From SAR202 cluster bacterium (GTDB lineage: Bacteria; Chloroflexota; Dehalococcoidia; Lucifugimonadales; UBA2985): 64,000 bases of DNA. The notes beneath the pieces are model-generated. The model ran no database searches, was not told the DNA's origin, and worked only from the letters and a program-made list of their open reading frames with translations. Positions within the stretch are counted from its first letter, which is position 1; each line of letters opens with the position of its first letter. This document shows, one piece after another, positions 1 through 64,000 of this stretch. The stretch spans positions 1 to 64,000 of the forward strand of contig VFHP01000007.1 in assembly GCA_009391535.1 (NCBI GenBank). Direction: 5' to 3'. Made by a program: the position numbers and the translations under genes.

Positions 1-20
1 CATTCACGAAAGGTAACAAT

Positions 21-254
21 ATGACTAACAAAAAAAACTTTGACGTTCTGGCTATCCACCCAGTAACAGGCCGAGAGACTACATTCTGCACTGTTGGGCA
101 GGATTCGCTATTCACCAACGAACATGGTGAAACACGTTTCCGTTACAATCACCGTTATAATGATGTTGAGACCATCAGCGTTACAGAAGTGCCACAATTC
201 AAGATGGATGCAATGTTTCGATACTTTGAGAAGTACGGAACCGCCAACGAGTAG
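21..254 (+). CDS. hypothetical early protein (77 aa)
   Basis: I do not recognise this 77-residue soluble protein. It is mixed charged and aromatic (FRYNHRYND, FRYFEKYG) with no signal peptide or membrane segment. The start follows a CGAAAGGTAA ribosome site, the same leader used by most early genes here, which supports translation. Its promoter would lie left of the window. Confidence 0.7.
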   Translation: MTNKKNFDVLAIHPVTGRETTFCTVGQDSLFTNEHGETRFRYNHRYNDVETISVTEVPQFKMDAMFRYFEKYGTANE

Positions 255-370
255 ATGGGTAGCGTGTAGCTATTCCTGAGTGAAGGTTTAACACTATAAC
301 AATAACCACTCAAGCCTAAGAGAATAACAATGGCCAACACAACTACACTATACTAGAAAAGGTTTATCTT

Positions 371-652
371 ATGTACAATCACAATCCTAGAATCACTTGC
401 AACGATGGCTTTAATATCAGCGTACAGGCTCACGATGGTAGCTACTGCCAACGTAACACAGCAGGCAACCTGCTTACTGTAGAGTGTGGATTTCCTACCA
501 CTACACCAAAGACAGCAGAGCTACGCAACTATGCAGAGCTGTGCGGTACTAGCGACTACACCGAGACCGTTTATGGTTTCGTGCCGATTGAGGTAGTACA
601 GGCAGAGCTTGACGCTCACGGTGGTATAGTTGACGGATGCTTGCCGTCTTAG
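371..652 (+). CDS. hypothetical early protein (93 aa)
   Basis: Unrecognised 93-residue protein. Three Cys residues are scattered (TCNDG, YCQRN, VECGF) and the C-terminal half is acidic. The start follows AAAAGGTTTATCTT, an acceptable early-type ribosome site. It is the last gene before repeat element 709-738. The 116 bases separating it from the previous gene contain only a weak GAGTG/CACTC hairpin. Confidence 0.65.
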   Translation: MYNHNPRITCNDGFNISVQAHDGSYCQRNTAGNLLTVECGFPTTTPKTAELRNYAELCGTSDYTETVYGFVPIEVVQAELDAHGGIVDGCLPS

Positions 653-708
653 CCTAACCAATCGCCTAGGGGCGTCACAGTACTTCGACAAAAAGACCAG
701 ATTTACTG

Positions 709-738
709 TTGACACCTGGGCGATCCGGGCGGCCCCGG
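709..738 (+). repeat. GC-hairpin boundary element, copy 1 (loop CGGC)
   Basis: TTGACA (709-714), ten bases, then CCGGG-CGGC-CCCGG (725-738), followed by an A/T-rich tract with seven T. It sits between a finished gene and the promoter at 779 and could act as a terminator. It is the first of nine copies. Confidence 0.75.
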
Positions 739-778
739 AAAAACTTTGCTTTTTTTCTGGATTTTTAGCTAAAGCCTA

Positions 779-806
779 TTGACATTTCTGCCGATCTATG
801 TATAAT
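779..806 (+). promoter_or_regulatory. early-type promoter
   Basis: TTGACA 779-784, 16-nt spacer carrying GCCGATC, TATAAT 801-806. The upstream CTAAAGCC matches the family. It drives the small membrane gene at 845. Confidence 0.85.
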
Positions 807-844
807 AGAAGCATAACAAAAACACAACACAAAGGAAAATGAAA

Positions 845-952
845 ATGGCACAATTAGAAATTCTCTCGAAGATTATCGTTTCAACCGGCATTATTGTATC
901 AATCGCAACGCTTGGGGCACACATTATTTATTTCAATATTTTTGAAAAATAG
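845..952 (+). CDS. tiny membrane protein (35 aa)
   Basis: A 35-residue protein starting MAQLEILSK with one hydrophobic helix (about residues 9-29) and a short charged tail, so probably an inner-membrane peptide. An ATG two codons earlier (839) lies too close to the AAAGGA site; 845 has an 8-nt spacing. It is one of about a dozen tiny single-helix proteins in the window. Function unknown. Confidence 0.6.
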   Translation: MAQLEILSKIIVSTGIIVSIATLGAHIIYFNIFEK

Positions 953-965
953 TTCAAGATACCCC

Positions 966-994
966 TTGACTTTTGCCGATAGTTATAGTATAAT
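966..994 (+). promoter_or_regulatory. early-type promoter
   Basis: TTGACT 966-971, 17-nt spacer with GCCGATA, TATAAT 989-994, preceded by AAGATACCCC. It drives the gene at 1030. Confidence 0.88.
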
Positions 995-1029
995 AAGAAC
1001 ATAACAAAACAACACAAAGGAAAGTTAAA

Positions 1030-1338
1030 ATGAAAACTGAAGCTGTTAAAAATATCTTTAATTCTGAAAACTACGGCCTTGAAGATCATACCCTATGGGT
1101 TGATAAGATTAGCGAACTCGATCCAGATGGTAACGTAATGGTTACCAAGCTGATTGCTTACGTCGTTGATCCAATCGGCAACGCTATGGTTTTCAATTAT
1201 TCGCCATACGCTCCATTGAGCGAGCTTCTGAATTCGGCCAAGGTTTGGATTCAGTGCGGTTGCCCTAGCGATTGCGATGCTTCGGGCTTTCCCCGTAAAT
1301 GGGATGAAGCATCGTTGCACGCATGGGTAGCAGGATAA
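1030..1338 (+). CDS. hypothetical early protein (102 aa)
   Basis: Unrecognised 102-residue soluble protein with regular alternating hydrophobic residues (VMVTKLIAYVVDPIG) suggesting beta strands, and a C-terminal CGCPSDC cluster that could bind metal or form disulfides. A CAAAGGAAAG ribosome site lies 7 nt upstream. It is transcribed alone from the promoter at 966. Confidence 0.7.
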   Translation: MKTEAVKNIFNSENYGLEDHTLWVDKISELDPDGNVMVTKLIAYVVDPIGNAMVFNYSPYAPLSELLNSAKVWIQCGCPSDCDASGFPRKWDEASLHAWVAG

Positions 1339-1368
1339 AAAAACTTTGGGAATTATTAAAGATTCCCC

Positions 1369-1396
1369 TTGACAAATCCGATAAGTATATTATAAT
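1369..1396 (+). promoter_or_regulatory. early-type promoter
   Basis: TTGACA 1369-1374, 16-nt spacer with CCGATA, TATAAT 1391-1396, preceded by TAAAGATTCCCC. It drives the nuclease gene at 1440. Confidence 0.9.
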
Positions 1397-1439
1397 TAAG
1401 ACATAAGCAATTAAGCACAACACAAGCAAAGGTAAAAAA

Positions 1440-1964
1440 ATGAGCTACAACGAAATCACACTTGATCAGTTAATCGACGCAGAAGGACAAGAAGGAAACA
1501 AGTCGCTTTATGGGGATCATTGCCCATCCTCTTTCGCTGCGTCAAAGATGACTTCCACAAACCGAGGAACACGCATTGAAAGCGTAGTCTTCTCACACAT
1601 TAAAAATATGGGCTTTGAAGCAACTCAAACCGTTCATACGGGCGAGTGGGATATTACGGTTGAGCTTACAGACCGCCCTGTGAGAGTTGAGGTAAAATCG
1701 GCTTTGGTGACCAATAGCAATCAGACTAATAAACGGTTTTTCTTTATGGGAATATGTCCGGAATCGTTTGAGTATATTGTTTTCGCTTTTGTTCATCCGA
1801 CCGAGGGAATCATATTGAAATGGACAACTAGCGAAAGGTTCTGGGATCAGTGGGCTTCTAAACGAAAGGAAAGCCGCAAAGGGTACAATCTTCCCGTCCC
1901 TCTGGACTTGGTACACAAACACGTTGAGCTGTTTGACATGGAAGACTTCCCAGATGAGCTATAA
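1440..1964 (+). CDS. PD-(D/E)XK nuclease-fold protein
   Basis: A 174-residue protein. A Glu in GTRIESVVF (about residue 47), then GEWDI (about 70-74) and VEVKSA (about 86-91) reproduce the E...D-x(14)-E-x-K core of restriction-endonuclease-like nucleases, with the acid and Lys on adjacent strands as the family requires. Such proteins cut or nick DNA with Mg2+. An early gene of this type could degrade host DNA or act on host elements, but the target is not readable from sequence. It is a single-gene unit with its own strong promoter and AAAGG site. Family assignment is by motif only. Confidence 0.6.
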   Translation: MSYNEITLDQLIDAEGQEGNKSLYGDHCPSSFAASKMTSTNRGTRIESVVFSHIKNMGFEATQTVHTGEWDITVELTDRPVRVEVKSALVTNSNQTNKRFFFMGICPESFEYIVFAFVHPTEGIILKWTTSERFWDQWASKRKESRKGYNLPVPLDLVHKHVELFDMEDFPDEL

Positions 1965-2003
1965 AAAACTAGGAAAAAGTTTGTCTTTTTCAAACTTTCC
2001 CTA

Positions 2004-2033
2004 TTGACAGCCACCAGCTCCGGGGCCGCCCGG
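2004..2033 (+). repeat. GC-hairpin boundary element, copy 2 (loop GCCG)
   Basis: TTGACA 2004-2009, ten bases, CCGGG-GCCG-CCCGG 2020-2033. The 14-base core is the exact reverse complement of copy 1 while the left flank keeps the same orientation. Confidence 0.75.
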
Positions 2034-2127
2034 TCGGCAATTTTTGGCACGGTATTTGCTCTATGTTAATGTGTCATCATTTTGATTTTTGGTTACCTCG
2101 TATTATACTTGTATAGTAGCATTAGGA

Positions 2128-2161
2128 CAATTTGATAACAGGTTGTATCAATTTGATAACA
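2128..2161 (+). repeat. 13-bp direct repeat, two copies
   Basis: CAATTTGATAACA occurs at 2128-2140 and 2149-2161, a 21-bp period, i.e. two helical turns on the same DNA face. This suggests a pair of protein binding sites. Confidence 0.6.
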
Positions 2162-2171
2162 CTTTTCAAGC

Positions 2172-2194
2172 CATGCCAAAACCCATGCCAAAAC
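2172..2194 (+). repeat. CATGCCAAAAC direct repeats
   Basis: CATGCCAAAAC lies at 2172-2182 and 2184-2194. A third copy lies at 11893-11903 next to GC-hairpin copy 9, so the word recurs at another cassette boundary. Confidence 0.5.
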
Positions 2195-2277
2195 ACAAAA
2201 ATTTATTTATGTTCTGAAACCCCTTGTTTTACAGGCTAATAAAAGATTATTTTATTTTATTGGCTCAATCGGCACGT

Positions 2278-2305
2278 TTGGCACGGGTAATGCACTATAT
2301 ATACT
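2278..2305 (+). promoter_or_regulatory. variant promoter
   Basis: TTGGCA 2278-2283, 16-nt spacer, TATACT 2300-2305. It lacks the CCGATA motif; the -35 lies inside a GGCACG-TTT-GGCACG repeat. It is the likely promoter of the gene at 2332. Confidence 0.5.
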
Positions 2306-2331
2306 ATAGAAAGCAATCGAAAGGAAAGATT

Positions 2332-2544
2332 ATGAACTACCAACCTTATACAATCAGAATGACCAAAGATACGCCAACCGGCATGCGTTACCTAGTGCGA
2401 TGCAATCATACAAACAAGTGGGCAATCTGTAGTTGGGTAGGTTCAACCGGAGCTGCAATAGGCAATCCTGAGTGTCAGGGCAAATACGAATATGTCATGA
2501 AAAAGTGGCATAAACTTGTAGGAAAATACGTTCGGATGACCTAA
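2332..2544 (+). CDS. hypothetical early protein (70 aa)
   Basis: Unrecognised 70-residue basic protein (MNYQPYTIRMTKDT). It contains VRCNHTNKWAICSW and a later ECQG, so three Cys plus a His that might bind zinc. The ATG at 2332 is chosen because a TCGAAAGGAAAGATT ribosome site precedes it; upstream in-frame codons have none. Confidence 0.65.
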   Translation: MNYQPYTIRMTKDTPTGMRYLVRCNHTNKWAICSWVGSTGAAIGNPECQGKYEYVMKKWHKLVGKYVRMT

Positions 2545-2600
2545 CGTGTCACGCCCATAGACGATAATAATAATATAAGAAATCAACGAAAGGAAAGATT

Positions 2601-2813
2601 ATGACTAAAAAAGATAAGCCCGAACAGGGAAAACAGTATTTGTTAATCGGTGGCTCTGACAAGCCAAGCATTGCAAACGGCAATAGCTGGAAAGAATCGG
2701 AAGTCAAAGAGATCCCAATTCATGAACAATTCGGAATGACTGTCGATGAATGGAACGCTTCCCAATCGGCTTGGGATGTGTTGCACGACATGCACGGATT
2801 AGGCGGGTTCTAA
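2601..2813 (+). CDS. hypothetical early protein (70 aa)
   Basis: Unrecognised 70-residue soluble protein, acidic at its centre, no Cys. The start has the canonical early ribosome site ACGAAAGGAAAGATT. The upstream 60 bases contain ACGATA and an AT-rich -10-like TATAAG but no clear -35, so it may be co-transcribed with the gene at 2332. Confidence 0.65.
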   Translation: MTKKDKPEQGKQYLLIGGSDKPSIANGNSWKESEVKEIPIHEQFGMTVDEWNASQSAWDVLHDMHGLGGF

Positions 2814-2850
2814 AAACTGGGAAAAACTTGTCTTTTTCAAACTTTCCCTA

Positions 2851-2885
2851 TTGACAGTGAGTCGATCCGGGCGGCCCCGGCCGGG
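2851..2885 (+). repeat. GC-hairpin boundary element, copy 3 (loop CGGC)
   Basis: TTGACA 2851-2856, ten bases, CCGGG-CGGC-CCCGG 2867-2880, then a third CCGGG arm (2881-2885) and two T-runs. Arm 2 can pair with arm 1 or arm 3. Terminator-like. Confidence 0.78.
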
Positions 2886-2924
2886 ATTTTTTGCCTTTTT
2901 TTTGAGATTTTCTAAAGATTGCCC

Positions 2925-2953
2925 TTGACAGTGGCCGATATATATGATAGACT
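2925..2953 (+). promoter_or_regulatory. early-type promoter (weaker -10)
   Basis: TTGACA 2925-2930, 17-nt spacer with GCCGATA, TAGACT 2948-2953, preceded by CTAAAGATTGCCC. It drives the tiny membrane gene at 2980. Confidence 0.75.
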
Positions 2954-2979
2954 TAAGAAGTTAACACGAAAGGAAAGCT

Positions 2980-3096
2980 ATGAGTTTTGAGTGGATGATT
3001 GAAAACGAAGAATTGATGATGTTCGTAATTGTTCCGGCGTTGTTGATTCCAGTCGGCTGGGTTGTCACAAAAATATTAAATTATTATGAGAATTAG
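2980..3096 (+). CDS. tiny membrane protein (38 aa)
   Basis: A 38-residue protein (MSFEWMIENEELMM...) with one hydrophobic segment at about residues 13-31 and an acidic N-terminus, predicted single-pass. The start follows ACGAAAGGAAAGCT. It has its own promoter. Function unknown. Confidence 0.6.
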   Translation: MSFEWMIENEELMMFVIVPALLIPVGWVVTKILNYYEN

Positions 3097-3108
3097 TTAA
3101 GATTGCTA

Positions 3109-3137
3109 TTGACAAGTGCCGATAATTATGGTATAAT
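3109..3137 (+). promoter_or_regulatory. early-type promoter
   Basis: TTGACA 3109-3114, 17-nt spacer with GCCGATA, TATAAT 3132-3137. It lies 13 bases after the preceding stop and drives the gene at 3163. Confidence 0.88.
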
Positions 3138-3162
3138 GATAAACATAACGAAAGGAAAGAAA

Positions 3163-3318
3163 ATGAAAACGAAAGAACTAAAATCACTGTTGTGGGAAGT
3201 ATGGCACAAGGCTAAGGAAGCCGGAGCATCAAGGGCAGCCACAAACGCTATTATTGACGCTATGGTTGTCATAGACAAAGAAGCAAAAAAGTCGGAAAAA
3301 GTTTCTGAAACCCCTTGA
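3163..3318 (+). CDS. hypothetical small helical protein (51 aa)
   Basis: A 51-residue Lys/Ala-rich, probably all-helical protein (MKTKELKSLLWEVWHKAK). The start is set at 3163 because it follows ACGAAAGGAAAGAAA and lies downstream of the promoter; longer readings would begin upstream of the -10. Its TGA stop lies inside the -35 hexamer of the next promoter. Confidence 0.65.
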   Translation: MKTKELKSLLWEVWHKAKEAGASRAATNAIIDAMVVIDKEAKKSEKVSETP

Positions 3319-3343
3319 CAAATACAATTTCATAAAGTAAAAT
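3315..3343 (+). promoter_or_regulatory. promoter overlapping a stop codon
   Basis: TTGACA 3315-3320, 17-nt spacer, TAAAAT 3338-3343. No CCGATA motif. The hexamer contains the stop of the preceding gene. It drives 3377-4358. Confidence 0.65.
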
Positions 3344-3376
3344 TTAGATATACAAAACACACTCGAAAGGAAAACT

Positions 3377-3811
3377 ATGCTAGACTCAACTAAACCTTAC
3401 TGCGGATTCAACAACATCGACGAACTCAATGCACACGTTGAAGGCGTGTTCGCTGAGTGCATCGAAGTTCCTAACGATTTGCTGCCTGAAAAGTATCACG
3501 ACAAGATTCGTGGTGGTCGTACGCTTGCACGCTTGAATGAATTGATTGCGGAAGAAGAAGAAACCGAAACCGCACACCAAAAAGCGAAAGCGGCAAAAGC
3601 TCGCAACATCGAAAAGCTGAGAAAGCAATTCGAGGAAAAAGCAATTTACACCACGCATAAAGGCGGTACGGATTTCGTCGATATGGAAAGTGGTTTTGAC
3701 TATGGCGAAAACGAAGCCGATGAAATTCAGCTTGCCAAAAACGAATACGCTTTTGTTCGTGGTATGGTTAACGGTGGACTGATTGAATGGGATGACTTGG
3801 AGACCGAATAA
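3377..3811 (+). CDS. hypothetical charged coiled-coil protein (144 aa)
   Basis: Unrecognised 144-residue acidic protein. A long Glu/Lys/Ala-rich stretch (about residues 53-95, EEEETETAHQKAKAAKARN) predicts a coiled coil, flanked by an N-terminal NNIDELNAHVEGVFAE helix and an acidic C-terminus. Ribosome site TCGAAAGGAAAACT. It is first in a run of four or five overlapping genes. Confidence 0.7.
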   Translation: MLDSTKPYCGFNNIDELNAHVEGVFAECIEVPNDLLPEKYHDKIRGGRTLARLNELIAEEEETETAHQKAKAAKARNIEKLRKQFEEKAIYTTHKGGTDFVDMESGFDYGENEADEIQLAKNEYAFVRGMVNGGLIEWDDLETE

Positions 3812-4110
3812 TGAATGATGGAATTTTGCCCCCGATGGGCGTTTGTATGGTTACACTTTGCAGGATATTGAAACCGTCGAACTGGCAACAGTGCGAGTGG
3901 TTTGGAGAAACCCCTGAAGGTGGAGCGATTAGTTCTATGAAGGTCGCTGTACCTACTGAGGTACTTGACGAAGCTGTAGCCGCTGGCAATTTAGATTTGC
4001 TTGAACTATGGGTAGAAGATGAATTTGGTTTTCCGTGGGTACTTGCTCACGGTGAAGATATGAGTTTTATGAGTACCGAACAATATCACGAATGGAGTAC
4101 AGAACTATGA
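3811..4110 (+). CDS. hypothetical protein (99 aa)
   Basis: Unrecognised 99-residue protein, Trp-rich and acidic at the C-terminus (LWVEDEFGFPW). Its ATG overlaps the previous TAA by one base (TAATG), so it is translationally coupled to the coiled-coil gene upstream. Confidence 0.65.
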   Translation: MNDGILPPMGVCMVTLCRILKPSNWQQCEWFGETPEGGAISSMKVAVPTEVLDEAVAAGNLDLLELWVEDEFGFPWVLAHGEDMSFMSTEQYHEWSTEL

Positions 4111-4190
4111 ACGAAGAACAGAAGCAAGCAATTATATTTTGCACGATTGCATTTATTGCCGGTTGTATTATATCGGGGTTGATACTATGA
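4107..4190 (+). CDS. tiny membrane protein (27 aa)
   Basis: A 27-residue peptide: a polar seven-residue start (MNEEQKQ), then one hydrophobic helix to the C-terminus. ATGA overlaps at both ends link it to its neighbours. Too short for homology; supported by coupling and composition. Confidence 0.5.
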   Translation: MNEEQKQAIIFCTIAFIAGCIISGLIL

Positions 4191-4354
4191 GAATGAGAAG
4201 GACACACGCCAATGAGTTGGCACGTTATTGTCAACGATTAGAAAATATTGAAAAAAGGAGATTGGAAAATGAACGACAGGCTAAAGTCAATTTTGTGGTT
4301 CGCATGTTCCGCCGGTTGGGTATCCTTCGCGGTGTTCGTGATGTCTCACTATAA
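4187..4354 (+). CDS. hypothetical Arg-rich protein (55 aa)
   Basis: A 55-residue strongly basic protein (MRMRRTHANELARYC) with a helical Arg/Glu-rich core that might bind nucleic acid. ATGA coupling to the membrane peptide fixes the start. Its 3-prime half overlaps, in another frame, a further tiny membrane-protein gene. Confidence 0.5.
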   Translation: MRMRRTHANELARYCQRLENIEKRRLENERQAKVNFVVRMFRRLGILRGVRDVSL

Positions 4355-4358
4355 ATAG
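4269..4358 (+). CDS. tiny membrane protein overlapping in another frame (29 aa)
   Basis: A 29-residue peptide (MNDRLKSILWFACSAG...) with one hydrophobic helix, read entirely within the Arg-rich gene in a different frame. A good AAAAAAGGAG ribosome site lies 8-9 nt upstream, and its composition matches the other tiny membrane proteins nearby. Moderate confidence that both frames are used. Confidence 0.4.
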   Translation: MNDRLKSILWFACSAGWVSFAVFVMSHYK

Positions 4359-4440
4359 ATGGTAAGGTCAACTCGTCGGTAAAGCGTGTGAGGGTGAGAC
4401 GAGACGCCTCCAGCCGTACCCGCCATCTATGTATTATCCA
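4355..4440 (+). ncRNA. putative small structured RNA
   Basis: An 8-bp closing stem ATAGATGG (4355-4362) with CCATCTAT (4433-4440) encloses about 70 bases containing CTCGTC/GACGAG. It lies at the end of the 3377 transcript. It could be a 3-prime UTR structure; no known family recognised. Confidence 0.35.
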
Positions 4441-4451
4441 AACCAAAGGGG

Positions 4452-4486
4452 TTGACACCGGGACGATCCGGGGCCGCCCGGCCGGG
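4452..4486 (+). repeat. GC-hairpin boundary element, copy 4 (loop GCCG)
   Basis: TTGACA 4452-4457, ten bases, CCGGG-GCCG-CCCGG 4468-4481, a third CCGGG-type arm, then seven T. It would work as an intrinsic terminator. Confidence 0.78.
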
Positions 4487-4524
4487 TTTTTTTGCTTTTT
4501 TTTGGTTTTTTGTTAAGTTTGCTA

Positions 4525-4553
4525 TTGACTCCTGCCGATATATATAGTATAAA
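4525..4553 (+). promoter_or_regulatory. early-type promoter
   Basis: TTGACT 4525-4530, 17-nt spacer with GCCGATA, TATAAA 4548-4553. The ribosome site AAAGGAGGAAG begins at the -10, so the transcript leader is very short. It drives the 22-aa gene at 4567. Confidence 0.8.
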
Positions 4554-4566
4554 GGAGGAAGTTGAT

Positions 4567-4635
4567 ATGACGTTTTTTATTTTACTGGTTTGTGCGTGTC
4601 TCGTTGGTCTTCTGGGTGCAGAAGTTTTATCGTAA
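4567..4635 (+). CDS. tiny membrane peptide (22 aa)
   Basis: A 22-residue, almost wholly hydrophobic peptide starting MTFFILLVCACLVG. A near-perfect Shine-Dalgarno (AAAGGAGG) and a dedicated promoter support expression despite the size. Transcription would start close to the ATG, so the ribosome site may be partly lost from the RNA. Confidence 0.45.
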   Translation: MTFFILLVCACLVGLLGAEVLS

Positions 4636-4651
4636 AATTTCCAAATACCCC

Positions 4652-4680
4652 TTGACAAGATCAACTCTTTATGATATAAT
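4652..4680 (+). promoter_or_regulatory. promoter for a probable leaderless gene
   Basis: TTGACA 4652-4657, 17-nt spacer lacking CCGATA, TATAAT 4675-4680. The ATG at 4687 is seven bases after the -10. Confidence 0.85.
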
Positions 4681-4686
4681 TAAATC

Positions 4687-4899
4687 ATGTTAGCAATGAC
4701 ATCAGTCGTTGCGGTTCCCTGTCGCCTTTGTAAAGAGGTGACGGATCTCACGGTTAACATCGAGGGATTCGTTGCTTGGCAAGGCGGCAAGTTGATCCAA
4801 GATGCTCTCCCCGAGCTTTCAGCGGATCAACGCGAGCTTCTCATCTCTGGCACTTGTGACAAGTGCTGGAATGAGTTGTTCGGCTCCGACGAGGAGTAG
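4687..4899 (+). CDS. small zinc-binding protein (70 aa), probably leaderless
   Basis: A 70-residue protein with CRLC near residues 12-15 and CDKC near 56-59, a spacing suited to a two-ended zinc knuckle. The first ATG lies where transcription should begin, so the mRNA would have no leader; the alternative ATG at 4696 also lacks a ribosome site. It is followed by a terminator hairpin. Function unknown. Confidence 0.6.
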   Translation: MLAMTSVVAVPCRLCKEVTDLTVNIEGFVAWQGGKLIQDALPELSADQRELLISGTCDKCWNELFGSDEE

Positions 4900-4931
4900 A
4901 ACCGCTTGACCGTCCCCTTCGGGGTGTGGAG

Positions 4932-4983
4932 TTTGGTAAGCTCTGTCGCAATCACTCAATTACCAAAAAGTTTCTTTTTTTTC
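4932..4983 (+). terminator. intrinsic terminator
   Basis: TTTGGTAA (4932-4939) pairs with TTACCAAA (4960-4967), followed by a T-rich tract to 4983. It ends the 4687 transcript. Confidence 0.7.
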
Positions 4984-4994
4984 TCAAGAACCCC

Positions 4995-5022
4995 TTGACA
5001 ACTGGCCGATATTAGTTATAAT
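4995..5022 (+). promoter_or_regulatory. early-type promoter
   Basis: TTGACA 4995-5000, 16-nt spacer with GCCGATA, TATAAT 5017-5022, preceded by CAAGAACCCC. It drives 5062-5732. Confidence 0.9.
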
Positions 5023-5061
5023 AGAGGCATACAACACATCACTCTTTGAAAGGTTTTCAAC

Positions 5062-5451
5062 ATGACCAAGTTCGACACACAAATCCACTGCGAAGAAATC
5101 ACCTCTTACGAGCCGACTGCGGCTGATTGGGCTGAGTACCACGAGTGGCTCGACTCACAAGAGGCATCAGAGCCTCTGCCGGAGCCGGAGGATTTCCAAC
5201 TGTCCGCACCCGAAGGGTGGGAAGATGACACCGATGATTCTATCGGTGAACTCGACACCACCGACGAGTACGAGTGGACGGAGGAAGCCATCGCGTGGGA
5301 AGAAGGTATGCGATCCGATAACCTCTACGACGATGAGGATTTCGCCTGCGTTGGCGACAATGAACTATATGACGATCCGTACAACGGCGAGCCGTTCGAG
5401 GATACTTACAACGATTACGACGCATGGGAGGCGTACTGCGATTATGAGTAG
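5062..5451 (+). CDS. highly acidic protein, possible DNA mimic (129 aa)
   Basis: A 129-residue protein dominated by Asp, Glu, Tyr and Trp with almost no Lys or Arg; acidic and aromatic residues alternate through the second half. Such composition is known from phage DNA-mimic inhibitors of restriction, H-NS or defence proteins, but also from unrelated acidic proteins, so a mimic role is inference. Ribosome site TGAAAGGTTTTCAAC. It is first in a three-gene run with overlaps. Confidence 0.65.
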   Translation: MTKFDTQIHCEEITSYEPTAADWAEYHEWLDSQEASEPLPEPEDFQLSAPEGWEDDTDDSIGELDTTDEYEWTEEAIAWEEGMRSDNLYDDEDFACVGDNELYDDPYNGEPFEDTYNDYDAWEAYCDYE

Positions 5452-5572
5452 TGAGATGGTTGTATTTTGGAATTGGGCGATTGTCGCCGCTGTTACATTT
5501 CCTGTTTTGTTAGGTCTTTATGATGAGTGGAGTTATGAGCGATCCAAGAGATTACCAAGAGCCAGAAAGTGA
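5444..5572 (+). CDS. small membrane protein (42 aa)
   Basis: A 42-residue protein (MSSEMVVFWNWAIVAA) with an N-terminal membrane helix (about 5-24) and a basic tail ending RSKRLPRARK, predicted single-pass. It overlaps the acidic gene by eight bases and the next gene by about 50 in another frame. GGGAGGC upstream may serve as its ribosome site. Confidence 0.45.
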   Translation: MSSEMVVFWNWAIVAAVTFPVLLGLYDEWSYERSKRLPRARK

Positions 5573-5732
5573 TGGCTCACTTGAGTTTTGGATGTGGTGC
5601 GAGGAGCAGATGGAACTAGAGGAGCAATCCAACACCTGCCCCACCGTCCTAGACGGTAGCGACATCTGCCCCAAGTGCGGCAAGCAAGGAGGAGAGTACA
5701 CGCCCACGCTCGACGCATGTGCTTTTTGCTAG
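5520..5732 (+). CDS. acidic protein with zinc-ribbon tail (70 aa)
   Basis: A 70-residue protein with an acidic N-terminal half, then CPTVLDG, CPKCG and a terminal CAFC, giving a CxxC pair arrangement typical of a zinc ribbon. The ATG at 5520 has AGG five bases upstream; 5523 and 5535 are alternatives. Last gene of the 5062 unit. Confidence 0.55.
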   Translation: MMSGVMSDPRDYQEPESDGSLEFWMWCEEQMELEEQSNTCPTVLDGSDICPKCGKQGGEYTPTLDACAFC

Positions 5733-5740
5733 AATAGGGG

Positions 5741-5775
5741 TTGACAAACCGGCGAGCCGGGGCCGCCCGGCCGGG
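5741..5775 (+). repeat. GC-hairpin boundary element, copy 5 (loop GCCG)
   Basis: TTGACA 5741-5746, ten bases, CCGGG-GCCG-CCCGG 5757-5770, third arm CCGGG and five T. AATAGGGG precedes the TTGACA, as in copies 6 and 9. Confidence 0.78.
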
Positions 5776-5851
5776 TTTTTGTCAATAGGAAAAACGGAAA
5801 AAAGGTGAAAAAAGTTTTCTGGTTTTTTCTGGAATTTTATTCAAGATCCCC

Positions 5852-5879
5852 TTGACATTTGGTCGATGTATATTATAAT
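5852..5879 (+). promoter_or_regulatory. early-type promoter of a non-coding transcript
   Basis: TTGACA 5852-5857, 16-nt spacer with GTCGATG, TATAAT 5874-5879. No ORF with a ribosome site follows; it drives the structured RNA below. Confidence 0.85.
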
Positions 5880-5885
5880 GGAGGA

Positions 5886-6180
5886 GTAAGTTAGCTACAA
5901 CCCAGTTGGAACTACGCCGCTGGACTTGGTTCCCCGAAAGGGGCATCTTACAACGAGACAACATCACAACCCCTTTAAGGCCTTTGTAGCCATTACGTAA
6001 GGACAGGATCGGTAAGACGATTTAGGGGTGCATCGAGGCGTAAGTCAAATCCGGTTCCTTTGTGAACTTAAAAAAGGACGCAGCAGACTACGGTGCAGAT
6101 GGATAGGCCTGCCATCGTGATGTGTCTCATCTTATCCTAACGGATAAAGTGTAAATGTGGTAGCCAGCGAGTCAGCGAAA
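5886..6180 (+). ncRNA. putative large structured RNA
   Basis: About 300 bases with no plausible gene behind a strong promoter. GTAA and GCTACAA (5886-5900) pair with TTGTAGC and TTAC (5984-5996) as a long-range closing helix; inside is CCCC-GAAA-GGGG (5932-5943). Downstream are TCCTTT/AAAGGA (6056-6078), GATGG/CCATC (6098-6116) and TTATCC-TAAC-GGATAA (6132-6147). I recognise neither RNase P, 6S, group I intron nor tmRNA landmarks. The 5-prime end is set by the promoter; the 3-prime end is uncertain. Confidence 0.55.
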
Positions 6181-6208
6181 AAAGTCAAAATAAATTAAAG
6201 TTTACCCC

Positions 6209-6236
6209 TTGACAACGCCGATAAATAAAGTATAAT
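6209..6236 (+). promoter_or_regulatory. early-type promoter for a probable leaderless gene
   Basis: TTGACA 6209-6214, 16-nt spacer with GCCGATA, TATAAT 6231-6236. The ATG at 6243 lies seven bases beyond the -10. Confidence 0.88.
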
Positions 6237-6242
6237 AAAGAC

Positions 6243-6425
6243 ATGAAAGACGAACGAGCAAAACACAGAACATTCACAAGCATGGCACAGAAGCGACGTT
6301 GGTTAGCCTTGCAAGACGACATTGAAAGAGTGAAAAATGAAAAGACGAAAGCAAACGATAACCCTGAAGATCAAGCTGGGGAAACCCTCAGTCGGCCATC
6401 AAGCCAACACTCATCAGGTTCATGA
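6243..6425 (+). CDS. hypothetical protein (60 aa), probably leaderless
   Basis: A 60-residue polar, basic protein (MKDERAKHRTFTSMAQK) with a helical middle and a Ser-rich tail. The ATG coincides with the expected transcription start, as for the gene at 4687. No ribosome site is possible unless translation starts further in. Function unknown. Confidence 0.5.
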   Translation: MKDERAKHRTFTSMAQKRRWLALQDDIERVKNEKTKANDNPEDQAGETLSRPSSQHSSGS

Positions 6426-6489
6426 TAATCGCCCGAAGCGGCAACGTACACGGTCGGCACAACGTCGTGCGGCCATTAGTGAGTTTTAA
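6337..6489 (+). CDS. hypothetical very basic protein (50 aa)
   Basis: A 50-residue Arg/Lys-rich protein (MKRRKQTITLKIKLGK) overlapping the previous gene in another frame. GAAAGAG lies about 7 nt upstream of its ATG. Its composition suits nucleic-acid binding, but a chance overlap cannot be excluded. Confidence 0.4.
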   Translation: MKRRKQTITLKIKLGKPSVGHQANTHQVHDNRPKRQRTRSAQRRAAISEF

Positions 6490-6510
6490 TTTTAGCGAAA
6501 GGTTTTTAAG

Positions 6511-6663
6511 ATGACAATCAAATTTATCAAAGACAAAGAGACAAAGACGAAAGTACGCTTTACAGCAACCGGCGACGTGTCAGGCTCGATCTATATCGAG
6601 AAGGATTCAGAACTCGCAAAAGATTCCGAAATTATTTTGGAAATTCCTCAAGTAACCGCTTGA
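6511..6663 (+). CDS. hypothetical protein (50 aa)
   Basis: A 50-residue Lys/Glu-rich protein with alternating strand-like segments (KVRFTATGDVSGSIYIE). Canonical GCGAAAGGTTTTTAAG ribosome site. The stop TGA overlaps the -35 of the next promoter, a compact arrangement also seen at 3315. Confidence 0.6.
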   Translation: MTIKFIKDKETKTKVRFTATGDVSGSIYIEKDSELAKDSEIILEIPQVTA

Positions 6664-6687
6664 CATTGCCGATAAATATAGTATAAT
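6660..6687 (+). promoter_or_regulatory. early-type promoter
   Basis: TTGACA 6660-6665, 16-nt spacer with GCCGATA, TATAAT 6682-6687. It drives a long structured leader and 6814-7388. Confidence 0.88.
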
Positions 6688-6693
6688 GGTAGT

Positions 6694-6790
6694 ATAACAC
6701 AGCACGGAACTGGAACTCACCTGCCTGTCTTGAGGCGAATAATATCAAGCTAGTGAGTTAGGGTTAAGAGCCACTGCATCCGCAACACAT
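6694..6790 (+). promoter_or_regulatory. structured mRNA leader
   Basis: About 120 bases lie between promoter and gene. AACTCAC (6714-6720) pairs with GTGAGTT (6753-6759) around an inner CTTGA/TCAAG hairpin, followed by an eight-T run and the ribosome site. The layout resembles an attenuator or RNA-based control element; no known riboswitch recognised. Confidence 0.4.
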
Positions 6791-6813
6791 TTTTTTTTGA
6801 AAGGAGAAGTCTT

Positions 6814-7047
6814 ATGAAGATTTCACAAAAAGTAGAGTTCGGTCAGATTGACCACACCTACCTGTCTAGCTGGAAGTCTGACAATGAGGTCGAACTACAC
6901 AACGGAGATGACGTTGTATTGTTCACGATGACTGAGGAAGTCATGGCACAGCTTCACAAAAAGCTAGGCGACAAGCTCACGCAAATCGCTTCCGAGCGTC
7001 TAGAGGAAGCCAAGCAACTCGCAGATGGAGAATCAGAGAGTGAGTAA
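6814..7047 (+). CDS. hypothetical protein (77 aa)
   Basis: A 77-residue soluble acidic protein, beta-like N-terminal half (KVEFGQIDHTYLSSW) and an amphipathic helical C-terminal half ending GESESE. Strong TGAAAGGAGAAG ribosome site. It begins a three-gene unit ended by the terminator at 7409. Confidence 0.7.
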   Translation: MKISQKVEFGQIDHTYLSSWKSDNEVELHNGDDVVLFTMTEEVMAQLHKKLGDKLTQIASERLEEAKQLADGESESE

Positions 7048-7213
7048 CTCACAAACGCCGTTATGCAGGATCGGCACCAAATTCCCTGCTGGCACGGTCG
7101 TAGCCATTAAGAACGATCACGTTTTAATCGACACTGCGGATGGTGTCAAACAATTTTCTTTTTCACAAGTTGAAAGGTTCATCCATGAACAACGATCTTT
7201 ATCACAAGCGTAA
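7025..7213 (+). CDS. hypothetical small beta protein (62 aa)
   Basis: A 62-residue protein with a beta-rich core (TVVAIKNDHVLIDTADGVKQ), resembling a small SH3-like barrel in pattern only. It starts inside the end of the previous gene, an overlap of 23 bases. Confidence 0.5.
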   Translation: MENQRVSNSQTPLCRIGTKFPAGTVVAIKNDHVLIDTADGVKQFSFSQVERFIHEQRSLSQA

Positions 7214-7388
7214 CGAACGCAAAGTTTCTTTCCTGTATCCCAAAAACGGGAGTAAGAATATCCTCCGCTCAGTAACCGGCGTAAAGGTTGCGAGCTTCAC
7301 CGGGCCAAATGGCCGTGGGATTACCGTCCGAGAGGACAACGGCTTGCACAAGTCGTTCTCACTGAAAAAGTGCGTGGCGTCACTCTAA
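7185..7388 (+). CDS. hypothetical basic protein (67 aa)
   Basis: A 67-residue basic protein (MNNDLYHKRNERKVSFLY) with strand-like repeats (GVKVASFTGPNGRGITVRED). ATG 7185 follows GAAAGGTTCATCC; the upstream in-frame TTG does not have a site. Its pattern resembles the previous gene product, so the two may be paralogues. Confidence 0.6.
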   Translation: MNNDLYHKRNERKVSFLYPKNGSKNILRSVTGVKVASFTGPNGRGITVREDNGLHKSFSLKKCVASL

Positions 7389-7408
7389 AACCGCCGACCT
7401 TTCGTGTT

Positions 7409-7456
7409 GTGGGGAGAATGCCGCCTGTGACGTTCAGGCGGCTTCTCTTTCCCCAC
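7409..7456 (+). terminator. strong intrinsic terminator-like hairpin
   Basis: GTGGGG pairs with CCCCAC (7451-7456) and the inner GCCGCCTG with CAGGCGGC. It is followed by an A-rich rather than T-rich tract, so it may be a stabilising 3-prime end or act on the opposite strand. Confidence 0.6.
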
Positions 7457-7476
7457 GAAAAAAATAAAAATAGGGG

Positions 7477-7511
7477 TTGACAAACCGGCGAGCCGGGCCC
7501 CCCCGGCCGGG
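7477..7511 (+). repeat. GC-hairpin boundary element, copy 6 (loop CCCC)
   Basis: TTGACA 7477-7482, ten bases (identical to copy 5), CCGGG-CCCC-CCCGG 7493-7506, third arm CCGGG. No T-run follows, so it is a poor terminator. Confidence 0.75.
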
Positions 7512-7588
7512 TCAAAAGTCAAGTCCAATCGGCAAAAAACAGGAAAAAAACAATGAAAAAAAACTTTGGAAAAATGCTAAAGTTCCCC

Positions 7589-7616
7589 TTGACAAATAGC
7601 CGATATAATATATAAT
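7589..7616 (+). promoter_or_regulatory. early-type promoter of the tmRNA-like RNA
   Basis: TTGACA 7589-7594, 16-nt spacer with GCCGATA, TATAAT 7611-7616, preceded by CTAAAGTTCCCC. Transcription would begin about 8 bases before the RNA at 7631. Confidence 0.88.
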
Positions 7617-7630
7617 AGAGTAAACAACAT

Positions 7631-7785
7631 GGCGGGAAAATGGTCTCGTAGGATGAGACACCGACGACATGATAGTTCGACAACTGGCCTAATCGACGGA
7701 TTGGGAGGGAATCGACGGGGCTATCTCAGGCCTTATCGAGTTGGTGCCTACGAGTGCGGGGTTCGAGTCCCCGTTCCCGTCGCCA
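7631..7785 (+). ncRNA. tmRNA-like / tRNA-like RNA with encoded CCA
   Basis: The ends pair as an acceptor: GGCGGGAA (7631-7638) with TTCCCGTC (7774-7781), then G and CCA. A perfect T-arm CGGGG-TTCGAGT-CCCCG (7757-7773) precedes it. After the acceptor, AATGGTCTCG resembles the D-like segment of the tmRNA at 20076. The contiguous strand 7740-7754 pairs with 7645-7652 plus 7659-7665 (15 bp with a 6-base bulge), like tmRNA helix P2. Inside, one frame ends ...RQLA-stop (TAA 7690-7692), a possible but non-canonical tag. At 155 nt it is too long for a tRNA and very short for a tmRNA. Confidence 0.6.
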
Positions 7786-7817
7786 AAAAATAACCGGAAT
7801 TATTCAAGTTTGACCCC

Positions 7818-7845
7818 TTGACATTCCGATAATATATAGTAGAAT
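7818..7845 (+). promoter_or_regulatory. early-type promoter
   Basis: TTGACA 7818-7823, 16-nt spacer with CCGATA, TAGAAT 7840-7845. It drives 7879-9016. Confidence 0.82.
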
Positions 7846-7878
7846 AAGACTGTAAGCAACACAACGAAAGGTAAACAG

Positions 7879-8661
7879 ATGTTAAAGTTCTCAAACGCAA
7901 ACGCTAAAATCGAAGCACTCAAAAACGACGACGAGTTGTCAGAGTATCTGACAGATAAACGCAAGGTTTATTCCCTTGACCTTCTCAGTGGCTACTCATG
8001 CCCGTTCGCAGAGTCGTGCCTATCCAAAGCCGTAGTTCAGCCAAACGGCAAACGCAAAATACAAGACGGACACAAAACGCAGTTCCGTTGCTTCTCAGCT
8101 TCTCAGGAAGTACAGTACACCAACGTGTACAATCTACGCAAACACAATTTTGATTCGTTGCGTAAACTATCAACCGGCGAGATGATTGACTTAATCAATA
8201 ACTCATTACCCACCAATGCCGGTATCGTTCGCATCCACGTTGCAGGCGATTTCTTCAATCAGCAATATATGGAAGCGTGGTATTCTGTAGCAGTGGCAAA
8301 CCCCGACAAGCTATTCTACGCTTATACCAAGTCGCTCAGGTTCTGGCACTCTATCAACGAGTTTCCAATTCTACACAATTTCGTTTTGACCGCATCATAT
8401 GGCGGTCGTGATGATTGGCGTATCGACGAGTACGATATGCGATTCGCCAAAGTGGTATACAGTGAACAAGAGGCTCACGATCTCGGACTAGCTATCGACC
8501 ACGACGACACACACGCAGCAAAGCCAAGCCTACGCAATCAATCATTTGCATTGATGCTACACGGAACACAGCCCAAAGGTAGCGAAGCCGCCGATGCCTT
8601 AAAGGTGCTGAAACGGGACAAGGTGCGGCATAGCTATAGCAGAAAGGTGGCAACAGTGTGA
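7879..8661 (+). CDS. GP88-like phage protein
   Basis: A 260-residue protein. Its layout, an N-terminal SNANAKI segment, then YSLDLLSGYSCPFAESC (about residues 31-47), FRCFSA (71-76) and conserved RIHVAGDFF and Y-T-K-S segments, matches what I recall of the gene product 88 family of actinobacteriophages. The Cys residues (SCPFAESC, RC) may bind a metal. Biochemical function is unknown in the family as far as I know. Strong ACGAAAGGTAAACAG ribosome site; first gene of its unit. Confidence 0.65.
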   Translation: MLKFSNANAKIEALKNDDELSEYLTDKRKVYSLDLLSGYSCPFAESCLSKAVVQPNGKRKIQDGHKTQFRCFSASQEVQYTNVYNLRKHNFDSLRKLSTGEMIDLINNSLPTNAGIVRIHVAGDFFNQQYMEAWYSVAVANPDKLFYAYTKSLRFWHSINEFPILHNFVLTASYGGRDDWRIDEYDMRFAKVVYSEQEAHDLGLAIDHDDTHAAKPSLRNQSFALMLHGTQPKGSEAADALKVLKRDKVRHSYSRKVATV

Positions 8662-8735
8662 TTCAACTTGTATTGTTACTTTTATTTTTTTCAGCAGCTC
8701 ATGGTATTTCAGACCACTACACAAAAGGATATTGA
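8658..8735 (+). CDS. possible tiny exported or membrane peptide (25 aa)
   Basis: A GTG start overlapping the previous TGA (GTGA) opens a 25-residue reading with a leucine-rich helix and an AAHG motif that looks like a signal-peptide end. No separate ribosome site, so it would depend on coupling. Weakly supported. Confidence 0.35.
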   Translation: MIQLVLLLLFFSAAHGISDHYTKGY

Positions 8736-8737
8736 TT

Positions 8738-9016
8738 ATGAAAAGTCTAGTTATGTTCAGTTACAAGCAACCGGTTGAAGGTTCTAAGTTTCGTTGGGGA
8801 GTTCTTAAGGAACGACGCAACACCAACAAGCACCCGCTTAGTTGGGAGACAATCACGGGAGCGTATCGTAAATACGATCCTGAATTCAAACGGTCGCGAG
8901 ACCTTGACACGGTGCAAACCCGTGACGGTGTAAAGGCGTTCTATAAAGAGCGTCAGAATTGGGGAATTAAAATTCCTTTCGTTGGTTCCCTAGTCGCACC
9001 GTTCCTAAAGTCGTAG
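8738..9016 (+). CDS. hypothetical basic protein (92 aa)
   Basis: A 92-residue basic protein (MKSLVMFSYKQPVEG) with KFRWGVLKERRNTNKHP and later REDxK-like patches. ATG 8738 follows AAAAGGATATTGATT. No recognised domain. It ends the GP88 unit before the hairpins at 9032-9135. Confidence 0.6.
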   Translation: MKSLVMFSYKQPVEGSKFRWGVLKERRNTNKHPLSWETITGAYRKYDPEFKRSRDLDTVQTRDGVKAFYKERQNWGIKIPFVGSLVAPFLKS

Positions 9017-9031
9017 GACGCTATGACCCGC

Positions 9032-9135
9032 ACCACTGACCTTGCGGTATAGGTGGTGAGGATAAAAGGTAACCGCTATTTTTTATTTTTTTTATATACG
9101 CCGCTGCCGGTTGGGGTAGTCTCAGCCGGTGGCGG
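9032..9135 (+). other. two intergenic hairpins
   Basis: CACCAC pairs with GTGGTG (about 9032-9059), followed by a T-rich tract near 9080-9093 that could terminate transcription. CCGCTGCCGG (9101-9110) pairs with CCGGTGGCGG (9126-9135) as a second GC-rich hairpin immediately before repeat copy 7. Confidence 0.45.
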
Positions 9136-9157
9136 TGTCTTACTCATTCCAGCCGGA

Positions 9158-9189
9158 TTGACGCGGCGGGCAAATCCGGGCGGCCCCGG
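9158..9189 (+). repeat. GC-hairpin boundary element, copy 7 (loop CGGC)
   Basis: TTGACG 9158-9163, twelve bases, CCGGG-CGGC-CCCGG 9176-9189. It is a divergent copy in both hexamer and spacing. Confidence 0.68.
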
Positions 9190-9259
9190 TTTGGTTGTTG
9201 AGACTGGTTCTCAGTAAAAAAAGATTAGAAAAAAGCCAGAAAAAGTTAATGCCGACCCC

Positions 9260-9287
9260 TTGACTATGACGATATATATAATATAAT
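9260..9287 (+). promoter_or_regulatory. early-type promoter
   Basis: TTGACT 9260-9265, 16-nt spacer with ACGATA, TATAAT 9282-9287. It drives the gene at 9314. Confidence 0.85.
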
Positions 9288-9313
9288 GGAAGGGTAACAC
9301 GAAAGGATAAGTT

Positions 9314-9781
9314 ATGAAGAAACCACGAACACAAAAAAGCTTCCAGATTGCGGAGCATATCGACCCAACCAAGAAGGTGCGAGTCTATCGCAACCTGCAT
9401 CGAGATTGCTACAGCGTTAAGCAAGGCGGCATCGTTCGCTGTCATGCAGAAAATGTTACGTTGAGAAGTTGTCAATTCATTGTGTCCAAGGCAGGACAAA
9501 GGAGAGTCAGGGATGAACAGAAGAAAAACGTACATGCGTTTATTGAGGGCTATGTGGTTGATACTCGTACGACCGACCAAAAAGTTGACGGTCATCTCAC
9601 TGATGAGCAGATCGACAACGGCGAAACACGATGGGAAAAAGTTTACTACAACCCATACACCTGTGACACGTTCATCAAGCAGTACGACGCAAGCCCAATA
9701 GAAAACGCTGACTATGCTGACTTGTCAATCCTCGACAATGCAGTAATGGCCTTCAGTCATAAACCACCATTTTTTCATTAG
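9314..9781 (+). CDS. conserved phage protein of unknown function (155 aa)
   Basis: A 155-residue protein of a type I remember from many environmental phages: a YRNLHRDCYSV segment (about 26-36), VRCHAENVTLRSCQFIV (40-56), GQRRVRDEQKKNVHAFIEG (60-78) and a C-terminal YNPYTCDTF motif. No function is known to me. ACGAAAGGATAAGTT ribosome site. Its stop runs into the next promoter region. Confidence 0.65.
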   Translation: MKKPRTQKSFQIAEHIDPTKKVRVYRNLHRDCYSVKQGGIVRCHAENVTLRSCQFIVSKAGQRRVRDEQKKNVHAFIEGYVVDTRTTDQKVDGHLTDEQIDNGETRWEKVYYNPYTCDTFIKQYDASPIENADYADLSILDNAVMAFSHKPPFFH

Positions 9782-9786
9782 ACCAC

Positions 9787-9814
9787 TTGACATACAATAA
9801 TTGTATGTTAGAAT
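9787..9814 (+). promoter_or_regulatory. promoter with palindromic operator in the spacer
   Basis: TTGACA 9787-9792, 16-nt spacer, TAGAAT 9809-9814. The spacer lacks the CCGATA motif and is instead a 19-base perfect palindrome, ACATACAATAATTGTATGT (9790-9808). Confidence 0.8.
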
Positions 9815-9853
9815 ATACAGTATAACCAACACTACTTTTTGAAAGGTAAAATT

Positions 9854-10225
9854 ATGGGACTTGACCAATACGCATCCGCACGACGTGGCGAAGCTAAGAA
9901 GGACGAAGATGGCTACACTTACTACGAGGACAGTATGGAACTGGCCTACTGGCGAAAGCACCCTAGTTTGCAGGGGTGGATGGAAGAACTCTACCGTGAA
10001 AAGGGTGGAGATGGTGAGTTTAATTGTGTCGATGTCGAATTGACACTTGGGGACTTGGACAGCATGGAAGAAGCTCTGGACGAAAACGCCCTACCAGAGA
10101 CAGTAGGTTTCTTCTTCGGGGAAAACTCTGAAGAATATTACGCAGAGCAAGACCGTGAGTTCATCCGTGAGGCTCGTGCGGCAATTAAGAAAGGCTATAC
10201 CGTTGTGTATAGTAGCTGGTGGTAA
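9854..10225 (+). CDS. conserved phage protein, MGLDQYA family (123 aa)
   Basis: A 123-residue acidic protein with MGLDQYA at the N-terminus, LAYWRKHPSLQGWMEELY (about residues 31-48), FNCVDVELT, GFFFG and a terminal YSSWW. These blocks recur in many phage proteins of unknown function as I recall them. The start is placed at 9854 after GAAAGGTAAAATT. It is the only early gene here under a clear palindromic operator. Confidence 0.7.
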   Translation: MGLDQYASARRGEAKKDEDGYTYYEDSMELAYWRKHPSLQGWMEELYREKGGDGEFNCVDVELTLGDLDSMEEALDENALPETVGFFFGENSEEYYAEQDREFIREARAAIKKGYTVVYSSWW

Positions 10226-10226
10226 C

Positions 10227-10457
10227 GTGGACAAAGTAGGAAGCGTTGTTAGATTTAACAACTTTGTAAGAAAAATTATTCGTGAAGAAGGCACTTGCAA
10301 ACTGGCGGAGCAAACGAACGACCGCATCGCTTGCTTTGAAGTTGCTTCTGGTGGTGGGGTGAAGGGGTTTGTAGGATGGTGGGAAGATGACCATTCACAG
10401 ATGACCTATGCCGCTACACCTTACGAAGTATATTGTACAATGCCTCACGAGGATTAG
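10227..10457 (+). CDS. hypothetical protein (76 aa), GTG start
   Basis: A 76-residue protein starting VDKVGSVVRF. GTG lies one base past the previous TAA, so translation is probably coupled. The C-terminal half has strand-like FVGWWEDDHSQMTY. No recognised domain. Confidence 0.5.
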   Translation: MDKVGSVVRFNNFVRKIIREEGTCKLAEQTNDRIACFEVASGGGVKGFVGWWEDDHSQMTYAATPYEVYCTMPHED

Positions 10458-10475
10458 TATTCCTTTCAAGAGATG

Positions 10476-10603
10476 CCGGTTGACCTTTATGTTGGTTGCC
10501 TGCCCGCCGTCTTACGCTAACAACGGTAACTGTAAGATGAGAAGAGGGCGACGGGGTAACAGGATTCAAATAGATCTCTCATCGCCAACATGAGGGTCGC
10601 CGG
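10476..10603 (+). ncRNA. putative structured RNA in the 3-prime region
   Basis: The outer strands pair imperfectly over about 19 bases: CCGG, GACC and ATGTTGG (10476-10495) with CCAACAT, GGGTC and CCGG (10585-10603). An inner hairpin TCTTAC/GTAAGA spans 10510-10537. No ORF lies within. It sits between the 9854 unit and GC-hairpin copy 8; a processed 3-prime RNA is one possibility. Confidence 0.42.
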
Positions 10604-10635
10604 TTGACCTTGGAATCCGGGCCCCCCCGGCCGGG
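10604..10635 (+). repeat. GC-hairpin boundary element, copy 8 (loop CCCC)
   Basis: TTGACC 10604-10609, seven bases, CCGGG-CCCC-CCCGG 10617-10630, third arm CCGGG. It is divergent in hexamer and spacing; no long T-run follows. Confidence 0.68.
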
Positions 10636-10714
10636 TCGTTTGTCAAGAGGGAAAATGCTAAAAAAGCCAAAAAAGTCCGGAATAAAAAAAATCCAAAAAA
10701 AGCTCAAGTCCCCA

Positions 10715-10742
10715 TTGACATCTAGCCGATATATATTATAAT
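10715..10742 (+). promoter_or_regulatory. early-type promoter
   Basis: TTGACA 10715-10720, 16-nt spacer with GCCGATA, TATAAT 10737-10742, preceded by CTCAAGTCCCCA. It drives the DUF932 gene. Confidence 0.9.
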
Positions 10743-10784
10743 GAGAGAGTAAGTTAGTTTCACACATTTCAGAAAGGTTTTACT

Positions 10785-11702
10785 ATGACTAACATTCAAT
10801 CTGCTGACGTTTCAGCTTCCGTTCGTTCCGCTTTCGATTTCACCGTTGACAAGTTTCCACTGTTTGGCCCGGATCATATGCCGACTGACCAGTACGGCTT
10901 GTTCCGTTCTGATACGGGTTATCTCAAGGGCGTGAAGTCCGTTTCCCCTCGCTACGTTCCCCATACGACTGATGACGTTTGTGCGTTGGTCGATGCCGCT
11001 GGTGAGGCGTTCGATGGTGAGATTGCTTGCAATACTCACTTCCGTAGTGGTCACTATGTGTCCATTCAACCAACCGCTGAAGATCGTCGTTCGATTTTCA
11101 AGGATCGTGATACGGATAACGTATGGCCTCGCGTGATGATTAACGCTGGTTATGACGGTAAAGCGTTTACCGCCACTATGGGTTATTTCCGTGATGCGTG
11201 TAGTAATCTGGCGATGATGCGTATGGTGAACGGTACAACCGTTTCCATTCGTCACACTTCCGGATTGCGTGCCAACATGGACGAATTGATCTCAACATTT
11301 GAGACCCTCAAAAATAGCTGGTCTACCCTGACCGATGTTATTGACCGTCTCGAATCTACTGAGGTTCGCATGACTGAGTTTCTCGATTCTATCTATGGTC
11401 GTCCTGATCAGGATCAACTGGATCGTGCAGCCCGTGGCGAGCGAGTGCGTGCGGTGACTACTCACCAAAATCGTACTGAGGCAATCTGGAAGCGTCTTAA
11501 TCGTGAGCGTAACCTGACAGGTCGTCCAGCGATGACCAATGTGGTTTCCGCTTGGGAAGCATACAACGCTATTCAGGGCTACGTCCAACACGACGCACAG
11601 GCGAAGGAGGGTTTCAAGGGTGACTTTGATCGAATCCTGCGTGCATCCAACTCGCAAGAGGTCAAGGCGGCTGAGAAGCTCGCTTTGGAACTTGCGGCCT
11701 AA
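10785..11702 (+). CDS. DUF932 family protein
   Basis: A 305-residue protein with the DUF932 (phage/plasmid-like TIGR03299) pattern: a central conserved stretch with MINAGYDGKAFTATMGYFRDACSN (about 125-148) and MRMVNGTTVSIRHTSG, and a C-terminal WEAYNAIQGYVQHD block. The family is widespread on phages and plasmids with no proven function known to me. Codon use is richer in GGT/CGT/CGC than neighbouring genes, suggesting high expression or separate origin. Ribosome site AGAAAGGTTTTACT; followed by an intrinsic terminator. Confidence 0.8.
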   Translation: MTNIQSADVSASVRSAFDFTVDKFPLFGPDHMPTDQYGLFRSDTGYLKGVKSVSPRYVPHTTDDVCALVDAAGEAFDGEIACNTHFRSGHYVSIQPTAEDRRSIFKDRDTDNVWPRVMINAGYDGKAFTATMGYFRDACSNLAMMRMVNGTTVSIRHTSGLRANMDELISTFETLKNSWSTLTDVIDRLESTEVRMTEFLDSIYGRPDQDQLDRAARGERVRAVTTHQNRTEAIWKRLNRERNLTGRPAMTNVVSAWEAYNAIQGYVQHDAQAKEGFKGDFDRILRASNSQEVKAAEKLALELAA

Positions 11703-11724
11703 CCTTACCCCTTTCTGTTGTGTT

Positions 11725-11758
11725 ACCCCTTGCGGCCATTTGGCCGCTTGGGGTTTTT
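11725..11758 (+). terminator. intrinsic terminator
   Basis: ACCCC-TT-GCGGCC pairs with GGCCGC-TT-GGGGT around an ATTT loop, then TTTT. It terminates the DUF932 transcript. Confidence 0.85.
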
Positions 11759-11848
11759 ATAACTTCAGTGGGATGGTAGGGTATGATACAGCTAATTTTG
11801 ATGGTGATTTTTTTCTGGTCTATTTCCTGTTTTTTTGAAGAATAGGGG

Positions 11849-11878
11849 TTGACACCGGCTGCGGCCGGGCCCCCCCGG
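11849..11878 (+). repeat. GC-hairpin boundary element, copy 9 (loop CCCC)
   Basis: TTGACA 11849-11854, ten bases, CCGGG-CCCC-CCCGG 11865-11878, preceded by AATAGGGG. It follows a conventional terminator at 11725, so termination cannot be its only role. Confidence 0.75.
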
Positions 11879-11957
11879 ATTTGTGCAAATACCATGCCAA
11901 AACTCATACAGCAAAATTCATACCATTCAACATAAAAATAAAAATAAAGATGACCCC

Positions 11958-11985
11958 TTGTAATTGACGATATATGTGTTATAAT
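11958..11985 (+). promoter_or_regulatory. early-type promoter
   Basis: TTGTAA 11958-11963, 16-nt spacer with ACGATA, TATAAT 11980-11985, preceded by AAAGATGACCCC. It transcribes a gene-free stretch. Confidence 0.7.
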
Positions 11986-12070
11986 GTATAGTATGTATGT
12001 CTGTATATAGGTGTGACACGTTTGGTCACTCGCTCGATCTGACCCGTTCTGTCTCACTCGAAGCTAACGT

Positions 12071-12195
12071 TTCGCCAAGATGCCTATAGCCAGCGAGATT
12101 TGGTTACATTTTGTTGACACTTATTTTTAAATGCTAATATTTTTTAGTATGTATTACTCTAACTTATCATATCGCCAAGATAGCCATAGTCAGCG
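12071..12195 (+). repeat. imperfect 25-base direct repeat
   Basis: TCGCCAAGATGCCTATAGCC at 12072 and TCGCCAAGATAGCCATAGTC at 12172, both followed by AGCG, 100 bases apart. Partial copies (TAGTCAGCCATTTA) lie at 12335-12348 and 12809-12823, on either side of the gene at 12362. Confidence 0.6.
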
Positions 12196-12264
12196 GTTTC
12201 GGGCTAAATATATATGATATATAAATAAAGATTCGTATTTTTCAATTTTTTATTAAAGAACCAC

Positions 12265-12293
12265 TTGACATATGCCGATCTATAGTATATAAT
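12265..12293 (+). promoter_or_regulatory. early-type promoter
   Basis: TTGACA 12265-12270, 17-nt spacer with GCCGATC, TATAAT 12288-12293, preceded by TTAAAGAACCAC. It drives the gene at 12362. Confidence 0.88.
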
Positions 12294-12361
12294 GATATGT
12301 ACTATCCAAACTAGGAAGGTCGCACGATAACGTATAGTCAGCCATTTAGGAGCAATTTTAT

Positions 12362-12805
12362 ATGACGGAAAGAAAACGTGGGCAAAAAATATGCGAGAAC
12401 TGCGGGGAAGTAAATGGTGTTCGTGCATATGAATGTAAAAAATGTGATTATCCTTTTAAGATGAAGAAATATAGGAAAGGAAATAAAAAGAAGAAGGTAG
12501 AGGATCATATGACTCTTAATAAGGGCGACTTGATTCGTGTTGTGGGCGGCTCTGGGCCATTTTATACAGGAGAAGATGGAGATAAAATATATTTAGTTGA
12601 TAGAGGTAAATATACTGTTGCAGATGTAGATAAATTAGGTATACATGCTCATGGTAAACATGGTTATAGTTATCTTTATATGGGTAAAAGATGCCGATCC
12701 CCCATGATGGAGAGCATCACGAAAGCACCGTGTAAAATCGTATTGTTGAAGGCTGTGTCTCACCCGAACCACGAGTCACCCAAACGCCGCCGGTCGCGAG
12801 CTTAA
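12362..12805 (+). CDS. zinc-ribbon protein with small C-terminal domain (147 aa)
   Basis: A 147-residue basic protein. CENC and CKKC (about residues 11-28) form a zinc ribbon, followed by a Lys-rich linker. A second domain with KGDLIRVVGGSGPFY and later KYTVADVDKLGIHAHG looks like an SH3-type barrel I have seen in phage proteins. The tail is Arg-rich. Nucleic-acid binding is likely by composition; role unknown. GGAGC ribosome site. Confidence 0.6.
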   Translation: MTERKRGQKICENCGEVNGVRAYECKKCDYPFKMKKYRKGNKKKKVEDHMTLNKGDLIRVVGGSGPFYTGEDGDKIYLVDRGKYTVADVDKLGIHAHGKHGYSYLYMGKRCRSPMMESITKAPCKIVLLKAVSHPNHESPKRRRSRA

Positions 12806-12847
12806 GCATAGTCAGCCATTTTATGATAAATATATACTACATACCCA

Positions 12848-12876
12848 TTGACATATAGATATACATACTATATAAT
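12848..12876 (+). promoter_or_regulatory. promoter without CCGATA motif
   Basis: TTGACA 12848-12853, 17-nt spacer, TATAAT 12871-12876. The downstream 100 bases hold no good ORF start. Confidence 0.72.
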
Positions 12877-12976
12877 ATACAATATAGACTACTCATTATT
12901 CACTCTTTTGGAGGCAAAAAGACACTTATTTACTCTTAATTACACATTTATATTAACTTTTAATGCTTATTGTGAG

Positions 12977-13102
12977 GTGAGGAGGTTGAAACCAAGAAAT
13001 AGAAAAATAGGGAGATTTAAAATCTTCTTATGGATGTGTGTATGGTGGATGTATGTAATGACTATATTTGTTGGGTCATTTCGTGAACGTATAGCTTGGT
13101 GA
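12977..13102 (+). CDS. possible small membrane protein (41 aa)
   Basis: A reading opened by GTG 12977 (or TTG 12986) gives a basic N-terminus (KPRNRKIGRFK) and a Trp-rich hydrophobic segment ending near the C-terminus. GAGGAGG lies at the start itself, so the true start is unclear; ATG 13033 is another option. Low confidence. Confidence 0.3.
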   Translation: MRRLKPRNRKIGRFKIFLWMCVWWMYVMTIFVGSFRERIAW

Positions 13103-13124
13103 ACTCCCCGTAATCGTGTATAAT
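13096..13124 (+). promoter_or_regulatory. candidate promoter
   Basis: TTGGTG 13096-13101, 17-nt spacer, TATAAT 13119-13124. It would drive 13234-13872 with a 110-base leader holding the repeat below. Confidence 0.5.
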
Positions 13125-13128
13125 ATGA

Positions 13129-13190
13129 TGGGTAACAATCCCATTAACCCTCTTATCTTTTTATGGTTTTTGGGTAATAATCCCACATTA
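13129..13190 (+). repeat. leader repeat TGGGTAAYAATCCCA
   Basis: TGGGTAACAATCCCATTA at 13129-13146 and TGGGTAATAATCCCACATTA at 13171-13190. Each can fold as a small GGG/CCC hairpin. Confidence 0.5.
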
Positions 13191-13233
13191 AAAAAGAAAC
13201 ACGGAGAAAAAAGACTTTTCGGGAGAAAAAAAG

Positions 13234-13479
13234 ATGCCATCCAATGATGAGATAAAAGATGATATGAATAAAGTCATAAAAGAACTGGAATCAAGGGGCG
13301 TAACTCACAATATGAGTCCCGATGAGATGACAGGACTTGGCGATGTCGTAGAGCAAGCCCTGAAAAGCGTAGGAATAACACAAGAGCGTTTTAAAAGCTG
13401 GTTCAATCTGAAAGAGTGTAACTGCTCCAAAAGAAAGAAATGGCTTAACAACTTATTTTCATGGAAAAAGAAAACCTAA
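13234..13479 (+). CDS. hypothetical protein (81 aa)
   Basis: An 81-residue helical protein with a C-terminal FKSWFNLKECNCSKRKKWLN block (about residues 52-71) that recurs in phage proteins as I recall them; the CNC may bind metal. Start after CGGGAGAAAAAAAG. It leads a three-gene group. Function unknown. Confidence 0.6.
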   Translation: MPSNDEIKDDMNKVIKELESRGVTHNMSPDEMTGLGDVVEQALKSVGITQERFKSWFNLKECNCSKRKKWLNNLFSWKKKT

Positions 13480-13496
13480 TTTAGAAAGGCAAAAAA

Positions 13497-13709
13497 ATGT
13501 CATACCAATTTTCGTTCAATAACAAAGAACCAAAAAAAGTAGAAGCAGAAATTCCAGCAGTAACTCCAGAACCGGCAGTAGAAGAACCTGCTCCTGAGCC
13601 TACTCCTGAGCCTACTCCTGAGCCTACTCCTGAGCCTACTCCTGAGCCTGCTCCTGAGCCTGCTCCTGAACCAAAAAAGGGCAAGGATAAATCAAATAAC
13701 GTAATATAG
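13497..13709 (+). CDS. PEPT-repeat protein (70 aa)
   Basis: A 70-residue protein whose middle is about eight PEPT/PEPA tetrapeptides (residues 25-58), encoded by near-identical CCTGAGCCTACT units. This gives a stiff, extended acidic linker; the flanks are Lys-rich. The DNA repeat can change length by slippage. Ribosome site AGAAAGGC. Function unknown. Confidence 0.6.
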   Translation: MSYQFSFNNKEPKKVEAEIPAVTPEPAVEEPAPEPTPEPTPEPTPEPTPEPAPEPAPEPKKGKDKSNNVI

Positions 13710-13716
13710 TAAAAAG

Positions 13717-13872
13717 ATGAAAAAAGCAGAAATAGGATTCTTGTCCGTAATGATGGCGATACAACTGCCTTTTGAGGGTGCTGTAGAAGCATTGTTCATT
13801 TACCTAATTTGTGAAAAAATTTTCAAGAAAATTAAAGAACCCCTATTGACTTTGACGATAACTATTGTATAA
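13717..13872 (+). CDS. small membrane protein (51 aa)
   Basis: A 51-residue protein (MKKAEIGFLSVMMAIQ) with one or two hydrophobic helices and a basic central patch (KIFKKIK). The reading ends on the TAA inside the -10 of the next promoter, a compact layout. Ribosome site weak. Confidence 0.45.
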   Translation: MKKAEIGFLSVMMAIQLPFEGAVEALFIYLICEKIFKKIKEPLLTLTITIV

Positions 13873-13873
13873 T
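13846..13873 (+). promoter_or_regulatory. early-type promoter
   Basis: TTGACT 13846-13851, 16-nt spacer with ACGATA, TATAAT 13868-13873, preceded by TTAAAGAACCCC. It drives 13919-14889. Confidence 0.88.
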
Positions 13874-13918
13874 GAAGGCATAACCCAAACAAACCACGAT
13901 TGAAAAAGGAGAATTGAA

Positions 13919-14302
13919 ATGGGTGCAAATTTTTGTATGGCTAAGTTTCCAAGATTTACTTTTAACGAAGCCCGTAAGGGAGAGTTCCGTCAGACTTTGG
14001 AATCTATGACGGAGGATGACAAAGAGTATTTGCGTGACTGCTACTACTTTGATGATGAGAGTGACAGTTTAGTTATTGAGGACATGCTACAAGTTATCGA
14101 GGAAGCATCTGACCTTGTGACCAGAGAAACAGGCGAGTGGTCTGAGTACGATGAGAACGGCAATACCGTGTACCTCACCTACTCTGGCGGTATGTCTTGG
14201 GGTGATAATCCAACAGAGGCATACTTAACCTTAGATAAGGCATCATATTTGGAGTCTGTCTACAATCTTGCTATGAAGTTTTCAGCGGAGGACAGAGCGT
14301 GA
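13919..14302 (+). CDS. hypothetical protein (127 aa)
   Basis: A 127-residue acidic protein with LTYSGGMSWGDNPTEAYLT near residues 81-99, a block seen in other phage proteins of unknown function. AAAAGGAGAATTGAA ribosome site. It heads a chain of coupled genes (GTGA overlaps). Confidence 0.65.
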   Translation: MGANFCMAKFPRFTFNEARKGEFRQTLESMTEDDKEYLRDCYYFDDESDSLVIEDMLQVIEEASDLVTRETGEWSEYDENGNTVYLTYSGGMSWGDNPTEAYLTLDKASYLESVYNLAMKFSAEDRA

Positions 14303-14439
14303 CATATTATATGTTTATTGAATCAGGTTGTGCGTTTGAAGCAACGTCAGAAGAAGATGCTCGTGAGCAAGCTACCGCTTGGTATATCGAGCAACTACAA
14401 AAGGGCGAAATTGTAATATCAGTAGAGGAGGAGTGGTGA
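14299..14439 (+). CDS. hypothetical protein (46 aa), GTG start
   Basis: A 46-residue acidic protein (MTYYMFIESGCAFEATSEED) with an Ala/Glu helix, reminiscent of small phage proteins carrying an EDA-like motif. GTGA overlap with the previous stop. Confidence 0.5.
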   Translation: MTYYMFIESGCAFEATSEEDAREQATAWYIEQLQKGEIVISVEEEW

Positions 14440-14585
14440 GCGAATTAAAAAGTTATTATGTAGATTTAGAAGATGGTTACGAGATAGGAGACTTGTACTA
14501 TCATAATAATGAGGCATATGAAGTTATCAGGATTGAGGGCTGGAACCAGTTAATGGAGGTACAGGAAATTGAGCCGAGTGTATAG
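14436..14585 (+). CDS. hypothetical protein (49 aa), GTG start
   Basis: A 49-residue acidic protein (VSELKSYYVDLEDGYEIGD) with a short beta-like fold pattern. AGAGGAGGAG directly precedes the GTG, and the start overlaps the previous stop (GTGA). Confidence 0.5.
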   Translation: MSELKSYYVDLEDGYEIGDLYYHNNEAYEVIRIEGWNQLMEVQEIEPSV

Positions 14586-14889
14586 CGACAAGCAAAAAGA
14601 AATCATAATTAAATGTATCAACAGTTTTGGTACTCACCAACATCCAGCACCAGATTCAGTTCCACTGGAGGGGTTCACAGAACATTACATCATACAGTGT
14701 TTATGTGAAGCTCTAGAACATGAACGAGGTAAGACTAATCTTGTAGACTGGATAGTTCACGAACTGTTGGAACATAAGCACGATGTACTGGGAAGCAATG
14801 CTGTATCTTGTAGTCCAGCGGGCGAGCTTTATGACGACGTAGTGGAGGCTTTTGAGAAATTTTTAGGAAAAACTAAAGTTACCACTTGA
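14569..14889 (+). CDS. hypothetical protein (106 aa), TTG or GTG start
   Basis: A 106-residue protein. TTG 14569 (MSRVYSDKQKEIIIK) follows ACAGGAAA; GTG 14578 is an alternative. It has His-rich stretches (FGTHQHP, HELLEHKHD) and CLCEALEHERG. Probably helical; no family recognised. The stop overlaps the next promoter. Confidence 0.55.
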   Translation: MSRVYSDKQKEIIIKCINSFGTHQHPAPDSVPLEGFTEHYIIQCLCEALEHERGKTNLVDWIVHELLEHKHDVLGSNAVSCSPAGELYDDVVEAFEKFLGKTKVTT

Positions 14890-14913
14890 CTTCGACGATA
14901 ACTATTGTATAAT
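14886..14913 (+). promoter_or_regulatory. early-type promoter of rIIA
   Basis: TTGACT 14886-14891, 16-nt spacer with ACGATA, TATAAT 14908-14913, preceded by CTAAAGTTACCAC. Confidence 0.88.
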
Positions 14914-14937
14914 CGAAGTATCGCCCAATCAACGGGC

Positions 14938-14957
14938 AACCAACCAACCAACCAACC
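14938..14957 (+). repeat. AACC tetranucleotide tandem repeat
   Basis: Five AACC units in the leader between the rIIA promoter and its ribosome site (CAGGAGATTAGGAA). Slippage here would alter leader length only. Confidence 0.7.
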
Positions 14958-14972
14958 ACAGGAGATTAGGAA

Positions 14973-16913
14973 ATGAAACTTTACACAGAAGATCAGAACG
15001 TAAACGTACACGGCGACTTCGAGACATCCGACTTTGCCATTGGCGACATCGCATTCATCGTAGATATGTTCGCTGACAAGGTGTACTCTCATAAAGAGCG
15101 AGCGATTATCCGTGAGCTATCTTGCAACGCACACGACAGCCATGTCATGGCTGGCACTACAGACGTACCATTCAACGTACATCTGCCTACACAGTTAGAG
15201 CCATTCTTCTCTATACGGGATTTTGGCACAGGTCTGTCAGATGACGAGGTGCGTAACATCTTTGCTGGTATTGGTATCAGTACCAAGCGTGACAGCAACG
15301 AGGTCATTGGTTGCTTCGGTATTGGCAGTCTGTCACCCTACTCTATGACAGATAGTTTTACCGTAAAAAGTTATATCGACGGTGTGTGCCGTACCTACAC
15401 ATGCTACCGTGACGAAGAACGTAAGCCAGTGGTGGCTCTGCTTACAGAGTTAGCGACAGATGAGGCTAACGGTCTGGAGGTCAGCCTGTCCGTAGAGGGC
15501 AAGTGGTACGAGTTCTCAGAGGAGGCACAGAATGTGTTTCGATTCTGGGAAGGTACTGTACCGCAGATCAACGACAAAAGCGTCATGGAGGCCATCGAGG
15601 AAACCCGTGAGGAATATGCCTTCAGGGGTGACGACTTTGGCCTGACCGCTGGTTGGGGTAGCATGTACGCTCTAATGGGCAACATCGCCTACAAGATTCC
15701 TGATGAGCTAGACGAGTTCAACACTAAGGGATACCTTAAGTTTGATCTGGGTGAGTTGAGCTTTGATACTGCCCGTGAGAACCTTGCTATGGACGACAAG
15801 ACCAAGAAGGCTATCAAGGATAAGTTTCAAGAGGTAAAAGATAAGTTGGCTGTAGAAGCGGGTCAGCAAATTGCAGAGTTGGACACTCCGTTCAAACAGG
15901 CTGTTCTTGCTAACCGCCTGCGTCAGGGTAATCTTGGTAAGCATATCAAGGCAAACCTTGAGCAGTACGATCTACCAGAGCCAACCAAAGAGTTTACCTA
16001 CTTCCAGCGTAGCTGGAGTAGCACCGACAAGGCTACATCCAAGCGTGTACCAGTGGGTGACAATATCCAGTATTACCGTCATAAAGACCGTATGCAGACT
16101 CGTATCAAGGAATACCTCAAAGGCTTCAGAAAGCTAACAATGGTTATCCTATCGGACGAGCAAATCAAAGAGTGCTTGATCGACGAGGACGTATTGCTGG
16201 ACTTGGAGGACTTGCCGAAAGTTGTACGCCAGAGTTACGCCACAGCAGGTAGCACAGTCAAGACGTTTGTGTTTGACCGTAACCACTCTGGCTGGACAAA
16301 CAAAGACTACTTCGACGAAACCGAGCTAACTATTGATGGCGACGAGATAGTGTACATCGAGATCAATCGTTGGGAGCCACAGGGGGCAAATGGTGTGTAC
16401 TACTGCAATAGTGACGTTAGACGGGTATTGTCTCGTCTGGAGAAGTGTGGCATAGACGCACCAAAAGTTATTGCTCTGAAGTCAGCGTTTCTTAAGACCA
16501 AGCAATTCGAGAAGGGTAACTTCATTGACCTTGCAGATTACGTCAAGCGTGAGTTGGCCGCACGTTCGCCTAAAACCTACTACGACTACAATGTTCGTCA
16601 GTTCGGCGTGTTCAAGCAGATGCACAAGCACATGCAACAGCAGGACATCAGTGACATGATAGAACTCGTAGAAAGTCACAGTAACAGCGAGGTAGCTGAC
16701 TGGCTATCCTCTCTCAATCAGGATCGTGAAGTTGCCGACATGGAGAAGGACACCATGATTCAGGATATGATGGACGAGTTCTTCGTCAAGTACGAGATGC
16801 TTACATTCTTGTCAGACTGGGAGATGACTCATACTGACGAGGAATACCAAACAAAAATCGCAAACTATATTGGAGGTACTATTCGTGAAAACGCAAAGAC
16901 GACCGAGAACTAG
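14973..16913 (+). CDS. rIIA: rIIA-like GHKL ATPase
   Basis: A 646-residue homologue of T4 rIIA. The GHKL ATP site is clear: N-box IIRELSCNAHDSH (about 45-57, Glu48 and Asn52), G1 DFGTGLS (83-89) and G2 GCFGIGSLSPYSM (113-125). In T4, rIIA with rIIB counters the host RexAB exclusion system and affects lysis inhibition; the mechanism is unresolved. Its own promoter, an AACC-repeat leader and CAGGAG ribosome site are upstream. The rIIB-like gene follows after two small genes. Confidence 0.88.
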   Translation: MKLYTEDQNVNVHGDFETSDFAIGDIAFIVDMFADKVYSHKERAIIRELSCNAHDSHVMAGTTDVPFNVHLPTQLEPFFSIRDFGTGLSDDEVRNIFAGIGISTKRDSNEVIGCFGIGSLSPYSMTDSFTVKSYIDGVCRTYTCYRDEERKPVVALLTELATDEANGLEVSLSVEGKWYEFSEEAQNVFRFWEGTVPQINDKSVMEAIEETREEYAFRGDDFGLTAGWGSMYALMGNIAYKIPDELDEFNTKGYLKFDLGELSFDTARENLAMDDKTKKAIKDKFQEVKDKLAVEAGQQIAELDTPFKQAVLANRLRQGNLGKHIKANLEQYDLPEPTKEFTYFQRSWSSTDKATSKRVPVGDNIQYYRHKDRMQTRIKEYLKGFRKLTMVILSDEQIKECLIDEDVLLDLEDLPKVVRQSYATAGSTVKTFVFDRNHSGWTNKDYFDETELTIDGDEIVYIEINRWEPQGANGVYYCNSDVRRVLSRLEKCGIDAPKVIALKSAFLKTKQFEKGNFIDLADYVKRELAARSPKTYYDYNVRQFGVFKQMHKHMQQQDISDMIELVESHSNSEVADWLSSLNQDREVADMEKDTMIQDMMDEFFVKYEMLTFLSDWEMTHTDEEYQTKIANYIGGTIRENAKTTEN

Positions 16914-17244
16914 GCCTGTCGCACCTAAGCCAATCGAGGCAAAGGTGAGCAAGCCTGAGATACCCAATGAAATTTTAAAAGACTTTTTAGAGGAGAAATG
17001 TAACTTAAGTACGCTAAAAGATATATCTAAGATTCGTGCTGGATTCCTATGGGAGAAAGGTAACATTCAACGATATAGAATTAACGTGTGGCAAACAACG
17101 TATGAGATGGGGCAGTTCTGTCCAAACACTAAGATTATACATTCATATTTTGTTTTCTACTATCCCGATGAACAGATGATCGTGGATAAAACCGCCGAAC
17201 CGGTTGACAAGCATAAAGATTTATTAGGAAGAATTAGAACATGA
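16885..17244 (+). CDS. hypothetical protein (119 aa), GTG start
   Basis: A 119-residue protein with a Pro/Arg/Lys-rich N-terminus (VKTQRRPRTRPVAPKPIEAK) then a helical segment and a hydrophobic IIHSYFVFYYPDEQ stretch. GTG 16885 is favoured by TTGGAGGT upstream and overlaps rIIA by 29 bases. Confidence 0.55.
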   Translation: MKTQRRPRTRPVAPKPIEAKVSKPEIPNEILKDFLEEKCNLSTLKDISKIRAGFLWEKGNIQRYRINVWQTTYEMGQFCPNTKIIHSYFVFYYPDEQMIVDKTAEPVDKHKDLLGRIRT

Positions 17245-17453
17245 GTAATACAGTAACTTTAAGCAAGCATGAGATGGTAGTGGATAGGCATCACGAAATC
17301 ACAGTAGTCATTGAAGGTGGCATGTGTGTAGATGTCAGAGGACTACCAGAGGATTGGGACTATACCATCGAGGACTATGATGTTTTTGAAGAAACTTATT
17401 CAGAGCAAATGCAGTCGGAATTAGAACCGATAGAAAAAGAAGAAGAAAATTAG
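17241..17453 (+). CDS. hypothetical acidic protein (70 aa)
   Basis: A 70-residue acidic protein with beta-like ITVVIEGGMCVDVRGLPEDW and a Glu-rich tail. ATGA overlap couples it to the gene upstream. A similar pattern (VxGLPxGxxVxVxDYD) occurs in small phage proteins of unknown role. Confidence 0.55.
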   Translation: MSNTVTLSKHEMVVDRHHEITVVIEGGMCVDVRGLPEDWDYTIEDYDVFEETYSEQMQSELEPIEKEEEN

Positions 17454-17473
17454 AAAAAAGTTAAAGATACCTC

Positions 17474-17501
17474 TTGACTTTGACGATAACTATACTATAA
17501 T
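17474..17501 (+). promoter_or_regulatory. early-type promoter of rIIB
   Basis: TTGACT 17474-17479, 16-nt spacer with ACGATA, TATAAT 17496-17501, preceded by TTAAAGATACCTC. Confidence 0.88.
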
Positions 17502-17548
17502 AGAGTGAAACCAATCACATTACTTTAATTTAGCAAAGGATTAGGATT

Positions 17549-18376
17549 ATGTTGTCACATATCAAATCAAATGACAATCATTGGACAGTTGTACTCGGAG
17601 GTCAGCCATTCCAGTACGACCATACTCACCCAGAGTATAATGGGTTGTGTGAGTGCGTCATGGCTGGTGACGAGAACGAGTTTGTGAACCTCTTTAATAC
17701 AGGGACGGTCATAGAGGACTGGTCGAATGGCGAGTTCGAGTTTCGTGATGGATTCCTATATTACGAGGACGAGCAGGTAGCCAGCCAGCCAACCGAGCGT
17801 ATCATCAACATGCTAAAGAATGGTTGGGATCACAAGCCTATGCTTGCCTACCTTGAGCGTCTGTATCAGAACGTCAGCAATCGTGCTGTGCAAGAGTCTT
17901 ACACATGGTGTAGTCACAAGGGACTGCCAATTACTGATGACGGAATGTTAATCGGTTACAAGGGCGTGTCCATCTATAGTGGTGAAGATCGTACAGATAA
18001 GAACGGTCGTCCTCTTACTGCTGGCGATCACGTTGACAAGTATACAGGAACCTCGTTCCGTAACAACATCGGTGACGAGTGCAGTATGAACCGTCGAAGG
18101 GTCAGCGATAACTGCAACGAGGGTTGTGCCGCTGGTCTGCATGTGGGTACTTACGAGTACGCAAACGACTGGGCTGGTCATGGTGGAGTTGTCTTGCTTG
18201 TTAAGTTCGACCCTGCCGACATCGTTAGTGTCCCAACTGACTGCGAATTCTCTAAGATGCGAGTCAGTAAGTACACTGTGGTCAGCGTTGCTCGTGAGCA
18301 ACTCGAAGAAGAAGTGTACATGGAAGACGAAACCCTGTACGAGGACGACTATTACGAACAAGGAGTAGATTTCTAA
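17549..18376 (+). CDS. rIIB: rIIB-like protein
   Basis: A 275-residue rIIB-like protein. The family core is present: a LERLYQNVSNRAVQESYTW stretch (about 101-119), GLPITDDGMLIGYKGV (123-138), then a CSMNRRRV segment, AAGLHVGTYEYANDW and VKFDPADIVSVP near the C-terminus. In T4, rIIB partners rIIA at the membrane. It is separated from rIIA here by two small genes and has its own promoter; a terminator follows. Confidence 0.85.
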   Translation: MLSHIKSNDNHWTVVLGGQPFQYDHTHPEYNGLCECVMAGDENEFVNLFNTGTVIEDWSNGEFEFRDGFLYYEDEQVASQPTERIINMLKNGWDHKPMLAYLERLYQNVSNRAVQESYTWCSHKGLPITDDGMLIGYKGVSIYSGEDRTDKNGRPLTAGDHVDKYTGTSFRNNIGDECSMNRRRVSDNCNEGCAAGLHVGTYEYANDWAGHGGVVLLVKFDPADIVSVPTDCEFSKMRVSKYTVVSVAREQLEEEVYMEDETLYEDDYYEQGVDF

Positions 18377-18395
18377 TCGTGGTTGGTTAGATCAT

Positions 18396-18433
18396 GGGGA
18401 GTATGGTTCGCCCTGCTCCCCTTTCTTTTCTTT
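18396..18433 (+). terminator. intrinsic terminator
   Basis: GGGGAG (18396-18401) pairs with CTCCCC (18416-18421), followed by TTTCTTTTCTTTTC. It ends the rIIB transcript. Confidence 0.75.
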
Positions 18434-18448
18434 TCAAGGAGAAATGTT

Positions 18449-18625
18449 ATGGCTACTATGAACGACATTGACTGGCAGATTCAACAGATGTTTAATGCTA
18501 TTGACTATTACGAAAGAGCCATTCAGACGACACTTTTTAGGAAAGATGCAGACGAGTATGAGAACACAATCAAGAAACTCAACGCACAAATCAAGGAACT
18601 GGAAAGAAGAAAACATGACTGCTGA
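18449..18625 (+). CDS. small coiled-coil protein (58 aa)
   Basis: A 58-residue, all-helical charged protein (MATMNDIDWQIQQMF) with a C-terminal coiled coil (NTIKKLNAQIKELERRK). ATG 18449 follows CAAGGAGAAATGTT. Unknown role. Confidence 0.6.
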   Translation: MATMNDIDWQIQQMFNAIDYYERAIQTTLFRKDADEYENTIKKLNAQIKELERRKHDC

Positions 18626-18770
18626 AGAAGTTGTTTGGGAATTTTATTTTGATGAAGTTCACGAAAGAAACCGTAAAGACTACGACCCCTATTGGTATAT
18701 TCACGACAATGATATGACTGACCGTCCGACAGAAGAAGAACTGTCAGGGTTCTACTGGAAGGAAGAATAG
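18615..18770 (+). CDS. hypothetical acidic protein (51 aa)
   Basis: A 51-residue protein (MTAEEVVWEFYFDEVHERN) rich in acidic and aromatic residues. It overlaps the coiled-coil gene by 11 bases; GGAAAGAAG serves as ribosome site. Confidence 0.55.
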   Translation: MTAEEVVWEFYFDEVHERNRKDYDPYWYIHDNDMTDRPTEEELSGFYWKEE

Positions 18771-18845
18771 CTAAATGTGTATAATAGTGTGTAAGAACTG
18801 GAGAGCGTAGGACTCTTGTAACGACACACACGGAGTTATGCACGC

Positions 18846-19244
18846 ATGTTTAAAAAACTATTTAGCAATTTCTATCTGTCAGCACTTGCAGTATTCTTGT
18901 CAGGATTAATCTCGGTTTATGATAACGTGATGAATGTCATCTTCTTTAAGACTTTAAAGATGGACGAAAAAAACCCTGTTGCCTCTTGGATTATCGAAAC
19001 CAAAGGAGTCAGTGGTTTAGTAGAAATTAAAGCTGTGACAACCGTGCTTGCCGTAGCTATTATGCTGGCCTTGTTAAAAACTAGATATAAATTAATAGTA
19101 TGGCCGGTTTTTGTTTTTCAACTCTGCTTGTTTTACTATTTGACGTTCCACGTTGCAGGTGATACAGGCGATATGTTTGGAAAAGATTTTGGATTACCTA
19201 TTAAACTTTTCTTCGAGTTCTATATGGGAGAACACAGAATATGA
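18846..19244 (+). CDS. multi-pass membrane protein (132 aa)
   Basis: A 132-residue protein with three to four hydrophobic helices (about 9-30, 65-80, 85-105). The segment with ISVYDNVMNVIF then KNPVASWII resembles the small four-helix membrane family that includes DUF5658; this is a pattern match only. A -10-like TATAAT lies at 18780-18785 without a clear -35. Confidence 0.55.
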   Translation: MFKKLFSNFYLSALAVFLSGLISVYDNVMNVIFFKTLKMDEKNPVASWIIETKGVSGLVEIKAVTTVLAVAIMLALLKTRYKLIVWPVFVFQLCLFYYLTFHVAGDTGDMFGKDFGLPIKLFFEFYMGEHRI

Positions 19245-19318
19245 AGAAGGGCTTTTGGAAAGGACTTGGTGTAGGTTTAGCACTGTTAGTGCTTTTGATT
19301 TTTTTGTTGTTTATCTGA
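19241..19318 (+). CDS. tiny membrane peptide (25 aa)
   Basis: A 25-residue peptide (MKKGFWKGLGVGLALLVLLI...) with a basic N-terminus and one hydrophobic helix to its end. ATGA overlap with the membrane protein upstream supports translation. Confidence 0.45.
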   Translation: MKKGFWKGLGVGLALLVLLIFLLFI

Positions 19319-19328
19319 GGAGGAAACT

Positions 19329-19787
19329 ATGAAAGGCTTATTTATTAGTTTGATGTTTTTAGCGTCTAGCGTGTCTATCACCGCAGACGCAGAGGCACAG
19401 GAAAAAGAGCCTATATTTTTTAAGGCTGTCACCCCTTGCGACGTATTGTCGGGAGTGGGACTCTATGTTAAAGACGTGGGACAGAAGACCATTCGGGGGA
19501 CTGGAGCTATGCTTAAGGGTGCTGGTAGAATTATCACATCCCCATTCAGGGCTAAATTTTATTGGCCTCAACCTAAGATGTTTCGATATGAAAGAGGTTA
19601 CTGGGTTCCTCCTAAGCTGGAGAGACTCCCAACGAAACCTCCGATTGTAGAACCAGAGGGGATTCTAGGCGATCCAGCACCTCCCTCGGAGTGTGATAAG
19701 CAATTATTGCCAAGCGATCTTATCTATCCTTTGCATAGAGGAATCGATAATCAAGAGTTCATTACTCTTGTTGAGTTTAAGTTTTAA
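19329..19787 (+). CDS. secreted protein of unknown function (152 aa)
   Basis: A 152-residue protein with a classical signal peptide (MKGLFISLMFLASSV, cleavage near AEAQ at about 24). The mature part is basic and Pro-rich, with two Cys. Strong TGAGGAGG ribosome site. Probably periplasmic; no family recognised. Exported proteins of this kind recur in the window (58732, 39247). Confidence 0.65.
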   Translation: MKGLFISLMFLASSVSITADAEAQEKEPIFFKAVTPCDVLSGVGLYVKDVGQKTIRGTGAMLKGAGRIITSPFRAKFYWPQPKMFRYERGYWVPPKLERLPTKPPIVEPEGILGDPAPPSECDKQLLPSDLIYPLHRGIDNQEFITLVEFKF

Positions 19788-19799
19788 TCAGGGGAGAAT

Positions 19800-19907
19800 A
19801 TGGTAAAAAGAGGAGAAAGAAATCTTATGTTAAAAGACTATAGCTTAGGTTTTTTATCTGGCATTAGTTTGTCAATGTTAATTGTGATCTACCGAACATT
19901 TGCGTAG
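19800..19907 (+). CDS. tiny membrane protein (35 aa)
   Basis: A 35-residue protein (MVKRGERNLMLKDY) with one hydrophobic helix (about 16-30). AGGGGAGAAT precedes the ATG. Just upstream of the tRNA-Glu gene. Confidence 0.45.
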   Translation: MVKRGERNLMLKDYSLGFLSGISLSMLIVIYRTFA

Positions 19908-19914
19908 CATCACC

Positions 19915-19987
19915 GCCCCATTCGTCTAGTGGACTAGGACATCGGCTTTTCACGCCGAAAACAGGAGTTCAATTCTCCTATGGGGTA
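19915..19987 (+). tRNA. tRNA-Glu (TTC)
   Basis: GCCCCAT acceptor pairs with ATGGGGT (one G-U), anticodon loop TTTTCAC with TTC at 19949-19951, T-arm AGGAG-TTCAATT-CTCCT. CCA is not encoded. Confidence 0.93.
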
Positions 19988-20267
19988 CTGCCTTCGGGCA
20001 TAAGCATGTAGACGTTATTAGTGAACCAATGCAGGACGGGAGTTCGATTCTCCCCGCCTCCACTTGCCAACTCATGGGGGCGTAATGGTATCGACTGGTT
20101 GCGTAGTTAATGACTGCATGTCGTAGTTGATAGAAGGGCTACGCTAAAAATCTATCACAACTTTAAACGGCGTAGAGAATTACGCAATGGCCGCTTAGGT
20201 GGCCGACTGACCTATTCGTAGGTCACGGGGTTTGCCAGCACCTTGTTACCAAAGCTGGCTTTTTTTA
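19988..20267 (+). ncRNA. ssrA: circularly permuted two-piece tmRNA
   Basis: The 3-prime acceptor piece comes first: hairpin TGCC-TTCG-GGCA (19989-20000), ATGCAG (20029-20034), T-arm GGGAG-TTCGATT-CTCCC (20038-20054), CGCCTCC and A (20055-20062). After a 13-base spacer the coding piece begins GGGGGCG (20076-20082), which pairs with CGCCTCC, then GGTATCGACTGG (D-like), CTGCAT (20114-20119) pairing with ATGCAG as P2. The tag frame GGC...GCT-TAG (20169-20198) encodes GVENYAMAA. A terminator hairpin ends it. tmRNA rescues stalled ribosomes and tags products for proteolysis; the spacer should be excised to give two RNAs. Confidence 0.88.
20234..20267 (+). terminator. intrinsic terminator of the tmRNA unit
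   Basis: GCCAGC (20234-20239) pairs with GCTGGC (20254-20259), followed by eight T. Confidence 0.88.
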
Positions 20268-20288
20268 TGAAATTATCTAAAGAACCCA

Positions 20289-20317
20289 TTGACAAATGAC
20301 GATAGATTGAATATAAT
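20289..20317 (+). promoter_or_regulatory. early-type promoter of the tRNA operon
   Basis: TTGACA 20289-20294, 17-nt spacer with ACGATA, TATAAT 20312-20317, preceded by CTAAAGAACCCA. It drives three tRNAs and the gene at 20559. Confidence 0.88.
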
Positions 20318-20405
20318 AATACAGGACACACCGCTGTTCTCACTAAGTGTTCGGTTGCTTAAAAGTGCAACGGCTGAGAATAATCAGGGCGACAACCTCC
20401 GTGAA

Positions 20406-20478
20406 CCGGCAGTAGCTCAGGGGTTAGAGCGTCGTTCTTATAAAGCGGGAGTCGGTGGTTCGATTCCACCCTGCCGGA
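20406..20478 (+). tRNA. tRNA-Ile (TAT)
   Basis: CCGGCAG/CTGCCGG acceptor, loop CTTATAA with anticodon TAT, T-arm GGTGG-TTCGATT-CCACC. It reads the ATA codon, which is frequent in phage genes here. No encoded CCA. Confidence 0.92.
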
Positions 20479-20483
20479 CTTCT

Positions 20484-20555
20484 GGCTCGATAGTTAAACG
20501 GATATAACAAGGGTCTTCTAAACCCTAGTTCGAGGTTCGATTCCTCGTCGAGCTA
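20484..20555 (+). tRNA. tRNA-Arg (TCT)
   Basis: GGCTCGA/TCGAGCT acceptor (one G-U), loop CTTCTAA with anticodon TCT, T-arm CGAGG-TTCGATT-CCTCG. It reads AGA/AGG, common in the later genes of the window. Confidence 0.92.
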
Positions 20556-20558
20556 CTT

Positions 20559-20753
20559 ATGAAATGTGAAAGTTGCGACAAAGAGATTGAAATTAACCAG
20601 TCCTACCGCTGTAGGATATGTCATCTTTGGTATTGTAAAGACTGCTCTTTGGAACACTTTGGACTCAAAGAAGAAGGGGGAAGGATCGTCCATAAAAGCG
20701 TGATAAAAAGTTTTCTCTGGAACACATTTAAAAAGTTCTTCAGAAAAGACTAA
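20559..20753 (+). CDS. small double zinc-finger protein (64 aa)
   Basis: A 64-residue protein with CESC, CRIC, C-x2-C and a following His (residues 3-34), a spacing of the treble-clef / B-box type that would bind two zinc ions. The C-terminal half is basic. It lies within the tRNA operon, three bases after tRNA-Arg, with no clear ribosome site. Confidence 0.6.
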   Translation: MKCESCDKEIEINQSYRCRICHLWYCKDCSLEHFGLKEEGGRIVHKSVIKSFLWNTFKKFFRKD

Positions 20754-20838
20754 CTCGATGTGGCGGAATAGGCAGACGCATCGGACTTAAAATCCGGTTC
20801 CCTTATTGGGAGTGAGGGTTCGATCCCCTCCATCGAGA
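20754..20838 (+). tRNA. tRNA-Leu (TAA)
   Basis: CTCGATG/CATCGAG acceptor, anticodon loop CTTAAAA with TAA, long variable arm, T-arm GAGGG-TTCGATC-CCCTC. It reads TTA. No encoded CCA. Confidence 0.93.
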
Positions 20839-20839
20839 T

Positions 20840-21165
20840 TAAATATAATGATTAAATATAATGATTAGATAATAATGGTAGTTCAGTATTATCGCTTCTC
20901 ATAGATTTGTATAAAGACGTAACTGGGTGCAGTCTTGCGTTCCTGACCCATTGAGAAGTATAGGTTGCAGTTGAGTGTCCGACCACTCAGAGGTATCGAA
21001 AAATTAAATCTAGGCAATGCTGGCGAGCAACCTAGACCTACGAAGATAACTTCGGTTTTAGCAAAAAATTTCCATTAGCTTGTAAGATACTGCCTATAAA
21101 CACTACCATATACCTACTGGCTTTCATAGTTCTTCGTAGGTATAAACGCTGTCGGTACGCAAATA
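20840..21165 (+). ncRNA. putative structured RNA downstream of the tRNAs
   Basis: No gene in about 330 bases. A 13-base repeat TTAAATATAATGA occurs twice near 20840-20866. Helices: CTTCTCA/TGAGAAG (20895-20958), TTGAGTG/CACTCAG (20971-20990), TCTAGG/CCTAGA (21009-21036) and a perfect 10-bp long-range ACCTACGAAG (21036-21045) with CTTCGTAGGT (21132-21141). Its position after a tRNA cluster resembles that of large phage RNAs such as GOLLD, but I cannot match it. Confidence 0.5.
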
Positions 21166-21189
21166 TTTAAAATAAATTAAAGATACCTA

Positions 21190-21218
21190 TTGACATCTGC
21201 CGATAGATAAATTATAAT
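21190..21218 (+). promoter_or_regulatory. early-type promoter
   Basis: TTGACA 21190-21195, 17-nt spacer with GCCGATA, TATAAT 21213-21218, preceded by TTAAAGATACCTA. It drives the UV endonuclease gene. Confidence 0.9.
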
Positions 21219-21252
21219 ACAGTGGATACTAACCAACTAACAGGAGACAAGT

Positions 21253-22164
21253 ATGTACAATCTATGTTGCATCAGTAACGAACTCAAAGAACAAGGCCAC
21301 TCCTTCCAGACCATGACATGGAAGCGTTACAATGACCTGTGCAGTCAGCACAGTGTCTCTCACGCACTCAACGAGCTAGGCTCACGCTGGCTCAATAATG
21401 TCAAAGTCACTAGACTTGCTATCCTGCACTGCTGGCAAAACCGCTGGGGCTATCGCATTTCAAGCAATCTGTTCCCTGTGCTAACACATCCTGAGTTCGG
21501 TTACGACATCTCAGACGTACCTCAGTACGAAGCTATCATGGAAACTCTCAACGATACCGCATGGGAAAACAAGAACTTCTGGGGCGTGCGGTTATCTACG
21601 CATCCTGACCAGTTTAACGTGCTTGCAAGCGAGAATCAAGGGTCAGTAGATAAGACGATCCTAGAACTCAACCATCATGGCTGGGTCATGGATCAGCTAG
21701 GCTGTGAGCGTAGCTACTACAACCCTATCAACATCCATGTCAACTGTACTAAGGGCGATCTCGCTGACATCGCTGCTCGCTTCATGTCTAACCTAAACCA
21801 GTGCGATCAAAGCGTAACTTCTCGTTTAGTCTTAGAGAACGAAGACAAAGGTTGCTGGAATGTAGATAACCTGCTCAAGTATTTTAGCTTACCTATCACA
21901 TACGACAACCTGCACGACAAGTGCAATCCGTCAGCCAAGAATACTTACCTAGAGTGTGCAGAGACTTGGCCTTGCAAACCACTGTTTCATTACAGTGAGT
22001 CACATCCTGACAAGACCAATCCACGCAGTCACGCAGACATGCCCGTAGATTTTCCATGTAGCGATGACTACGACTGGGACATCGAACTCAAGTCTAAGGA
22101 CGCAGCGATTCGTGCCTGTGCCTCACATCTCAAGAACGCTAAGTCCATGTACGCACTACACTAA
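21253..22164 (+). CDS. uvsE: UV damage endonuclease (UVDE/UvsE)
   Basis: A 303-residue TIM-barrel UV endonuclease. It nicks 5-prime to cyclobutane dimers and 6-4 photoproducts using metal ions. Family blocks: ISSNLFPVLTHPEFGY (about 70-85), RLSTHPDQFNVL (109-120), NIHVNC (150s), RLVLENEDKGCWN (around 190-202) and PITYDNLHDKC. Length matches the family. It repairs phage DNA without host photolyase. AACAGGAGACAAGT ribosome site. Confidence 0.85.
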   Translation: MYNLCCISNELKEQGHSFQTMTWKRYNDLCSQHSVSHALNELGSRWLNNVKVTRLAILHCWQNRWGYRISSNLFPVLTHPEFGYDISDVPQYEAIMETLNDTAWENKNFWGVRLSTHPDQFNVLASENQGSVDKTILELNHHGWVMDQLGCERSYYNPINIHVNCTKGDLADIAARFMSNLNQCDQSVTSRLVLENEDKGCWNVDNLLKYFSLPITYDNLHDKCNPSAKNTYLECAETWPCKPLFHYSESHPDKTNPRSHADMPVDFPCSDDYDWDIELKSKDAAIRACASHLKNAKSMYALH

Positions 22165-22175
22165 GGAGCTGACAA

Positions 22176-22664
22176 ATGAATAAAGTATTGATGAAAAAAG
22201 TTAGTAGATTTATGTACGAGAAGCCAAAAACTTTTAATAGAAAGTCAATGACAGACACCAAGCATCATAAACTAACAATCGCAAGAGTAATTCATAGAAA
22301 ACACTGTAACTTCGCTAGAACTCAGTCAAAAGCAGAAAGAAAAGAATTTGGAGATAAGATTGTGAAAAAGTTTACCAATAAAGAGTTAAGAGATAAACTG
22401 GAAGCAAATCCATACTGTTACCTATCAGGAGAAAAGATAGACCTGATGGACTCAAAGCAGTATTCGTTAGATCACATAGTACCGCTGAGTAAAGGTGGAA
22501 CAAGCGACATAGAGAACTGCGGTTTAGCATCATTTGACGCTAACCAAATGAAGTCAAGTTTCATGCTTGATGAATATCGAGACAAGATGATCCAACAGTT
22601 GGAACATTTTTTTGGAGTAAAGTGTATCCTACCAGAAGGGGCTGACAAATGGATGAACGGATAA
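22176..22664 (+). CDS. HNH endonuclease
   Basis: A 162-residue protein, basic N-terminal half, then an HNH domain: CYLSGEKIDL (about 87-96), YSLDHIVPLSKGGTSDIENC (101-120) and a final N-x-MKSSF. The Asp-His of LDHIVPLSKGG is the catalytic beta-beta-alpha-metal core. It could be a free-standing homing nuclease or a DNA-processing enzyme. AAGGAGCTGACAA ribosome site; 11 bases after uvsE. Confidence 0.75.
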   Translation: MNKVLMKKVSRFMYEKPKTFNRKSMTDTKHHKLTIARVIHRKHCNFARTQSKAERKEFGDKIVKKFTNKELRDKLEANPYCYLSGEKIDLMDSKQYSLDHIVPLSKGGTSDIENCGLASFDANQMKSSFMLDEYRDKMIQQLEHFFGVKCILPEGADKWMNG

Positions 22665-22846
22665 GAAAGACTTGGTTAGAGTTTGTTAGTAACAATCACC
22701 AAAGACTTCAAAATGCAGTAGACGAATACCGACAGAACCCATCCATGATACGACAGAGTATGGCCGAACAAGGTATTGAAGTAACACCCAAAGAGTTGAA
22801 CGATCTGATCGAGCTTATACGCGAGTCCCTAGAAGAAGATAATTAA
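22649..22846 (+). CDS. hypothetical helical protein (65 aa)
   Basis: A 65-residue helical protein (MDERIRKTWLEFVSN) with a Glu-rich C-terminus. It overlaps the HNH gene by 16 bases; AGAAGGGGCTGACAA precedes. Unknown. Confidence 0.55.
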   Translation: MDERIRKTWLEFVSNNHQRLQNAVDEYRQNPSMIRQSMAEQGIEVTPKELNDLIELIRESLEEDN

Positions 22847-22878
22847 CAAAAAATACTTGAAAAATTATAAAGAACCTA

Positions 22879-22907
22879 TTGACAATTAACCGATACTAGA
22901 CTATAAT
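22879..22907 (+). promoter_or_regulatory. early-type promoter
   Basis: TTGACA 22879-22884, 17-nt spacer with ACCGATA, TATAAT 22902-22907, preceded by TAAAGAACCTA. It starts the long 22934-27300 gene run. Confidence 0.88.
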
Positions 22908-22933
22908 AGAGTAGCCGAAATTAGGAGATTAGC

Positions 22934-23554
22934 ATGAAATTAAGTATTAGTATCCAGCCAGATGAGTTTACTGAAAAGGTAGCTCAAGCGTTCGACCTAG
23001 AGTTTGACGGAACAATTACTACGGAGATACCGGAGTTTCTCCAGCCGACTGAACCCTATAATATAGGGATGATAGTGGGAGCCAGTGGTTCTGGCAAAAG
23101 TCAAATTTTAAGTCACCACTTTGGTTTAGTTCACAAACAGACCACTTGGGTACGAGATAAGGCTGTTGTTTCACACTTTGAAACACCAGACGAAGCTATT
23201 GAAAAACTATTTGCGTGTGGGTTGGCATCAGTGCCTACACTATGTAAACCCTTCCACGTTCTTAGTAACGGTGAAAAGTATCGTGCCACCGTAGCTAGAA
23301 AACTACAAGATGGAATGATGCTAGACGAATTTACCTCAGAGGTAAACAGGGAAACGGCAAAGAGTTTGTCGGTCGCACTCAGTAAATATATTAGACGCAA
23401 GGGTATTAAGAATGTTGTTTTATGTTCCTGCCATAAAGATATAATTGAGTGGATAGAACCCGATTGGGTTTTTGATTGCGACAGTGGCGAACGATTTGTA
23501 AACGACGACCCAAGAGATTCCTTAAAAAAGGTAGCGAGGATAGAGATACTCTAA
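22934..23554 (+). CDS. ABC-type ATPase (soluble)
   Basis: A 206-residue soluble protein with all ABC nucleotide-binding motifs: Walker A GASGSGKS (49-56), signature LSNGEK (about 110-115), Walker B MMLDEF (128-133) and a switch His in CSCHKD. No membrane helices, so not a transporter subunit by itself. It abuts a GNAT gene (TAATG). The pair looks like a split form of COG2401, described as an ABC-type ATPase fused to an acetyltransferase domain. Substrate unknown. Confidence 0.75.
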   Translation: MKLSISIQPDEFTEKVAQAFDLEFDGTITTEIPEFLQPTEPYNIGMIVGASGSGKSQILSHHFGLVHKQTTWVRDKAVVSHFETPDEAIEKLFACGLASVPTLCKPFHVLSNGEKYRATVARKLQDGMMLDEFTSEVNRETAKSLSVALSKYIRRKGIKNVVLCSCHKDIIEWIEPDWVFDCDSGERFVNDDPRDSLKKVARIEIL

Positions 23555-24048
23555 TGTTTAAAAGACCAGCCATAGAGCTAGAAGTATACGAAGTACCAAA
23601 AGAACTTAAGGAAAAGTATTGGGCATTATTTAAGAAACATCACTACTTAGGAGAGACATTAAATAAAGCGGCTCGCTGTTGGGTTGCCTACCTTTGGGAA
23701 AATCCTGTTGCATTTAACTCGGTTCTTGCTATGCCTAGCGGTTCATTAAAAAACGCTTGGAGGGAACATCGACTGGTTGTTCTGTCTGACTATCAAGGAA
23801 TGGGCATTGGTAATAGAATGTCAGAATGTATCGGTAAGATTTTAAGATCGGAAGATAAGCGGTTCTTTTCAAAAACCGCAAATATAAAACTTGGAGAGTA
23901 TAGAAACGGGAAGGACATCTGGCGACCCACAAGCAAGAACGGGAAAGCCAGACCCGACAACCTTAACAGAAAAAAGAATTACAACAATATGATCAAGGAG
24001 TCGCTATCACTTCGTGTCTGCTACTCTCACGAATATATAGGTGACTAA
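23554..24048 (+). CDS. GNAT-like acetyltransferase partner of the ABC ATPase
   Basis: A 164-residue protein with HRLVVLSDYQGMGIGNRM (about 70-87); the QGMGIG segment is the acetyl-CoA loop of GNAT enzymes. The N-terminus (VPKELKEKYWALFKKHHYLG) carries a His pair seen in COG2401-like proteins as I recall. The C-terminal tail is basic. The start overlaps the ATPase stop by one base, so the two are made together. Confidence 0.65.
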   Translation: MFKRPAIELEVYEVPKELKEKYWALFKKHHYLGETLNKAARCWVAYLWENPVAFNSVLAMPSGSLKNAWREHRLVVLSDYQGMGIGNRMSECIGKILRSEDKRFFSKTANIKLGEYRNGKDIWRPTSKNGKARPDNLNRKKNYNNMIKESLSLRVCYSHEYIGD

Positions 24049-24050
24049 AA

Positions 24051-25283
24051 ATGAATTGGCAAGACTTACATAAAAATTCTACGGTTGTTGACTTACACAA
24101 CCATGCTGTACTCAAGCGTTTCTTACTAGACAGGGATCTCTCTGCCAGCAAAACCAAGTTTCTGGCTGGCCTGTTCAAAAGAGCGTTCTGGCCTCTAAGT
24201 CAGCGTACTACATTTCCCCTAGTGGAGAAGGGTGGAGTAGATATTATTCTCTCTACTTGCTATATACCAGAAAGGGAATGGCTCGAAGACCAGAGTTTAG
24301 TGAAGCTGGCACTAGCCCTAGCACCGAGTGTAAGAAGAAGGGTTTTTGATCCCTTTTACTTTGATGCTACCGTCAACATGATTGACGACATGGAGAAGCA
24401 TATAACTGAATATAATAATAAAATAGATTTCTCAAAATCTAAGCCGGTATGTATAGTTAAGAACAATCACGAACTTACACAGTGTATTGAAAACAATCAC
24501 ATTGCTATGATTCACTCTATTGAAGGGGGTCATAGTCTACAGGGTGTTGATTGCGAAACCTCAACAGATATGAGAGTGAAGGAAGCTGAAATATTACAGC
24601 ACCTAGACTATTTTGCTGAGAGAGGCGTAGCGTATCTGACACTTGCACACTTCTATCCCAACCTCGTCGCACACCCAGTGTTTCCGTACCCCAACTATGG
24701 CATCAAAAGGGGCAACTGGAAGAAGCTCATGGCTAACTGGGATATGAACGTAGGTCTTTCCGAGATAGGCAAGAAGGTTGTAGAGCGTATGTGTGAACTA
24801 AGTATGATTATAGACATCGCACACTGCACACCAAAGGCTAGGTCGCAGGTCTACGAAATTGTTGGGGACAGGCAGAACCGAGTCATAAGCAGTCATACAG
24901 GAGTTTTCGAGGTAAACCCAGACCCGTACAACCTACACGACTGGGAGCTAGAATGGTTTAGCCAACACGGAGGCGTTCTAGGTATTATCTTTATGAACTA
25001 CTGGATTAGTCCCGTTGACTCACCTTTAGGGATTAAATATATTGAAAGAACTTTAGAACACGCCATGAAGATTGGTGGTTCAGACATTGTTGGCATCGGC
25101 ACGGACTTTGATGGCTTCACCGATCCACCAGACGAGATCACAGATATGTCAGAGATTCCGAGAATAACGAAGTATCTTAAGTGTCTCACAAGCGGGCTTG
25201 GAAAACAAAAATATTCAGACGAAGTAATAGCTAAGTTTTTAGGAGGTAATGCTTTAAGAGTGTTGCGTGAAGGCTGGAGATAA
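24051..25283 (+). CDS. membrane dipeptidase-like peptidase M19
   Basis: A 410-residue zinc hydrolase of the renal dipeptidase family (M19), which cleaves dipeptides including those with C-terminal D-residues. Ligand blocks: VDLHNH (14-19, where family members usually have H-x-D), IHSIEGGHS (around 155), LTLAHFYPN (around 198), DIAHCTPKA (around 262) and GIGTDFDG (around 348). No signal peptide, so cytoplasmic. The His replacing the usual Asp in the first motif may alter activity. I know of few phage examples; transfer from bacteria is likely. Confidence 0.85.
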   Translation: MNWQDLHKNSTVVDLHNHAVLKRFLLDRDLSASKTKFLAGLFKRAFWPLSQRTTFPLVEKGGVDIILSTCYIPEREWLEDQSLVKLALALAPSVRRRVFDPFYFDATVNMIDDMEKHITEYNNKIDFSKSKPVCIVKNNHELTQCIENNHIAMIHSIEGGHSLQGVDCETSTDMRVKEAEILQHLDYFAERGVAYLTLAHFYPNLVAHPVFPYPNYGIKRGNWKKLMANWDMNVGLSEIGKKVVERMCELSMIIDIAHCTPKARSQVYEIVGDRQNRVISSHTGVFEVNPDPYNLHDWELEWFSQHGGVLGIIFMNYWISPVDSPLGIKYIERTLEHAMKIGGSDIVGIGTDFDGFTDPPDEITDMSEIPRITKYLKCLTSGLGKQKYSDEVIAKFLGGNALRVLREGWR

Positions 25284-25522
25284 TGAGTAAATTCAAATTT
25301 GAAAAGTACGATGACCCCTTTAGAGCCTTTAATATACAGATGTCTATCATATGTGACTTGGAGCAAGGCGGCAAGATATGCGAAGAAGAAGCATTTGAGC
25401 AGGTGAAAGCACTATACAAACAATTCAAGCATTATTTTAAGCATGAACACGAGGCAACTTCTGTACTAGAGAATAAACAATACTACGAAGACAACAAACA
25501 AAATTACAAGGAGAATAAATAG
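25283..25522 (+). CDS. hypothetical helical protein (79 aa)
   Basis: A 79-residue highly charged helical protein with Lys/Glu/Asn/Tyr-rich C-terminus (YYEDNKQNYKENK). TAATG overlap with the dipeptidase gene. Unknown. Confidence 0.55.
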   Translation: MSKFKFEKYDDPFRAFNIQMSIICDLEQGGKICEEEAFEQVKALYKQFKHYFKHEHEATSVLENKQYYEDNKQNYKENK

Positions 25523-25530
25523 ATAATTTA

Positions 25531-25812
25531 ATGTTTAACTGGATAGTAGATTTTATCCGAGGTGGTGACGACTTAGAGGTTGCACCAGTGGACGAAACCC
25601 CTGAAGAAAAAACCAAGCGAGAGGAAAGACTTGAGTCCCGCCGTCAACGCTGGGAGGACAGACGGAAAAAACGTGAGGCCAAGCGAAATTACCGAATTGA
25701 AAAAATACACGCACTAAAAGAAAAAATATACGCAGTGGCGGCAAAAAGAAAATGGTTATTCCTAATCATCGCCGCTGTAATCGTTGGCTACCTAGTTTTT
25801 AAGTTTGTGTAA
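25531..25812 (+). CDS. tail-anchored coiled-coil membrane protein (93 aa)
   Basis: A 93-residue protein: acidic N-terminus, a long Arg/Glu coiled coil (about 28-70) and one C-terminal membrane helix (73-93). The topology places the coiled coil in the cytoplasm. Ribosome site AAGGAGAATAAA is distant (within the previous stop). Function unknown. Confidence 0.55.
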   Translation: MFNWIVDFIRGGDDLEVAPVDETPEEKTKREERLESRRQRWEDRRKKREAKRNYRIEKIHALKEKIYAVAAKRKWLFLIIAAVIVGYLVFKFV

Positions 25813-25941
25813 ATGGACGCAATTATAGCTGGCCTGTTGGCATGGAGCATCGAGTTAATCGTAGCTACCCTTATGTTCCTCCTGCTCACGCACGAAGAAA
25901 ATAAGGTCATTAAAAGGAGAAAGAAAAATGAAGGAGAATAA
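25813..25941 (+). CDS. small membrane protein (42 aa)
   Basis: A 42-residue protein (MDAIIAGLLAWSIELI...) with an N-terminal membrane helix of about 24 residues and a basic cytoplasmic tail. It starts directly after the previous stop (TAAATG). Confidence 0.5.
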   Translation: MDAIIAGLLAWSIELIVATLMFLLLTHEENKVIKRRKKNEGE

Positions 25942-26218
25942 GTTTAACATCGTAATCTTATTGTTTCTCGGGGTGTTGTGCTGGGAGTCATATAGACTAG
26001 AAAAGAAGGCAGACAGGCAAATGTCGGCGTTCGTAGGTCAACAACAGCACATCAATGATATTCACATGATGTTGGAAAGTTTTGTTGAGATGGCTCCAAG
26101 AGAAATGGAATCAATAGCAAGGCAGGCCAGCAGAGAAGAAGGTGTCAAATTGTTCAAAGAGTTTGCCGCCAATTTCAAGAAGTTAAATGAAGAACCCGTA
26201 TCAACCCCCCAAGACTGA
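25928..26218 (+). CDS. N-terminally anchored membrane protein (96 aa)
   Basis: A 96-residue protein with one N-terminal membrane helix (about 7-22) and a helical, charged soluble part. It overlaps neighbours by 14 and 32 bases. It belongs to a run of four small membrane proteins (25531-26372). Confidence 0.55.
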   Translation: MKENKFNIVILLFLGVLCWESYRLEKKADRQMSAFVGQQQHINDIHMMLESFVEMAPREMESIARQASREEGVKLFKEFAANFKKLNEEPVSTPQD

Positions 26219-26372
26219 TCCCAAAAGGGACTACGACCGTTGGCTTGAAACTGTTAGAGAGCAAGACGAGACAGACTGGGGCGGGTTCATCTTTGCTGTT
26301 GTGATCCTTTCTATTTTTTTATTTCAACCCCTACTTATAGATTTTTTAGTAGAGATATTCAAGAAGCTATGA
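26187..26372 (+). CDS. C-terminally anchored membrane protein (61 aa)
   Basis: A 61-residue protein with a Pro/Arg/Asp-rich N-terminal half and a hydrophobic helix at about 32-56. It is coupled by ATGA to the phosphomannomutase gene. Unknown. Confidence 0.5.
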   Translation: MKNPYQPPKTDPKRDYDRWLETVREQDETDWGGFIFAVVILSIFLFQPLLIDFLVEIFKKL

Positions 26373-27070
26373 CACATTTTCTGTTTGATGTAGACGGAAC
26401 ACTAACCAACCCAAGAGAACCAGTTAATCCAGAGTTTTCTAGGTTTTTTGGGGAATGGGTATTAGATGTTCAATCAAACGGCGACGAGGTGTTCCTAGTT
26501 ACAGGCTCCGACAAACCCAAAACAATATCACAGGTTGGATTGCCTCTATATAGACTGATGAATGGAGTATACCAAAATTGTGGAAACCAGCTATTTATTC
26601 GCAACTCGCTAATATATCAATCAAAATGGGTTATCTCGGCACACCTAAGACTTGACCTTTTAATCCTAGCGGAGCGGAGTCCTTGGTTTGGTAAGGCCGA
26701 GCAAAATATAGAGGAGCGTATTGGAATGGTAAACTTCTCTACGGTTGGTAGAACGGCAACACAGAAACAACGAAAAGCATATGCCTTGTGGGACAAGTTT
26801 ACTAAGGAGCGAGAACAAAATGCAGAATGGTTATCTCTTAGATACCCAAGATTACAGTTCGATGTAGGTGGAGAAATTAGCACAGATATATATCCCAAAG
26901 GGAAAGACAAAAGCCAAGTATTACAACACATGAAAGGAGAGACGATTTTCTTTGGAGACAAGTGTCACAAAGGAGGAAACGACTACACCATTTCAAGAGC
27001 GTCAGAAAAATTCCACCAAGTCGATGGCTGGAAAGATACAAGGAGCATAATAAATAGTTACTATGTCTAG
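26369..27070 (+). CDS. eukaryotic-type phosphomannomutase (HAD family)
   Basis: A 233-residue HAD enzyme resembling eukaryotic PMM1/PMM2, which interconverts mannose-6-phosphate and mannose-1-phosphate. Landmarks: FDVDGTLT with nucleophile and acid Asp (6-13), VTGSDKPKT, GNQLF, ERIGMVNFSTVGR (about 116-128), FDVGGEISTDIYPKGKDKSQ (169-188) and FFGDKCHKGGNDYTI (around 196-210). Bacteria normally use the unrelated alpha-D-phosphohexomutase ManB. It sits with an isomerase, a nucleotidyltransferase and a GNA1-like enzyme downstream. Confidence 0.85.
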   Translation: MTHFLFDVDGTLTNPREPVNPEFSRFFGEWVLDVQSNGDEVFLVTGSDKPKTISQVGLPLYRLMNGVYQNCGNQLFIRNSLIYQSKWVISAHLRLDLLILAERSPWFGKAEQNIEERIGMVNFSTVGRTATQKQRKAYALWDKFTKEREQNAEWLSLRYPRLQFDVGGEISTDIYPKGKDKSQVLQHMKGETIFFGDKCHKGGNDYTISRASEKFHQVDGWKDTRSIINSYYV

Positions 27071-27323
27071 TGTAAGAGAAAAACTTTCAAATATTTACGG
27101 AGAAGAATTAATCTTTGCCGATGGTTTTGACGATGCTATAATAGGCGTTGCCTGTGGTCACGACTCTCAGAGAGTTGTATACTGCTACGCAAGCATGGTG
27201 GAAGCCTGCATGGTGGAAGCTGGCATGACTTATAACGACGCTCTTGAATGGATTGAATTTAACACAATATCGTCTTACATTGGCAAACACACCCCAATAT
27301 ATGTCATGGGAACAGAAGAATGA
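27063..27323 (+). CDS. conserved phage protein of unknown function (86 aa)
   Basis: An 86-residue acidic protein with FADGFDDAIIGVA (about 17-29), RVVYCYASMVEACM and WIEFN, IGKHTPIYV blocks that I recall from many phages. No function known to me. It overlaps PMM by eight bases. Confidence 0.65.
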   Translation: MSSVREKLSNIYGEELIFADGFDDAIIGVACGHDSQRVVYCYASMVEACMVEAGMTYNDALEWIEFNTISSYIGKHTPIYVMGTEE

Positions 27324-27535
27324 AAAGTAATTTAAGAGGAGACTCAGGATTATCCGATAGCGGATTTTACAGATCACAAAAGTTTTTTCTAGAAAAACAC
27401 AAAGAGACTCTTGACAAAATAGAAAGATGTAGTATAATGGAATTACGCCGTCGAAGGTTTGAGGCTAACGCGAAGCCGCCTAGACGCAAGAAATCCCTAT
27501 GGAAAAGAATTAAGGAGTGGTTTGGTGCCAAGTAG
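27320..27535 (+). CDS. hypothetical basic protein (71 aa)
   Basis: A 71-residue basic protein (MKSNLRGDSGLSDSG) with an Arg/Lys-rich C-terminus (RRRRFEANAKPPRRKKS). ATGA coupling. It contains an internal promoter at 27411 within the coding sequence. Confidence 0.55.
   Translation: MKSNLRGDSGLSDSGFYRSQKFFLEKHKETLDKIERCSIMELRRRRFEANAKPPRRKKSLWKRIKEWFGAK
27411..27438 (+). promoter_or_regulatory. promoter inside a gene
   Basis: TTGACA 27411-27416, 16-nt spacer, TATAAT 27433-27438, within the 27320 gene. No CCGATA motif. It would add transcription of the nuclease and sugar cassette from 27525. Confidence 0.68.
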
Positions 27536-28136
27536 ATTTGATAATAGAACCGTAAACACATTTAAGAAAGACATAAAGTTCAGCACGAAGCTAGAGAAAT
27601 ATTTTTTTCACCAATGGCTTAATGTTCTCGAACAAAGTTCAAGCATATATGTTTCCGACTGGTCAGACAATGGCTGCGGTAACGATGGAGAATTTATCGC
27701 AAAGGGGAATACAGCCGGTGCTGACTATAAAATTAGCGGGTCAGTTAGAGGTGTCGGGCTAGATGCAAAACTAACTGAAGAACCACTAGAAATTAAATGG
27801 GTTCCAACGGCTGGTAAGTTCACCCTAAAGGAAAATGATTTAAAAGCATATGTAGAAGAAGAGGCAAGTATTCTTTTCATCTACAATTCTGTGAGATGTG
27901 GTACGGACATGCGTAAGCCTAAAGACTACGACTTTGAGAGACACATACGTTTAATTGAGTCGAAAGCAGACCAAATCAAGTGGGGTATCATGTGGTCTCC
28001 AAGAGTGAAAGAATTTTACAATAACGCTAAAGAAAAGTCGCTGTTTAAACCGATAAATTATATGGGTGGTAAGTCGGGCGTTGTATTAAAACAAAAAGAC
28101 TTTAGCGAATGGTTCGTAGAGGAGAATTGGAATTGA
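27525..28136 (+). CDS. PD-(D/E)XK nuclease-fold protein
   Basis: A 203-residue protein. GADYKISGS and then LEIKWVP (about 95-101) followed by FTLKENDLKAYV give the D...E-x-K core with the trailing Lys/Gln-like helix typical of restriction-endonuclease-fold enzymes. GTG 27525 follows AAGGAGTGG; TTG 27522 is an alternative. It overlaps the isomerase gene (TTGA). Substrate unknown. Confidence 0.55.
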   Translation: MPSRFDNRTVNTFKKDIKFSTKLEKYFFHQWLNVLEQSSSIYVSDWSDNGCGNDGEFIAKGNTAGADYKISGSVRGVGLDAKLTEEPLEIKWVPTAGKFTLKENDLKAYVEEEASILFIYNSVRCGTDMRKPKDYDFERHIRLIESKADQIKWGIMWSPRVKEFYNNAKEKSLFKPINYMGGKSGVVLKQKDFSEWFVEENWN

Positions 28137-28618
28137 GACAACTTAGACTTAGTTGCTGTGAAGCAATAGTGGATAAGGTTCCGTATGAATGTCACCATTG
28201 TGGAGAAACATCTTTCTTTGCAGAGGAGGTGGACAAAGAAGATCATGTCATTCGACTGGGTGGTTTTTCTGGAGACAAGAAGAGGGAGACAAGACCTTGG
28301 GGTTCGTTTGAAAACCTATTAGACGAAGAGGGCTACAAGGTCAAGAAGATTGTTGTAAACCGCGACCGGAGACTTAGCCTACAACTACATCGCAATCGAA
28401 TGGAGACTTGGCACATACTCTCTGGAAAAGGTGAGATGCAGATCGGGAATGCTGTTTGGGATGTTGAGACTGGGGACAGAGTTGAGATAGGCAAACTTGA
28501 GGTACACAGGATTACGAACGAGAGCGACGTACCATTAGTGATTTTAGAACTGCAAACTGGTGACTGTCGGGAAGATGATATTGTTAGGGTAGAGGACGAC
28601 TACGGGAGAACGGAATGA
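28133..28618 (+). CDS. cupin mannose-6-phosphate isomerase
   Basis: A 161-residue protein. An N-terminal zinc-knuckle-like C-C...CHHC segment precedes a type II phosphomannose isomerase cupin: RPWGSFENLL (about 57-66), LSLQLHRNRMETWHILSGKGEMQIG (82-106) with the metal-binding His/Gln/Glu set, GDRVEI, and EDDIVRVEDDYGR near the end. It converts fructose-6-phosphate to mannose-6-phosphate, feeding the PMM encoded 1 kb upstream. The TTG start at 28133 follows AGAGGAG. No fused GDP-mannose pyrophosphorylase, unlike most bacterial ManC-type enzymes. Confidence 0.8.
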   Translation: MRQLRLSCCEAIVDKVPYECHHCGETSFFAEEVDKEDHVIRLGGFSGDKKRETRPWGSFENLLDEEGYKVKKIVVNRDRRLSLQLHRNRMETWHILSGKGEMQIGNAVWDVETGDRVEIGKLEVHRITNESDVPLVILELQTGDCREDDIVRVEDDYGRTE

Positions 28619-29055
28619 TAGTAGGAATTGTATCGGGGTACTTTAACCCCGTCCACACAGGACATTTAGATTATATTGAGGGAGCAAAAAATGCTTGTGA
28701 CCTACTGTATGTTATAGTAAACAGTGATAAACAAGTAGACATTAAAGGTAGTGAGCGTTTTATGGACGAGGAGAGTAGGTTAAGAATCGTGAAAGCACTA
28801 AAACCCGTAGATAGGGGATTGATTGCTAAAGACGATGACGGAACAGTGGTTAAGAGTATAGAGTGGATTTACAACTGGAATAGAGATGACCCGTTTGTGA
28901 CCTCATTTGTGTTTATGAATGGAGGCGATAGAGTTGCGGGTAACACCCCCGAAGAAGAATATTGTTCTAGAAACGGTATAACAACCTTCTACAATATTGG
29001 TGGAGGTAAAACCGAATCATCAAGCACCCTGCTAGAAAAGGTAAAGAATGATTAG
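28615..29055 (+). CDS. cytidylyltransferase-like nucleotidyltransferase
   Basis: A 146-residue Rossmann nucleotidyltransferase. GYFNPVHTGHLDY (8-20) carries the HxGH motif, and KTESSSTLL near the end replaces the ISSTxxR-type motif. Family members activate phosphoalcohols or sugar phosphates with CTP or ATP (TagD, HldE-like). The context with PMM, PMI and GNA1 suggests a sugar-1-phosphate substrate; not provable here. ATGA overlaps on both sides. Confidence 0.75.
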   Translation: MIVGIVSGYFNPVHTGHLDYIEGAKNACDLLYVIVNSDKQVDIKGSERFMDEESRLRIVKALKPVDRGLIAKDDDGTVVKSIEWIYNWNRDDPFVTSFVFMNGGDRVAGNTPEEEYCSRNGITTFYNIGGGKTESSSTLLEKVKND

Positions 29056-29476
29056 AGGTCTAGAGTTACTAGATATTAATGATGATTACATGGAGTTGCT
29101 CTGCCAACTCAGCGGAAAAAACAAACATATTAAATGGCAAACCGCGATGACATTTTGGTTGAAATACGAAGATAACGACGACCACCAAACCTTTGTCTTT
29201 GAGGGTAGCGACAACATAGTAGGAACAGCAACGGTTCTAATAGAGAACAAACTACTTCACTGCGGTTCTAAGGTTGGACATATTGAAGATGTGGTAGTTG
29301 ACAGCAAATCAAGGCTATCTGGTGTGGGCAGAGGGCTTATCAACGCATGTATAGATTTCTGTAAAGAAAGATTTTGTTACAAAGCTATACTAGACTGCTC
29401 AAAAGAAAATATACCATTCTATGAATCCTGTGGATTTATTCACCATGAAAACTGTATGAGGATTGACTTTGAATAA
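29048..29476 (+). CDS. GNA1-like glucosamine-6-phosphate N-acetyltransferase
   Basis: A 142-residue GNAT enzyme closest in pattern to eukaryotic GNA1, which acetylates glucosamine-6-phosphate toward UDP-GlcNAc. Key blocks: KVGHIEDVVVDSKSRLSGVGRGL (about 77-99), including the acetyl-CoA loop, then CYKAILDCSKENIPFYESCGF and a terminal MRIDF. Bacteria usually acetylate at the 1-phosphate level with GlmU. It overlaps the nucleotidyltransferase by eight bases. Confidence 0.72.
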   Translation: MIRGLELLDINDDYMELLCQLSGKNKHIKWQTAMTFWLKYEDNDDHQTFVFEGSDNIVGTATVLIENKLLHCGSKVGHIEDVVVDSKSRLSGVGRGLINACIDFCKERFCYKAILDCSKENIPFYESCGFIHHENCMRIDFE

Positions 29477-30149
29477 CAAGGTGGATTTATTAGGATATTA
29501 TGGATCAGACGAAGTTATCGCCTGCTCCGCATGGACATCTACATCAAGAGATTTAACAAATGAAAAAAGAAGTAGAATTGGAAAGCTCATTAGCATGTTG
29601 TGGAGGGAAGGACACGAAACTCCTTTTGAGAAGGGTGTTGTGCACTTCTTGGTGGATTGTGAGATTGCTTCTCATATCCATCTCCTTAAACATAGGATTA
29701 GCTCTCTTAATGCTGAATCAGCCCGCTATAAAGAATTAAAAGAAGATAAGTATTACCTCCCTGAAGACTGGACTGAAATTAGAAACTCCAATCCTAACCT
29801 TCGTATAGACGGGAATGGGGAGAAGCACCAAAAGTGGACTACGATCTTAAGAAGATATACAGAGCTAGGAAATTTATTGTATCACCAGTGCGTGGAAGAT
29901 ATTGAACCTACATTGGGCAGAAAGAGGGCGAAGGAATCCGCCCGCTTCTTCAAGACCTACAACAGCCAGATTCAGGCAGACATTATGTTTAACATGCGTA
30001 GTTTTGCTAACTTTATAAAGCTAAGAAATAGCGAACACGCACAAAAAGAGATTAGAGAGATCGCACAGTCGATGTGGGATTTAGTTGAGAGCATTGAGGG
30101 AGAACCGTTTAAACACACGTTGGAGGCAATTCAATGTCGGCTAGGATAG
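29469..30149 (+). CDS. thyX: FAD-dependent thymidylate synthase
   Basis: A 226-residue ThyX, making dTMP from dUMP with methylene-THF and reduced FAD. The signature region reads KHRISSLNAESARYKEL (about 72-88): Lys replaces the first Arg of the usual RHRxxS motif, the rest is conserved. FNMRSFANFIKLRNS near residue 173 is the second conserved block. TTG 29469 follows AGGATTGAC; TTG 29463 is an alternative. It works with the dCMP deaminase, NrdAB and dNMP kinase encoded further on. Confidence 0.88.
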   Translation: MNNKVDLLGYYGSDEVIACSAWTSTSRDLTNEKRSRIGKLISMLWREGHETPFEKGVVHFLVDCEIASHIHLLKHRISSLNAESARYKELKEDKYYLPEDWTEIRNSNPNLRIDGNGEKHQKWTTILRRYTELGNLLYHQCVEDIEPTLGRKRAKESARFFKTYNSQIQADIMFNMRSFANFIKLRNSEHAQKEIREIAQSMWDLVESIEGEPFKHTLEAIQCRLG

Positions 30150-30418
30150 TACTGTCGGTCTTATTTGTTTTTTTATGTGTAATAGATAATATATTTACAT
30201 ACGAAATAACAAAATGGCCCATATATCAAGAGATTGGGCCGGTAGCGATCTTCATGCTCCTAGTACCATATGGGCTTTGGGTTCAAAAGATAGCTGTTTG
30301 TGCAGCATTGTACTATTTTAGAGAGAAAATAACCAATGAGTTTCTATGTATCCTAGACATAGCTATGATGCTTGTAGTTTGTAACAATGGATACTTATAT
30401 TATGGGATCATGTTCTAA
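30134..30418 (+). CDS. multi-pass membrane protein (94 aa)
   Basis: A 94-residue protein with three hydrophobic helices (about 4-20, 32-50, 72-92). The pattern (DNIFTYEITK, then a Gly-Pro start of helix two) resembles the membrane protein at 18846. TGGAGGCAATTCA ribosome site. Confidence 0.6.
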   Translation: MSARIVLSVLFVFLCVIDNIFTYEITKWPIYQEIGPVAIFMLLVPYGLWVQKIAVCAALYYFREKITNEFLCILDIAMMLVVCNNGYLYYGIMF

Positions 30419-30732
30419 TGTATGAATATAAAGCTATAGTTGATAGAGTAGTTGATGGGGATACGGTTGACTTTTATGTTGATCTAGGTTTCAGTGTTGG
30501 TATGAAAATACGGACTAGGCTTGCTGGCGTTGACACGCCTGAACGAGGGCAACCTGATTTCCTACTTGCTACCCAAAAATGTAGAGAGCTGCTAAACAAA
30601 GCTGCGGCATCCTTTCCTTACGAGGGCAAGATAATAATTAGGACAGAGAAGACGGGGAAGTACGGTCGTTGGATCGTACATATTCAAGGTGTAACTGATG
30701 AACTGGCCAAAATTTGGCCCTATGGAGATTAA
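30418..30732 (+). CDS. staphylococcal-nuclease-like endonuclease
   Basis: A 104-residue SNase-fold protein. VVDGDTVDFYVDLGF (11-25), RLAGVDTPERG (36-46) and EKTGKYGRW (about 80-88) carry the catalytic Asp, Arg, Asp-Thr-x-Glu and second Arg of thermonuclease. These enzymes hydrolyse DNA and RNA with Ca2+. No signal peptide, so it would act inside the cell, possibly in host DNA breakdown. TAATG overlap with the membrane gene. Confidence 0.8.
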   Translation: MYEYKAIVDRVVDGDTVDFYVDLGFSVGMKIRTRLAGVDTPERGQPDFLLATQKCRELLNKAAASFPYEGKIIIRTEKTGKYGRWIVHIQGVTDELAKIWPYGD

Positions 30733-30733
30733 A

Positions 30734-30973
30734 ATGGCAAGAAACAGAACGAGACATCAAACAGGAAGCAGTATAACTACACCCACTTGGTTTGGTTCAC
30801 ACGCTTCAATGGTAGTAGATCATTCGGAAGTGCAAATTGGAGGGCGAGATGTAACCCTCTCCGAAGATCAGGTATTATGTCAAGATGACAATGGTTATTA
30901 TATAACCGAAAAGAAAAAGTTAGACAGCGGTCTCGCTGACCCAAATAGATATTCAAGCAGGAGATATAAATGA
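30734..30973 (+). CDS. hypothetical protein (79 aa)
   Basis: A 79-residue polar protein (MARNRTRHQTGSSIT) with strand-like centre (SEVQIGGRDVTLSEDQV). GGAG lies 6 nt before the ATG. Unknown. Confidence 0.55.
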   Translation: MARNRTRHQTGSSITTPTWFGSHASMVVDHSEVQIGGRDVTLSEDQVLCQDDNGYYITEKKKLDSGLADPNRYSSRRYK

Positions 30974-31185
30974 AGGCGTTAAACTACCTACAAAAAAAAG
31001 CGGAGTCGGATCAGCAAGCAGCGTTACTAGCGTTTGATTTATTACTAGAAAAGGCAGTCGGGATTGGCGATCACTCAACGTCAGACTTCCTTTCTAACCT
31101 AAATGAGTCCTTAAACAATTTAGTAGATGCTAATGATAGGCTAGAAACTATAGAGTGGCTTAGAGGCGTATACGGAGATGATTAA
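30970..31185 (+). CDS. hypothetical helical protein (71 aa)
   Basis: A 71-residue acidic helical protein (MKALNYLQKKAESD). ATGA overlap. CAGGAGATATAA ribosome site. Unknown. Confidence 0.55.
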   Translation: MKALNYLQKKAESDQQAALLAFDLLLEKAVGIGDHSTSDFLSNLNESLNNLVDANDRLETIEWLRGVYGDD

Positions 31186-31187
31186 AG

Positions 31188-31613
31188 ATGTCAAAACCCT
31201 CAACCATTTACGTTCTAGTCTGCGTGGAAATATCTATTGATAAGCTATTTGGAAACTCCTACTCAGTAGAACCGATTGGTGCTTTTAACGATTTAGATAT
31301 AGCATTAAACTATGCGGTTAAACTAGAAGACCTAGACCAACCTAAAAAAAATATAGATGTAGCTTATGATGTCTTAGAGTTTGACCTTAATGAGAAACCA
31401 CACATCTTAACATTTTTAGAAAAGTCCAATAACGCCTTAGAGCAAAGCGTTACCGAAGTGATAATAAAGCTAATGGGGGAAGGGCTAATTGACCAGTTGG
31501 TCGGTGAAGATGGAAATTTTTACTACGAACTCACCGAGGAGGGTAAAAAAATGAAGCAGTCCATACCCAAGATAGTTAAAAAACTTTTTCCCAAAAACAA
31601 AGATGAAGAGTAG
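31188..31613 (+). CDS. hypothetical protein with winged-helix-like tail (141 aa)
   Basis: A 141-residue protein: an alpha/beta N-terminal half, and a C-terminal stretch (LMGEGLIDQLVGEDGNFYYELTEEGKKM, about 100-127) with the helix-wing pattern of small DNA-binding modules. DNA binding is inference. Spacing of two bases from the previous gene. Confidence 0.55.
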   Translation: MSKPSTIYVLVCVEISIDKLFGNSYSVEPIGAFNDLDIALNYAVKLEDLDQPKKNIDVAYDVLEFDLNEKPHILTFLEKSNNALEQSVTEVIIKLMGEGLIDQLVGEDGNFYYELTEEGKKMKQSIPKIVKKLFPKNKDEE

Positions 31614-31618
31614 TACCT

Positions 31619-32164
31619 ATGATAAACAGGGTTTTGTCTAAGCTAATCTTGCAGAGTCAAGAGCCGACCAGTTGGGAGACTTCGTTTCTCTTGAGTGCTG
31701 CATTATGGTCTAAAAGAAGCCACGATTCACAAACACAGTGTGGAGCAGTGCTAGTTAAAGACAAAAGGATTATTTCAACTGGCTACAACGGCTTTATCTC
31801 TGGTATAGACGACTCCATTTTACCGAGAGAGAGACCTGAAAAATATCCGTTTATGATTCATGCCGAAGCTAATGCAGTCTACAATGCCGCCAAGAATGGT
31901 GTCTCAACAGTTGATTCTGATTGCTACGTGACAGCAGTTCCCTGTCTGTCCTGCGTCCAAATGCTTCACCAATGTGGAATTAAAAGGATTTTATTCTCAG
32001 ACATCTCATCACCCAAGATGGAAATCTATTCCAAAAAATATGACACAATTCTCAGATTACTAAAGGGTAAGTTGGAGTTAAAGTACATACCAAAGTTGTC
32101 GCTAGATACCGATGTCTTGGAATGTATTTTAGAAACTTTCAAAAAAACCGAAGAACCCGATTGA
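31619..32164 (+). CDS. dCMP deaminase
   Basis: A 181-residue zinc deaminase converting dCMP to dUMP, the ThyX substrate. HAEANAVYNA (about 80-89) supplies the His ligand and catalytic Glu; PCLSCVQML (105-113) the two Cys ligands. SHDSQTQCGAVLV and TGYNGF are family blocks. The long C-terminal tail (about 130-181) exceeds minimal deaminases. Its end overlaps the promoter at 32161. Confidence 0.85.
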   Translation: MINRVLSKLILQSQEPTSWETSFLLSAALWSKRSHDSQTQCGAVLVKDKRIISTGYNGFISGIDDSILPRERPEKYPFMIHAEANAVYNAAKNGVSTVDSDCYVTAVPCLSCVQMLHQCGIKRILFSDISSPKMEIYSKKYDTILRLLKGKLELKYIPKLSLDTDVLECILETFKKTEEPD

Positions 32165-32189
32165 CTTTTAGGCCGAAGTGGACTATAAT
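32161..32189 (+). promoter_or_regulatory. early-type promoter
   Basis: TTGACT 32161-32166, 17-nt spacer with GCCGAAG, TATAAT 32184-32189, preceded by CCGAAGAACCCGA. It drives 32220-33091, including ssb. Confidence 0.82.
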
Positions 32190-32219
32190 ATAAGTAAACC
32201 GAAACAAAGGAGATTTTTA

Positions 32220-32432
32220 ATGGCAACTTTAAAAGAAATGGCTGAGGCACACCTGCTTAATGTTCAGAGAGAGATACAACAACTCAATGAGCGTAAAGCT
32301 GCCATCGACCAAGACATAGCTAGACTGGCTAGCTATTTGGATGAGGGGAAGAAAACTTTGGAAGAAGATATTCAAGTGGAATCACCAATTCCACAAAGTC
32401 AAACCTTTTTAGGAGATAATTATGGAAAGTAA
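32220..32432 (+). CDS. small coiled-coil protein (70 aa)
   Basis: A 70-residue protein with a coiled coil (EAHLLNVQREIQQLNERKAA, about residues 8-50) and a disordered tail. AAAGGAGATTTTTA ribosome site. Possibly oligomeric; unknown. Confidence 0.6.
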   Translation: MATLKEMAEAHLLNVQREIQQLNERKAAIDQDIARLASYLDEGKKTLEEDIQVESPIPQSQTFLGDNYGK

Positions 32433-32733
32433 TGAGTTTTACAAAGCACTAGCAAAATTGCCTAAGAGCTATTTCAATCAGGAAGGCTCGCTGGTTGGTG
32501 AGATTACTGGTGGTCAGTACCGAGGCGAAGCCGTAAACCCCGTGACAGCGGTAGCCTACAAGACTACTGGCACTGTTTACGGCACAAATAAGCGTGAGAC
32601 ACTTCGTGCTGGAAAAGTTTTAGGTCTCAATACTGGATTTACATCTCATGTATATGACGCGGTTACGAGCGTTTCAAATCGTGGCAATACTCAGGTAGTA
32701 CGTGGAAAGGTTCGATCAGCTTTAGGAGTTTAA
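32422..32733 (+). CDS. hypothetical protein (103 aa)
   Basis: A 103-residue basic protein with many Thr/Gly/Val (GGQYRGEAVNPVTAVAYKTT), likely alpha/beta. It overlaps the coiled-coil gene by 11 bases and precedes ssb. Nucleic-acid binding would suit its context; not shown. Confidence 0.55.
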   Translation: MESNEFYKALAKLPKSYFNQEGSLVGEITGGQYRGEAVNPVTAVAYKTTGTVYGTNKRETLRAGKVLGLNTGFTSHVYDAVTSVSNRGNTQVVRGKVRSALGV

Positions 32734-32734
32734 T

Positions 32735-33091
32735 ATGAATCAGAATAGTTGGAACGGAGCCGGAAGGCTCACAAAAGACGCAGAATTTACTACAACAAAG
32801 AAGGGCACACCGATGTCCAAGTTCCGCTTGGCGGTGAATGACCGTAGAATGGACGACACTTTGTTTATCAATGTGCTTTGTTTTGGTAAGATGGCAGAAA
32901 GCCTCAATCCTATGCTGCTCAAAGGTAGACTCGTTTCTATCACTGGAAAGCTGAAGATTGATGATTATGAAGATGAAAACCAGAACAAAAGAAGTTCTGT
33001 TTGCATCATGGCTGATGAGATTTCTCTTGGCCCCGATCCATCTACAATTACTAAGCGAACCACTAGTGAAGATGGAAGTTCTCCGTTTTAA
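32735..33091 (+). CDS. ssb: single-stranded DNA-binding protein
   Basis: A 118-residue bacterial-type SSB with an OB fold: WNGAGRLTKDAEF (6-18), FRLAVNDR (30-37), FINVLCFGKMAE (44-55), GRLVSITGKL. The tail ends EDGSSPF, a reduced form of the acidic DDxIPF tip that recruits partner proteins. It coats ssDNA for the replication and recombination enzymes encoded downstream. Followed by a terminator. Confidence 0.88.
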   Translation: MNQNSWNGAGRLTKDAEFTTTKKGTPMSKFRLAVNDRRMDDTLFINVLCFGKMAESLNPMLLKGRLVSITGKLKIDDYEDENQNKRSSVCIMADEISLGPDPSTITKRTTSEDGSSPF

Positions 33092-33155
33092 TTAGTATTC
33101 GTGACTCGGTACCACCGTTAAGGACGATGAAAACGGATAATTATAGCGACCGAGT

Positions 33156-33192
33156 AGCCTCGTCGAGTCTCAATGGCTTGGCGGGGCTTTTT
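33156..33192 (+). terminator. intrinsic terminator
   Basis: AGCCTCGTC (33156-33164) pairs with GGCGGGGCT (33180-33188) with two G-U, then five T. Upstream, ACTCGGT and ACCGAGT (about 33102-33155) form a second stem. Confidence 0.8.
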
Positions 33193-33253
33193 CATTCTTA
33201 TAACTACGCACTGCTCCCAAGTTATGCCTAATGGGTAACAAAGGAGGTTTATT

Positions 33254-33661
33254 ATGACAAACTCAACTTTAATTCAAGACTTTTTAAGACGTAGCGTAGG
33301 TTGGGAACACCTACTGAGCCAAGTTGTTTCTACAAATAACCGCTCAAACTTCCCTCCATTCAATATCGTTAAGGATGGTGATGGTACACAGATACAGTTA
33401 GCCCTTGCTGGATACAGTAGGGATGACATTTCTGTGACTATTCAGGACAAAGTTTTGACAATTTCCTCAAGTGGGGTTGACAAACAGGACGATATAGAGT
33501 ATAATTATAGAGGTGTCGCAAAGAGGGCGTTTACAACTAAATTCTCTCTTGGACAATATCATGAGGTGAAGGACGTTTCTATGAGGGATGGCATGTTATA
33601 CGTGTCTACTGAGGAAGTTCTTCCTGAAGAGAAGAAGTTAAAAACTTTTACAATTAACTAG
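33254..33661 (+). CDS. small heat-shock protein (Hsp20)
   Basis: A 135-residue alpha-crystallin-type chaperone. FPPFNIVKDGDGTQIQLALAGYSRDDI (about 34-60), a beta-sandwich core and FTTKFSLGQYHEV, then MLYVSTEE. It holds unfolding proteins for refolding. Hsp20 genes are a hallmark of cyanophage-type T4-like viruses. AAAGGAGGTTTATT ribosome site after a 160-base intergenic region. The C-terminal I-x-I/V tail is reduced. Confidence 0.85.
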   Translation: MTNSTLIQDFLRRSVGWEHLLSQVVSTNNRSNFPPFNIVKDGDGTQIQLALAGYSRDDISVTIQDKVLTISSSGVDKQDDIEYNYRGVAKRAFTTKFSLGQYHEVKDVSMRDGMLYVSTEEVLPEEKKLKTFTIN

Positions 33662-33687
33662 TTTAAATTGCGGAGCAGTGTGTAGTT

Positions 33688-34380
33688 ATGGGAATGGATG
33701 GCGTATCAGATTTACAGGCATATCAGTGGATAGCAGAGTTATTGGCTTTTGGTATAGCTACATTTTGTGGGGTTTGCTTCATGATAGGAATGATTGCTGG
33801 GCCAGAGAAAGTAAAACCAGTAGGCTCTAACCTAAAAACAAATATTGACGATCAAGACTTGTTTGCGGTCGCCACAGGTGATGAAGAGTATCTAGCTGCA
33901 CACTGCACGCTAGGGACAAAAAAAGCCACGGCTAGACGTACTGTAAAAAGCCAAGACTCAGAGGTTAAAAGACTCAAGCTGGAAATACAAAAGTTAAAAC
34001 GAGCAAACAAACGAGAGAAAAGCCAACCTAAAGAATATAACGGTACTGGTTGGGACGCTGTAGATATAGCCGGAAACAGTGGGAATGCTTGGAATCCACC
34101 TGAATACTACGAGATGTACGCACCTGAATTGATAAAGACTAAGAAATCAAAGACTAAGAAATCAAAGAGTAAGAAATCAAATAGTAAGAAACCAAAAAGC
34201 AAGAAACCAAAGACGCAAAAGGTGGAGCAAAATAGTGAGCTTATACAAGAATGTATAGCAGCACTGGTTAGTCTAGGGGAGAAGAAGTCCGTCGCTAAAT
34301 CAACAACAAACAATTATTTTACAAATAATCCAAACACAAAATCAGTTGAAGAGTTTATTGCAGGAGTATACGTAAAGTGA
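33688..34380 (+). CDS. membrane-anchored Lys-repeat protein (230 aa)
   Basis: A 230-residue protein: one N-terminal membrane helix (about 15-38), a charged coiled region (90-115), a repeat of KKSK/KKPK-type units (about 151-178) and a C-terminal LIQECIAALVSLGEKKSVAK (about 184-203) that resembles the three-helix C-terminal domain of RuvA. The combination suggests DNA binding at the membrane; inference only. A stop-start overlap (GTGA) joins it to the glycosyltransferase gene. Confidence 0.55.
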   Translation: MGMDGVSDLQAYQWIAELLAFGIATFCGVCFMIGMIAGPEKVKPVGSNLKTNIDDQDLFAVATGDEEYLAAHCTLGTKKATARRTVKSQDSEVKRLKLEIQKLKRANKREKSQPKEYNGTGWDAVDIAGNSGNAWNPPEYYEMYAPELIKTKKSKTKKSKSKKSNSKKPKSKKPKTQKVEQNSELIQECIAALVSLGEKKSVAKSTTNNYFTNNPNTKSVEEFIAGVYVK

Positions 34381-35423
34381 ACATAAACTTAATGGCTCCA
34401 ATCAATCAGCTTGGCTACGGCGTAGCTGGATTAAACATCCTTAAAGCATTGCAAAAAAGGGCGAACGTATCCCTGTTCCCGATTGGACAACCTCAAGTTA
34501 CCAGTCAGGCAGATGCAGATGCCGTCAGGAGTGCTGTAGAAACGTCTAAGAGATTTGATGCTTATGCACCCTGTATTAAGATTTGGCATCAGAACCAGAT
34601 GGCAGAACGTATAGGGTCAGGCAAGTTCATTGGCTTTCCCATCTTTGAGTTAGATACCTTTAGCGATTTAGAAAAGCACCACCTAAATTCCTGTGACAGA
34701 TTAATGGTTTGTTCAGAGTGGGCAAAAAATGTATGCTTGGATCAAACGTATGTACCCCATGTTGATGTTGTTCCTCTTGGTGTAGACGCAGAACTATTTT
34801 CCCCAGCACCAGTAAGAGAAGACGATAAAACAATCTTTTTTAATTGTGGTAAATGGGAGGTTCGTAAGGGTCACGATATTCTCATTAACGCTTTCAAGAA
34901 GGTTGTTGAGCATGGAGAAGATGCAGAATTATGGATGATGTGTTCAAATCCGTTCAACTCCCCAGAAGAAGAAAATAAATGGCTAAATCTTTATTCTCAC
35001 CCAAATGTCAAGATTATTCCAAGGGCTGAGACACAGGCAGAAGTGTATAATATTATGTCCCAAGTAGATTGTGGAGTGTTCCCCTCTCGTGGAGAAGGTT
35101 GGAACTTAGAACTCCTAGAGATGATGTCTTGTGGTAAACACGTAATAGCCACTGATTATTCAGCCCATACTGAATTTTGTACTAAAGAAAATGCGGGCTT
35201 AGTGACGATAAAAGATACAGAACTGGCGTTTGACAATAAATGGTTCTTTGGTCAAGGAAAATGGGCTAAAATTGGTAGTCATGAAGAGTGGGATTTGAGC
35301 ATGAAAATGATGAGGTTTATACTCGACAAGAAGGGTACGATTAATCAAGCTGGTATAGAAACAGCCAAGAGGTTCTGTTGGGACAACTCTGCCAGCAAAA
35401 TAATGGATTTATTAGATGTCTGA
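34377..35423 (+). CDS. GT4-type glycosyltransferase
   Basis: A 348-residue GT-B glycosyltransferase. GYGVAGLNIL at the N-terminus binds the acceptor side; the donor domain contains GKWEVRKGHDILINAF (about 159-174), PSRGEGWNLELLEMMSCGKHVI (239-260) with the E-x7-E motif. Retaining transfer from a nucleotide sugar is expected; the sugar may be mannose or GlcNAc made by the 26-29 kb cassette, by inference. The start is GTG. The target could be DNA, virion protein or host envelope. Confidence 0.82.
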   Translation: MNINLMAPINQLGYGVAGLNILKALQKRANVSLFPIGQPQVTSQADADAVRSAVETSKRFDAYAPCIKIWHQNQMAERIGSGKFIGFPIFELDTFSDLEKHHLNSCDRLMVCSEWAKNVCLDQTYVPHVDVVPLGVDAELFSPAPVREDDKTIFFNCGKWEVRKGHDILINAFKKVVEHGEDAELWMMCSNPFNSPEEENKWLNLYSHPNVKIIPRAETQAEVYNIMSQVDCGVFPSRGEGWNLELLEMMSCGKHVIATDYSAHTEFCTKENAGLVTIKDTELAFDNKWFFGQGKWAKIGSHEEWDLSMKMMRFILDKKGTINQAGIETAKRFCWDNSASKIMDLLDV

Positions 35424-35766
35424 TGAACAAAAGACGAATAAAAAGATAATTGTTTGCTACAGTATAGATTATGACAATGAGTACTCAGTAGATATTAATA
35501 TAGAAGATTATGAAGAGCAAACCCTAACTCATTTATCAACACTCTTAGCATCAATTCCATCCGTGCAGTTTCAAGTTCAAACCATGAACATAGTAAAAGA
35601 TGCGTTCCTAGAGGATGGTAAGGGTGAGGAGCTTGAGCTTCTTATTTCACAAATATTACTTAAATCGGAATCATTACTAACCAAAATGCAACAGTCAAAG
35701 GAACTTAAGGAGGAAGACCAAAAAGGAAGCAACGAGCCGTGCATCAAACCTTCAGATATACTATAG
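35416..35766 (+). CDS. hypothetical acidic protein (116 aa)
   Basis: A 116-residue acidic protein, alpha/beta with a Glu/Leu-rich helix (EELELLISQILLKSESLL). Eight-base overlap with the glycosyltransferase. Unknown. Confidence 0.55.
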   Translation: MSDEQKTNKKIIVCYSIDYDNEYSVDINIEDYEEQTLTHLSTLLASIPSVQFQVQTMNIVKDAFLEDGKGEELELLISQILLKSESLLTKMQQSKELKEEDQKGSNEPCIKPSDIL

Positions 35767-35775
35767 GAGAATATC

Positions 35776-36240
35776 ATGAGTGAAAATAAAATAGGCTGGC
35801 AAAAATATGAAGACATGCTGGAAGAGCAAATGCAATCGCCTTTATTTCAACAGCTCTACAGATCATTTCAGGATAACATGCTTTCAGAGGTCGGTGAAAT
35901 AACAGAGCTAGAAGATTTTACTGAAGAAGAAATAGAAGAATTGTTAAAGTCTCAGGGTGGACAACAAATGAATCACCCGCAGGAAAGTTTTATACCAGTT
36001 GACGACAAACTTATTGAAAATATAAATTTAGTAACAAATTTTGATTGTTGGATGGGTCACACAAACTTTAACATAACAGAGGACATTAAAACAGCATTAG
36101 ATCAAACTGAGGGTGTAGAAGCCCTTAAGATTTGTAGTAGATATAGATTCTTTGTTGGCGTCGGAAAGATGTTTGATTTTAAAGATGTCAGAAAGAAAAT
36201 AGAACAAACAATAATTAAAAAGGAGAATAATATTGAGTAA
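35776..36240 (+). CDS. hypothetical protein (154 aa)
   Basis: A 154-residue acidic protein. FDCWMGHTNFNITEDIKTALDQTEGVEAL then CSRYRFFVGVGKMFDF (about 83-135) looks like a phage domain often found near sigma or late-transcription genes; I cannot name it. AGGAGAATATC ribosome site. It precedes the sigma factor with an eight-base overlap. Confidence 0.6.
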   Translation: MSENKIGWQKYEDMLEEQMQSPLFQQLYRSFQDNMLSEVGEITELEDFTEEEIEELLKSQGGQQMNHPQESFIPVDDKLIENINLVTNFDCWMGHTNFNITEDIKTALDQTEGVEALKICSRYRFFVGVGKMFDFKDVRKKIEQTIIKKENNIE

Positions 36241-36700
36241 TGGTATTGAGGATTATTTATCAAATGAGGACATTGTGAAGGTTGCAAATAAGGCTGCGTC
36301 ATCTTTTTCCTCTACATTGTCTAGGGACGAAATTCAGAGCTGTATACTCTCAGCATTATGGAAAGCTAAAAAGAGGTATAAAACGGGAAGTAAATGTAAA
36401 TTAACTTCTTTTATACATAGAGGGGTTGTGTTTGAGTGCTTGACTCAGAGAAAGTTCAACCTAGCTAGAACCAATCAGCTAACAATAAGTGTGCCTGAGA
36501 AGCGAAATGACACGGAGAGAGTTGACATGCTGGACGAAATACAGCAGTGCGACGATCCCGAATTAATATATGACAGGTTTTACAAAAATATGACAATTAA
36601 CGAAATCGCAAAAGACAGAGGGGTTTGCGGAGAAACTATACGAATAAGGTTGCAAAAAAACCTAAAAAAGTTGAGAAAATCAATGAGTTATGGTGTATAA
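36233..36700 (+). CDS. gp55-like RNA polymerase sigma factor
   Basis: A 155-residue sigma-70-family protein. A region-2-like stretch (SRDEIQSCILSALWKAKKRYKTG, about 28-50, then SFIHRGVVFECL) and a region-4 helix-turn-helix (NMTINEIAKDRGVCGETIRIRLQKNL, about 122-147). Small phage sigmas such as T4 gp55 redirect host polymerase to late promoters. The TTG start at 36233 follows AAAAAGGAGAATAATA. Late promoters matching it are not obvious in this window. Confidence 0.75.
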   Translation: MSNGIEDYLSNEDIVKVANKAASSFSSTLSRDEIQSCILSALWKAKKRYKTGSKCKLTSFIHRGVVFECLTQRKFNLARTNQLTISVPEKRNDTERVDMLDEIQQCDDPELIYDRFYKNMTINEIAKDRGVCGETIRIRLQKNLKKLRKSMSYGV

Positions 36701-36701
36701 T
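36671..36701 (+). promoter_or_regulatory. candidate promoter
   Basis: TTGAGA 36671-36676 and TATAAT 36696-36701 with a long 19-nt spacer, inside the sigma gene end. It might instead be a late promoter using only the TATAAT-like box. It precedes the gene at 36782. Confidence 0.35.
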
Positions 36702-36781
36702 ATATCAGGAAACGGACTACATTACAGGACAAAAGGAATCTAAACAATTTATTTCATTTATCTTATTTAAGGAGATTCCTT

Positions 36782-37444
36782 ATGCCTACTGTACGTCCAA
36801 GTGGTGCTGGCGACGAAGCTGTCGGAGCTGGTGCAAAAAATGATGGTGGTACCGTCATCCACGGTGGTAGCAATGCCGCCGGAGTCATGACCAAGAACCT
36901 TAGCCTCGCTGACATCGCTGATGATTTTGGCGAGAGCTTTGGTTCTAAGGTTGTAGTAAATGCTGGTTCGGGTGCTAATACCACAGACAGAGCCGGTGTT
37001 AGTCAAGCTAGAGCTGGTCAAGCTGGAACCATTGCATACAATTCAACCGCAACTCAGTGGGTTGTTCAGGGTGGTAATGTTACCACTACTCTCAACAACG
37101 CAGCGAACACCAAGCTGATTGGCGGTGCGGCTGATAGCGAAGGTATGGACGCAACTAGAAGCAATGTTACGTCAAACAACAAGCGTAAGAAAATCGGTGA
37201 TACGGTCATTGATATTCTAGCTACCCCATCTACAACCATTAATGGTTTCGTAACTAGTAGAACTGGTGCTGCCAACGACGTAAACATGGTAGCACCAAGT
37301 GGTGCTGGAGACGTTGCTGCTAGTGACAATGAAGCTAATACGACCAGAGCTGTTCCGGGTGAACTTACCTACATGTTTGGTGGTAAGAATCCGAAACAGG
37401 ATCAGTACAAAGGTAAAGACACCCCAGAAAGCGGCGTGATCTAA
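36782..37444 (+). CDS. Gly/Ala/Asn/Thr-rich protein, possibly structural (220 aa)
   Basis: A 220-residue low-complexity protein rich in Gly, Ala, Asn, Thr and Val, with the PSGAGDEA motif near the N-terminus echoed by APSGAGDVA near residue 177. It has no Cys and no hydrophobic helix. Composition, a dedicated upstream promoter-like box and its own termin­ator suggest an abundant virion or head-decoration protein. No family recognised. AAGGAGATTCCTT ribosome site. Confidence 0.65.
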   Translation: MPTVRPSGAGDEAVGAGAKNDGGTVIHGGSNAAGVMTKNLSLADIADDFGESFGSKVVVNAGSGANTTDRAGVSQARAGQAGTIAYNSTATQWVVQGGNVTTTLNNAANTKLIGGAADSEGMDATRSNVTSNNKRKKIGDTVIDILATPSTTINGFVTSRTGAANDVNMVAPSGAGDVAASDNEANTTRAVPGELTYMFGGKNPKQDQYKGKDTPESGVI

Positions 37445-37467
37445 ACCCCTGTACGTGCATCTTAAAA

Positions 37468-37500
37468 ACCCCCGCTCCCCTCTGGGGGGTGGGGTATTTT
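37468..37500 (+). terminator. intrinsic terminator
   Basis: ACCCCCGCTCCCC pairs with GGGGGGTGGGGT, then ATTTTT. It isolates the 36782 gene from the next operon. Confidence 0.85.
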
Positions 37501-37518
37501 TAACACTGGGAGCTTAAA

Positions 37519-38094
37519 ATGTTATCACAAGAAGAAGCTACAACTATAGGTACAATATTAGGGCTTGGTGGATCATTAATTATTTTCTTGTGGAGGGTGT
37601 TCAAGGTTAGCAGGGTTTTTCTAAAAGATCATGAGTATTTAAAGGATTCTATCGAGACTATTAAAAGCGAAGTCACGCCAAACGGCGGAGGCTCAATGAA
37701 AGACGCAATCAACTGCCTTAAGGATACTTGTCAAAGGATAGAAGTAACGCAAAAGGTTTTAGACCAAAGATCAAAAGCGGCACTTCACTACACCGGTAGA
37801 CCTCTCTTTGAAACTGATAAAACCGGTAGAGTGACTTGGAGCAATGAATCTTTTCAAGAACTAACGAAAGACAATGGAGATTTCACGGAGGGGCTTGACT
37901 GGATTTCTATAATAAATGAGGAAGAAAGAGAAGAGTTCTTAAAGGAGTTCAATTCCTGCCTCAGAATGTGCAGGAGAGTCGATATAGAGACTGAATCGGT
38001 ACATGGACAGAAAATTCACTTTTTAGGTTATCCGTACAGGATCAGTGAAAAGTCTCACGAAGGTTTTTTAATTCATCTTTATAAGGAGAACTGA
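37519..38094 (+). CDS. membrane-anchored PAS-domain protein
   Basis: A 191-residue protein: N-terminal membrane helix (about 9-28), a coiled linker (35-85), and a PAS fold (about 87-191) with PLFETDKTGRVTWSNESFQEL and GLDWISIINEEEREEFLKEF. No kinase, cyclase or DNA-binding output follows. PAS domains bind small ligands or partner proteins. It lies directly before a holin-like gene and a peptidase, so it may sense a signal that times lysis; that is inference. Confidence 0.75.
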   Translation: MLSQEEATTIGTILGLGGSLIIFLWRVFKVSRVFLKDHEYLKDSIETIKSEVTPNGGGSMKDAINCLKDTCQRIEVTQKVLDQRSKAALHYTGRPLFETDKTGRVTWSNESFQELTKDNGDFTEGLDWISIINEEEREEFLKEFNSCLRMCRRVDIETESVHGQKIHFLGYPYRISEKSHEGFLIHLYKEN

Positions 38095-38095
38095 T

Positions 38096-38308
38096 ATGGG
38101 TTCTAAGAAATTTACACTAAACTGGGCCGATATTTCTAAGATCGGCAAGAACGCCCTGTTGGTGGGTGGAGCAGCAGCTCTTACCTACGTAGCTGGCAAT
38201 TTGGATCAAATTGATCTAGGTACTCTTGGTACACTTTTTGTACCCATCGTTGCTGTTGGTTTGGATACCGCCATTAAATGGCTTAAAGACAACAAAGACG
38301 AGGAGTAA
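38096..38308 (+). CDS. small holin-like membrane protein (70 aa)
   Basis: A 70-residue protein with two hydrophobic segments (about 18-33 and 41-57) and a charged C-terminus (KWLKDNKDEE), the size and topology of class II holins and of phage r1t-type holins. It is flanked by a PAS membrane protein and a papain-like peptidase. No holin family is certain. Confidence 0.55.
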   Translation: MGSKKFTLNWADISKIGKNALLVGGAAALTYVAGNLDQIDLGTLGTLFVPIVAVGLDTAIKWLKDNKDEE

Positions 38309-38310
38309 TA

Positions 38311-39237
38311 ATGGACACATTCAGCAGTCCGAGGGAATTGTTGAATGCCTACAGAAACGGTTTTGAGGGAAGCATCTGCGACCCAGAAGAAACAGCAGAG
38401 CTTCTCGCAAAGTTAAAAACACCTATTTTTGGTGCGACCGCCTACAGACTTTTCGGTAGCGGAGAGGGTAAACTCTCCCTGCCGTTTAAGTCTTTGCTGA
38501 AGTTTGATTCAAGTTTTGGGCCGTCTGAAAGGCAAACGACAGGAGACTGTGTTTCTCACTCCACCAGAAACGCCGTCGATATAACGAGAGCAGTGGAGAT
38601 AGACATAAAAGGCGAGTTAGAATCTTTTGAAACTCGCAGTGCTACAGAGGCAATATATCAATCTAGGGGCCACAGAGGACAAGGCATGACCTGTTCCGGT
38701 GCCGCTAAGTACGTCCACTCTAAGGGCGGTATTCTACTAAGAAAAGACTATGGCGAAGTAGATCTCTCTACATACAACTCAGCCCTTGGTGCTAGACATC
38801 AAATACCCTCTAAGATTTATTCTACAGAGGCTAAAAAGCATCAGGTAAAAACTATTTCAATGATAACCACAGTCGAAGAAGCTAGAGATGCACTCTCTAA
38901 TGGTTACGCTCTCAGCGTATGCTCAGGGTATGGGTTCAGCAGTCGTAGGGATACTAACGGGATTGCCAAGCGTGGCTCCGGCTGGAACCATGCTATGGCT
39001 TGGATAGCTTGTGATGACACCAAAAAACGGTTTCGAGAAACCCTCTTCCTAGTTCAAAACAGTTGGGGTAAATGGAATAGTGGGCCAAAAGTACATGGTC
39101 AACCAGAAGGTAGTTTTTGGATACGTGAAAAGGACGCCAGAGGAATGTTGGCAGAACAAGGATCTTGGGTTTTTAGTGACGTGGAAGGTTTTCCAGCTAG
39201 AAACTTACCAGATTACGGTACATCATCATACCTATAG
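38311..39237 (+). CDS. papain-like cysteine peptidase
   Basis: A 308-residue protein with a C1-type triad: QTTGDCVSHS (about 75-84, catalytic Cys with oxyanion Gln), GWNHAMAWI (225-233, His) and LVQNSWGKWNSG (249-260, Asn). No signal peptide. Phage papain-fold enzymes act as endolysin-type peptidases or as maturation proteases. Position after a holin-like gene favours a lysis role; a head protease is the alternative. Confidence 0.78.
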   Translation: MDTFSSPRELLNAYRNGFEGSICDPEETAELLAKLKTPIFGATAYRLFGSGEGKLSLPFKSLLKFDSSFGPSERQTTGDCVSHSTRNAVDITRAVEIDIKGELESFETRSATEAIYQSRGHRGQGMTCSGAAKYVHSKGGILLRKDYGEVDLSTYNSALGARHQIPSKIYSTEAKKHQVKTISMITTVEEARDALSNGYALSVCSGYGFSSRRDTNGIAKRGSGWNHAMAWIACDDTKKRFRETLFLVQNSWGKWNSGPKVHGQPEGSFWIREKDARGMLAEQGSWVFSDVEGFPARNLPDYGTSSYL

Positions 39238-39246
39238 GGTGCTATC

Positions 39247-39933
39247 ATGAAAATACTAGGTACTTGGCTTTTAGCCTCAGCTTTAGTGACATTCAATTTT
39301 ACAGGGAACGAAGACAACATAAACCATAGACCATATATATCTACAAACCTAGCCAAAGTCATAATGACTGAAGATGAGGACACAGTAGAAGAAAAGTGTG
39401 ATGGTTCTGGATGGATTACTCACGGAGATGGTCACAAAACAGAATGCCCCGGATGTTCTGCGTGCGAAGACAAAGTTAAGCCTGAGCCAGACCCAAAGCC
39501 AAACAGTGGGTGTGACTGCGGCTGCGATAAACAAGAGTGTAACTGTCAAGAAAGTGGTCAATGTTTCCCCCTAAAAGAAGACGTTAAAAAAAAAGAGTCA
39601 TCCCAAGACTTTTTGATATCTTCAGACGATCCAGAATTCTACATCTATCATTTTGGAGCGAAGTGGTGTGGCCCATGCGAGAAAATGAAACAGCAGACTT
39701 GGGCAAGCAGGAGGGTCAAAGAAGCGATAGAGCAGAAGAAGGCAAAACTTATTATTTATGACGAGGATAATCCAGATCATAAGAAGTTTTTTTTGTACTA
39801 CAAAGTAAAGTATTACCCGACCGTAATTTTTCTCGATCATGATAACCTAGAAAACCCAGTACATAGATTTTCGGGCTTTATGGATGCTAGTAAAATGGTT
39901 GAGACTATACAGGAGAAATTAAACGATGAGTGA
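39247..39933 (+). CDS. secreted Cys-rich thioredoxin-like protein
   Basis: A 228-residue protein: N-terminal signal peptide (MKILGTWLLASALV), a CDGSGWITHGDGHKTECPGC repeat of the DnaJ zinc-finger type (about 50-69), a second cysteine cluster (CDCGCDKQECNCQESGQC, about 86-103) and a thioredoxin fold with WCGPCEKMKQQTW (about 136-148). It probably catalyses thiol exchange outside the cytoplasm. The second cluster resembles that of the protein at 58538. Confidence 0.78.
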   Translation: MKILGTWLLASALVTFNFTGNEDNINHRPYISTNLAKVIMTEDEDTVEEKCDGSGWITHGDGHKTECPGCSACEDKVKPEPDPKPNSGCDCGCDKQECNCQESGQCFPLKEDVKKKESSQDFLISSDDPEFYIYHFGAKWCGPCEKMKQQTWASRRVKEAIEQKKAKLIIYDEDNPDHKKFFLYYKVKYYPTVIFLDHDNLENPVHRFSGFMDASKMVETIQEKLNDE

Positions 39934-40267
39934 TTTACCAGAAGCACAACAATTGATCGGTCGAAGAATACTAGCACACGCACAATCAAGATGTGACAAG
40001 TTTTCTTTTGATCCGTTCACCATTATGGCAATTTGTAATTGCATTATATCCGTAGTTAAGCTATTATATATGTGTTACTCGAAAGAAAAAATGTTGTCGG
40101 CAATTCGATCCGACAACATTATCCATAGATATCTAATAAGAAAAGAAATAAGGAAGAATTTTAAAGGCAAGGACGAAAGAAAAGCGTTATACAAAAGTTT
40201 CTCAGAGGTGTCAAAAACACTTTCAGAAAGAGAATTGTTTGATTTAATGGAAAGTATACAGGAGTAA
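39926..40267 (+). CDS. hypothetical protein (113 aa)
   Basis: A 113-residue basic protein with a semi-hydrophobic segment (IMAICNCIISVVKLLYMCY, about 33-51) and a charged helical C-terminal half. It overlaps the thioredoxin gene by eight bases. The set at 37519-41196 looks like an envelope or host-interaction group. Confidence 0.55.
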   Translation: MSDLPEAQQLIGRRILAHAQSRCDKFSFDPFTIMAICNCIISVVKLLYMCYSKEKMLSAIRSDNIIHRYLIRKEIRKNFKGKDERKALYKSFSEVSKTLSERELFDLMESIQE

Positions 40268-40269
40268 AG

Positions 40270-40560
40270 ATGAACACTTTTCAAATTATTATGCTTGTTG
40301 GAGCGGCCATATTAGCACTGAGTGTTTTTTGGCCCCATATTAAAGGCTTTGCCTCTAGTTTTAAACCTAGCGATGTAAAGCCATATATTCCCCAAGACGG
40401 AATCCCGAAGGACTCTTCCTTGGTGGAAATTATCAGGTGTTGGGAGCATCTAAAGGTTAGCTGTGAGAAAGCAAAACTAAACTCTGCTTGTGACGAATTA
40501 GATAAGATCTTCCCTCTCTTTGTTCCAAAGGTGGACGATAGAGAGGTGAAAAATGCCTAA
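40270..40560 (+). CDS. membrane-anchored protein (96 aa)
   Basis: A 96-residue protein with an N-terminal membrane helix (about 5-23), a Pro-rich linker and a helical domain with LVEIIRCWEHLKVSCEKAKL that recurs in phage or bacterial small domains. Unknown. Confidence 0.55.
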   Translation: MNTFQIIMLVGAAILALSVFWPHIKGFASSFKPSDVKPYIPQDGIPKDSSLVEIIRCWEHLKVSCEKAKLNSACDELDKIFPLFVPKVDDREVKNA

Positions 40561-41023
40561 TACTGTAAAGCTAATACTAGCCACCATCCTTGTGGTAGCT
40601 GCTTTCTTTGGCGAACAGATCATTGAAATTGTAAAAAATAACGTAGAGATTGTTAACACACCGTCAGTTAACGTGGACGAGCCAACTTTGGAATACAAAA
40701 CGCTCGTTCAGAAGGTTGTAGATATGGATATAGATAAAAAAGACGCAACGCAGATATCGGACTTCTTCCTAGAGGTCGCAGATGTAGTTAAGTCAGATCC
40801 CGGATTTTTGGACTCCACAGGAAAATTCAGAGAGTTCAATATAAAGTCTGGTGGCCTTAACTTTGCGGGCTTAGATCTAAAGGATAAGTATCCCAACCTT
40901 GGAGAAGAGATAGATAGTATTATCGTAAATACAATAGGTCTAGAAGATAGTCAGTTAACAGCGAAAAAGAGAAAGAGCTTGCATGATTCACTCAGTGCTA
41001 TCGCATGGGGTGTACATCAATAA
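40553..41023 (+). CDS. membrane-anchored or secreted protein (156 aa)
   Basis: A 156-residue protein with an N-terminal hydrophobic segment (about 5-23) and a soluble acidic domain containing LVQKVVDMDIDKKDATQISDFFLEVADVV (about 52-80). It overlaps neighbours by 8 and 1 bases. Unknown. Confidence 0.55.
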   Translation: MPNTVKLILATILVVAAFFGEQIIEIVKNNVEIVNTPSVNVDEPTLEYKTLVQKVVDMDIDKKDATQISDFFLEVADVVKSDPGFLDSTGKFREFNIKSGGLNFAGLDLKDKYPNLGEEIDSIIVNTIGLEDSQLTAKKRKSLHDSLSAIAWGVHQ

Positions 41024-41196
41024 TGGGCATCACGGACAAAATAGTTGAATCAATACTAGAACATGTAAACGTAGAACAAAAAGACATAGACAAGGCAACT
41101 GAAATACTCGATATGATTTCTTTCACAAAGGAGAATGGAAAAGACATTATACTGATTAAGATTGGTGATAATGTAGAAATTAAAATTTTAAAATGA
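41023..41196 (+). CDS. hypothetical protein (57 aa)
   Basis: A 57-residue protein (MGITDKIVESILEHVN) with helix then strand elements. TAATG overlap couples it to the upstream gene; a terminator-like hairpin follows. Confidence 0.55.
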   Translation: MGITDKIVESILEHVNVEQKDIDKATEILDMISFTKENGKDIILIKIGDNVEIKILK

Positions 41197-41200
41197 TTTA

Positions 41201-41239
41201 ATGCCCCGCCGTAGTCGCCAGCAGATTATTGCGGGGTAT
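41201..41239 (+). terminator. terminator-like hairpin
   Basis: ATGCCCCGC (41201-41209) pairs with GCGGGGTAT (41231-41239). Only a short T stretch follows, so termination may be partial. Confidence 0.55.
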
Positions 41240-41253
41240 TTGCATCTAGTCAC

Positions 41254-41281
41254 TTGACTTACGGCCTAGATGTGTTATAAT
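41254..41281 (+). promoter_or_regulatory. early-type promoter of nrdA
   Basis: TTGACT 41254-41259, 16-nt spacer lacking a clear CGATA, TATAAT 41276-41281. It starts the nrdA-to-dUF1501 gene run. Confidence 0.78.
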
Positions 41282-41323
41282 GAAGATGTGCCAACATCGC
41301 AGATATAATAAGGATATAACTAA

Positions 41324-43552
41324 ATGCACGTCACCAAAAGAAGCGGAGAAAAAGAAGAGTTCTCCGTAGAAAAAATTCACAAAGTCGTTCAATGGGCTAC
41401 CAAGGGTATTAATGGGGTTTCATTCTCAGATATCTGCATGAACGCAAATCTCTCTATTTACGATGGGATTAGTAGCTCAGACATACACCAGATACTCATC
41501 AAGTCGGCTAATGACTTAATTTCTGAAACCAACCCCAACTACCAATATGTTGCCGCAAGACTGTTAAATATGCAGCTACGAAAAGAGGTTTGGGGGTATG
41601 GCGACCAACCAACAGACTTCTTGTTGTTCCTACAAAGAAACGTAGATAATGCGGTCTATGATCCAGCCATACTAGCTAGATGGTCTATTGAAGACGTTGA
41701 CAAGCTAGGAAAATATATAGACCACTCTAGAGATGACAAATTCACGTTTGCTGGGCTACAACAACTTATTGATAAGTACCTAGTAAAAAACAGAAGCACC
41801 GGAGCGATATACGAGACCCCTCAATTCGCTTATATGTGTATAGCAATGTGCTTGTTTGATGACATAAATGAGGTAAAGAAAGCTTATGACTGTTATTCTA
41901 CATTCAAAATTAATCTTCCTACTCCTATTATGGCTGGTGTTAGGACTAACATACGTCAGTTCGCCAGTTGCGTTTTGGTTGATGTTGATGACAATCTTGA
42001 CGGTATATTTTCGAGTATTCATGCGGTGGGCAAGTATACAGCGAGAAGAGCGGGAATTGGACTCAACATTGGAAGAATGAGACCAATCAATTCTCCCATC
42101 AGGGGTGGTGAGGTTATCCATACGGGCCTAATTCCATATCTAAAAAACTTTGAGTCTGCTGTAAAGTCAACGTCTCAGAATGGACTACGTGGAGGATCTG
42201 CTACGGTCCATGTACCGTTCTGGCACTATGAAATTGAAGACATTATGGTTCTCAAGAACAACGCAGGAACAGACGATAATCGTGTTCGTAAATTAGATTA
42301 TAGCATTCAATTTTGCAAGATCTTTTATGACCGATTAATAGCCAATGAAGACGTTACCCTGTTTAGTCCTCAAGAGGCAACTGGTCTATACGATGCGTTT
42401 GGTGATAATGAAAAATTTGAAGAGCTATATTTAAAATATGAGAGAGCCACTTCGCTAAAGTTCAAGAAGAAGGTATCAGCACGTAAACTGGCTGAGATTT
42501 TTGCTCGGGAGAGACTTGAAACTGGTCGTATATATAGCATGAATATTGACTCAGCTAATGCACATGGGTCATGGGCGACACCTTGCTATATGAGCAACCT
42601 TTGTCAAGAAATCATCCACCCGACCCAACCAATTCAATCCATTGACGATCCAGAGGGTGAAATAGGCATCTGTATTCTTTCGGCACTAAACTTATTAGAA
42701 CTAGGTAACGAGAAAGACATAGAGGACGCCTGCCGGATGGCGGTTAGGACTCTAGACTCTGTTATCGACTATCAAGATTACCCAGTTTTAGCTGGTGAGA
42801 CATTTACTAAAAACAGAAGATCTTTGGGTATTGGCATCACCAATCTAGCTGGCTTCTTGGCTAAGAACAAGCTGAAGTACGAAGATGTTGAAGCACTAGA
42901 GCTAGTACATGAAACTATGGAACAAATTCAGTGGAACCTTATCAACGCTAGTTGTGAGTTAGCTGAAGAAAAAGGTTCTTGCCCTAAGTTTGAAGACACA
43001 AAGTATTCTCAGGGGTTGTTACCAATCGATTGGTACAAAAAAACTGTAGACGAACTAATAAAACCTAACTATAACATGGACTGGGAGGGGTTGCGTGAGA
43101 GGATTAAAGAACATGGTCTTAGGCACTCTACTTTATCTGCTATTATGCCTTGTGAATCTAGCTCCGTCATTCAGAACTCTACCAATGGAATTGAACCCGT
43201 TAGATCGTTGTTGATACACAAGAAAGCAAAGAACGGAATCCTTAAACAGTTAGTTCCAAATTACCACATGAGGAAAAAACATTATACTTTAGCTTGGGAA
43301 ATGACAGATAACACGGCTATTATAAATATAGCCGCAGTAATACAGAAGTTTGTGGACATGAGTATGAGTACAAATCTGTACTACAACTACTCCCATTATG
43401 AAGATGGTAATATCCCACTCAGTGTGCTGATTAAAGATCAGATATACGGCTACAAATATGGGTTAAAAAACTTTTATTATGCTAACACTCCAGATGGTGA
43501 CGGAGAAACAGAGAAGGGCATGAATTGCGAATCTGGAGCGTGTGCGATATGA
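41324..43552 (+). CDS. nrdA: class I ribonucleotide reductase, large subunit
   Basis: A 742-residue NrdA reducing NDPs to dNDPs. It has an N-terminal ATP-cone (KRSGEKEEFSVEKIHKVV, about 5-22), the first redox Cys in FASCVLVD (about 212), the radical Cys region SNLCQEIIHP with Asn, Cys and Glu (about 424-433), GICILSALNL (446-455) with the second redox Cys, the YY pair in TNLYYNYS, and a C-terminal CESGACAI shuttle like E. coli NrdA. All catalytic residues are present. It supplies dNTPs with NrdB downstream. The weak ribosome site is ATAAGGATATAACTAA. Confidence 0.93.
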   Translation: MHVTKRSGEKEEFSVEKIHKVVQWATKGINGVSFSDICMNANLSIYDGISSSDIHQILIKSANDLISETNPNYQYVAARLLNMQLRKEVWGYGDQPTDFLLFLQRNVDNAVYDPAILARWSIEDVDKLGKYIDHSRDDKFTFAGLQQLIDKYLVKNRSTGAIYETPQFAYMCIAMCLFDDINEVKKAYDCYSTFKINLPTPIMAGVRTNIRQFASCVLVDVDDNLDGIFSSIHAVGKYTARRAGIGLNIGRMRPINSPIRGGEVIHTGLIPYLKNFESAVKSTSQNGLRGGSATVHVPFWHYEIEDIMVLKNNAGTDDNRVRKLDYSIQFCKIFYDRLIANEDVTLFSPQEATGLYDAFGDNEKFEELYLKYERATSLKFKKKVSARKLAEIFARERLETGRIYSMNIDSANAHGSWATPCYMSNLCQEIIHPTQPIQSIDDPEGEIGICILSALNLLELGNEKDIEDACRMAVRTLDSVIDYQDYPVLAGETFTKNRRSLGIGITNLAGFLAKNKLKYEDVEALELVHETMEQIQWNLINASCELAEEKGSCPKFEDTKYSQGLLPIDWYKKTVDELIKPNYNMDWEGLRERIKEHGLRHSTLSAIMPCESSSVIQNSTNGIEPVRSLLIHKKAKNGILKQLVPNYHMRKKHYTLAWEMTDNTAIINIAAVIQKFVDMSMSTNLYYNYSHYEDGNIPLSVLIKDQIYGYKYGLKNFYYANTPDGDGETEKGMNCESGACAI

Positions 43553-43953
43553 AAAACGGTTTCACCTGTTCGGCTTTTGATCTATGTCATGCCGGTCATA
43601 TACTTATGTTGGAAGAGTGCAAAAAGCACTGTAGAAAACTTACAGTAGGCTTACACACCGACCCAACAATTGATAGACCAGATAAAAACAAACCAATAGA
43701 GACGGTTTATCAAAGATACCTAAGATTAAAATCAAACGTGTTTATTGATGAAATAATACCCTACGAGACTGAGGAAGACCTGTATGTCATATTAAAAAGT
43801 GGTGACTATCATATCAGATTCTTAGGCGAAGACTACATAACAAAGACGGACTTTACTGGTAGTGAGTTAGACATAGAAATTCATTACTGCAAGAGGTTCG
43901 GGTATTCATCATCCGGTTTAAGGCAAAAAATTCAAGAGGCCAAAAAAAAATGA
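43549..43953 (+). CDS. cytidylyltransferase-like protein between nrdA and nrdB
   Basis: A 134-residue Rossmann nucleotidyltransferase of the glycerol-3-phosphate cytidylyltransferase type: FDLCHAGHILMLEECKKHC (about 8-26) with the HxGH motif, and YSSSGLRQKI near the C-terminus for the second nucleotide motif. ATGA overlaps tie it to nrdA and nrdB. It is a second member beside the one at 28615. The substrate is unknown. Confidence 0.75.
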   Translation: MKNGFTCSAFDLCHAGHILMLEECKKHCRKLTVGLHTDPTIDRPDKNKPIETVYQRYLRLKSNVFIDEIIPYETEEDLYVILKSGDYHIRFLGEDYITKTDFTGSELDIEIHYCKRFGYSSSGLRQKIQEAKKK

Positions 43954-45023
43954 AGACTATTTTCAACACCAAGAACGTAGACCCAATGACACAACCCCTA
44001 TTTCTGGGGAAGGATTTAGGTGTTCAGCGTTACGACGTTCTTAAGTATCCAATCTTTAAGGATCTTGACAGTAAGCAGATGATGAACTTCTGGAGGCCGG
44101 AAGAGATAGAGCTAAAAAAAGATCGTGGAGATTTTAAAGAGATGTCAGATAATGAGAAATTTATCTTCACCTCTAACTTGAAGTATCAAACTATGCTCGA
44201 CAGCGTAATTTGTCGAGGCGTACCAACCTTACTAGAGTTTGTTACAAATACAGAGCTAGAGGCCTGCCTCATGACGTGGCAGTTCTTTGAAAAAATTCAT
44301 AGCCAATCTTACTCATACATTATTCAAAACGTGTATGCAGACAGCTCAGAGGTCTTTGGGGGGATTTATGAGGATAAAGAAATCATGAAACGTGCAAACG
44401 GTGCCATTCGTGATTATAACAATCTGATGGGGATGGCTTGTGATAAAAACAAACCTTCAGACCTCAAGAAGCAAATATATATGACCGTAATGAGCATTAA
44501 TATCCTAGAAGCCGTTAGATTTTATGTTAGCTTTGTTTGCAGTTTTGCTTTCGCTGAAAATAAAAAAATGGTAGGAAATGCGGACATTATTAAACTAATC
44601 AAAAGAGACGAAGCGTTACACCTAACAAACACGAAAGAAATACTTAAAATATTGCAAAAAGAAGAATCAGAGGGTTTCACCAAGATTGCTCAACAGTGCG
44701 AAGAAGATGCGGTAAAAATGTTTGAAAACGCCGCAGAGGAGGAAAAGAAGTGGGCGTCTTACCTATTTAAGGATGGTTCAATTATCGGTCTCAACGAAAC
44801 AGTTTTGCATCAATATGTTGACTGGCTTTGTATGAGCAGAAGAAAAATGATTGGGCTACCTTACGAGAATGTCGGCAAGAACCCAATAGCAGGATGGACT
44901 CAGGCGTGGATGCAGAGTGAGAGTGTTCAGGTTGCACCTCAAGAACACGAGATCACTAGTTATAAAATAGGTGCTAGTAAAAACGATTTGGACGATATGG
45001 ACTTTGGAGATATGAAACTATGA
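43950..45023 (+). CDS. nrdB: class I ribonucleotide reductase, small subunit
   Basis: A 357-residue NrdB carrying the di-iron site and radical. FWRPEEIELKKD (about 47-58), ELEACLMTWQFFEKIHSQSYSYI (around 102-124, ligands Glu and His and the radical-region Tyr), EAVRFYVSFVCSF and KLIKRDEALHLTNT (about 212-225) are the canonical helices. ATGA overlap with the gene before. Confidence 0.92.
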   Translation: MKTIFNTKNVDPMTQPLFLGKDLGVQRYDVLKYPIFKDLDSKQMMNFWRPEEIELKKDRGDFKEMSDNEKFIFTSNLKYQTMLDSVICRGVPTLLEFVTNTELEACLMTWQFFEKIHSQSYSYIIQNVYADSSEVFGGIYEDKEIMKRANGAIRDYNNLMGMACDKNKPSDLKKQIYMTVMSINILEAVRFYVSFVCSFAFAENKKMVGNADIIKLIKRDEALHLTNTKEILKILQKEESEGFTKIAQQCEEDAVKMFENAAEEEKKWASYLFKDGSIIGLNETVLHQYVDWLCMSRRKMIGLPYENVGKNPIAGWTQAWMQSESVQVAPQEHEITSYKIGASKNDLDDMDFGDMKL

Positions 45024-45460
45024 CAGGAAAAAACTCACATCCCGACCAAGACGCTAGAATGGATCAACTACACAGGTACAAACTAGAGACTGTTCACGGA
45101 GTGAAACAAGATGTTGTTTTTAATAGTTACCCAGAATGGATTACAGTGCAAGAAAATCTATCTACCGACGACTACGTAAAAAAGATCGTTGGCTGGCACC
45201 ATGATCGTAATCTCATTGATGGGTCAACAGATAAAGACCAATTTGCTAAACTGATACAGGAAGCCGGTGAGCTTTCCGACAACATCTGTAAAGGCGAGGA
45301 CGTGTCTGACGACATTGGAGACATGATCGTCGTTCTACTAAATATAGCAGAACGGAACAAGTTAAGTCTCGCAGATTGTCTGTCGAAGGCTTGGGACGAT
45401 ATCAAGGATAGAAAAGGTAGGATGGTTGACGGAATCTTTATTAAAGAAACTGACCTGTAA
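45020..45460 (+). CDS. mazG: MazG-like nucleotide pyrophosphohydrolase
   Basis: A 146-residue all-alpha NTP pyrophosphatase. FAKLIQEAGELSDNI (about 75-89) and DDIGDMIVVLLNIAERNKL (95-113) give the E-x-x-E and E/D-x-x-D metal sites; WDDIKDRKGRMVDGIFIKE is the family end. Phage MazG proteins hydrolyse dNTPs or affect (p)ppGpp-linked host state. Four-base overlap with nrdB. Confidence 0.85.
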   Translation: MTGKNSHPDQDARMDQLHRYKLETVHGVKQDVVFNSYPEWITVQENLSTDDYVKKIVGWHHDRNLIDGSTDKDQFAKLIQEAGELSDNICKGEDVSDDIGDMIVVLLNIAERNKLSLADCLSKAWDDIKDRKGRMVDGIFIKETDL

Positions 45461-45480
45461 TTCCTAGAAGGTAACAATAA

Positions 45481-46143
45481 ATGGCGAGAAATAGAAGAAC
45501 CAGAAGAGAAGAAAAGCCCAAAGTACAGCATGTTGAAGCAAAAACAGAAAACCAAAAAATATATATAAGATCAATTGTAGAGAACGATATCGTGTTCTGC
45601 TCTGGCCCATCGGGTTCAGGCAAGTCTTTTGTCGCTGCCGGTATAGCAGCAGAACATCTACACAGAGGAGACATAGAACAGATAATTATTACTAGACCAT
45701 TGGTTTGCACAGGAAAGGATATTGGTTCTTTACCGGGAGAACTTGGTGAAAAAATAGCACCTTACCTACTACCAATGCAAGAGAATCTAAAGTTTTTCTT
45801 TGGAAGATCCTATTATGGCCACTACGATAACGAGGGGCAGATACTATATAAGCCATTGGAAATAATGAGGGGTTCAACTTTTCATAATGCTTACATGATA
45901 TTAGACGAAGCACAAAACTGTACAACCGAACAAATCAAGATGTTCATAACTCGGATGGGAAAGAACAGTAAGGTTCTCATCAATGGAGATGTTAACCAAG
46001 ACGACCTCCGAGGAAGGAGTGGCCTAGACTACTGCATATCCAAACTTGAGGGCATCGACGGGGTGGGTATCTGTAGGTTGGGATACGAAGATATACAGAG
46101 AAATGATATAATAGGCAGGGTACTAACTGCATTGGAGAATTAA
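45481..46143 (+). CDS. phoH: PhoH-like ATPase
   Basis: A 220-residue P-loop ATPase. Walker A GPSGSGKSF (about 43-51), Walker B AYMILDEAQNCTTEQ (138-152), TRMGKNSKVLINGDVNQDD. PhoH-like genes are common in lytic marine-type phages; RNA helicase or ribonuclease-linked functions have been proposed. Arg-rich N-terminus. AGGTAACAATAA ribosome site. Confidence 0.88.
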   Translation: MARNRRTRREEKPKVQHVEAKTENQKIYIRSIVENDIVFCSGPSGSGKSFVAAGIAAEHLHRGDIEQIIITRPLVCTGKDIGSLPGELGEKIAPYLLPMQENLKFFFGRSYYGHYDNEGQILYKPLEIMRGSTFHNAYMILDEAQNCTTEQIKMFITRMGKNSKVLINGDVNQDDLRGRSGLDYCISKLEGIDGVGICRLGYEDIQRNDIIGRVLTALEN

Positions 46144-46500
46144 ATGCCACTATATGATTACGAATGTGAAAAATGCTCACATCAAATTTTAGATGTCAAG
46201 CAGTCTTTTAATGACGACCCATTATCCTTCTGCCCAGAATGCAAGGAACCCGCCTTATATAGGGTTATAACGGGAGGAGTTCATAGTTTTGTAAAAGGCT
46301 CTAATACTATAGGTAGCATCGCAGATAAGAATGCGAGTGCCAATAAAAATAAAATCGCAGAAGAAACGCACAAGAAAAATGAATCTAAACCGAAAGAGAG
46401 TAAGGCATGGTACCATAAACACGGAAACGCTACATCAAAAGAGATAAACTCAATGACAAATAAACAGAAAGCTAAATATATAATGGAGGGTAAAAAATGA
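46144..46500 (+). CDS. FmdB-type zinc-ribbon protein
   Basis: A 118-residue protein. MPLYDYECEKCSH...CPECKEPALYRVI (1-43) is the FmdB / CxxC_CxxC_SSSS zinc ribbon; the remainder is Lys/Asn-rich and disordered. FmdB-like ribbons are putative regulators and are found in several T4-like phages. It starts immediately after the phoH stop. Confidence 0.78.
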   Translation: MPLYDYECEKCSHQILDVKQSFNDDPLSFCPECKEPALYRVITGGVHSFVKGSNTIGSIADKNASANKNKIAEETHKKNESKPKESKAWYHKHGNATSKEINSMTNKQKAKYIMEGKK

Positions 46501-46829
46501 AGTATATAGGTGAGGGTTATATAGAGAAGAATACGAGCCGTATAAGTCTTTTTGATAAAACTGGGAATTTAATAGAAGAAGAAAAGAAGTATATAATTTC
46601 CCATTACGCTAAAGTTATAACAACTGAAGACGGCAATGAGAGTTATTTTGCTAAGATACATCAGAGTAGCTTATTCGACCCAAACGGGCCTTACGGCAAG
46701 CGTGAAAAATTCATAGACACAAAGATTAGAAGGGTATCAAAAGCGACATTTGATTTTTATATCACATATTTAAAAACTAATAATTCAATTTACTTAACAA
46801 AGGCTCAGAGAGGATTTTTAAATGACTAA
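46497..46829 (+). CDS. hypothetical protein (110 aa)
   Basis: A 110-residue protein, alpha/beta, basic C-terminus (KIRRVSKATFDFYITYLK). ATGA coupling to the FmdB gene. Unknown. Confidence 0.58.
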   Translation: MKYIGEGYIEKNTSRISLFDKTGNLIEEEKKYIISHYAKVITTEDGNESYFAKIHQSSLFDPNGPYGKREKFIDTKIRRVSKATFDFYITYLKTNNSIYLTKAQRGFLND

Positions 46830-47121
46830 AAAAGGACCACTAAGCAAGGCTGAAAGATTTTACCTAGAACACCATAAGAGCGTTGACTTAGACACGCTAT
46901 GTAAAGATCTCGATAGGGCGAAGTCTAGCGTGAAAAAATTTCTAGGCACATTACCAAAAGAGAAAAAAACAGAGGACAGCCTTTTATATCAACAGTTCGG
47001 CAGAAACGAAAAGGGGTCTACCGTTATGACACAATCTGCCTCCGAGATGGCTGACTCCAGAAGAGTCGAATTCAATGCAAAAAAGAGACCTTCCTGCGTA
47101 ACAACAATTAAGGGAGAGTAG
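46822..47121 (+). CDS. hypothetical basic helical protein (99 aa)
   Basis: A 99-residue basic protein. Residues 7-40 (LSKAERFYLEHHKSVDLDTL...) have the spacing of a helix-turn-helix of the kind used for initiator or recombination proteins; the tail carries FNAKKRPSC. DNA binding is inference. Eight-base overlap with the gene before. Confidence 0.58.
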   Translation: MTKKGPLSKAERFYLEHHKSVDLDTLCKDLDRAKSSVKKFLGTLPKEKKTEDSLLYQQFGRNEKGSTVMTQSASEMADSRRVEFNAKKRPSCVTTIKGE

Positions 47122-47122
47122 T

Positions 47123-47560
47123 ATGGACGAGGAAAAATGGAGGGAACATTACAGGAGTTCAAACAAGGATAAGGTTTGGGTTAAGGTAATGACTAAAGAT
47201 GGAAAGCACTTTTTCTTTGACGGCAAACACGAGACTTGGGCGAAAGTTAAAAAACACTGTGAGTCTAAAAAGACTTTTGTAAAAGAGATGCATCTACAGT
47301 TTAGGTCTCACAAGTGTGTTTTAGACATAGGAGATCCCGCTGGAATTTATTTGGTTAGATCTGCTATGGGTGAGATGGGAGCAGGGACAACCAACTTCCT
47401 AACGCTCGGTTTGCTTAAGGATGACGGGTTAATTCATAAACAGATGTGGATGATACCCGAACTACTTAAAGACTTGGAATACGAGGATGAAATTGAGGAC
47501 TGTTTTGAAGAGGCGATTATTTACAATGAAGAAAAAACGAAAGCGAAGTCAGAAAAGTAG
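47123..47560 (+). CDS. hypothetical protein (145 aa)
   Basis: A 145-residue protein with a basic N-terminal half (FFFDGKHETWAKVKKHC) and GIYLVRSAMGEMGAGTTNFLTLG in the middle. An acidic C-terminal helix overlaps the next gene. I do not recognise it. Confidence 0.6.
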   Translation: MDEEKWREHYRSSNKDKVWVKVMTKDGKHFFFDGKHETWAKVKKHCESKKTFVKEMHLQFRSHKCVLDIGDPAGIYLVRSAMGEMGAGTTNFLTLGLLKDDGLIHKQMWMIPELLKDLEYEDEIEDCFEEAIIYNEEKTKAKSEK

Positions 47561-48011
47561 GTATAAACACGAGAGCACTGGGGATTACTGTACCTGTGCT
47601 GCGTACGTAGCTGAGATAATGTGTAAGAGAAATGCCGAGAGAAAGAACAAAGGATCTTTACCCTATAAATTTTGGAACAAAAAGCCTTGGGACTGGACAT
47701 TTAAGAAGCAAATGTTTGCGGCTAATAAAATATTGAAAGACCATAAAATATCCGAGGAAGCTCTGGTAAAGGCTATTCACTCAGATGAGTTTAAGAGTAT
47801 TTTTTCTCTTAATCATCCAAAAGCCATTGGTATTATTCGCAAGTATCAGCTATTATTAAATGACCAGACCGAAAAATGTCAAGAGATTGACGTTAAGAAG
47901 AATGCTTCCCACCAGAAAAAGAAGTACGGTAGAAGAAACCTGTTTGACACTCTAAGGAAATTTGAAAATGGCGAAGAAAACGAAGAAGACCGAGGTCGCA
48001 AAAAGCGATAA
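47526..48011 (+). CDS. conserved phage protein of unknown function (161 aa)
   Basis: A 161-residue basic protein with TGDYCTCAAYVAEIMCKRNAE, KGSLPYKFWNKKPWDWTFKKQ and IHSDEFKSIFSLNHPK blocks that I recall in other phages near recombination genes. The three Cys could bind metal. ATG 47526 is preferred; an in-frame ATG at 47487 would add 13 residues. Confidence 0.62.
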   Translation: MKKKRKRSQKSRYKHESTGDYCTCAAYVAEIMCKRNAERKNKGSLPYKFWNKKPWDWTFKKQMFAANKILKDHKISEEALVKAIHSDEFKSIFSLNHPKAIGIIRKYQLLLNDQTEKCQEIDVKKNASHQKKKYGRRNLFDTLRKFENGEENEEDRGRKKR

Positions 48012-49086
48012 CCCAGTCACAAACATCATAAATAAAAAATATGGGCGTATTGTTCAGTCTGGCTCCGCTGTTTTAGAGTCACTTGAGAACTTTAAAACCA
48101 TCGGTATATCTCCAGCATTGGACATAGCATTGGGCGGCGGTCTCAGAGAAGGGAGCTGTGTTGTTATGACTGGCGACCCCAAAACTGGAAAAACAACTAC
48201 GGCCTTATACTTTGCGGCCAAAGCCCAAAAAGAGGGGAAGAATGTTGTTTATCTAAATACCGAGGGAAGGCTGACTAAGGAAAATTTCAAGGGCATCAAA
48301 GATCTTGATATAGGTGCTATTGAGGTGATGCAAGCTACAGATGAAGAGCCTATTGTGCCAGCCGAGAAGTACCTCAACGCATTAGAGTCATACATCAAAC
48401 AAACGCCAGACCTAGTGGCGATAGTAGACTCCACCTCCAACATGGTTCCCAAAGATGAAATAGAAGGGGAAATCAGAACCGGTGTACGCAACGCCCTACC
48501 AAGATTGTTGTCAATGTTTTTTAAGCGTATAAGCGGCGACGTATCCAGAATGAAAGCTATAGTAATTTTTATTACACACAACATAGCAAATACCGGAGGT
48601 AGTCGCTGGGCACCTTCCAAGATGGCGGATTGTGGAAACATGCTTCAGTATCAAGCTGGAACCAATATGGTTATCACGCACCGAGGAAAATGGGAGGTTC
48701 CAAAAGACTCTGGGCAACACGTTGGGCAGGTTGCAAACTGGTTAATTAAGACCTCTGCCGCAGGTGGAACACCACTGAAAACTACCGAGAGCTGGATTAG
48801 ATATGGGGTAGGAATCGATGAGTGTCAGGAGATATCTCAGATAGCAAGTGAGTTTGCTATGATCGAACGTAGCGGTGCTTGGTACACTATAACGTGTGCG
48901 ATAGACAACAAAGAAGATCCGGTAATAAAAAGTTGGTTAATAGATAATGAAGTAGACCTAGAAGATGAAGAAGCTATCACGAAAGCATTCAAGTTTCAAG
49001 GTATGGAGAAGGTCACCAACTTTCTAGAAACAAATGAGACTATAACCCAGTTCTTATATGAGCAAATTAGAGAAGTACTGCTATGA
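47968..49086 (+). CDS. uvsX: RecA/UvsX-like recombinase
   Basis: A 372-residue recombinase. Walker A TGDPKTGKTT (about 66-75), a Walker B LVAIVDSTS (around 148-156), ITHNIANTGGSRWAPSKMADCGNMLQYQ for the L1/L2 loop region, and a C-terminal domain. It promotes strand exchange for recombination-dependent replication and repair. The start overlaps the previous gene by 44 bases. With the UvsY-like gene at 49483 it mimics the T4 uvsX-uvsY pair. Confidence 0.87.
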   Translation: MAKKTKKTEVAKSDNPVTNIINKKYGRIVQSGSAVLESLENFKTIGISPALDIALGGGLREGSCVVMTGDPKTGKTTTALYFAAKAQKEGKNVVYLNTEGRLTKENFKGIKDLDIGAIEVMQATDEEPIVPAEKYLNALESYIKQTPDLVAIVDSTSNMVPKDEIEGEIRTGVRNALPRLLSMFFKRISGDVSRMKAIVIFITHNIANTGGSRWAPSKMADCGNMLQYQAGTNMVITHRGKWEVPKDSGQHVGQVANWLIKTSAAGGTPLKTTESWIRYGVGIDECQEISQIASEFAMIERSGAWYTITCAIDNKEDPVIKSWLIDNEVDLEDEEAITKAFKFQGMEKVTNFLETNETITQFLYEQIREVLL

Positions 49087-49499
49087 AGGTGACTGGGTTA
49101 AACGGTAGAGAGTATAATCTAGACTTAAAAAAGTACACCAAGCAGAGAGAAAATTGCTCCTTCTATCATAAAATTGCAAGAGTTCTATTGAAAGAAATGT
49201 TTCGTGGCTATAATATCTACGAAGAGGTTAAATTACCGGGATCTGTAAAACCCTCAAAAAAATCTGTTCTATACCTTGACTTCTACATACCGAGTGCTAT
49301 AATGGGTATTGAGGTTCATGGACAACAGCATTATAAATATACTCCGTACTTTCATAAAAGCAAGGCAGGATTTGCTATGGCTAAGAAAAGAGACATGGAT
49401 AAAAGAGAGTGGTGTCGTACGAACGACATAAACCTAGTTGAACTTAGGTGGGATGATTCACCAGAGTATTGGAGAGAACAAATTGAACGCAGCAGATAG
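49083..49499 (+). CDS. PD-(D/E)XK / Vsr-like endonuclease
   Basis: A 138-residue protein. YLDFYIPSAIMGIEVHGQQHY (about 60-80) contains D...E-x-H-G-Q-x-H, the core of Vsr-type and related phage endonucleases, followed by MDKREWCRTNDINLVELRW (about 99-117). It could resolve branched DNA or nick mismatches; it lies between recombinase and helicase genes. ATGA overlap with uvsX. Confidence 0.7.
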   Translation: MKVTGLNGREYNLDLKKYTKQRENCSFYHKIARVLLKEMFRGYNIYEEVKLPGSVKPSKKSVLYLDFYIPSAIMGIEVHGQQHYKYTPYFHKSKAGFAMAKKRDMDKREWCRTNDINLVELRWDDSPEYWREQIERSR

Positions 49500-49947
49500 A
49501 CTAAAACATTTTTTGGACGGAATAGATGCATACATTGCAGCTAAGAATGTAGTCCCTACCGCATTTAAACCAGACTTTATAATACCCGAAACTCTTTCAA
49601 TAGAGGATATGGAAAACTTAAAACAAGATGAATGTTTTAATTATGCGTATCAGCTCTACCAATTTGCTGACCACGTTTCTAGAGAGAAGGCACACTGCGA
49701 AAATGTAGTCAGGTGGTGCGGAAATGCCTTGCAAAGTATAATATGCGAAGAGCTAAATGGTGGCGTTTGGGATCAATACGCTAAACATGAAACCAAAGTC
49801 GCAACAATTCTACGCAATGACGATTTAGCGGCAAAGATAAACGAGTGGAAATTGACTGCGGAGGGCAGACTAGAAAACATTAAGAGTAGAGAGTACAACG
49901 TTCGCCGTAAGGCAGATATTCTAATAGAAAAAGGGAAGAGAAAATGA
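49483..49947 (+). CDS. UvsY-like recombination mediator candidate (154 aa)
   Basis: A 154-residue helical protein. WKLTAEGRLENIKSREYNVRRKADIL near the C-terminus and the position right after uvsX and a nuclease resemble T4-type UvsY mediators, which load the recombinase on SSB-coated DNA. Sequence support is weak, context moderate. TTG 49483 is preferred (GGAGA 8 nt upstream). Confidence 0.45.
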   Translation: MNAADRLKHFLDGIDAYIAAKNVVPTAFKPDFIIPETLSIEDMENLKQDECFNYAYQLYQFADHVSREKAHCENVVRWCGNALQSIICEELNGGVWDQYAKHETKVATILRNDDLAAKINEWKLTAEGRLENIKSREYNVRRKADILIEKGKRK

Positions 49948-50363
49948 GTGACGACCTTGTAAAAGCATTGTTAGAATCACTAACGCCGGAGCAGAAGTCA
50001 AATTTAATAGATCAGCTTTTAAGCAGTAATGCAAAAAGCGATGCTCCCGAAACACAGGAGGACGTAGCACCTCCGGAGCCTCAGTCAAACATTTCTGAGG
50101 ATTTTAAAGTTATAAAACAAAATGATTTAGACCAAAGGAAAACTCCAGTGAGAGGTAGAAAAAATCAATGGGTGGATACAGGAGAGGATAGAGATCCGGA
50201 CTTCGATCCAGAAAAATTTGAACGTATGGGTAAAACAGTCCGAAATCGTGGCAGAGCTAAAAAGATTCAGGTTGAGTGCCATGTGTGCGGCAAGAACTTT
50301 CACATCAACGAGAACTTAATCTACGGCGAATTTACAAGATGCAATCGTTGCACAGGAAGGTAG
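49944..50363 (+). CDS. zinc-finger protein before dnaB (139 aa)
   Basis: A 139-residue protein with a helical N-terminus, a Pro/Glu-rich linker, and a C-terminal zinc finger CHVCGKNFHINENLIYGEF then CNRC (about 113-137). It lies just before the helicase gene, so it could be a helicase loader or DNA-binding factor; inference. ATGA overlap. Confidence 0.6.
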   Translation: MSDDLVKALLESLTPEQKSNLIDQLLSSNAKSDAPETQEDVAPPEPQSNISEDFKVIKQNDLDQRKTPVRGRKNQWVDTGEDRDPDFDPEKFERMGKTVRNRGRAKKIQVECHVCGKNFHINENLIYGEFTRCNRCTGR

Positions 50364-50364
50364 T

Positions 50365-51819
50365 ATGGATTCTAAATTGTCAGATCTCGGTTCCGAAAGA
50401 GCTGTTCTAGCCGGTCTCTTCTCTTTTGGTGTCGAATCATATGTTGAGATATCTGATTTTCTAACGCATAATAGTTTTGCACACAGAAACAATCAGGTAC
50501 TATTTAAATGTATTGAGAAAATTTTAAGGTCGGATGCTCACGTAGATATACCGTCCATACTTTCTGCTGCCGAACAGTTGAATTTGTCTGAGTGCGTTCA
50601 CACAAAGCAGGAGCTTGAGTATATAAACGCCTTAATGGATTACCCAGTGAAGAGGGAAAACGTTCCTCACTTTGCTGCCCAAATCAAAAAGTTTGAACTG
50701 GCTAGACAGGCCAAGAAGGTTGCTCATAAAATATCAAAGGATATCGACGAGATAAAAGGCGATGAATCTATAGATGAAATTGTCAACTTAATTGAGAACC
50801 CAATAACAGAATTTCTCAGAAATGATGAGATTGGTCAAAAGCCGGAAAAGCTCGGAGATGACATAGATGAGTATTTAGATTTTTTGGTGGAGAATAAGTG
50901 TGACCAAATCGGACTATCAAGTGGCTTCCCTCGGTTTGATGCTGTTGTCGGTGGTGGCTTACGGCGTAAGTGTGTCGATCTTGTATCTGCTCGCCCCGGG
51001 GTTGGTAAGTCAGTTTTTGCTGATAATGTAGCACTACACAATGCCCGTAAAGGTATTCCAGTGTTGATGCTGGATACCGAAATGAGCAAGGAAGATCACC
51101 TCAACAGAATCCTTTCTAACATTAGTGGAGTTCCAATCGAAGAAGTTTCTACCGGACGATTTTCTGAGGATGATGAAAAGCTAATAAAAGTTCGCAATGC
51201 TATGGAGGAGATTAGGGATATTCCCTACACATATGTGAGTGTTGCTGGTGCCCCGTTTGAAACCATACTCAACACAATAAAGCGTTGGATTATGCAAGAG
51301 GTTGGTCAAGACGAGTTTGGAAAAACTAACGACTGTCTAGTTGTATACGATTACCTAAAGCTAATGTCCTCTAGCTCAATCAATAACAATATGCAGGAAT
51401 ATCAAGCGTTGGGTTTTCAGATCACCAATCTTCATAATCTCGCGGTAAAATTAGATTTCCCTTGCCTTTCCTTTGTACAACTCAATAGGGACGGGATAAC
51501 AAAGGAATCTACAGACGCTGTGAGTGGATCTGACAGACTCATCTGGTTATGCACGTCATTCTCCATATTTAAATTAAAGTCGGCAGAGGAGCTAGCAGAG
51601 GACGGTCCAAGCTCGGGTAATAGAAAGCTAGTTACCCTCAAAGCTAGGCATGGGGCTGGACTTCTTGATGGGAATTACATTAATATGAATATGATAGGGT
51701 CTCACTCTCAACTCCTAGAGCTTAGAACTAGAGACGAGGTTCGCTCTTCCCCAGAGGGAGGCATAATTGAGGGTTCAGATTTACCATTTGATATAGAGGA
51801 AGAAGATGCTCAAAATTGA
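50365..51819 (+). CDS. dnaB: replicative DNA helicase, DnaB-like
   Basis: A 484-residue hexameric helicase. The N-terminal domain (SERAVLAGLFSFG, about 9-21) is the DnaB primase-interaction fold; the RecA-like C-domain has GLSSGFPRFDAVVGGGL (183-199), Walker A ARPGVGKSVFAD (209-220), LDTEMSKEDHLNRIL and Walker B LVVYDYLKLM. It unwinds DNA at the fork with the TOPRIM primase encoded at 53018. One base after the upstream stop. Confidence 0.9.
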   Translation: MDSKLSDLGSERAVLAGLFSFGVESYVEISDFLTHNSFAHRNNQVLFKCIEKILRSDAHVDIPSILSAAEQLNLSECVHTKQELEYINALMDYPVKRENVPHFAAQIKKFELARQAKKVAHKISKDIDEIKGDESIDEIVNLIENPITEFLRNDEIGQKPEKLGDDIDEYLDFLVENKCDQIGLSSGFPRFDAVVGGGLRRKCVDLVSARPGVGKSVFADNVALHNARKGIPVLMLDTEMSKEDHLNRILSNISGVPIEEVSTGRFSEDDEKLIKVRNAMEEIRDIPYTYVSVAGAPFETILNTIKRWIMQEVGQDEFGKTNDCLVVYDYLKLMSSSSINNNMQEYQALGFQITNLHNLAVKLDFPCLSFVQLNRDGITKESTDAVSGSDRLIWLCTSFSIFKLKSAEELAEDGPSSGNRKLVTLKARHGAGLLDGNYINMNMIGSHSQLLELRTRDEVRSSPEGGIIEGSDLPFDIEEEDAQN

Positions 51820-52882
51820 TAATGACATTAAATTAGACTTCGATGATGTCTTACTCGTACCACAAAGGTCATATGCTGCGAGTCGAAAGGAAGTAAATTT
51901 AAAACGGAACTTTAAGTTTTATTGGTCCGATAAAGAGTGGCATGGTGTACCGCTCATGGCTGCAAATATGGACACTACCGGCACTTTTAATATGGGTATA
52001 TCCCTGAACAATCATGAAGCAATAACGTGCTTACATAAATACTACAGTTCAGATGCTATAGAGGGGTACTATAAGTACTATAACGTGGAGAGCAATGTAT
52101 GGGTTAGTATTGGTATGGACGTTGAACATGAACTTGAACGTTTGTTCAAAATTGAAGATAATACATCAATTCAGCCCAACATTTGTATCGACATAGCCAA
52201 TGGATACACAGAAAAGTTTATTGACTATTGTGCTAAAGTCAGGCTAGAGTTTCCCAATTCAATCATCATGGCTGGCAACGTAGCCACCCCAGAGATGGTA
52301 TCGGAACTAATTTTACACGGAGAAGTTGACATTGTTAAAGTCGGTATTGGTCCCGGCTCTGCTTGCACAACAAGGCTTAAAGCTGGGGTCGGCTATCCAC
52401 AACTTTCCGCTATTGCTGAATGCTCCCATGTTGCTCATGGATTACGTTCTGACACTGGCAGGCTGGGACTGATTTGTGCAGATGGTGGATGTCGCTATCC
52501 AGCAGATGTAGCTAAAGCTTATGCAGCAGGAGCCGACTTTGTCATGCTTGGCGGTATGCTAGCTGGCACAGAAGAGTGTGAAGGCGAGTGGATTAAATAT
52601 GCAGACACGCACGAGAAGAAGTCACTTGTGTTCTATGGCATGTCCTCTAAAAAAGCACAAGAAAAACATGGAGATGGACTACTCAGTTACAGATCTAGTG
52701 AGGGTAGAGTCAAGGAGATTCCATACAAAGGTAAAGCCGAGTTGGTTGTTAACGACATACTCGGTGGCGTTCGTAGTGCCTGTGCATACACCGGTGCTAC
52801 GTCACTAAAGGATTTCAGTAAAACAGCAAGATTTGTAAGAGTTAACAGAACGCATAACGATTTATCAGTAGAGGAGGTATGA
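51806..52882 (+). CDS. guaC: GMP reductase (IMPDH/GMPR family)
   Basis: A 358-residue TIM-barrel enzyme. DFDDVLLVPQRS (about 12-23), the catalytic loop GIGPGSACTTR (about 180-190), ICADGGCRYPADVAKAYAAGADFVMLGGM and the YKG flap GRVKEIPYKG. No CBS domains, consistent with GMP reductase rather than IMP dehydrogenase. It deaminates GMP to IMP with NADPH, shifting purines toward adenine. Phage-encoded copies are unusual. It overlaps dnaB by 14 bases. Confidence 0.85.
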   Translation: MLKIDNDIKLDFDDVLLVPQRSYAASRKEVNLKRNFKFYWSDKEWHGVPLMAANMDTTGTFNMGISLNNHEAITCLHKYYSSDAIEGYYKYYNVESNVWVSIGMDVEHELERLFKIEDNTSIQPNICIDIANGYTEKFIDYCAKVRLEFPNSIIMAGNVATPEMVSELILHGEVDIVKVGIGPGSACTTRLKAGVGYPQLSAIAECSHVAHGLRSDTGRLGLICADGGCRYPADVAKAYAAGADFVMLGGMLAGTEECEGEWIKYADTHEKKSLVFYGMSSKKAQEKHGDGLLSYRSSEGRVKEIPYKGKAELVVNDILGGVRSACAYTGATSLKDFSKTARFVRVNRTHNDLSVEEV

Positions 52883-53046
52883 TGTTAGCAACATACGCAA
52901 TAACAATTTCAACGCTTTGTTATTTAGCTTGTGGCATAGATAATTTAAGGCAAAAGGATTTTCCACACGCATTGATATGGTTCTCGTACGCAGCGGCTAA
53001 CACAGGATTTTTATGGTATGAGTTTTCAAAAAACCCAAACGCTTGA
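52882..53046 (+). CDS. small membrane protein (54 aa)
   Basis: A 54-residue protein (MLATYAITISTLCYLACG) with two hydrophobic segments and an intervening DNLRQKDFPHALIWFSYA; similar short proteins occur next to replication genes of other phages as I recall. ATG 52882 is preferred over 52879 for spacing from GAGGAGG. It overlaps the primase gene by 29 bases. Confidence 0.6.
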   Translation: MLATYAITISTLCYLACGIDNLRQKDFPHALIWFSYAAANTGFLWYEFSKNPNA

Positions 53047-54052
53047 TCTTAACAAAGTGAAAACCATCGTTTTTAACGATATAGATTTACTTCTTGGGCA
53101 TTTTGATTTGGAATATGCCCAAGATTCGGATAATATATTTATGAGCTGTCCCATTCACGAGGGAAGTGATAACCCAAACGCATTGTCCATATCGCTGGAT
53201 AAGCAAGTGTGGAGATGCTGGACTCGTGGGTGTCATGAAGAATTTGGGACGGACATTTTCGCTTTTGTTAGAGGTGTACTTTATTCCAGAGATGAGCCGC
53301 ACCAGTTTTCAGACGCTTTAAGGTTGATATGTAATATATACAATGTAAGCAATGCTAAAACAGAGTACAAAGAAAAGGGTGAACGCACTGAAGACTTTTT
53401 TTCAGACCTAGTGAGAACTTTTAAGAAATCAGATCCGGTTACTAAACCAACCGCATCTTGTCTAGACGTACATACTATTGGTAGTTCTCCGTATTTTGAA
53501 AGTAGAAACTTCAAGAGCAAAACACTGAGGTATTTTGGTGTAGAAGATTGTCAAGACAATAGCTGTGCCATGAGACATAGATCAATTATTCCAATAAAGA
53601 ACAACGGTAAAAAGATTGGATACATAGCTAGGTCTACAAAAGACTGGCTTCAACCGAAGTATCTATTTTCAGAAGGTATAAAAAAAACAGACTATCTTTA
53701 TAATTATGATAATGCAATAGATACAGCCAGAAACAAACACTGCCTCTTTTTGGTTGAGGGGCAGGGGGATGTATGGAGACTCTACGAGGCTGGAGTAAAC
53801 AATGTTGTTGGGCTATTTGGTAAAGATGTTTCTATTAGACAAAAAGAGTTACTACTAAAAAGTGGTGTAACGACCTTGGTTGTATTAACAGACAACGATC
53901 AGGCTGGCAGAGAGTCGAAAATAAAAATAAATAGGGAACTGGGAAGGCTCTTTAGTCTAGTCTTTCCAGCGACATACGGTAAAGACTTGGGTGACACGAG
54001 TGTCAACAAGATAAAGAATGAAATACTAATAAATCTACGAGGACTTTATTAA
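53018..54052 (+). CDS. DNA primase with TOPRIM domain
   Basis: A 344-residue DnaG-like primase. An N-terminal zinc-binding segment (CPIHEGSDNPNALSI, about 44-58, then CWTRGCHEEFGTDIFAFV) and a TOPRIM domain with LVEGQGDVWRLYEAG (about 246-260) and LTDNDQAGRES (288-298) supply the metal-binding Glu and Asp-x-Asp. It makes RNA primers for the DnaB-driven fork. It is shorter than bacterial DnaG and lacks the helicase-binding tail. The start overlaps the membrane gene. Confidence 0.87.
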   Translation: MSFQKTQTLDLNKVKTIVFNDIDLLLGHFDLEYAQDSDNIFMSCPIHEGSDNPNALSISLDKQVWRCWTRGCHEEFGTDIFAFVRGVLYSRDEPHQFSDALRLICNIYNVSNAKTEYKEKGERTEDFFSDLVRTFKKSDPVTKPTASCLDVHTIGSSPYFESRNFKSKTLRYFGVEDCQDNSCAMRHRSIIPIKNNGKKIGYIARSTKDWLQPKYLFSEGIKKTDYLYNYDNAIDTARNKHCLFLVEGQGDVWRLYEAGVNNVVGLFGKDVSIRQKELLLKSGVTTLVVLTDNDQAGRESKIKINRELGRLFSLVFPATYGKDLGDTSVNKIKNEILINLRGLY

Positions 54053-54780
54053 TGAGAATACTAGGCATATCAGGAAGAAAGCAGGCGGGTAAAAACACCA
54101 CAGCAAATATTTTACATGGTATTGTGCTTGAACGGTTAAATAATGTCGAGGGGTGGAAGATTGGCAAGAAGGGTGAGCTTCTCATTCTCACCGAGGGGTC
54201 TTGGGGAGAGTTTGACATTACTAGAAATGATGAAGCCTTTTCACAATACGCAGAGGGGAACATGTGGCCCTTCGTAAAACTATATAGCTTCGCAGATTAT
54301 CTCAAGTGGATATGTGTAAAACTGTTTAACATTCCGCATGAGTGTGTGTGGGGAACTGACGAACAAAAGAATCAACATCAGTCGCATCTACTCTGGGAAA
54401 ATATGCCTTGTTTGGAAATATTAAACAATCCGAACAAAAGAGGGCCGATGACGGCTCGTGAATTTATGCAGTTTTTTGGTACAGACGTTATGCGTAAAAT
54501 GTACGAACCGATTTGGGTCAGTTCTTGCATCAAGAAAATACAGCAAGAACAATCAGAATTAGCGATTATTGCTGACGTGAGATTTCCCAACGAAGCCAAG
54601 GCTATCGAAAAAGCTGGCGGCACTCTAATTCGCTTAACAAGACAAACAATTGAAGATAATCACTCTAGCGAAGTAGCTTTAGACGATTATCCCTTCACAG
54701 ACTATATAGATAACCAAGATAATAGCATTGATTCCTTAATGGTGAAGGTTAAACATTTCTACCAATCCCTTAAGGAGTAA
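54052..54780 (+). CDS. deoxynucleoside monophosphate kinase
   Basis: A 242-residue P-loop kinase like T4 gp1: ISGRKQAGKNTTA (about 6-18), SFADYLKWICVKLFNIP (82-98), KRGPMTAREFMQFFGTDVMR (123-142), and IIADVRFPNEAKAIEKAGG (174-192). It phosphorylates dNMPs such as dTMP and dGMP. TAATG overlap with the primase. Confidence 0.82.
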   Translation: MRILGISGRKQAGKNTTANILHGIVLERLNNVEGWKIGKKGELLILTEGSWGEFDITRNDEAFSQYAEGNMWPFVKLYSFADYLKWICVKLFNIPHECVWGTDEQKNQHQSHLLWENMPCLEILNNPNKRGPMTAREFMQFFGTDVMRKMYEPIWVSSCIKKIQQEQSELAIIADVRFPNEAKAIEKAGGTLIRLTRQTIEDNHSSEVALDDYPFTDYIDNQDNSIDSLMVKVKHFYQSLKE

Positions 54781-54782
54781 GT

Positions 54783-55820
54783 ATGTTAGTCACGTATGTG
54801 AGAAGTTCCAGCTATAATAATTATGCGTATTGCCAAATGCAGTACTTTATTACCTATGTTCTTGGGCACCAATCTGATAGCGGTAAAAAGGCAGATATGG
54901 GGACTATGGCCCATAAAGCTATGGAGATCCTAGCTGGACTCAAGAAGTTCCAACAAGACAACCCTAGAAGAAAGTATTTGGTTGTAGAAGATGATGCTGC
55001 TGGCAAAATCAGGATTAAGAAGGACGAGTTATATACAGACGACTTTGTGAACGATCTTATAGAGATATCCATAGACTGTTACGCAAAAAACTCTAAACAT
55101 AAATTCTATCCAAAGGAAAGAAAAGAGGTGGCTCAAACGGTATGGACATTCCTTACGCATAGTGACGGAATGTTTGACCCCAGAAAAAGAAATATCCACC
55201 ACCCTGAGCCTCATTTTGACATCCCGATTGAAGAAGATTGGGCAAAGTTTGAATACGAAATAGATGGAGAGAAGGTTCAGGGGCAGTTAGCAATCAAGGG
55301 AACAATCGACCTCGTAACACTACTCAATGAGGATACGATAGAGGTTATTGACTGGAAATCAGGTCGTCGTATGGACTGGGCCACGGGTGAGGTTAAGGAC
55401 TATAAAAAACTTGAGAATGACGCCCAGCTTCTCCTCTATTTCTACGCCATATCTAAGCTCTATCCAGAGTATCCAAATAGAATTATGAGTATTTTTTTCT
55501 ACAAGGACGCAGAAGGAGAACCAGATCCAAAACCGTTTTCTTTAATGTTTGATAAAAGCGACGAAGCTAGATTTTTAGAGATGCTAAAGAATAGAGTAGA
55601 AGAAATAAGACATAATGTTAACCCTAAACCCCTAGATCCTACGAGAAGTCACTGGAAATGCAAATACCTTTGTCATTTTTGCAAAAACAATTGGGAGGGT
55701 ACAGACGAAAAAATGTGTATATATATAGAGAAGCACCTTAAAAAACATGGTATGGAAAAAACAGTAAACGAATGTACTCGTCCGGGCTTTAACATAGGCT
55801 TCTATGAAGCTCCGGGGTAG
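54783..55820 (+). CDS. RecB/Cas4-like PD-(D/E)XK nuclease
   Basis: A 345-residue nuclease of the RecB/PDDEXK_1 type: DMGTMAHKAMEIL (about 39-51), IKGTIDLVTLLNEDTIEVIDWKSGRR (167-192) with D...D-W-K, and a QLLLYFYAIS motif IV. C-terminal Cys residues (CKYLCHFC, a later C and CTRPG) could hold an iron-sulfur cluster as in Cas4 and AddB. It probably processes DNA ends in recombination. Two bases after the kinase gene. Confidence 0.8.
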   Translation: MLVTYVRSSSYNNYAYCQMQYFITYVLGHQSDSGKKADMGTMAHKAMEILAGLKKFQQDNPRRKYLVVEDDAAGKIRIKKDELYTDDFVNDLIEISIDCYAKNSKHKFYPKERKEVAQTVWTFLTHSDGMFDPRKRNIHHPEPHFDIPIEEDWAKFEYEIDGEKVQGQLAIKGTIDLVTLLNEDTIEVIDWKSGRRMDWATGEVKDYKKLENDAQLLLYFYAISKLYPEYPNRIMSIFFYKDAEGEPDPKPFSLMFDKSDEARFLEMLKNRVEEIRHNVNPKPLDPTRSHWKCKYLCHFCKNNWEGTDEKMCIYIEKHLKKHGMEKTVNECTRPGFNIGFYEAPG

Positions 55821-55840
55821 TTAGAAAAAGGGAGACTAAA

Positions 55841-57100
55841 ATGCTCGATTTTATCTTTAATCGAAGGGATTTTCTTAGGGTTGGATCTATAGGAGCGGGG
55901 ATGACAATGGCAGGCTTCTCTGATGAAGTCTTTGCCGCTAATGCACAGAGCCTGAATGACAAAGCTGTTGTCTGGGTGTGGCTTGGTGGCGGTCCTACGC
56001 AGTTTGAAACTTTTCACGCACCAAAGGACACGGTACCCACAGAGTGGCGACCAGTAAACGGTGCTACGCATGACTCCAGTACTAACATTACTTTAGGTCA
56101 GGACTGGTACGAGCTTTCTAAACACACAGCTAAGTTAAACGTGGTTAATTCGTTTAGTCATAAAGATTCCTCACATAGACAGGGTACCCACTTTATGATG
56201 ACTGGGCATTATAATCCAGAAAGAACAACCACCTCCACTGCTAAATACCCCTCTTTTGGTTCGCTGATATCTTCAGTGTATGGAACCAACCACCCTCGAA
56301 ATGGAGTGCCTTCTTATGTGAAGCAAGGCAAAATCGAGGGGGATGAGGGAGCTTGGCTTGGTGGTGCATACAAACCATTTGACCCATCCAATAAGGATAA
56401 TCTTAAACCACGGATTGAGATTAACAGATTCAACACTAGAAAGGATCTATTGGGAGCACTTGGTTCAGCATCAAAAAGTATTCAGGGGAAGAGTGCTGAT
56501 TCAGTTGGTTTCTATAAGGGGCAAGCCTATGACGTGATTCTTGGTTCTGCTAAAGATGCGTTTGCTACAGATCAAGAATCAGAAACGACAAAAGCTCTGT
56601 ACGGTTCTGAAAAGGCCAACGACATTGGTGAACAAATGATATTAGCAAGAAGATTAGTTGAGTATGGAACCAAGTTCATCACCCTGCACTATGGTGGATG
56701 GGACATGCATAGTAATATTTCTAAGTCATTGAAGGGAAGAGTTCCCCCCATCGACAAAGCGATTGCAGGATTTTTACAAGATGTTTGGGATAGAGGCTTA
56801 AATGAGAAAGTTTTACTGGTAGTTACCGGAGAGTTTGGTAGAACCAAAATCAATGCTAACTCTGGTAGAGACCATTGGCCTGCAATTACACCAATGATGA
56901 TGGCTGGTGGTAATTATCAATCAGGAAGAACGATTGGTGAAGCAGACAGGTCGTATAGCCCCATAGAAAACCCAGTGGGACCACTCGATCTACAAGCAAC
57001 GCTGTTTGACCATTTTGGAATTGATGGAGCGATTCAACGTACTGACATGTCTGGTCGTCCCAGATATTTGTTGGAGGGTGAAGCAAAAGTAATTCTTTAA
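55841..57100 (+). CDS. exported DUF1501 protein, copy 1
   Basis: A 419-residue protein of DUF1501, in the alkaline-phosphatase-like superfamily. RRDFLRVGSIGAG (8-20) is a Tat-type signal. The core shows WLGGGPTQFETF (about 47-58), GGWDMHSNI, and GEFGRTKINANSGRDHWPAITPMM with conserved FGRT and GRDHWP. DUF1501 proteins abound in Planctomycetota and Verrucomicrobiota; function is unproven, hydrolysis of phosphate or sulfate esters is predicted. This copy lacks the usual FDPK residues (FHAPK). ATG follows a GGGAGACTAAA site. Confidence 0.85.
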   Translation: MLDFIFNRRDFLRVGSIGAGMTMAGFSDEVFAANAQSLNDKAVVWVWLGGGPTQFETFHAPKDTVPTEWRPVNGATHDSSTNITLGQDWYELSKHTAKLNVVNSFSHKDSSHRQGTHFMMTGHYNPERTTTSTAKYPSFGSLISSVYGTNHPRNGVPSYVKQGKIEGDEGAWLGGAYKPFDPSNKDNLKPRIEINRFNTRKDLLGALGSASKSIQGKSADSVGFYKGQAYDVILGSAKDAFATDQESETTKALYGSEKANDIGEQMILARRLVEYGTKFITLHYGGWDMHSNISKSLKGRVPPIDKAIAGFLQDVWDRGLNEKVLLVVTGEFGRTKINANSGRDHWPAITPMMMAGGNYQSGRTIGEADRSYSPIENPVGPLDLQATLFDHFGIDGAIQRTDMSGRPRYLLEGEAKVIL

Positions 57101-57116
57101 CCTAATGGAGGTAACT

Positions 57117-57257
57117 ATGCCCCTGTTTAACGGTCCTATCGCTAGCTTTATTAGAAAGCACCGATTGATTAGACGTGCCGCCCTCATCGGTGGTGCTCTA
57201 GTAGGAGTGTACTTCTTGGGAGCATCCCAAGGTTGGTGGTCAAGGTTTTTATTCTAA
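57117..57257 (+). CDS. small membrane protein (46 aa)
   Basis: A 46-residue protein (MPLFNGPIASFIRKH) with a basic N-terminus and one Gly-rich hydrophobic helix (about 21-39). AATGGAGGTAACT ribosome site. It sits between two DUF1501 genes. Confidence 0.55.
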   Translation: MPLFNGPIASFIRKHRLIRRAALIGGALVGVYFLGASQGWWSRFLF

Positions 57258-57264
57258 CAAGGAA

Positions 57265-58527
57265 ATGATGATGAAAAGAAGATATTTTTTAAAGGCTGGC
57301 GTTTTAGGTACTTTAGGTGCGTCTCTCGCTAGAGCAGATCAAAAACACTACGATAGTAAAGAAGGGCCAGCTAAAAGTATTATTTTCATTTATCTTCCGG
57401 GTGGAATGGCTCATCAGGAGACATTTGATCCTAAGCCATTCGCCCCGTTAGAATACCGAGGACCACTTGGTAGTATTAGTACCAACGTTGCGGGCATACG
57501 CCTTGGAGAACTATTGGGCAAAACAGCCAAGGTAGCAGACAAGATTGCAATTATCCGCAGTATTACACACGGGGAGGCTGCTCATGAACGTGGGACACAC
57601 AATATGTTTACTGGCTATAGACCTAGCCCAGCCCTTCAATACCCATCTATGGGTTCAGTGGTTGCACATGAATTTGGCCCACGCAAAAACCTTCCTCCAT
57701 ATGTCTGCATACCAAACCAACCCAATGAATATGCAGGTACTGGATATCTAAGTAGCTCATATTCTGGGTTTGGTTTAGGGTCTGATCCGGCAAGCGAGGG
57801 CTTCGAGGTTAGAGACTTAAAAGTTCCAGTTCCAGACGAGAGATTTTCCAGAAGGCGGCGTGTGCTAGACATAGTAAATACCGACTTCAATAAAAAACAA
57901 AACGCCGACTCCGTCTCGGCTGTCAATTCTTTTTATGACCGTGCCTATAGCCTAATAGGAGACCAGAACGCAAAAGATGCGTTTGATCTTGAGAAGGAGT
58001 CAGCGGCAACCAGAGACAAATACGGTAGAAACACCGCTGGTGCTAGAATGTTACTCGCTCGACGATTGGTGGAATTTGGTACACGCTTCGTCACTTTAAC
58101 CTATGGCGGATGGGATATGCATGACAACATAGCGAACGGAATGAAAAGTCAGCTACCAGCTTTTGATCAAGGGTTTGCAACCCTTATTGAAGATTTAGAT
58201 CAACGTGGATTATTAGATTCTACTTTGGTTTGTGTGGTTTCTGAATTTGGAAGAACTCCAAAGATTAACAATCGTGCAGGAAGAGACCATTGGCCAAAAG
58301 TATTCAGTACAGTTTTGGCTGGCGGTGGAATCAAAGGGGGGATGACATACGGAACCTCCAACGCTACGGCGAGCGAACCAGATCAAAACCCAGTTAATAT
58401 AGAAGACTGGGCAGCTACTATTTACAACAGACTTGGTATTGTCGCTGATAAAGAGCTTATGGCTCCCGGTGACCGCCCAATAGAAATTGTAGACGGTGGC
58501 AAAATACTAACAGACATTCTCATTTAA
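57265..58527 (+). CDS. exported DUF1501 protein, copy 2
   Basis: A 420-residue DUF1501 protein with KRRYFLKAG Tat-type signal near residues 4-12. It keeps FIYLPGGMAHQETFDPKPFAPLEYRG (about 40-65), EAAHERGTHNMFTGY, GGWDMHDNI and SEFGRTPKINNRAGRDHWPKV. The FDPK motif intact here differs from copy 1, so the copies are diverged paralogues. AAGGAAATG start region with three in-frame ATGs (57265, 57268, 57271). Confidence 0.85.
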   Translation: MMMKRRYFLKAGVLGTLGASLARADQKHYDSKEGPAKSIIFIYLPGGMAHQETFDPKPFAPLEYRGPLGSISTNVAGIRLGELLGKTAKVADKIAIIRSITHGEAAHERGTHNMFTGYRPSPALQYPSMGSVVAHEFGPRKNLPPYVCIPNQPNEYAGTGYLSSSYSGFGLGSDPASEGFEVRDLKVPVPDERFSRRRRVLDIVNTDFNKKQNADSVSAVNSFYDRAYSLIGDQNAKDAFDLEKESAATRDKYGRNTAGARMLLARRLVEFGTRFVTLTYGGWDMHDNIANGMKSQLPAFDQGFATLIEDLDQRGLLDSTLVCVVSEFGRTPKINNRAGRDHWPKVFSTVLAGGGIKGGMTYGTSNATASEPDQNPVNIEDWAATIYNRLGIVADKELMAPGDRPIEIVDGGKILTDILI

Positions 58528-58537
58528 GGAAAATACC

Positions 58538-58732
58538 ATGAAGTTTAAAATACCTTTTTTAGCGGTTATTATTGTTGCCGCAATCTGCTTAATTAACAAA
58601 GATGAAATTAAAAATATGTTCACAAAGGAGAACCCCGTGATTTGTGATATCTGCGAAAACGAATGCCCATGCCCAACTCAAGAATGTGTGTGTCAAGACG
58701 GTTGTGAATGCCCAGATTGCGAGGCTGCATAA
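58538..58732 (+). CDS. membrane-anchored Cys-rich protein (64 aa)
   Basis: A 64-residue protein: N-terminal membrane helix or signal (about 4-21) and a tail with eleven Cys (CDICENECPCPTQ, then CVC, CEC, CPDC). It looks like a metal-binding or disulfide-rich knot outside the membrane. The cluster shares the QEC-x-C-Q-x(2)-C pattern with the secreted thioredoxin at 39247. TAATG overlap with the next gene. Confidence 0.62.
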   Translation: MKFKIPFLAVIIVAAICLINKDEIKNMFTKENPVICDICENECPCPTQECVCQDGCECPDCEAA

Positions 58733-59109
58733 TGAAATATTTAGCATCACTGTTATGTTTGTTTTTTATACCGTTGTCTGCTGAAGCACAACAGCCTGAG
58801 CGTAAAGTTATTAAACCGCCGACTGTAAAGAGCGTCCCTAGGGATTTTACAAGGCCACAACCGCAAAGACCTTCTGGTTTTGGAAAACAAGATTGGCAGA
58901 GGCCTCAGCAGCCCCAAGTTAGACCCAGTCATAACTATAGACATGGAAGCATAATAATCGGTAGGCCATACGTTTATCCATATCAGTACAGGGTATATCC
59001 GCCAATGATTCATCATCACTATTACGGACCTCCCGTCATTATTCAACCACAGCCCGTGCCGGTTTATCCCGCCCCATTCAGTGGGCTGTTCTTCCACTTT
59101 AGGTTTTAA
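58732..59109 (+). CDS. secreted Pro/Tyr/His-rich protein (125 aa)
   Basis: A 125-residue protein with a clear signal peptide (MKYLASLLCLFFIPLSAEAQ, cleavage near 19-20). The mature part is Pro/Gln/Arg-rich, then Tyr/His/Pro-rich (MIHHHYYGPP). Low-complexity surface or sticky protein; no family recognised. The start overlaps the previous stop. Confidence 0.62.
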   Translation: MKYLASLLCLFFIPLSAEAQQPERKVIKPPTVKSVPRDFTRPQPQRPSGFGKQDWQRPQQPQVRPSHNYRHGSIIIGRPYVYPYQYRVYPPMIHHHYYGPPVIIQPQPVPVYPAPFSGLFFHFRF

Positions 59110-59110
59110 T

Positions 59111-60322
59111 ATGAAAAGAAGAGAATTTCTAACATCCCTAGCGGGAGTTGCCACCTTAACCACGACGCTCAAAGCTAATGAGCAGCAGCTAAAGAAAAAC
59201 GGTAAATCGGCCATCCTACTTTGGATGGGCGGTGGACCATCTACTATGGATATCTGGGATCTAAAACCCGGAGCTGCTACTGGTGGGCCTTTTAAGCCAA
59301 TCTCTACGACTGGCGACGTTGAAATCTGCGAGCACATGCCATTAATGGCCAAGCAGATGCACAACATGGCAATCATCCGTAGCATGAGTACCAGAGAAGC
59401 AGATCATATGCGTGGCAGATACTACATGCACACAGGATATGTTCCAAGCCAAAGTATGGTTCACCCAAGTTATGGCTCCGTCATCTCTAAGCAATTAGAC
59501 AGAGAGCTTATGATTCCACAGTTTATATCTGTAAATGGTGGGAGTATGGGGGCAGGCTTCTTAGGTGCAGAGTTTTCTCCGTTGGTTCTCAATAGTGATG
59601 GCAACATTAGAAATCTCAACATAAAGATAGATGAAAGATTTTATCAAAGAGCACAAGTTCTCGATATGATAGAAACTAATTTTATCAACACTAATCGGGG
59701 AAGTATGGCAAAGGAGCATCAGAAAATATTAAGAAAGACCTTCAACGTCTTGACAAGCACAGAGATGGACGCAACCAAAGTAGCAAAAGAACCACAATCT
59801 GTAAGGGACAGGTATGGGGATAACAGCTTTGGCAAAGGATGCTTGATGGCTAGACGCTTAGTAGAGGTTGGAGTTCCATTTGTAGAAGTTGGTTTAGGTG
59901 GATGGGATAATCATCAGAACATCTTCCCAACCTTAAGAGACACGAAACTACCCATGCTAGATCAAGGCATGAGTGCGTTAGTAGAGGACTTAGAGCAAAG
60001 AGGGTTATTGGAGGACACAGCTATCATATGGATGGGTGAATTTAGCAGGACTCCACGTATCAATCAAAACGCTGGACGAGATCACTGGGCGAGAAGCTGG
60101 AGTGTTGTCGTTGGCGGTGCTGGCATGAACGGCGGCATAGCCGTTGGTGAAACTAACGAAGACGGCACACGAGTGGAGTCAATGGCATATTCATCCCAAG
60201 ATGTTATGGCCTCAGTTTGTAAGGCTCTTGGCATTTCGCTACAAACCACCTACACAAGTAATAGTGGGCGACCTATGAAAATAGCTAATTCAGGAAAAGT
60301 AATTTCCGAACTATTTTCCTAG
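59111..60322 (+). CDS. exported DUF1501 protein, copy 3
   Basis: A 403-residue DUF1501 protein. KRREFLTSLAGVA (2-14) is a Tat-like signal. WMGGGPSTMDIWDLKPG (about 37-53), EADHMRGRYYMHTGY, GGWDNHQNI and GEFSRTPRINQNAGRDHWARS are the family blocks. It is closest to the usual bacterial form (MDIWDLKPG). It begins one base after the secreted protein gene. Confidence 0.86.
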   Translation: MKRREFLTSLAGVATLTTTLKANEQQLKKNGKSAILLWMGGGPSTMDIWDLKPGAATGGPFKPISTTGDVEICEHMPLMAKQMHNMAIIRSMSTREADHMRGRYYMHTGYVPSQSMVHPSYGSVISKQLDRELMIPQFISVNGGSMGAGFLGAEFSPLVLNSDGNIRNLNIKIDERFYQRAQVLDMIETNFINTNRGSMAKEHQKILRKTFNVLTSTEMDATKVAKEPQSVRDRYGDNSFGKGCLMARRLVEVGVPFVEVGLGGWDNHQNIFPTLRDTKLPMLDQGMSALVEDLEQRGLLEDTAIIWMGEFSRTPRINQNAGRDHWARSWSVVVGGAGMNGGIAVGETNEDGTRVESMAYSSQDVMASVCKALGISLQTTYTSNSGRPMKIANSGKVISELFS

Positions 60323-60333
60323 CAGGTGTCAAA

Positions 60334-60618
60334 ATGAAATTTTTTAGATGTGCAGCATACGTGCTGTTTGCAATCAGTTTATGTAACTTAGGTTTTAGTG
60401 CTTACATGTATAGGGAACTAAGAACGCCCAACGTTATTGTGGCTCCCGATCCAGCACTTAGAGAAATAAATGAACACTCGATGATTAGAGATACACAGAT
60501 ACTTCAGGGTATTTTAATGATACATCACGACAGAGAAATACATCCGGCTGGTAAACAGGACATGTGTCCACTATGCGACGAACATAACAGGTCAAAGAAT
60601 ATGATGGTACAGCAATGA
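60334..60618 (+). CDS. membrane-anchored CxxC protein (94 aa)
   Basis: A 94-residue protein with one N-terminal membrane helix (about 5-24), a helical stalk and a C-terminal MCPLCDEH motif that could bind metal or act in thiol exchange. ATGA coupling to the PAP2 gene. Unknown. Confidence 0.55.
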   Translation: MKFFRCAAYVLFAISLCNLGFSAYMYRELRTPNVIVAPDPALREINEHSMIRDTQILQGILMIHHDREIHPAGKQDMCPLCDEHNRSKNMMVQQ

Positions 60619-61280
60619 ACTATATAATCGGTGCGGATAAATTTATATCCGAACAAATTAAGAACATGAAGTACACCGACAAGACAAGAACTTGGAAGGT
60701 GTCTAACAAGGTTACTATTGGTTGGGACGATATTCTTCCGGACCCTCCAGAAAATAATAGTGAGACAACCAAAAAAGAACTTGTGTATCTTTCTAATCTG
60801 ACAAGAAACAGAAGTAACTCTCAAGTTGATTTAATTAAACTGGTAGACCGAGAACCCAACGATTTGTTTCATAAGACCCTACGAAAGCTAAATATAACTT
60901 TTCCCAAGGAAATATTTGACAAGTCTTGGAGTATAATCCTACCAATCATTCTCAATTTAAAACACAGACACAACAGACCAAGGCCTTATCAGCTTGCCGA
61001 GAAATACGGTATAGACATCAACTTGCTCGATTCTCACACCGCACAAACTCCAGCTTATCCATCCGGACATACGGCTGGTGCCGCTTTGAGTGCTTACATC
61101 TTAGCAGCTAAATATCCACAGTTTTCAGAACACTTTTTTGACAAGGTTCAGATGGCTGGGATGGCTAGAATGCTTATGGGCGTACACTACCCTTCCGACA
61201 ACGAGGCATCAATGATTATTACTGGTGCTGTGTGGGAAGATATACGATATAAACTATTTCCAGAACTACCACACTTTTAG
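60615..61280 (+). CDS. PAP2-family phosphatase
   Basis: A 221-residue protein with all three PAP2 motifs: KHRHNRPRP (about 116-124), PAYPSGHTAG (146-155) and RMLMGVHYPSDN (189-200), carrying the catalytic His pair and Lys/Arg residues. PAP2 enzymes remove phosphate from lipid phosphates such as undecaprenyl pyrophosphate, or act as soluble acid phosphatases. Hydrophobic segments are few, so it may be soluble or peripheral. No signal peptide. Confidence 0.85.
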   Translation: MNYIIGADKFISEQIKNMKYTDKTRTWKVSNKVTIGWDDILPDPPENNSETTKKELVYLSNLTRNRSNSQVDLIKLVDREPNDLFHKTLRKLNITFPKEIFDKSWSIILPIILNLKHRHNRPRPYQLAEKYGIDINLLDSHTAQTPAYPSGHTAGAALSAYILAAKYPQFSEHFFDKVQMAGMARMLMGVHYPSDNEASMIITGAVWEDIRYKLFPELPHF

Positions 61281-61288
61281 GAGATAAC

Positions 61289-61921
61289 ATGCCTGATTAC
61301 ATATCTGAAGCTGATGAACACTACTATTTTGAATCATACGGCTCAGAAGAAGAAATTACAGAGGAAAATTATTATGTACCGGCAGAGGAAGAATATGTTT
61401 CTGCCGAAGAAGTATTTTACGAAGAGTCTGAGGTTGAAGACTGGGATATCTCAGAAGCTAAACCGGGTCTATGGGAGAACATCCGCAAGAAGAAAGAACG
61501 TGAAGGTAAGGACTACAAGCCCGCAAAAAAGGGAGACCCCGACAGACCAGATCCTGAGTCTTGGAAGAAGGCCCAGAATAAATATAAATACAAAGACCCT
61601 AAGACCGGCGAGGTTTACGAGTACGAGAGAAAAGGTGTCTACCAAAAAAATGGTAGGAATCTAGTTCCGGTTAGGGCGGCAGAGTATCAGGGTAGAAAGG
61701 TCAAACTTGGCAAGCCATTTAGAACACCAGATGGTCCTAAAAAAATGTCAGTCTATGTGAAGAATGGTAAAGGGAATGTGGTTAAGGTCAACTTTGGAGA
61801 TCCCAACATGGAGATCAAAAAAGATAATCCAAAACGCAGAAAAAGTTTTAGGGCACGCCATAACTGCGATAATCCGGGGCCGAGATGGAAAGCTCGTTAC
61901 TGGAGTTGTAGGGCGTGGTAA
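61289..61921 (+). CDS. protein with conserved phage C-terminal domain (210 aa)
   Basis: A 210-residue protein with a very acidic Tyr/Glu-rich N-terminus (1-60), a basic centre and a C-terminal domain MSVYVKNGKGNVVKVNFGD...KSFRARHNC then NPGPRWKARYWSCRAW (about 152-210). That C-terminal block recurs in tailed phages, often as a domain I recall as DUF5872, in virion or head-related proteins. A structural role is plausible, not shown. TTTAGGAGATAAC ribosome site. Confidence 0.62.
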   Translation: MPDYISEADEHYYFESYGSEEEITEENYYVPAEEEYVSAEEVFYEESEVEDWDISEAKPGLWENIRKKKEREGKDYKPAKKGDPDRPDPESWKKAQNKYKYKDPKTGEVYEYERKGVYQKNGRNLVPVRAAEYQGRKVKLGKPFRTPDGPKKMSVYVKNGKGNVVKVNFGDPNMEIKKDNPKRRKSFRARHNCDNPGPRWKARYWSCRAW

Positions 61922-62478
61922 GGTACACGCAAAACTGGACCACGGTTGCTTCGCAGGATATGATTAGAGTGTTCCCAAAACTCTTCGAGGAAAGGGAGCA
62001 CCCCATCAATTTCCTAGAAATTGGATGTTTTGAGGGTAGAACATCTAGGTGGATCGTTGAGAACATGTTCAATCACCCAGAGGACAAGCTTTATTGTCTT
62101 GACTGGTGGCGGGGCGATGTTGATAACGAACACTACAATCTATTCTTAGACAATATGGAAGACCTTAAAGACAGAATAGAAGTGATTAGGGGTGAGTCAC
62201 AGCACACCCTTCCGACATTGGAAGACCAGCTCTTTGACGGTATCTACGTTGATGGTAGTCATGAAGCAATTGATGTAATGAGTGATGCCATCCAATCATT
62301 CAGGCTTATTAAAAAGGGTTGTGTAATTTTATTTGACGATTACCTATGGGATAATAATCATGGTGGCCAAAGACACAAGATGCCAAAAGTGGCAATTGAT
62401 TGTTTTGTTGAGATGACTAAGGGGTGGTCTACGGAAGTTATTTTTAAAAGCTATAGACTTGCCGTGAAGAGGACTTGA
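61915..62478 (+). CDS. class I SAM-dependent methyltransferase
   Basis: A 187-residue Rossmann methyltransferase (Methyltransf_24-like): INFLEIGCFEGRTSRWIVENM (about 30-50) binds AdoMet, YCLDWWRGD and FDGIYVDGSHEAIDVMSDAI (about 106-125), and VILFDDYLWD. Such enzymes modify sugars or small molecules and often sit in glycan clusters. The GTG start lies within the previous gene end. It is followed directly by a glycosyltransferase. Confidence 0.75.
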   Translation: MVRYTQNWTTVASQDMIRVFPKLFEEREHPINFLEIGCFEGRTSRWIVENMFNHPEDKLYCLDWWRGDVDNEHYNLFLDNMEDLKDRIEVIRGESQHTLPTLEDQLFDGIYVDGSHEAIDVMSDAIQSFRLIKKGCVILFDDYLWDNNHGGQRHKMPKVAIDCFVEMTKGWSTEVIFKSYRLAVKRT

Positions 62479-64000
62479 TGGAAGACCGAGATTTATCTAA
62501 ATGTCAATGTGAACGGGCGGGTTTTTGCCCTATCTTCAACATGGAGATGGGTATTTCTCCGCCCAACTTTGCTTGGTGTCAATCCGCCACTGAGAAGCAA
62601 AGGAAGAAATTTTTTAGTAACATGTCTAAAAGCGTAAGAAAGGTTAAGGAACGAGAACACTTTGTTCCGGTTTTTAATTTTTATGACGAACTTCCAGAGC
62701 AAAATAGTAAGTTTGCAGTCTGTGTTATTCCCGCAAACAAATCGGCAACTGAACTTCTAGACATTAGCAGGGACTCAATAAAGTCTTATGCCGAGAGATG
62801 CGGTGCAGACTACATAGAGCTAACCGGAGACCAATGTGAAGAATGGCCGATTGGGAACAAGTTCAGGCTCTATCACGTAACCAGCGTCTATGAAAAAACA
62901 GTATTCTTGGACTGCGACGTTATGGTGAAAGATAACGCTCCTAATCTTTTTAGAATTACTCCGGACGACAAGATATCTGCATACGATGAATACCACGACT
63001 GGACTGATCGCGAATGGATAATCAGCCAATATCAAACTATAAATAAGGCATTTGGTAGACCGTTTGATTCAAACATCCCAAGGTTTATGATCAACAGCGG
63101 GGTTCTTGTTATACCAAACTCATGCTGCGAATACTATAAGCAGCCTAGCGAGCCTTATCCTCAAATATGGTGCTTTGACCAACAATATCTTTCTATGTGC
63201 TTACCCGATGATAAGTTTTTTAGGTTAGATAGAAGGTGGAATAATTGCCTAGCAACCAGCGGCTTTTGGGACGGGCTAAAAACCTCTTATGTTCAACATG
63301 TGAACGGGGAGAGAAAACAGAAGGCTAGAAAAAACCTGCTGCAACAATTAGTCAGCGGTGTAACGTCTGAGTACGAGGCCATTTCTAAAAACTGGAAACT
63401 GCCCACCTCTTATGCCATGCCGGATAACATGGACGAAGTAGAGATAGTTACAATCCACTATAACGCCATACAGTCCAAAAGGCTCACGAAGACATATAAG
63501 TTATGGATAAAAAGTTTAAAAAATATAGCACCATTCGTAAAGTGTTATGAGATTGTCTTTGATGGTAGAGAACCAGAGATACCAAACTCCATTGTAATAC
63601 CAGCATCTTTAGATAAAAATTGTCTATGGCAAAAGGAGTCCCTACTAAATCTAGCTTTCAAAAACATCGACAAAAATAAAAAATACTTTTTTTGGATTGA
63701 TCACGACGCTTGTTTTCAAAGTCCTAAATGGTTAGAGTACGCATTGGATAAAATGAAGAGTGGCTTTGACTTTGTTCAGCTGTTTGATGTGATTGCGTGG
63801 TCTGATAAATACGGTAACATTGAGATGATAAAAAGGGGAAGGGTGTCATCTTTACAGGATCAATCCGCAAAAATTCCGAGTCAGTTTGACGGAGTTGAAA
63901 TCAACCCATATGTAGGAAACCCAGGATTGGCTTGGGGGGCAAGGGTTGACTCGTTGAAAAAGATAGGTGAGTCCCCTTGGCCAAATGCTGTAATAGGTAG
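62478..64000 (+). CDS. two-domain glycosyltransferase (partial, runs off the window)
   Basis: At least 507 residues, open to the window end. A Cys-containing N-terminus (SKCQCERAGFCPIF) is followed by a GT8/GT-A-like domain with KTVFLDCDVMVKDNAP (D-x-D motif, about 136-151) and FMINSGVLVIPN, then a second domain with FFWIDHDACFQSPKWLEYAL (about 403-422), another acidic metal-binding motif. The arrangement suggests a polymerising or bifunctional transferase. TGATG coupling and AGAGGA ribosome site. Acceptor unknown. Confidence 0.7.
   Translation, partial: MEDRDLSKCQCERAGFCPIFNMEMGISPPNFAWCQSATEKQRKKFFSNMSKSVRKVKEREHFVPVFNFYDELPEQNSKFAVCVIPANKSATELLDISRDSIKSYAERCGADYIELTGDQCEEWPIGNKFRLYHVTSVYEKTVFLDCDVMVKDNAPNLFRITPDDKISAYDEYHDWTDREWIISQYQTINKAFGRPFDSNIPRFMINSGVLVIPNSCCEYYKQPSEPYPQIWCFDQQYLSMCLPDDKFFRLDRRWNNCLATSGFWDGLKTSYVQHVNGERKQKARKNLLQQLVSGVTSEYEAISKNWKLPTSYAMPDNMDEVEIVTIHYNAIQSKRLTKTYKLWIKSLKNIAPFVKCYEIVFDGREPEIPNSIVIPASLDKNCLWQKESLLNLAFKNIDKNKKYFFWIDHDACFQSPKWLEYALDKMKSGFDFVQLFDVIAWSDKYGNIEMIKRGRVSSLQDQSAKIPSQFDGVEINPYVGNPGLAWGARVDSLKKIGESPWPNAVIG

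Follow-up and report, generated by a model that had tools for sequence, protein, structure and literature searches.

What do GC-rich hairpins that recur at the ends of small genes contribute to a phage genome? In large phages, small early genes are kept in blocks that change fast between relatives. To our knowledge, the regulation and exchange of such blocks are poorly known outside T4-like model phages. The window analyzed here, a stretch of 64,000 nt, belongs to a phage with one such block. A first-pass annotation had described nine hairpin copies as marks of cassette boundaries and proposed that they act as terminators, recombination sites or binding sites.

A search for CCGGG-N4-CCCGG recovered all nine copies where they had been annotated, at 725-11878, with 0 expected. 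The core CCGGGNNNNCCCGG occurred nine times in the 64-kb window versus none in 100 dinucleotide shuffles, and likewise nine times across the 152,655-nt contig, i.e. never outside 725-11878. Nine matches were also the total for the 1.36-Mb bin, where the backward-read pattern gave 0, and the same nine cores were recovered in the 166,833-nt IMG/VR record of the window phage. The motif is above chance and not genome-wide, and the annotated observation holds. The copies are as follows:

709-738, plus strand: copy 1, TTGACA-N10-CCGGG-CGGC-CCCGG, then an A/T hairpin and T-run at 735-760
2004-2033, plus strand: copy 2, loop GCCG; its left flank CTTTTTCAAACTTTCCCTATTGACA approximates the reverse complement of the copy 5 right flank
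2851-2885, plus strand: copy 3, loop CGGC, third CCGGG arm at 2881-2885, then ATTTTTT; left flank as in copy 2
4452-4486, plus strand: copy 4, loop GCCG, third arm at 4482-4486, then TTTTTTT
5741-5785, plus strand: copy 5, loop GCCG, third arm at 5771-5775, T-run, outer right TGTCAA at 5780-5785
7477-7522, plus strand: copy 6, loop CCCC, third arm at 7507-7511, right GTCAA
9158-9189, plus strand: copy 7, TTGACG-N12-core, loop CGGC
10604-10646, plus strand: copy 8, TTGACC-N7-core, loop CCCC, third arm at 10631-10635, right TGTCAA at 10641-10646
11849-11878, plus strand: copy 9, loop CCCC

The CCGGG/CCCGG stem arms are perfect in all nine copies, and a third CCGGG arm is present in five (3, 4, 5, 6 and 8). 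The loop classes contain three copies each, with CGGC in copies 1, 3 and 7, GCCG in copies 2, 4 and 5, and CCCC in copies 6, 8 and 9; CCGGGCGGCCCCGG and CCGGGGCCGCCCGG are exact reverse complements within flanks of the same orientation. Seven copies carry TTGACA as the left hexamer, and the two deviants are copy 7 (TTGACG, spacer 12) and copy 8 (TTGACC, spacer 7). All of this agrees with the annotation but for the left hexamers, a small correction. Copies 5, 6 and 8 additionally possess an outer inverted repeat, with TTGACA or TTGACC to the left and TGTCAA or GTCAA to the right of the core. As this repeat and the inverted flank of copies 2 and 3 make the element nearly symmetric, an outer arm is a better reading of TTGACA than a -35 box. 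A promoter function of TTGACA, already dismissed in the annotation, was ruled out by the lack of a properly spaced -10 and by the inverted partner in three copies.

Each copy lies at the 3' end of a gene unit, and in eight of nine a promoter-like sigma70 site follows 40-84 nt beyond the core end, which upholds the annotated arrangement. From the core end to the next -35 we measured 40 nt for copy 1, 44 for copy 3, 43 for copy 4, 81 for copy 5, 82 for copy 6, 70 for copy 7, 84 for copy 8 and 79 for copy 9. Copy 2 has no strong promoter close downstream; the best site there (TTGGCA at 2278, 10 of 12) is 244 nt away. The promoters and the two genes with a Pfam family are:

779-806, plus strand: sigma70-type promoter after copy 1, CGAT in the spacer
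2925-2953, plus strand: promoter after copy 3, CGAT in the spacer
4525-4553, plus strand: promoter-like TTGACT-N17-TATAAA after copy 4, read by eye (outside the rule of the promoter scan, which gives a 9-of-12 match there)
5852-5879, plus strand: promoter after copy 5, CGAT in the spacer
7589-7616, plus strand: promoter after copy 6, CGAT in the spacer
7879-8661, plus strand: GP88-family gene (Pfam PF17338), part of the unit bounded by copies 6 and 7
9260-9287, plus strand: promoter after copy 7, CGAT in the spacer
10715-10742, plus strand: promoter after copy 8, CGAT in the spacer
10785-11702, plus strand: DUF932 gene (Pfam PF06067), which forms the unit bounded by copies 8 and 9
11958-11985, plus strand: promoter-like site after copy 9, 10 of 12

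The region from 0.7 to 11.9 kb forms a single block of small genes, and it is block-like in the relatives as well, among the matches listed. Matches of the window phage include rIIA, rIIB, RNR and a DnaB-like protein, and its terminase falls to general PHROG terminase families. BLAST against cultured phages and a search with the 111-nt element returned no match.

Relatives with the same gene order that lack the element had been named as evidence against the annotation. Here the outcome was divided: the relatives do lack the exact element of the window, yet most of these gaps are occupied by a different palindromic element. Where the window has copies 1 and 4-9, the phages compared (L087, L133, L123, L074, L076/L077, L078, L079 and L082) carry either a GC core with TTGACA/TGTCAA ends or one or two TAAGTC-type palindromes. 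L123 and L133 are hybrids of the two forms. The copy-4 gap of L133, L123 and L087 combines a GC core with a TAAGTC/TAAACC palindrome on its right, and the copy-9 gap of L077 and L079 holds a TTGACG-TAAGTG palindrome and a GC core. At the copy-8 gap, the sister phage L087 retains both outer ends around a different core, and L076/L077 have one TAAGTC-type palindrome. L133 carries GCCCGGCCGGGTTTTTT at the copy-1 gap, GCCCGGCCGAGATTTTTT at the copy-5 gap and no element at the copy-3 gap. In the window phage, a search for TAAGTC palindromes of this form gave none, apart from one weak, asymmetric hit at position 115237 of the contig. At a confidence that comes close to even, we read the nine copies as promoter-linked elements that bound the cassettes of an early-gene array in a large tailed phage, of the kind known as promoter-early stem-loops (PeSLs). 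Together they would represent a widespread bipartite element in a form that has diverged in this phage and lost the palindromes.

The common form of this wider family consists of two imperfect 25-bp palindromes, TAAGTCSTT-N7-AASGACTTA, flanking a 78%-GC core. We counted 646 palindrome units in 0.89 Mb versus 18 in Markov-simulated sequence, and palindrome pairs were present in 143 phage contigs out of 230 contigs examined. Pair spacing is 41-53 nt in 500 of 515 pairs and phage-specific, being constant within a phage at 42 nt (13/13, L149), 53 nt (7/7, L084) or 50 nt (7/7, L145). It does not always correspond to whole helical turns, as 45 and 48-51 nt also occur. The orientations of the flanking genes (53 ++, 51 +-, 49 -- and 39 -+) were set aside because the ORF caller accepts spurious antisense ORFs. 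Searches of the open-access literature in general terms found, among the matches listed, no description of a phased bipartite element, which is weak evidence of novelty, and a text search with the palindrome letters gave no phage work among the matches listed, judged by titles.

The position at unit ends, which every copy shares, would also suit ordinary intrinsic terminators of the early units, equivalent to the stem-loop half of PeSLs, with palindrome variation among phages reflecting terminator turnover. Copies 4, 5 and 7 pass an intrinsic-terminator scan, copy 3 continues from its third arm into ATTTTTT, copy 1 has its second hairpin with a T-run, and the L133 sequences at the copy-1 and copy-5 gaps likewise speak for this explanation. 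In copies 1, 2, 6, 8 and 9, however, no T-run immediately follows the core or the third arm, and two of these copies come after separate terminators, copy 6 after a canonical one at 7420-7442 and copy 9, as annotated, after a hairpin and T-run at 11727-11758 (by eye). In the wider family, a canonical terminator lies inside only 1 of 107 elements; within 200 nt upstream there is one for 15 of 107 elements versus 27 of 550 random stretches. The cores of the family fold no better than shuffled sequence, with perfect arms of at least 6 bp somewhat commoner than expected (77/469 vs 46). Terminators would also not predict the promoter phasing described below. The proposed terminator role therefore fits three of the nine window cores but not the family at large, and we consider this explanation unlikely for the element as a whole.

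The palindrome half-sites exhibit no base-pair covariation, and on the transcribed strand A-C mismatches outnumber G-U pairs (526 > 285; as the retrieval patterns bias the arm classes, these counts are indicative). Half-sites lacking such covariation point to an element that acts as DNA, not RNA, and this pairing test ruled out an RNA hairpin for the TAAGTC palindromes. A described RNA family was also dismissed, as Rfam had none over the element: ten loci gave only tRNA and tmRNA matches at the gathering score, and window positions 1-14000 gave two sub-threshold matches, neither on a core.

In pooled data, the downstream palindrome is helically phased with the next promoter at a period of about 10.5 nt. 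The discovery set yielded R=0.278 at 10.5 nt over 110 distinct flanks. In a held-out set, which pooled a second scan with the one retrieval pattern named in advance, a V-test specified beforehand gave p=1.7e-4 (about 2e-4), or 2.4e-4 (122 flanks, 66 contigs) without L340 and L332, two loci on contigs shared with the first set; the sole pattern named in advance gave p=0.011 (69 flanks). With one element per held-out contig (n=105) the median p was 9e-5, and with distinct flanks only (n=66) it was 0.02, falling below 0.05 in 74% of draws. A period of 12 fits the held-out set as well as 10.5 (R 0.236 vs 0.228). The phasing tests exclude loci L169-L208 and L409-L443 as well as L080, L075, L094, L167 and L156, which by eye were same-contig or near copies; the held-out test also leaves out L287, L305 and L377, whose contigs are in the first set. 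The eight distances of the window phage itself gave no clear phasing (V=0.23, p=0.18). As this phage has neither the TAAGTC palindrome nor clear phasing, the regulatory reading is carried over to it from its relatives: the annotated idea of binding sites gains from promoter phasing in the wider family but not from the window's own form.

Many dispersed, symmetric copies could alternatively be palindromic repeats of a MITE- or REP/BIME-like type, mobile and tolerated in the gaps between units to which they spread. A palindrome present or absent at orthologous gaps (L076 vs L087 and the window) and the inverted flank of copies 2 and 3 would accord with this. Mobility would account poorly for the phasing, for the confinement of elements to one region per record with several matches, among the matches listed, and for one phage whose pair spacing stays constant though its cores diverge. 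A Y1 transposase (RAYT/TnpA, PF01797) was matched in none of 24 phage records, some of them fragments, and we regard mobile repeats as quite improbable.

Gene order was compared across 67 sequences with at least three units each or named by hand, using genes with a cross-phage relative and elements outside them; the pattern missed some elements of L087. Adjacency was kept in 136 of 297 comparisons with an element between the genes versus 1056 of 1335 without, and in 124 of 283 versus 138 of 214 when only gaps of at least 120 nt were considered (in both cases the comparisons are not independent). Gene order thus breaks more often at elements, in line with the annotated cassette boundaries. Such breaks could stem from site-specific recombination sites that shuffle early cassettes, tyrosine-recombinase-like (9-bp arms, 7-nt centre) and perhaps served by a host enzyme. 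The arm-7-arm anatomy and loops in both orientations are compatible with this, and the palindrome overlaps or lies 0-6 nt from the 3' end of a tRNA gene in 15 of the 18 bacterial loci scanned, which were picked by eye out of 45. A site beside a tRNA gene is typical of integrase sites, so these loci keep the annotated recombination idea alive. Yet inverted arms around a 6-8 nt centre occur in relatives and are absent from the window copies, promoter phasing is not predicted, and neither a tyrosine (Phage_integrase, PF00589) nor a serine recombinase (Resolvase) was matched in any of the 24 phage records, some of which are fragments, while control genomes were positive in 14/14 and 10/14 cases, respectively. 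With no recombinase match in 24 of 24 records, exchange by general homology appears likelier than site-specific shuffling, which we judge very unlikely.

A presence/absence comparison yielded no candidate regulator. Of 199 proteins of G005, 90 are unmatched in the window phage. Inspection of those that G002 or G003 also carry, 14 in all, revealed no convincing DNA-binding protein. A D5-like protein beside the array was rejected as regulator: it is also present in the window phage and hence does not track the TAAGTC sites.

Under our preferred reading of promoter-linked boundary elements, a putative phage or host protein would most likely bind the paired half-sites as double-stranded DNA and act on the early promoter beside them. 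The GC-rich block would mark where the upstream unit ends and may help to stop its transcripts when followed by a T-run. Since each unit would carry a promoter of its own at its start and an element at its end, recombination between two elements or two promoters would have moved it as a whole. The window form may have kept this boundary function after loss of the TAAGTC palindromes. We propose, with somewhat less than even confidence, that the family represents an undescribed class of phage control element, in which paired palindromic sites with phage-specific spacing around a GC-rich block, phased with promoters, define, in many uncultured phages, an early regulon made up of exchangeable units; the window lineage would have lost the paired sites and kept the boundary.

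The closest known systems are the PeSLs of T4-like phages, reportedly described by Arbiol et al. in 2010 and Comeau et al. in 2014. PeSLs are likewise reported to pair a stem-loop with a strong early promoter of sigma70-like type, to lie among the small accessory genes of variable regions and to accompany unit shuffling between related phages. The window copies share the adjacent early promoter, the stem-loop, the variable small-gene region and the exchange breakpoints. In contrast to PeSLs, the wider family adds two palindromes with fixed, phage-specific spacing and promoter phasing, and its GC-rich core has no better-than-random fold, most copies not being canonical terminators. ESAS of cluster K mycobacteriophages, of unclear function to their authors, are similarly imperfect inverted repeats that recur upstream of several non-structural genes, with a consensus that varies by phage subgroup; they differ in measuring 17 bp, with a spacer of 4-13 bp, and in their link to a 13-bp sequence at start codons (PMC3203893), whereas the sites here flank a GC block at unit ends, before sigma70 promoters. 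The archaeal halovirus HF2 also has promoter-associated repeats between gene units, but there the repeat itself carries the promoter (PMC8707807), which here is separate and at phased distances; HGTV-1, also an archaeal virus, has promoter-associated intergenic repeats and an inverted repeat likened to PeSLs (PMC3950731). The best reading is that the PeSL-like kind of boundary element is already known and that the bipartite, promoter-phased form is new.

If the phased element is a real control site, a single protein may govern early transcription in many uncultured phages, and the elements would be ready marks for cutting their early blocks into units of transcription and exchange. The window phage would then exemplify a lineage that is losing the paired sites yet keeps the boundary.

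The window belongs to a phage whose genes in this stretch include relatives of rIIA and rIIB, a ribonucleotide reductase, a DnaB-like helicase, UvdE, GP88, DUF932 and a tmRNA-like gene with tRNAs. Parts of the DNA polymerase lie further along, and the terminase gene is found outside the window, past its left end, in the IMG/VR record 3300030329_003696 (166,833 nt), which represents the same phage. The 152.7-kb phage contig (C7; record G000) had been assigned to a 1.36-Mb bacterial bin. In the annotated-phage collection, the early DNA had no relative; rIIA matched 2863 records there, each at less than 60% identity. Several further features were observed in the window and are listed here.

Additional features of the window
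779-17501: of the 21 early promoters within 1-20 kb, 17 have CGAT, frequently as GCCGATA, between -35 and -10
2044 (+ strand): sigma54-like word TTGGCAY-N5-TTGC
5880-6200, 6690-6810 and 7620-7785: stretches driven by a promoter in which no gene is obvious, possibly non-coding RNAs; the last terminates in a tRNA-like GGTTCGAGTCCC...CGCCA that ARAGORN did not call
~11878-11900 (reverse strand): TTGGCAY-N5-TTGC adjoining the GC core 3' of the DUF932 gene; the two sites are the only matches in the 152 kb of C7
12072-12843: a 50-nt repeat (family D10) with ATAG(T/C)CAGC, in four copies, directly past the cassette block
19973-20289: tmRNA-like gene amid tRNA-Glu, Ile, Arg and Leu genes; its tag is GVENYAMAA, and ARAGORN stars the call

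The first-pass annotation had described nine copies of a GC-rich element with a CCGGG-N4-CCCGG core at the boundaries of early-gene units, starting at 709, 2004, 2851, 4452, 5741, 7477, 9158, 10604 and 11849 (copies 1-9), and all nine were found at these positions. The core CCGGGNNNNCCCGG occurs nine times in the window and in none of 100 shuffles. The count remains nine in the entire C7 (152,655 nt) and in the 1.36-Mb bin containing it, where the core pattern read backwards gave 0 matches; the IMG/VR record of the phage carries the identical nine cores. The three loop classes, the third arms and the distances to the next promoter were as described, and the left hexamer TTGACA holds for seven of the nine copies and differs in the other two. 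One feature that the annotation had not remarked on is TGTCAA or GTCAA to the right of copies 5, 6 and 8, which makes an outer inverted repeat; in addition, copies 2-3 and copy 5 share a flank in inverted form. Given these repeats, the element is nearly symmetric, which fits the occurrence of the core in both orientations within one flank. Scanning IMG/VR for TTGACA-N7-12-core returned 63 stretches, four of them in record 3300030329_003696 and at most two in any other contig, so that, among those scanned, the repeated form is this phage's own.

To what extent related phages carry an element at the same places was followed at loci retrieved with the GP88 gene (between copies 6 and 7; three loci) and the DUF932 gene (between copies 8 and 9; 14 loci). 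The exact core was absent from these loci except L073 and L086, which are the window phage itself. At most equivalent gaps, the relatives instead possess a GC-rich palindrome or block, usually accompanied by one or two imperfect TAAGTCSTT-N7-AASGACTTA palindromes and often within TTGACG...CGTCAA ends. The gap-by-gap comparison, for which copy 2 had no relative, included hybrids between this bipartite form and the window form.

Gaps of related phages equivalent to those of the window copies
Copies 1 and 5: L133, left palindrome followed by a core with the end GCCCGGCCGGGTTTTTT or GCCCGGCCGAGATTTTTT, similar to that of the window
Copy 3: L133, element absent and the two gene groups joined
Copy 4: L123 and L133, left part as in the window (GGGGTTGACA or GGGCTTGACA), GC palindrome and right palindrome
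Copy 7: L087, GC block without palindromes
Copy 8: L087, both outer ends kept around a different core; L076/L077, left palindrome alone

Such hybrids show that the two forms are positional equivalents. The word TTGGCAY-N5-TTGC was also observed at the DUF932-downstream gap of L076-L079, L081-L083 and L087.

The palindromes belong to a wider family. In IMG/VR, one palindrome variant used as a search pattern matched at least 120 stretches, and a simple scorer found 646 units in the 0.89 Mb of L074-L168, some of which overlap in contig, compared to 18 in Markov-simulated sequence. At least one palindrome pair was present in 143 of 230 contigs examined, with a spacing of 41-53 in 500 of 515 pairs; the spacing is near-constant inside one phage and differs among phages (53, 52, 50, 49, 45, 42/41). 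The core between the paired palindromes is variable in sequence and averages 78% GC (flanks, 41.5%). It did not fold better than shuffled sequence (mean -7.76 vs -7.85 kcal/mol; 469 distinct cores), and perfect arms of at least 6 bp were somewhat commoner than in shuffles (77 vs 46). Among the matches listed, a tighter palindrome pattern occurred in 15 of 17 whole records, the two without it being G004 and the window phage (G001), and records with several matches had them in one region each, in G010 at both contig ends. The TAAGTC pattern had no match in the whole 1.36-Mb bin. The same palindrome was also found in contigs of bacterial genomes (45 stretches). In 15 of 18 bacterial loci, picked by eye out of the 45, a TAAGTCCTT-N7-AAVGACTTACG palindrome lies 0-6 nt from the 3' end of a tRNA gene, overlapping it in one case (L209, L217, L219, L220, L224, L233, L234, L236, L241, L242, L244-L247, L250); in L213, L222 and L226 it does not lie beside one. 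These tRNA-adjacent palindromes occur in genomes titled as Planctomycetota and Spirochaetota, and one guess is that they are integrase sites. Some of the other stretches resemble phage contigs.

If the palindromes functioned as RNA hairpins, a change in either arm would be expected to have a counterpart in the other. Across 858 distinct units, symmetry at the four variable inner positions was lower than under independence (ratios 0.81-0.95), ACC-class arms were paired with each other in three cases compared to 21 expected, and positive covariation between the arms was found in neither set; the retrieval patterns enrich some arm combinations, which leaves the effect size uncertain. A-C mismatches (526) outnumbered G-U pairs (285) when the transcribed strand was considered. 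The missing covariation and this A-C excess argue against an RNA hairpin and for palindromes that work as DNA.

Three of the nine window cores passed a terminator scan, and termination may be one of their roles. Copy 6 is preceded by a separate terminator listed by the scan and copy 9 by one identified by eye. In the wider family, a canonical terminator lay inside only one of 107 double elements; within 200 nt, terminators occurred downstream of 3/107 and upstream of 15/107 (random stretches, 27/550), 14 of the 15 upstream ones being 23-39 nt ahead of the element. Termination is not the conserved role of the wider family.

Distances between the downstream palindrome and the following -35 cluster around 20, 31, 41 and 52 nt. 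In the discovery set (110 de-duplicated flanks), the Rayleigh R was 0.278 at 10.5 nt (p = 2e-4), with 10.75 as the top period among those scanned. A V-test with period 10.5 and phase 41.5, written in advance of fetching new contigs, gave p = 1.7e-4 on the held-out set (124 distinct flanks, 70 loci) and p = 2.4e-4 without two loci sharing contigs with the first set (122 flanks, 66 contigs); as the phages share ancestry, all these p-values serve as guides. The pattern named in advance gave p = 0.011 alone (69 flanks) and the second pattern p = 0.004 (53 flanks). With a single element per held-out contig, the median p was 9e-5 (n = 105), and with distinct flanks in addition, the strictest thinning, it was 0.02 (n = 66; below 0.05 in 74% of draws). 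A period of 12 fitted the held-out set equally well (R 0.236 vs 0.228 at 10.5), and the pooled data (236 flanks) placed 10.5 ahead of 12 (R 0.269 vs 0.246). The eight distances of the window phage were too few and gave no clear phasing (V = 0.23, p = 0.18). A fixed helix face is the expected mark of a protein that is bound and acts on the adjacent promoter.

The CGAT spacer motif, which may be part of the promoter or a site for a second regulator, also occurs in the promoters of many related loci. Beside the early block of L444, on the opposite strand (3196-4507), we observed a conserved protein that is sigma-like by eye and has no PHROG match, and also a weak match to a D5-like regulator family (phrog_323). 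A sigma-like and a phrog_323-like protein were present in all five phages compared.

Orthologous early genes are grouped in units (GP88 together with the gene after it, for example, or the 6243-7388 group), and the order of units varies: the 3377-4354 group precedes the 4567-5732 group in the window, and the order is reversed in L087, L133 and L123. Adjacency was retained in another phage in 136/297 comparisons with an intervening element compared to 1056/1335 without, and, where the gap was 120 nt or longer, in 124/283 compared to 138/214. Compared with the window phage, G005 (the record to which L133 and L079 belong) is mosaic: its matched proteins have a median identity of 81-82% in 120-138.5 kb, 61% in the first 10 kb with the early genes, 73.5% between 100 and 110 kb, and 25-54% across the remaining 10-kb stretches (terminase, 65%). 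Exchange therefore takes in the early block but extends beyond it. Tyrosine recombinase, serine recombinase and Y1 transposase families had no match in any of the 24 records, several of which are fragments.

Among described elements, the closest to the window array are the promoter-early stem-loops (PeSLs) of T4-like phages, treated in PMC4503421 and PMC3950731. The extended start-associated sequences (ESAS) of cluster K mycobacteriophages (PMC3203893) and the HF2 repeats (PMC8707807) are looser analogues. The array matches PeSLs in its position, its promoter and its link to shuffling. The bipartite, phased form of the wider family differs from them.
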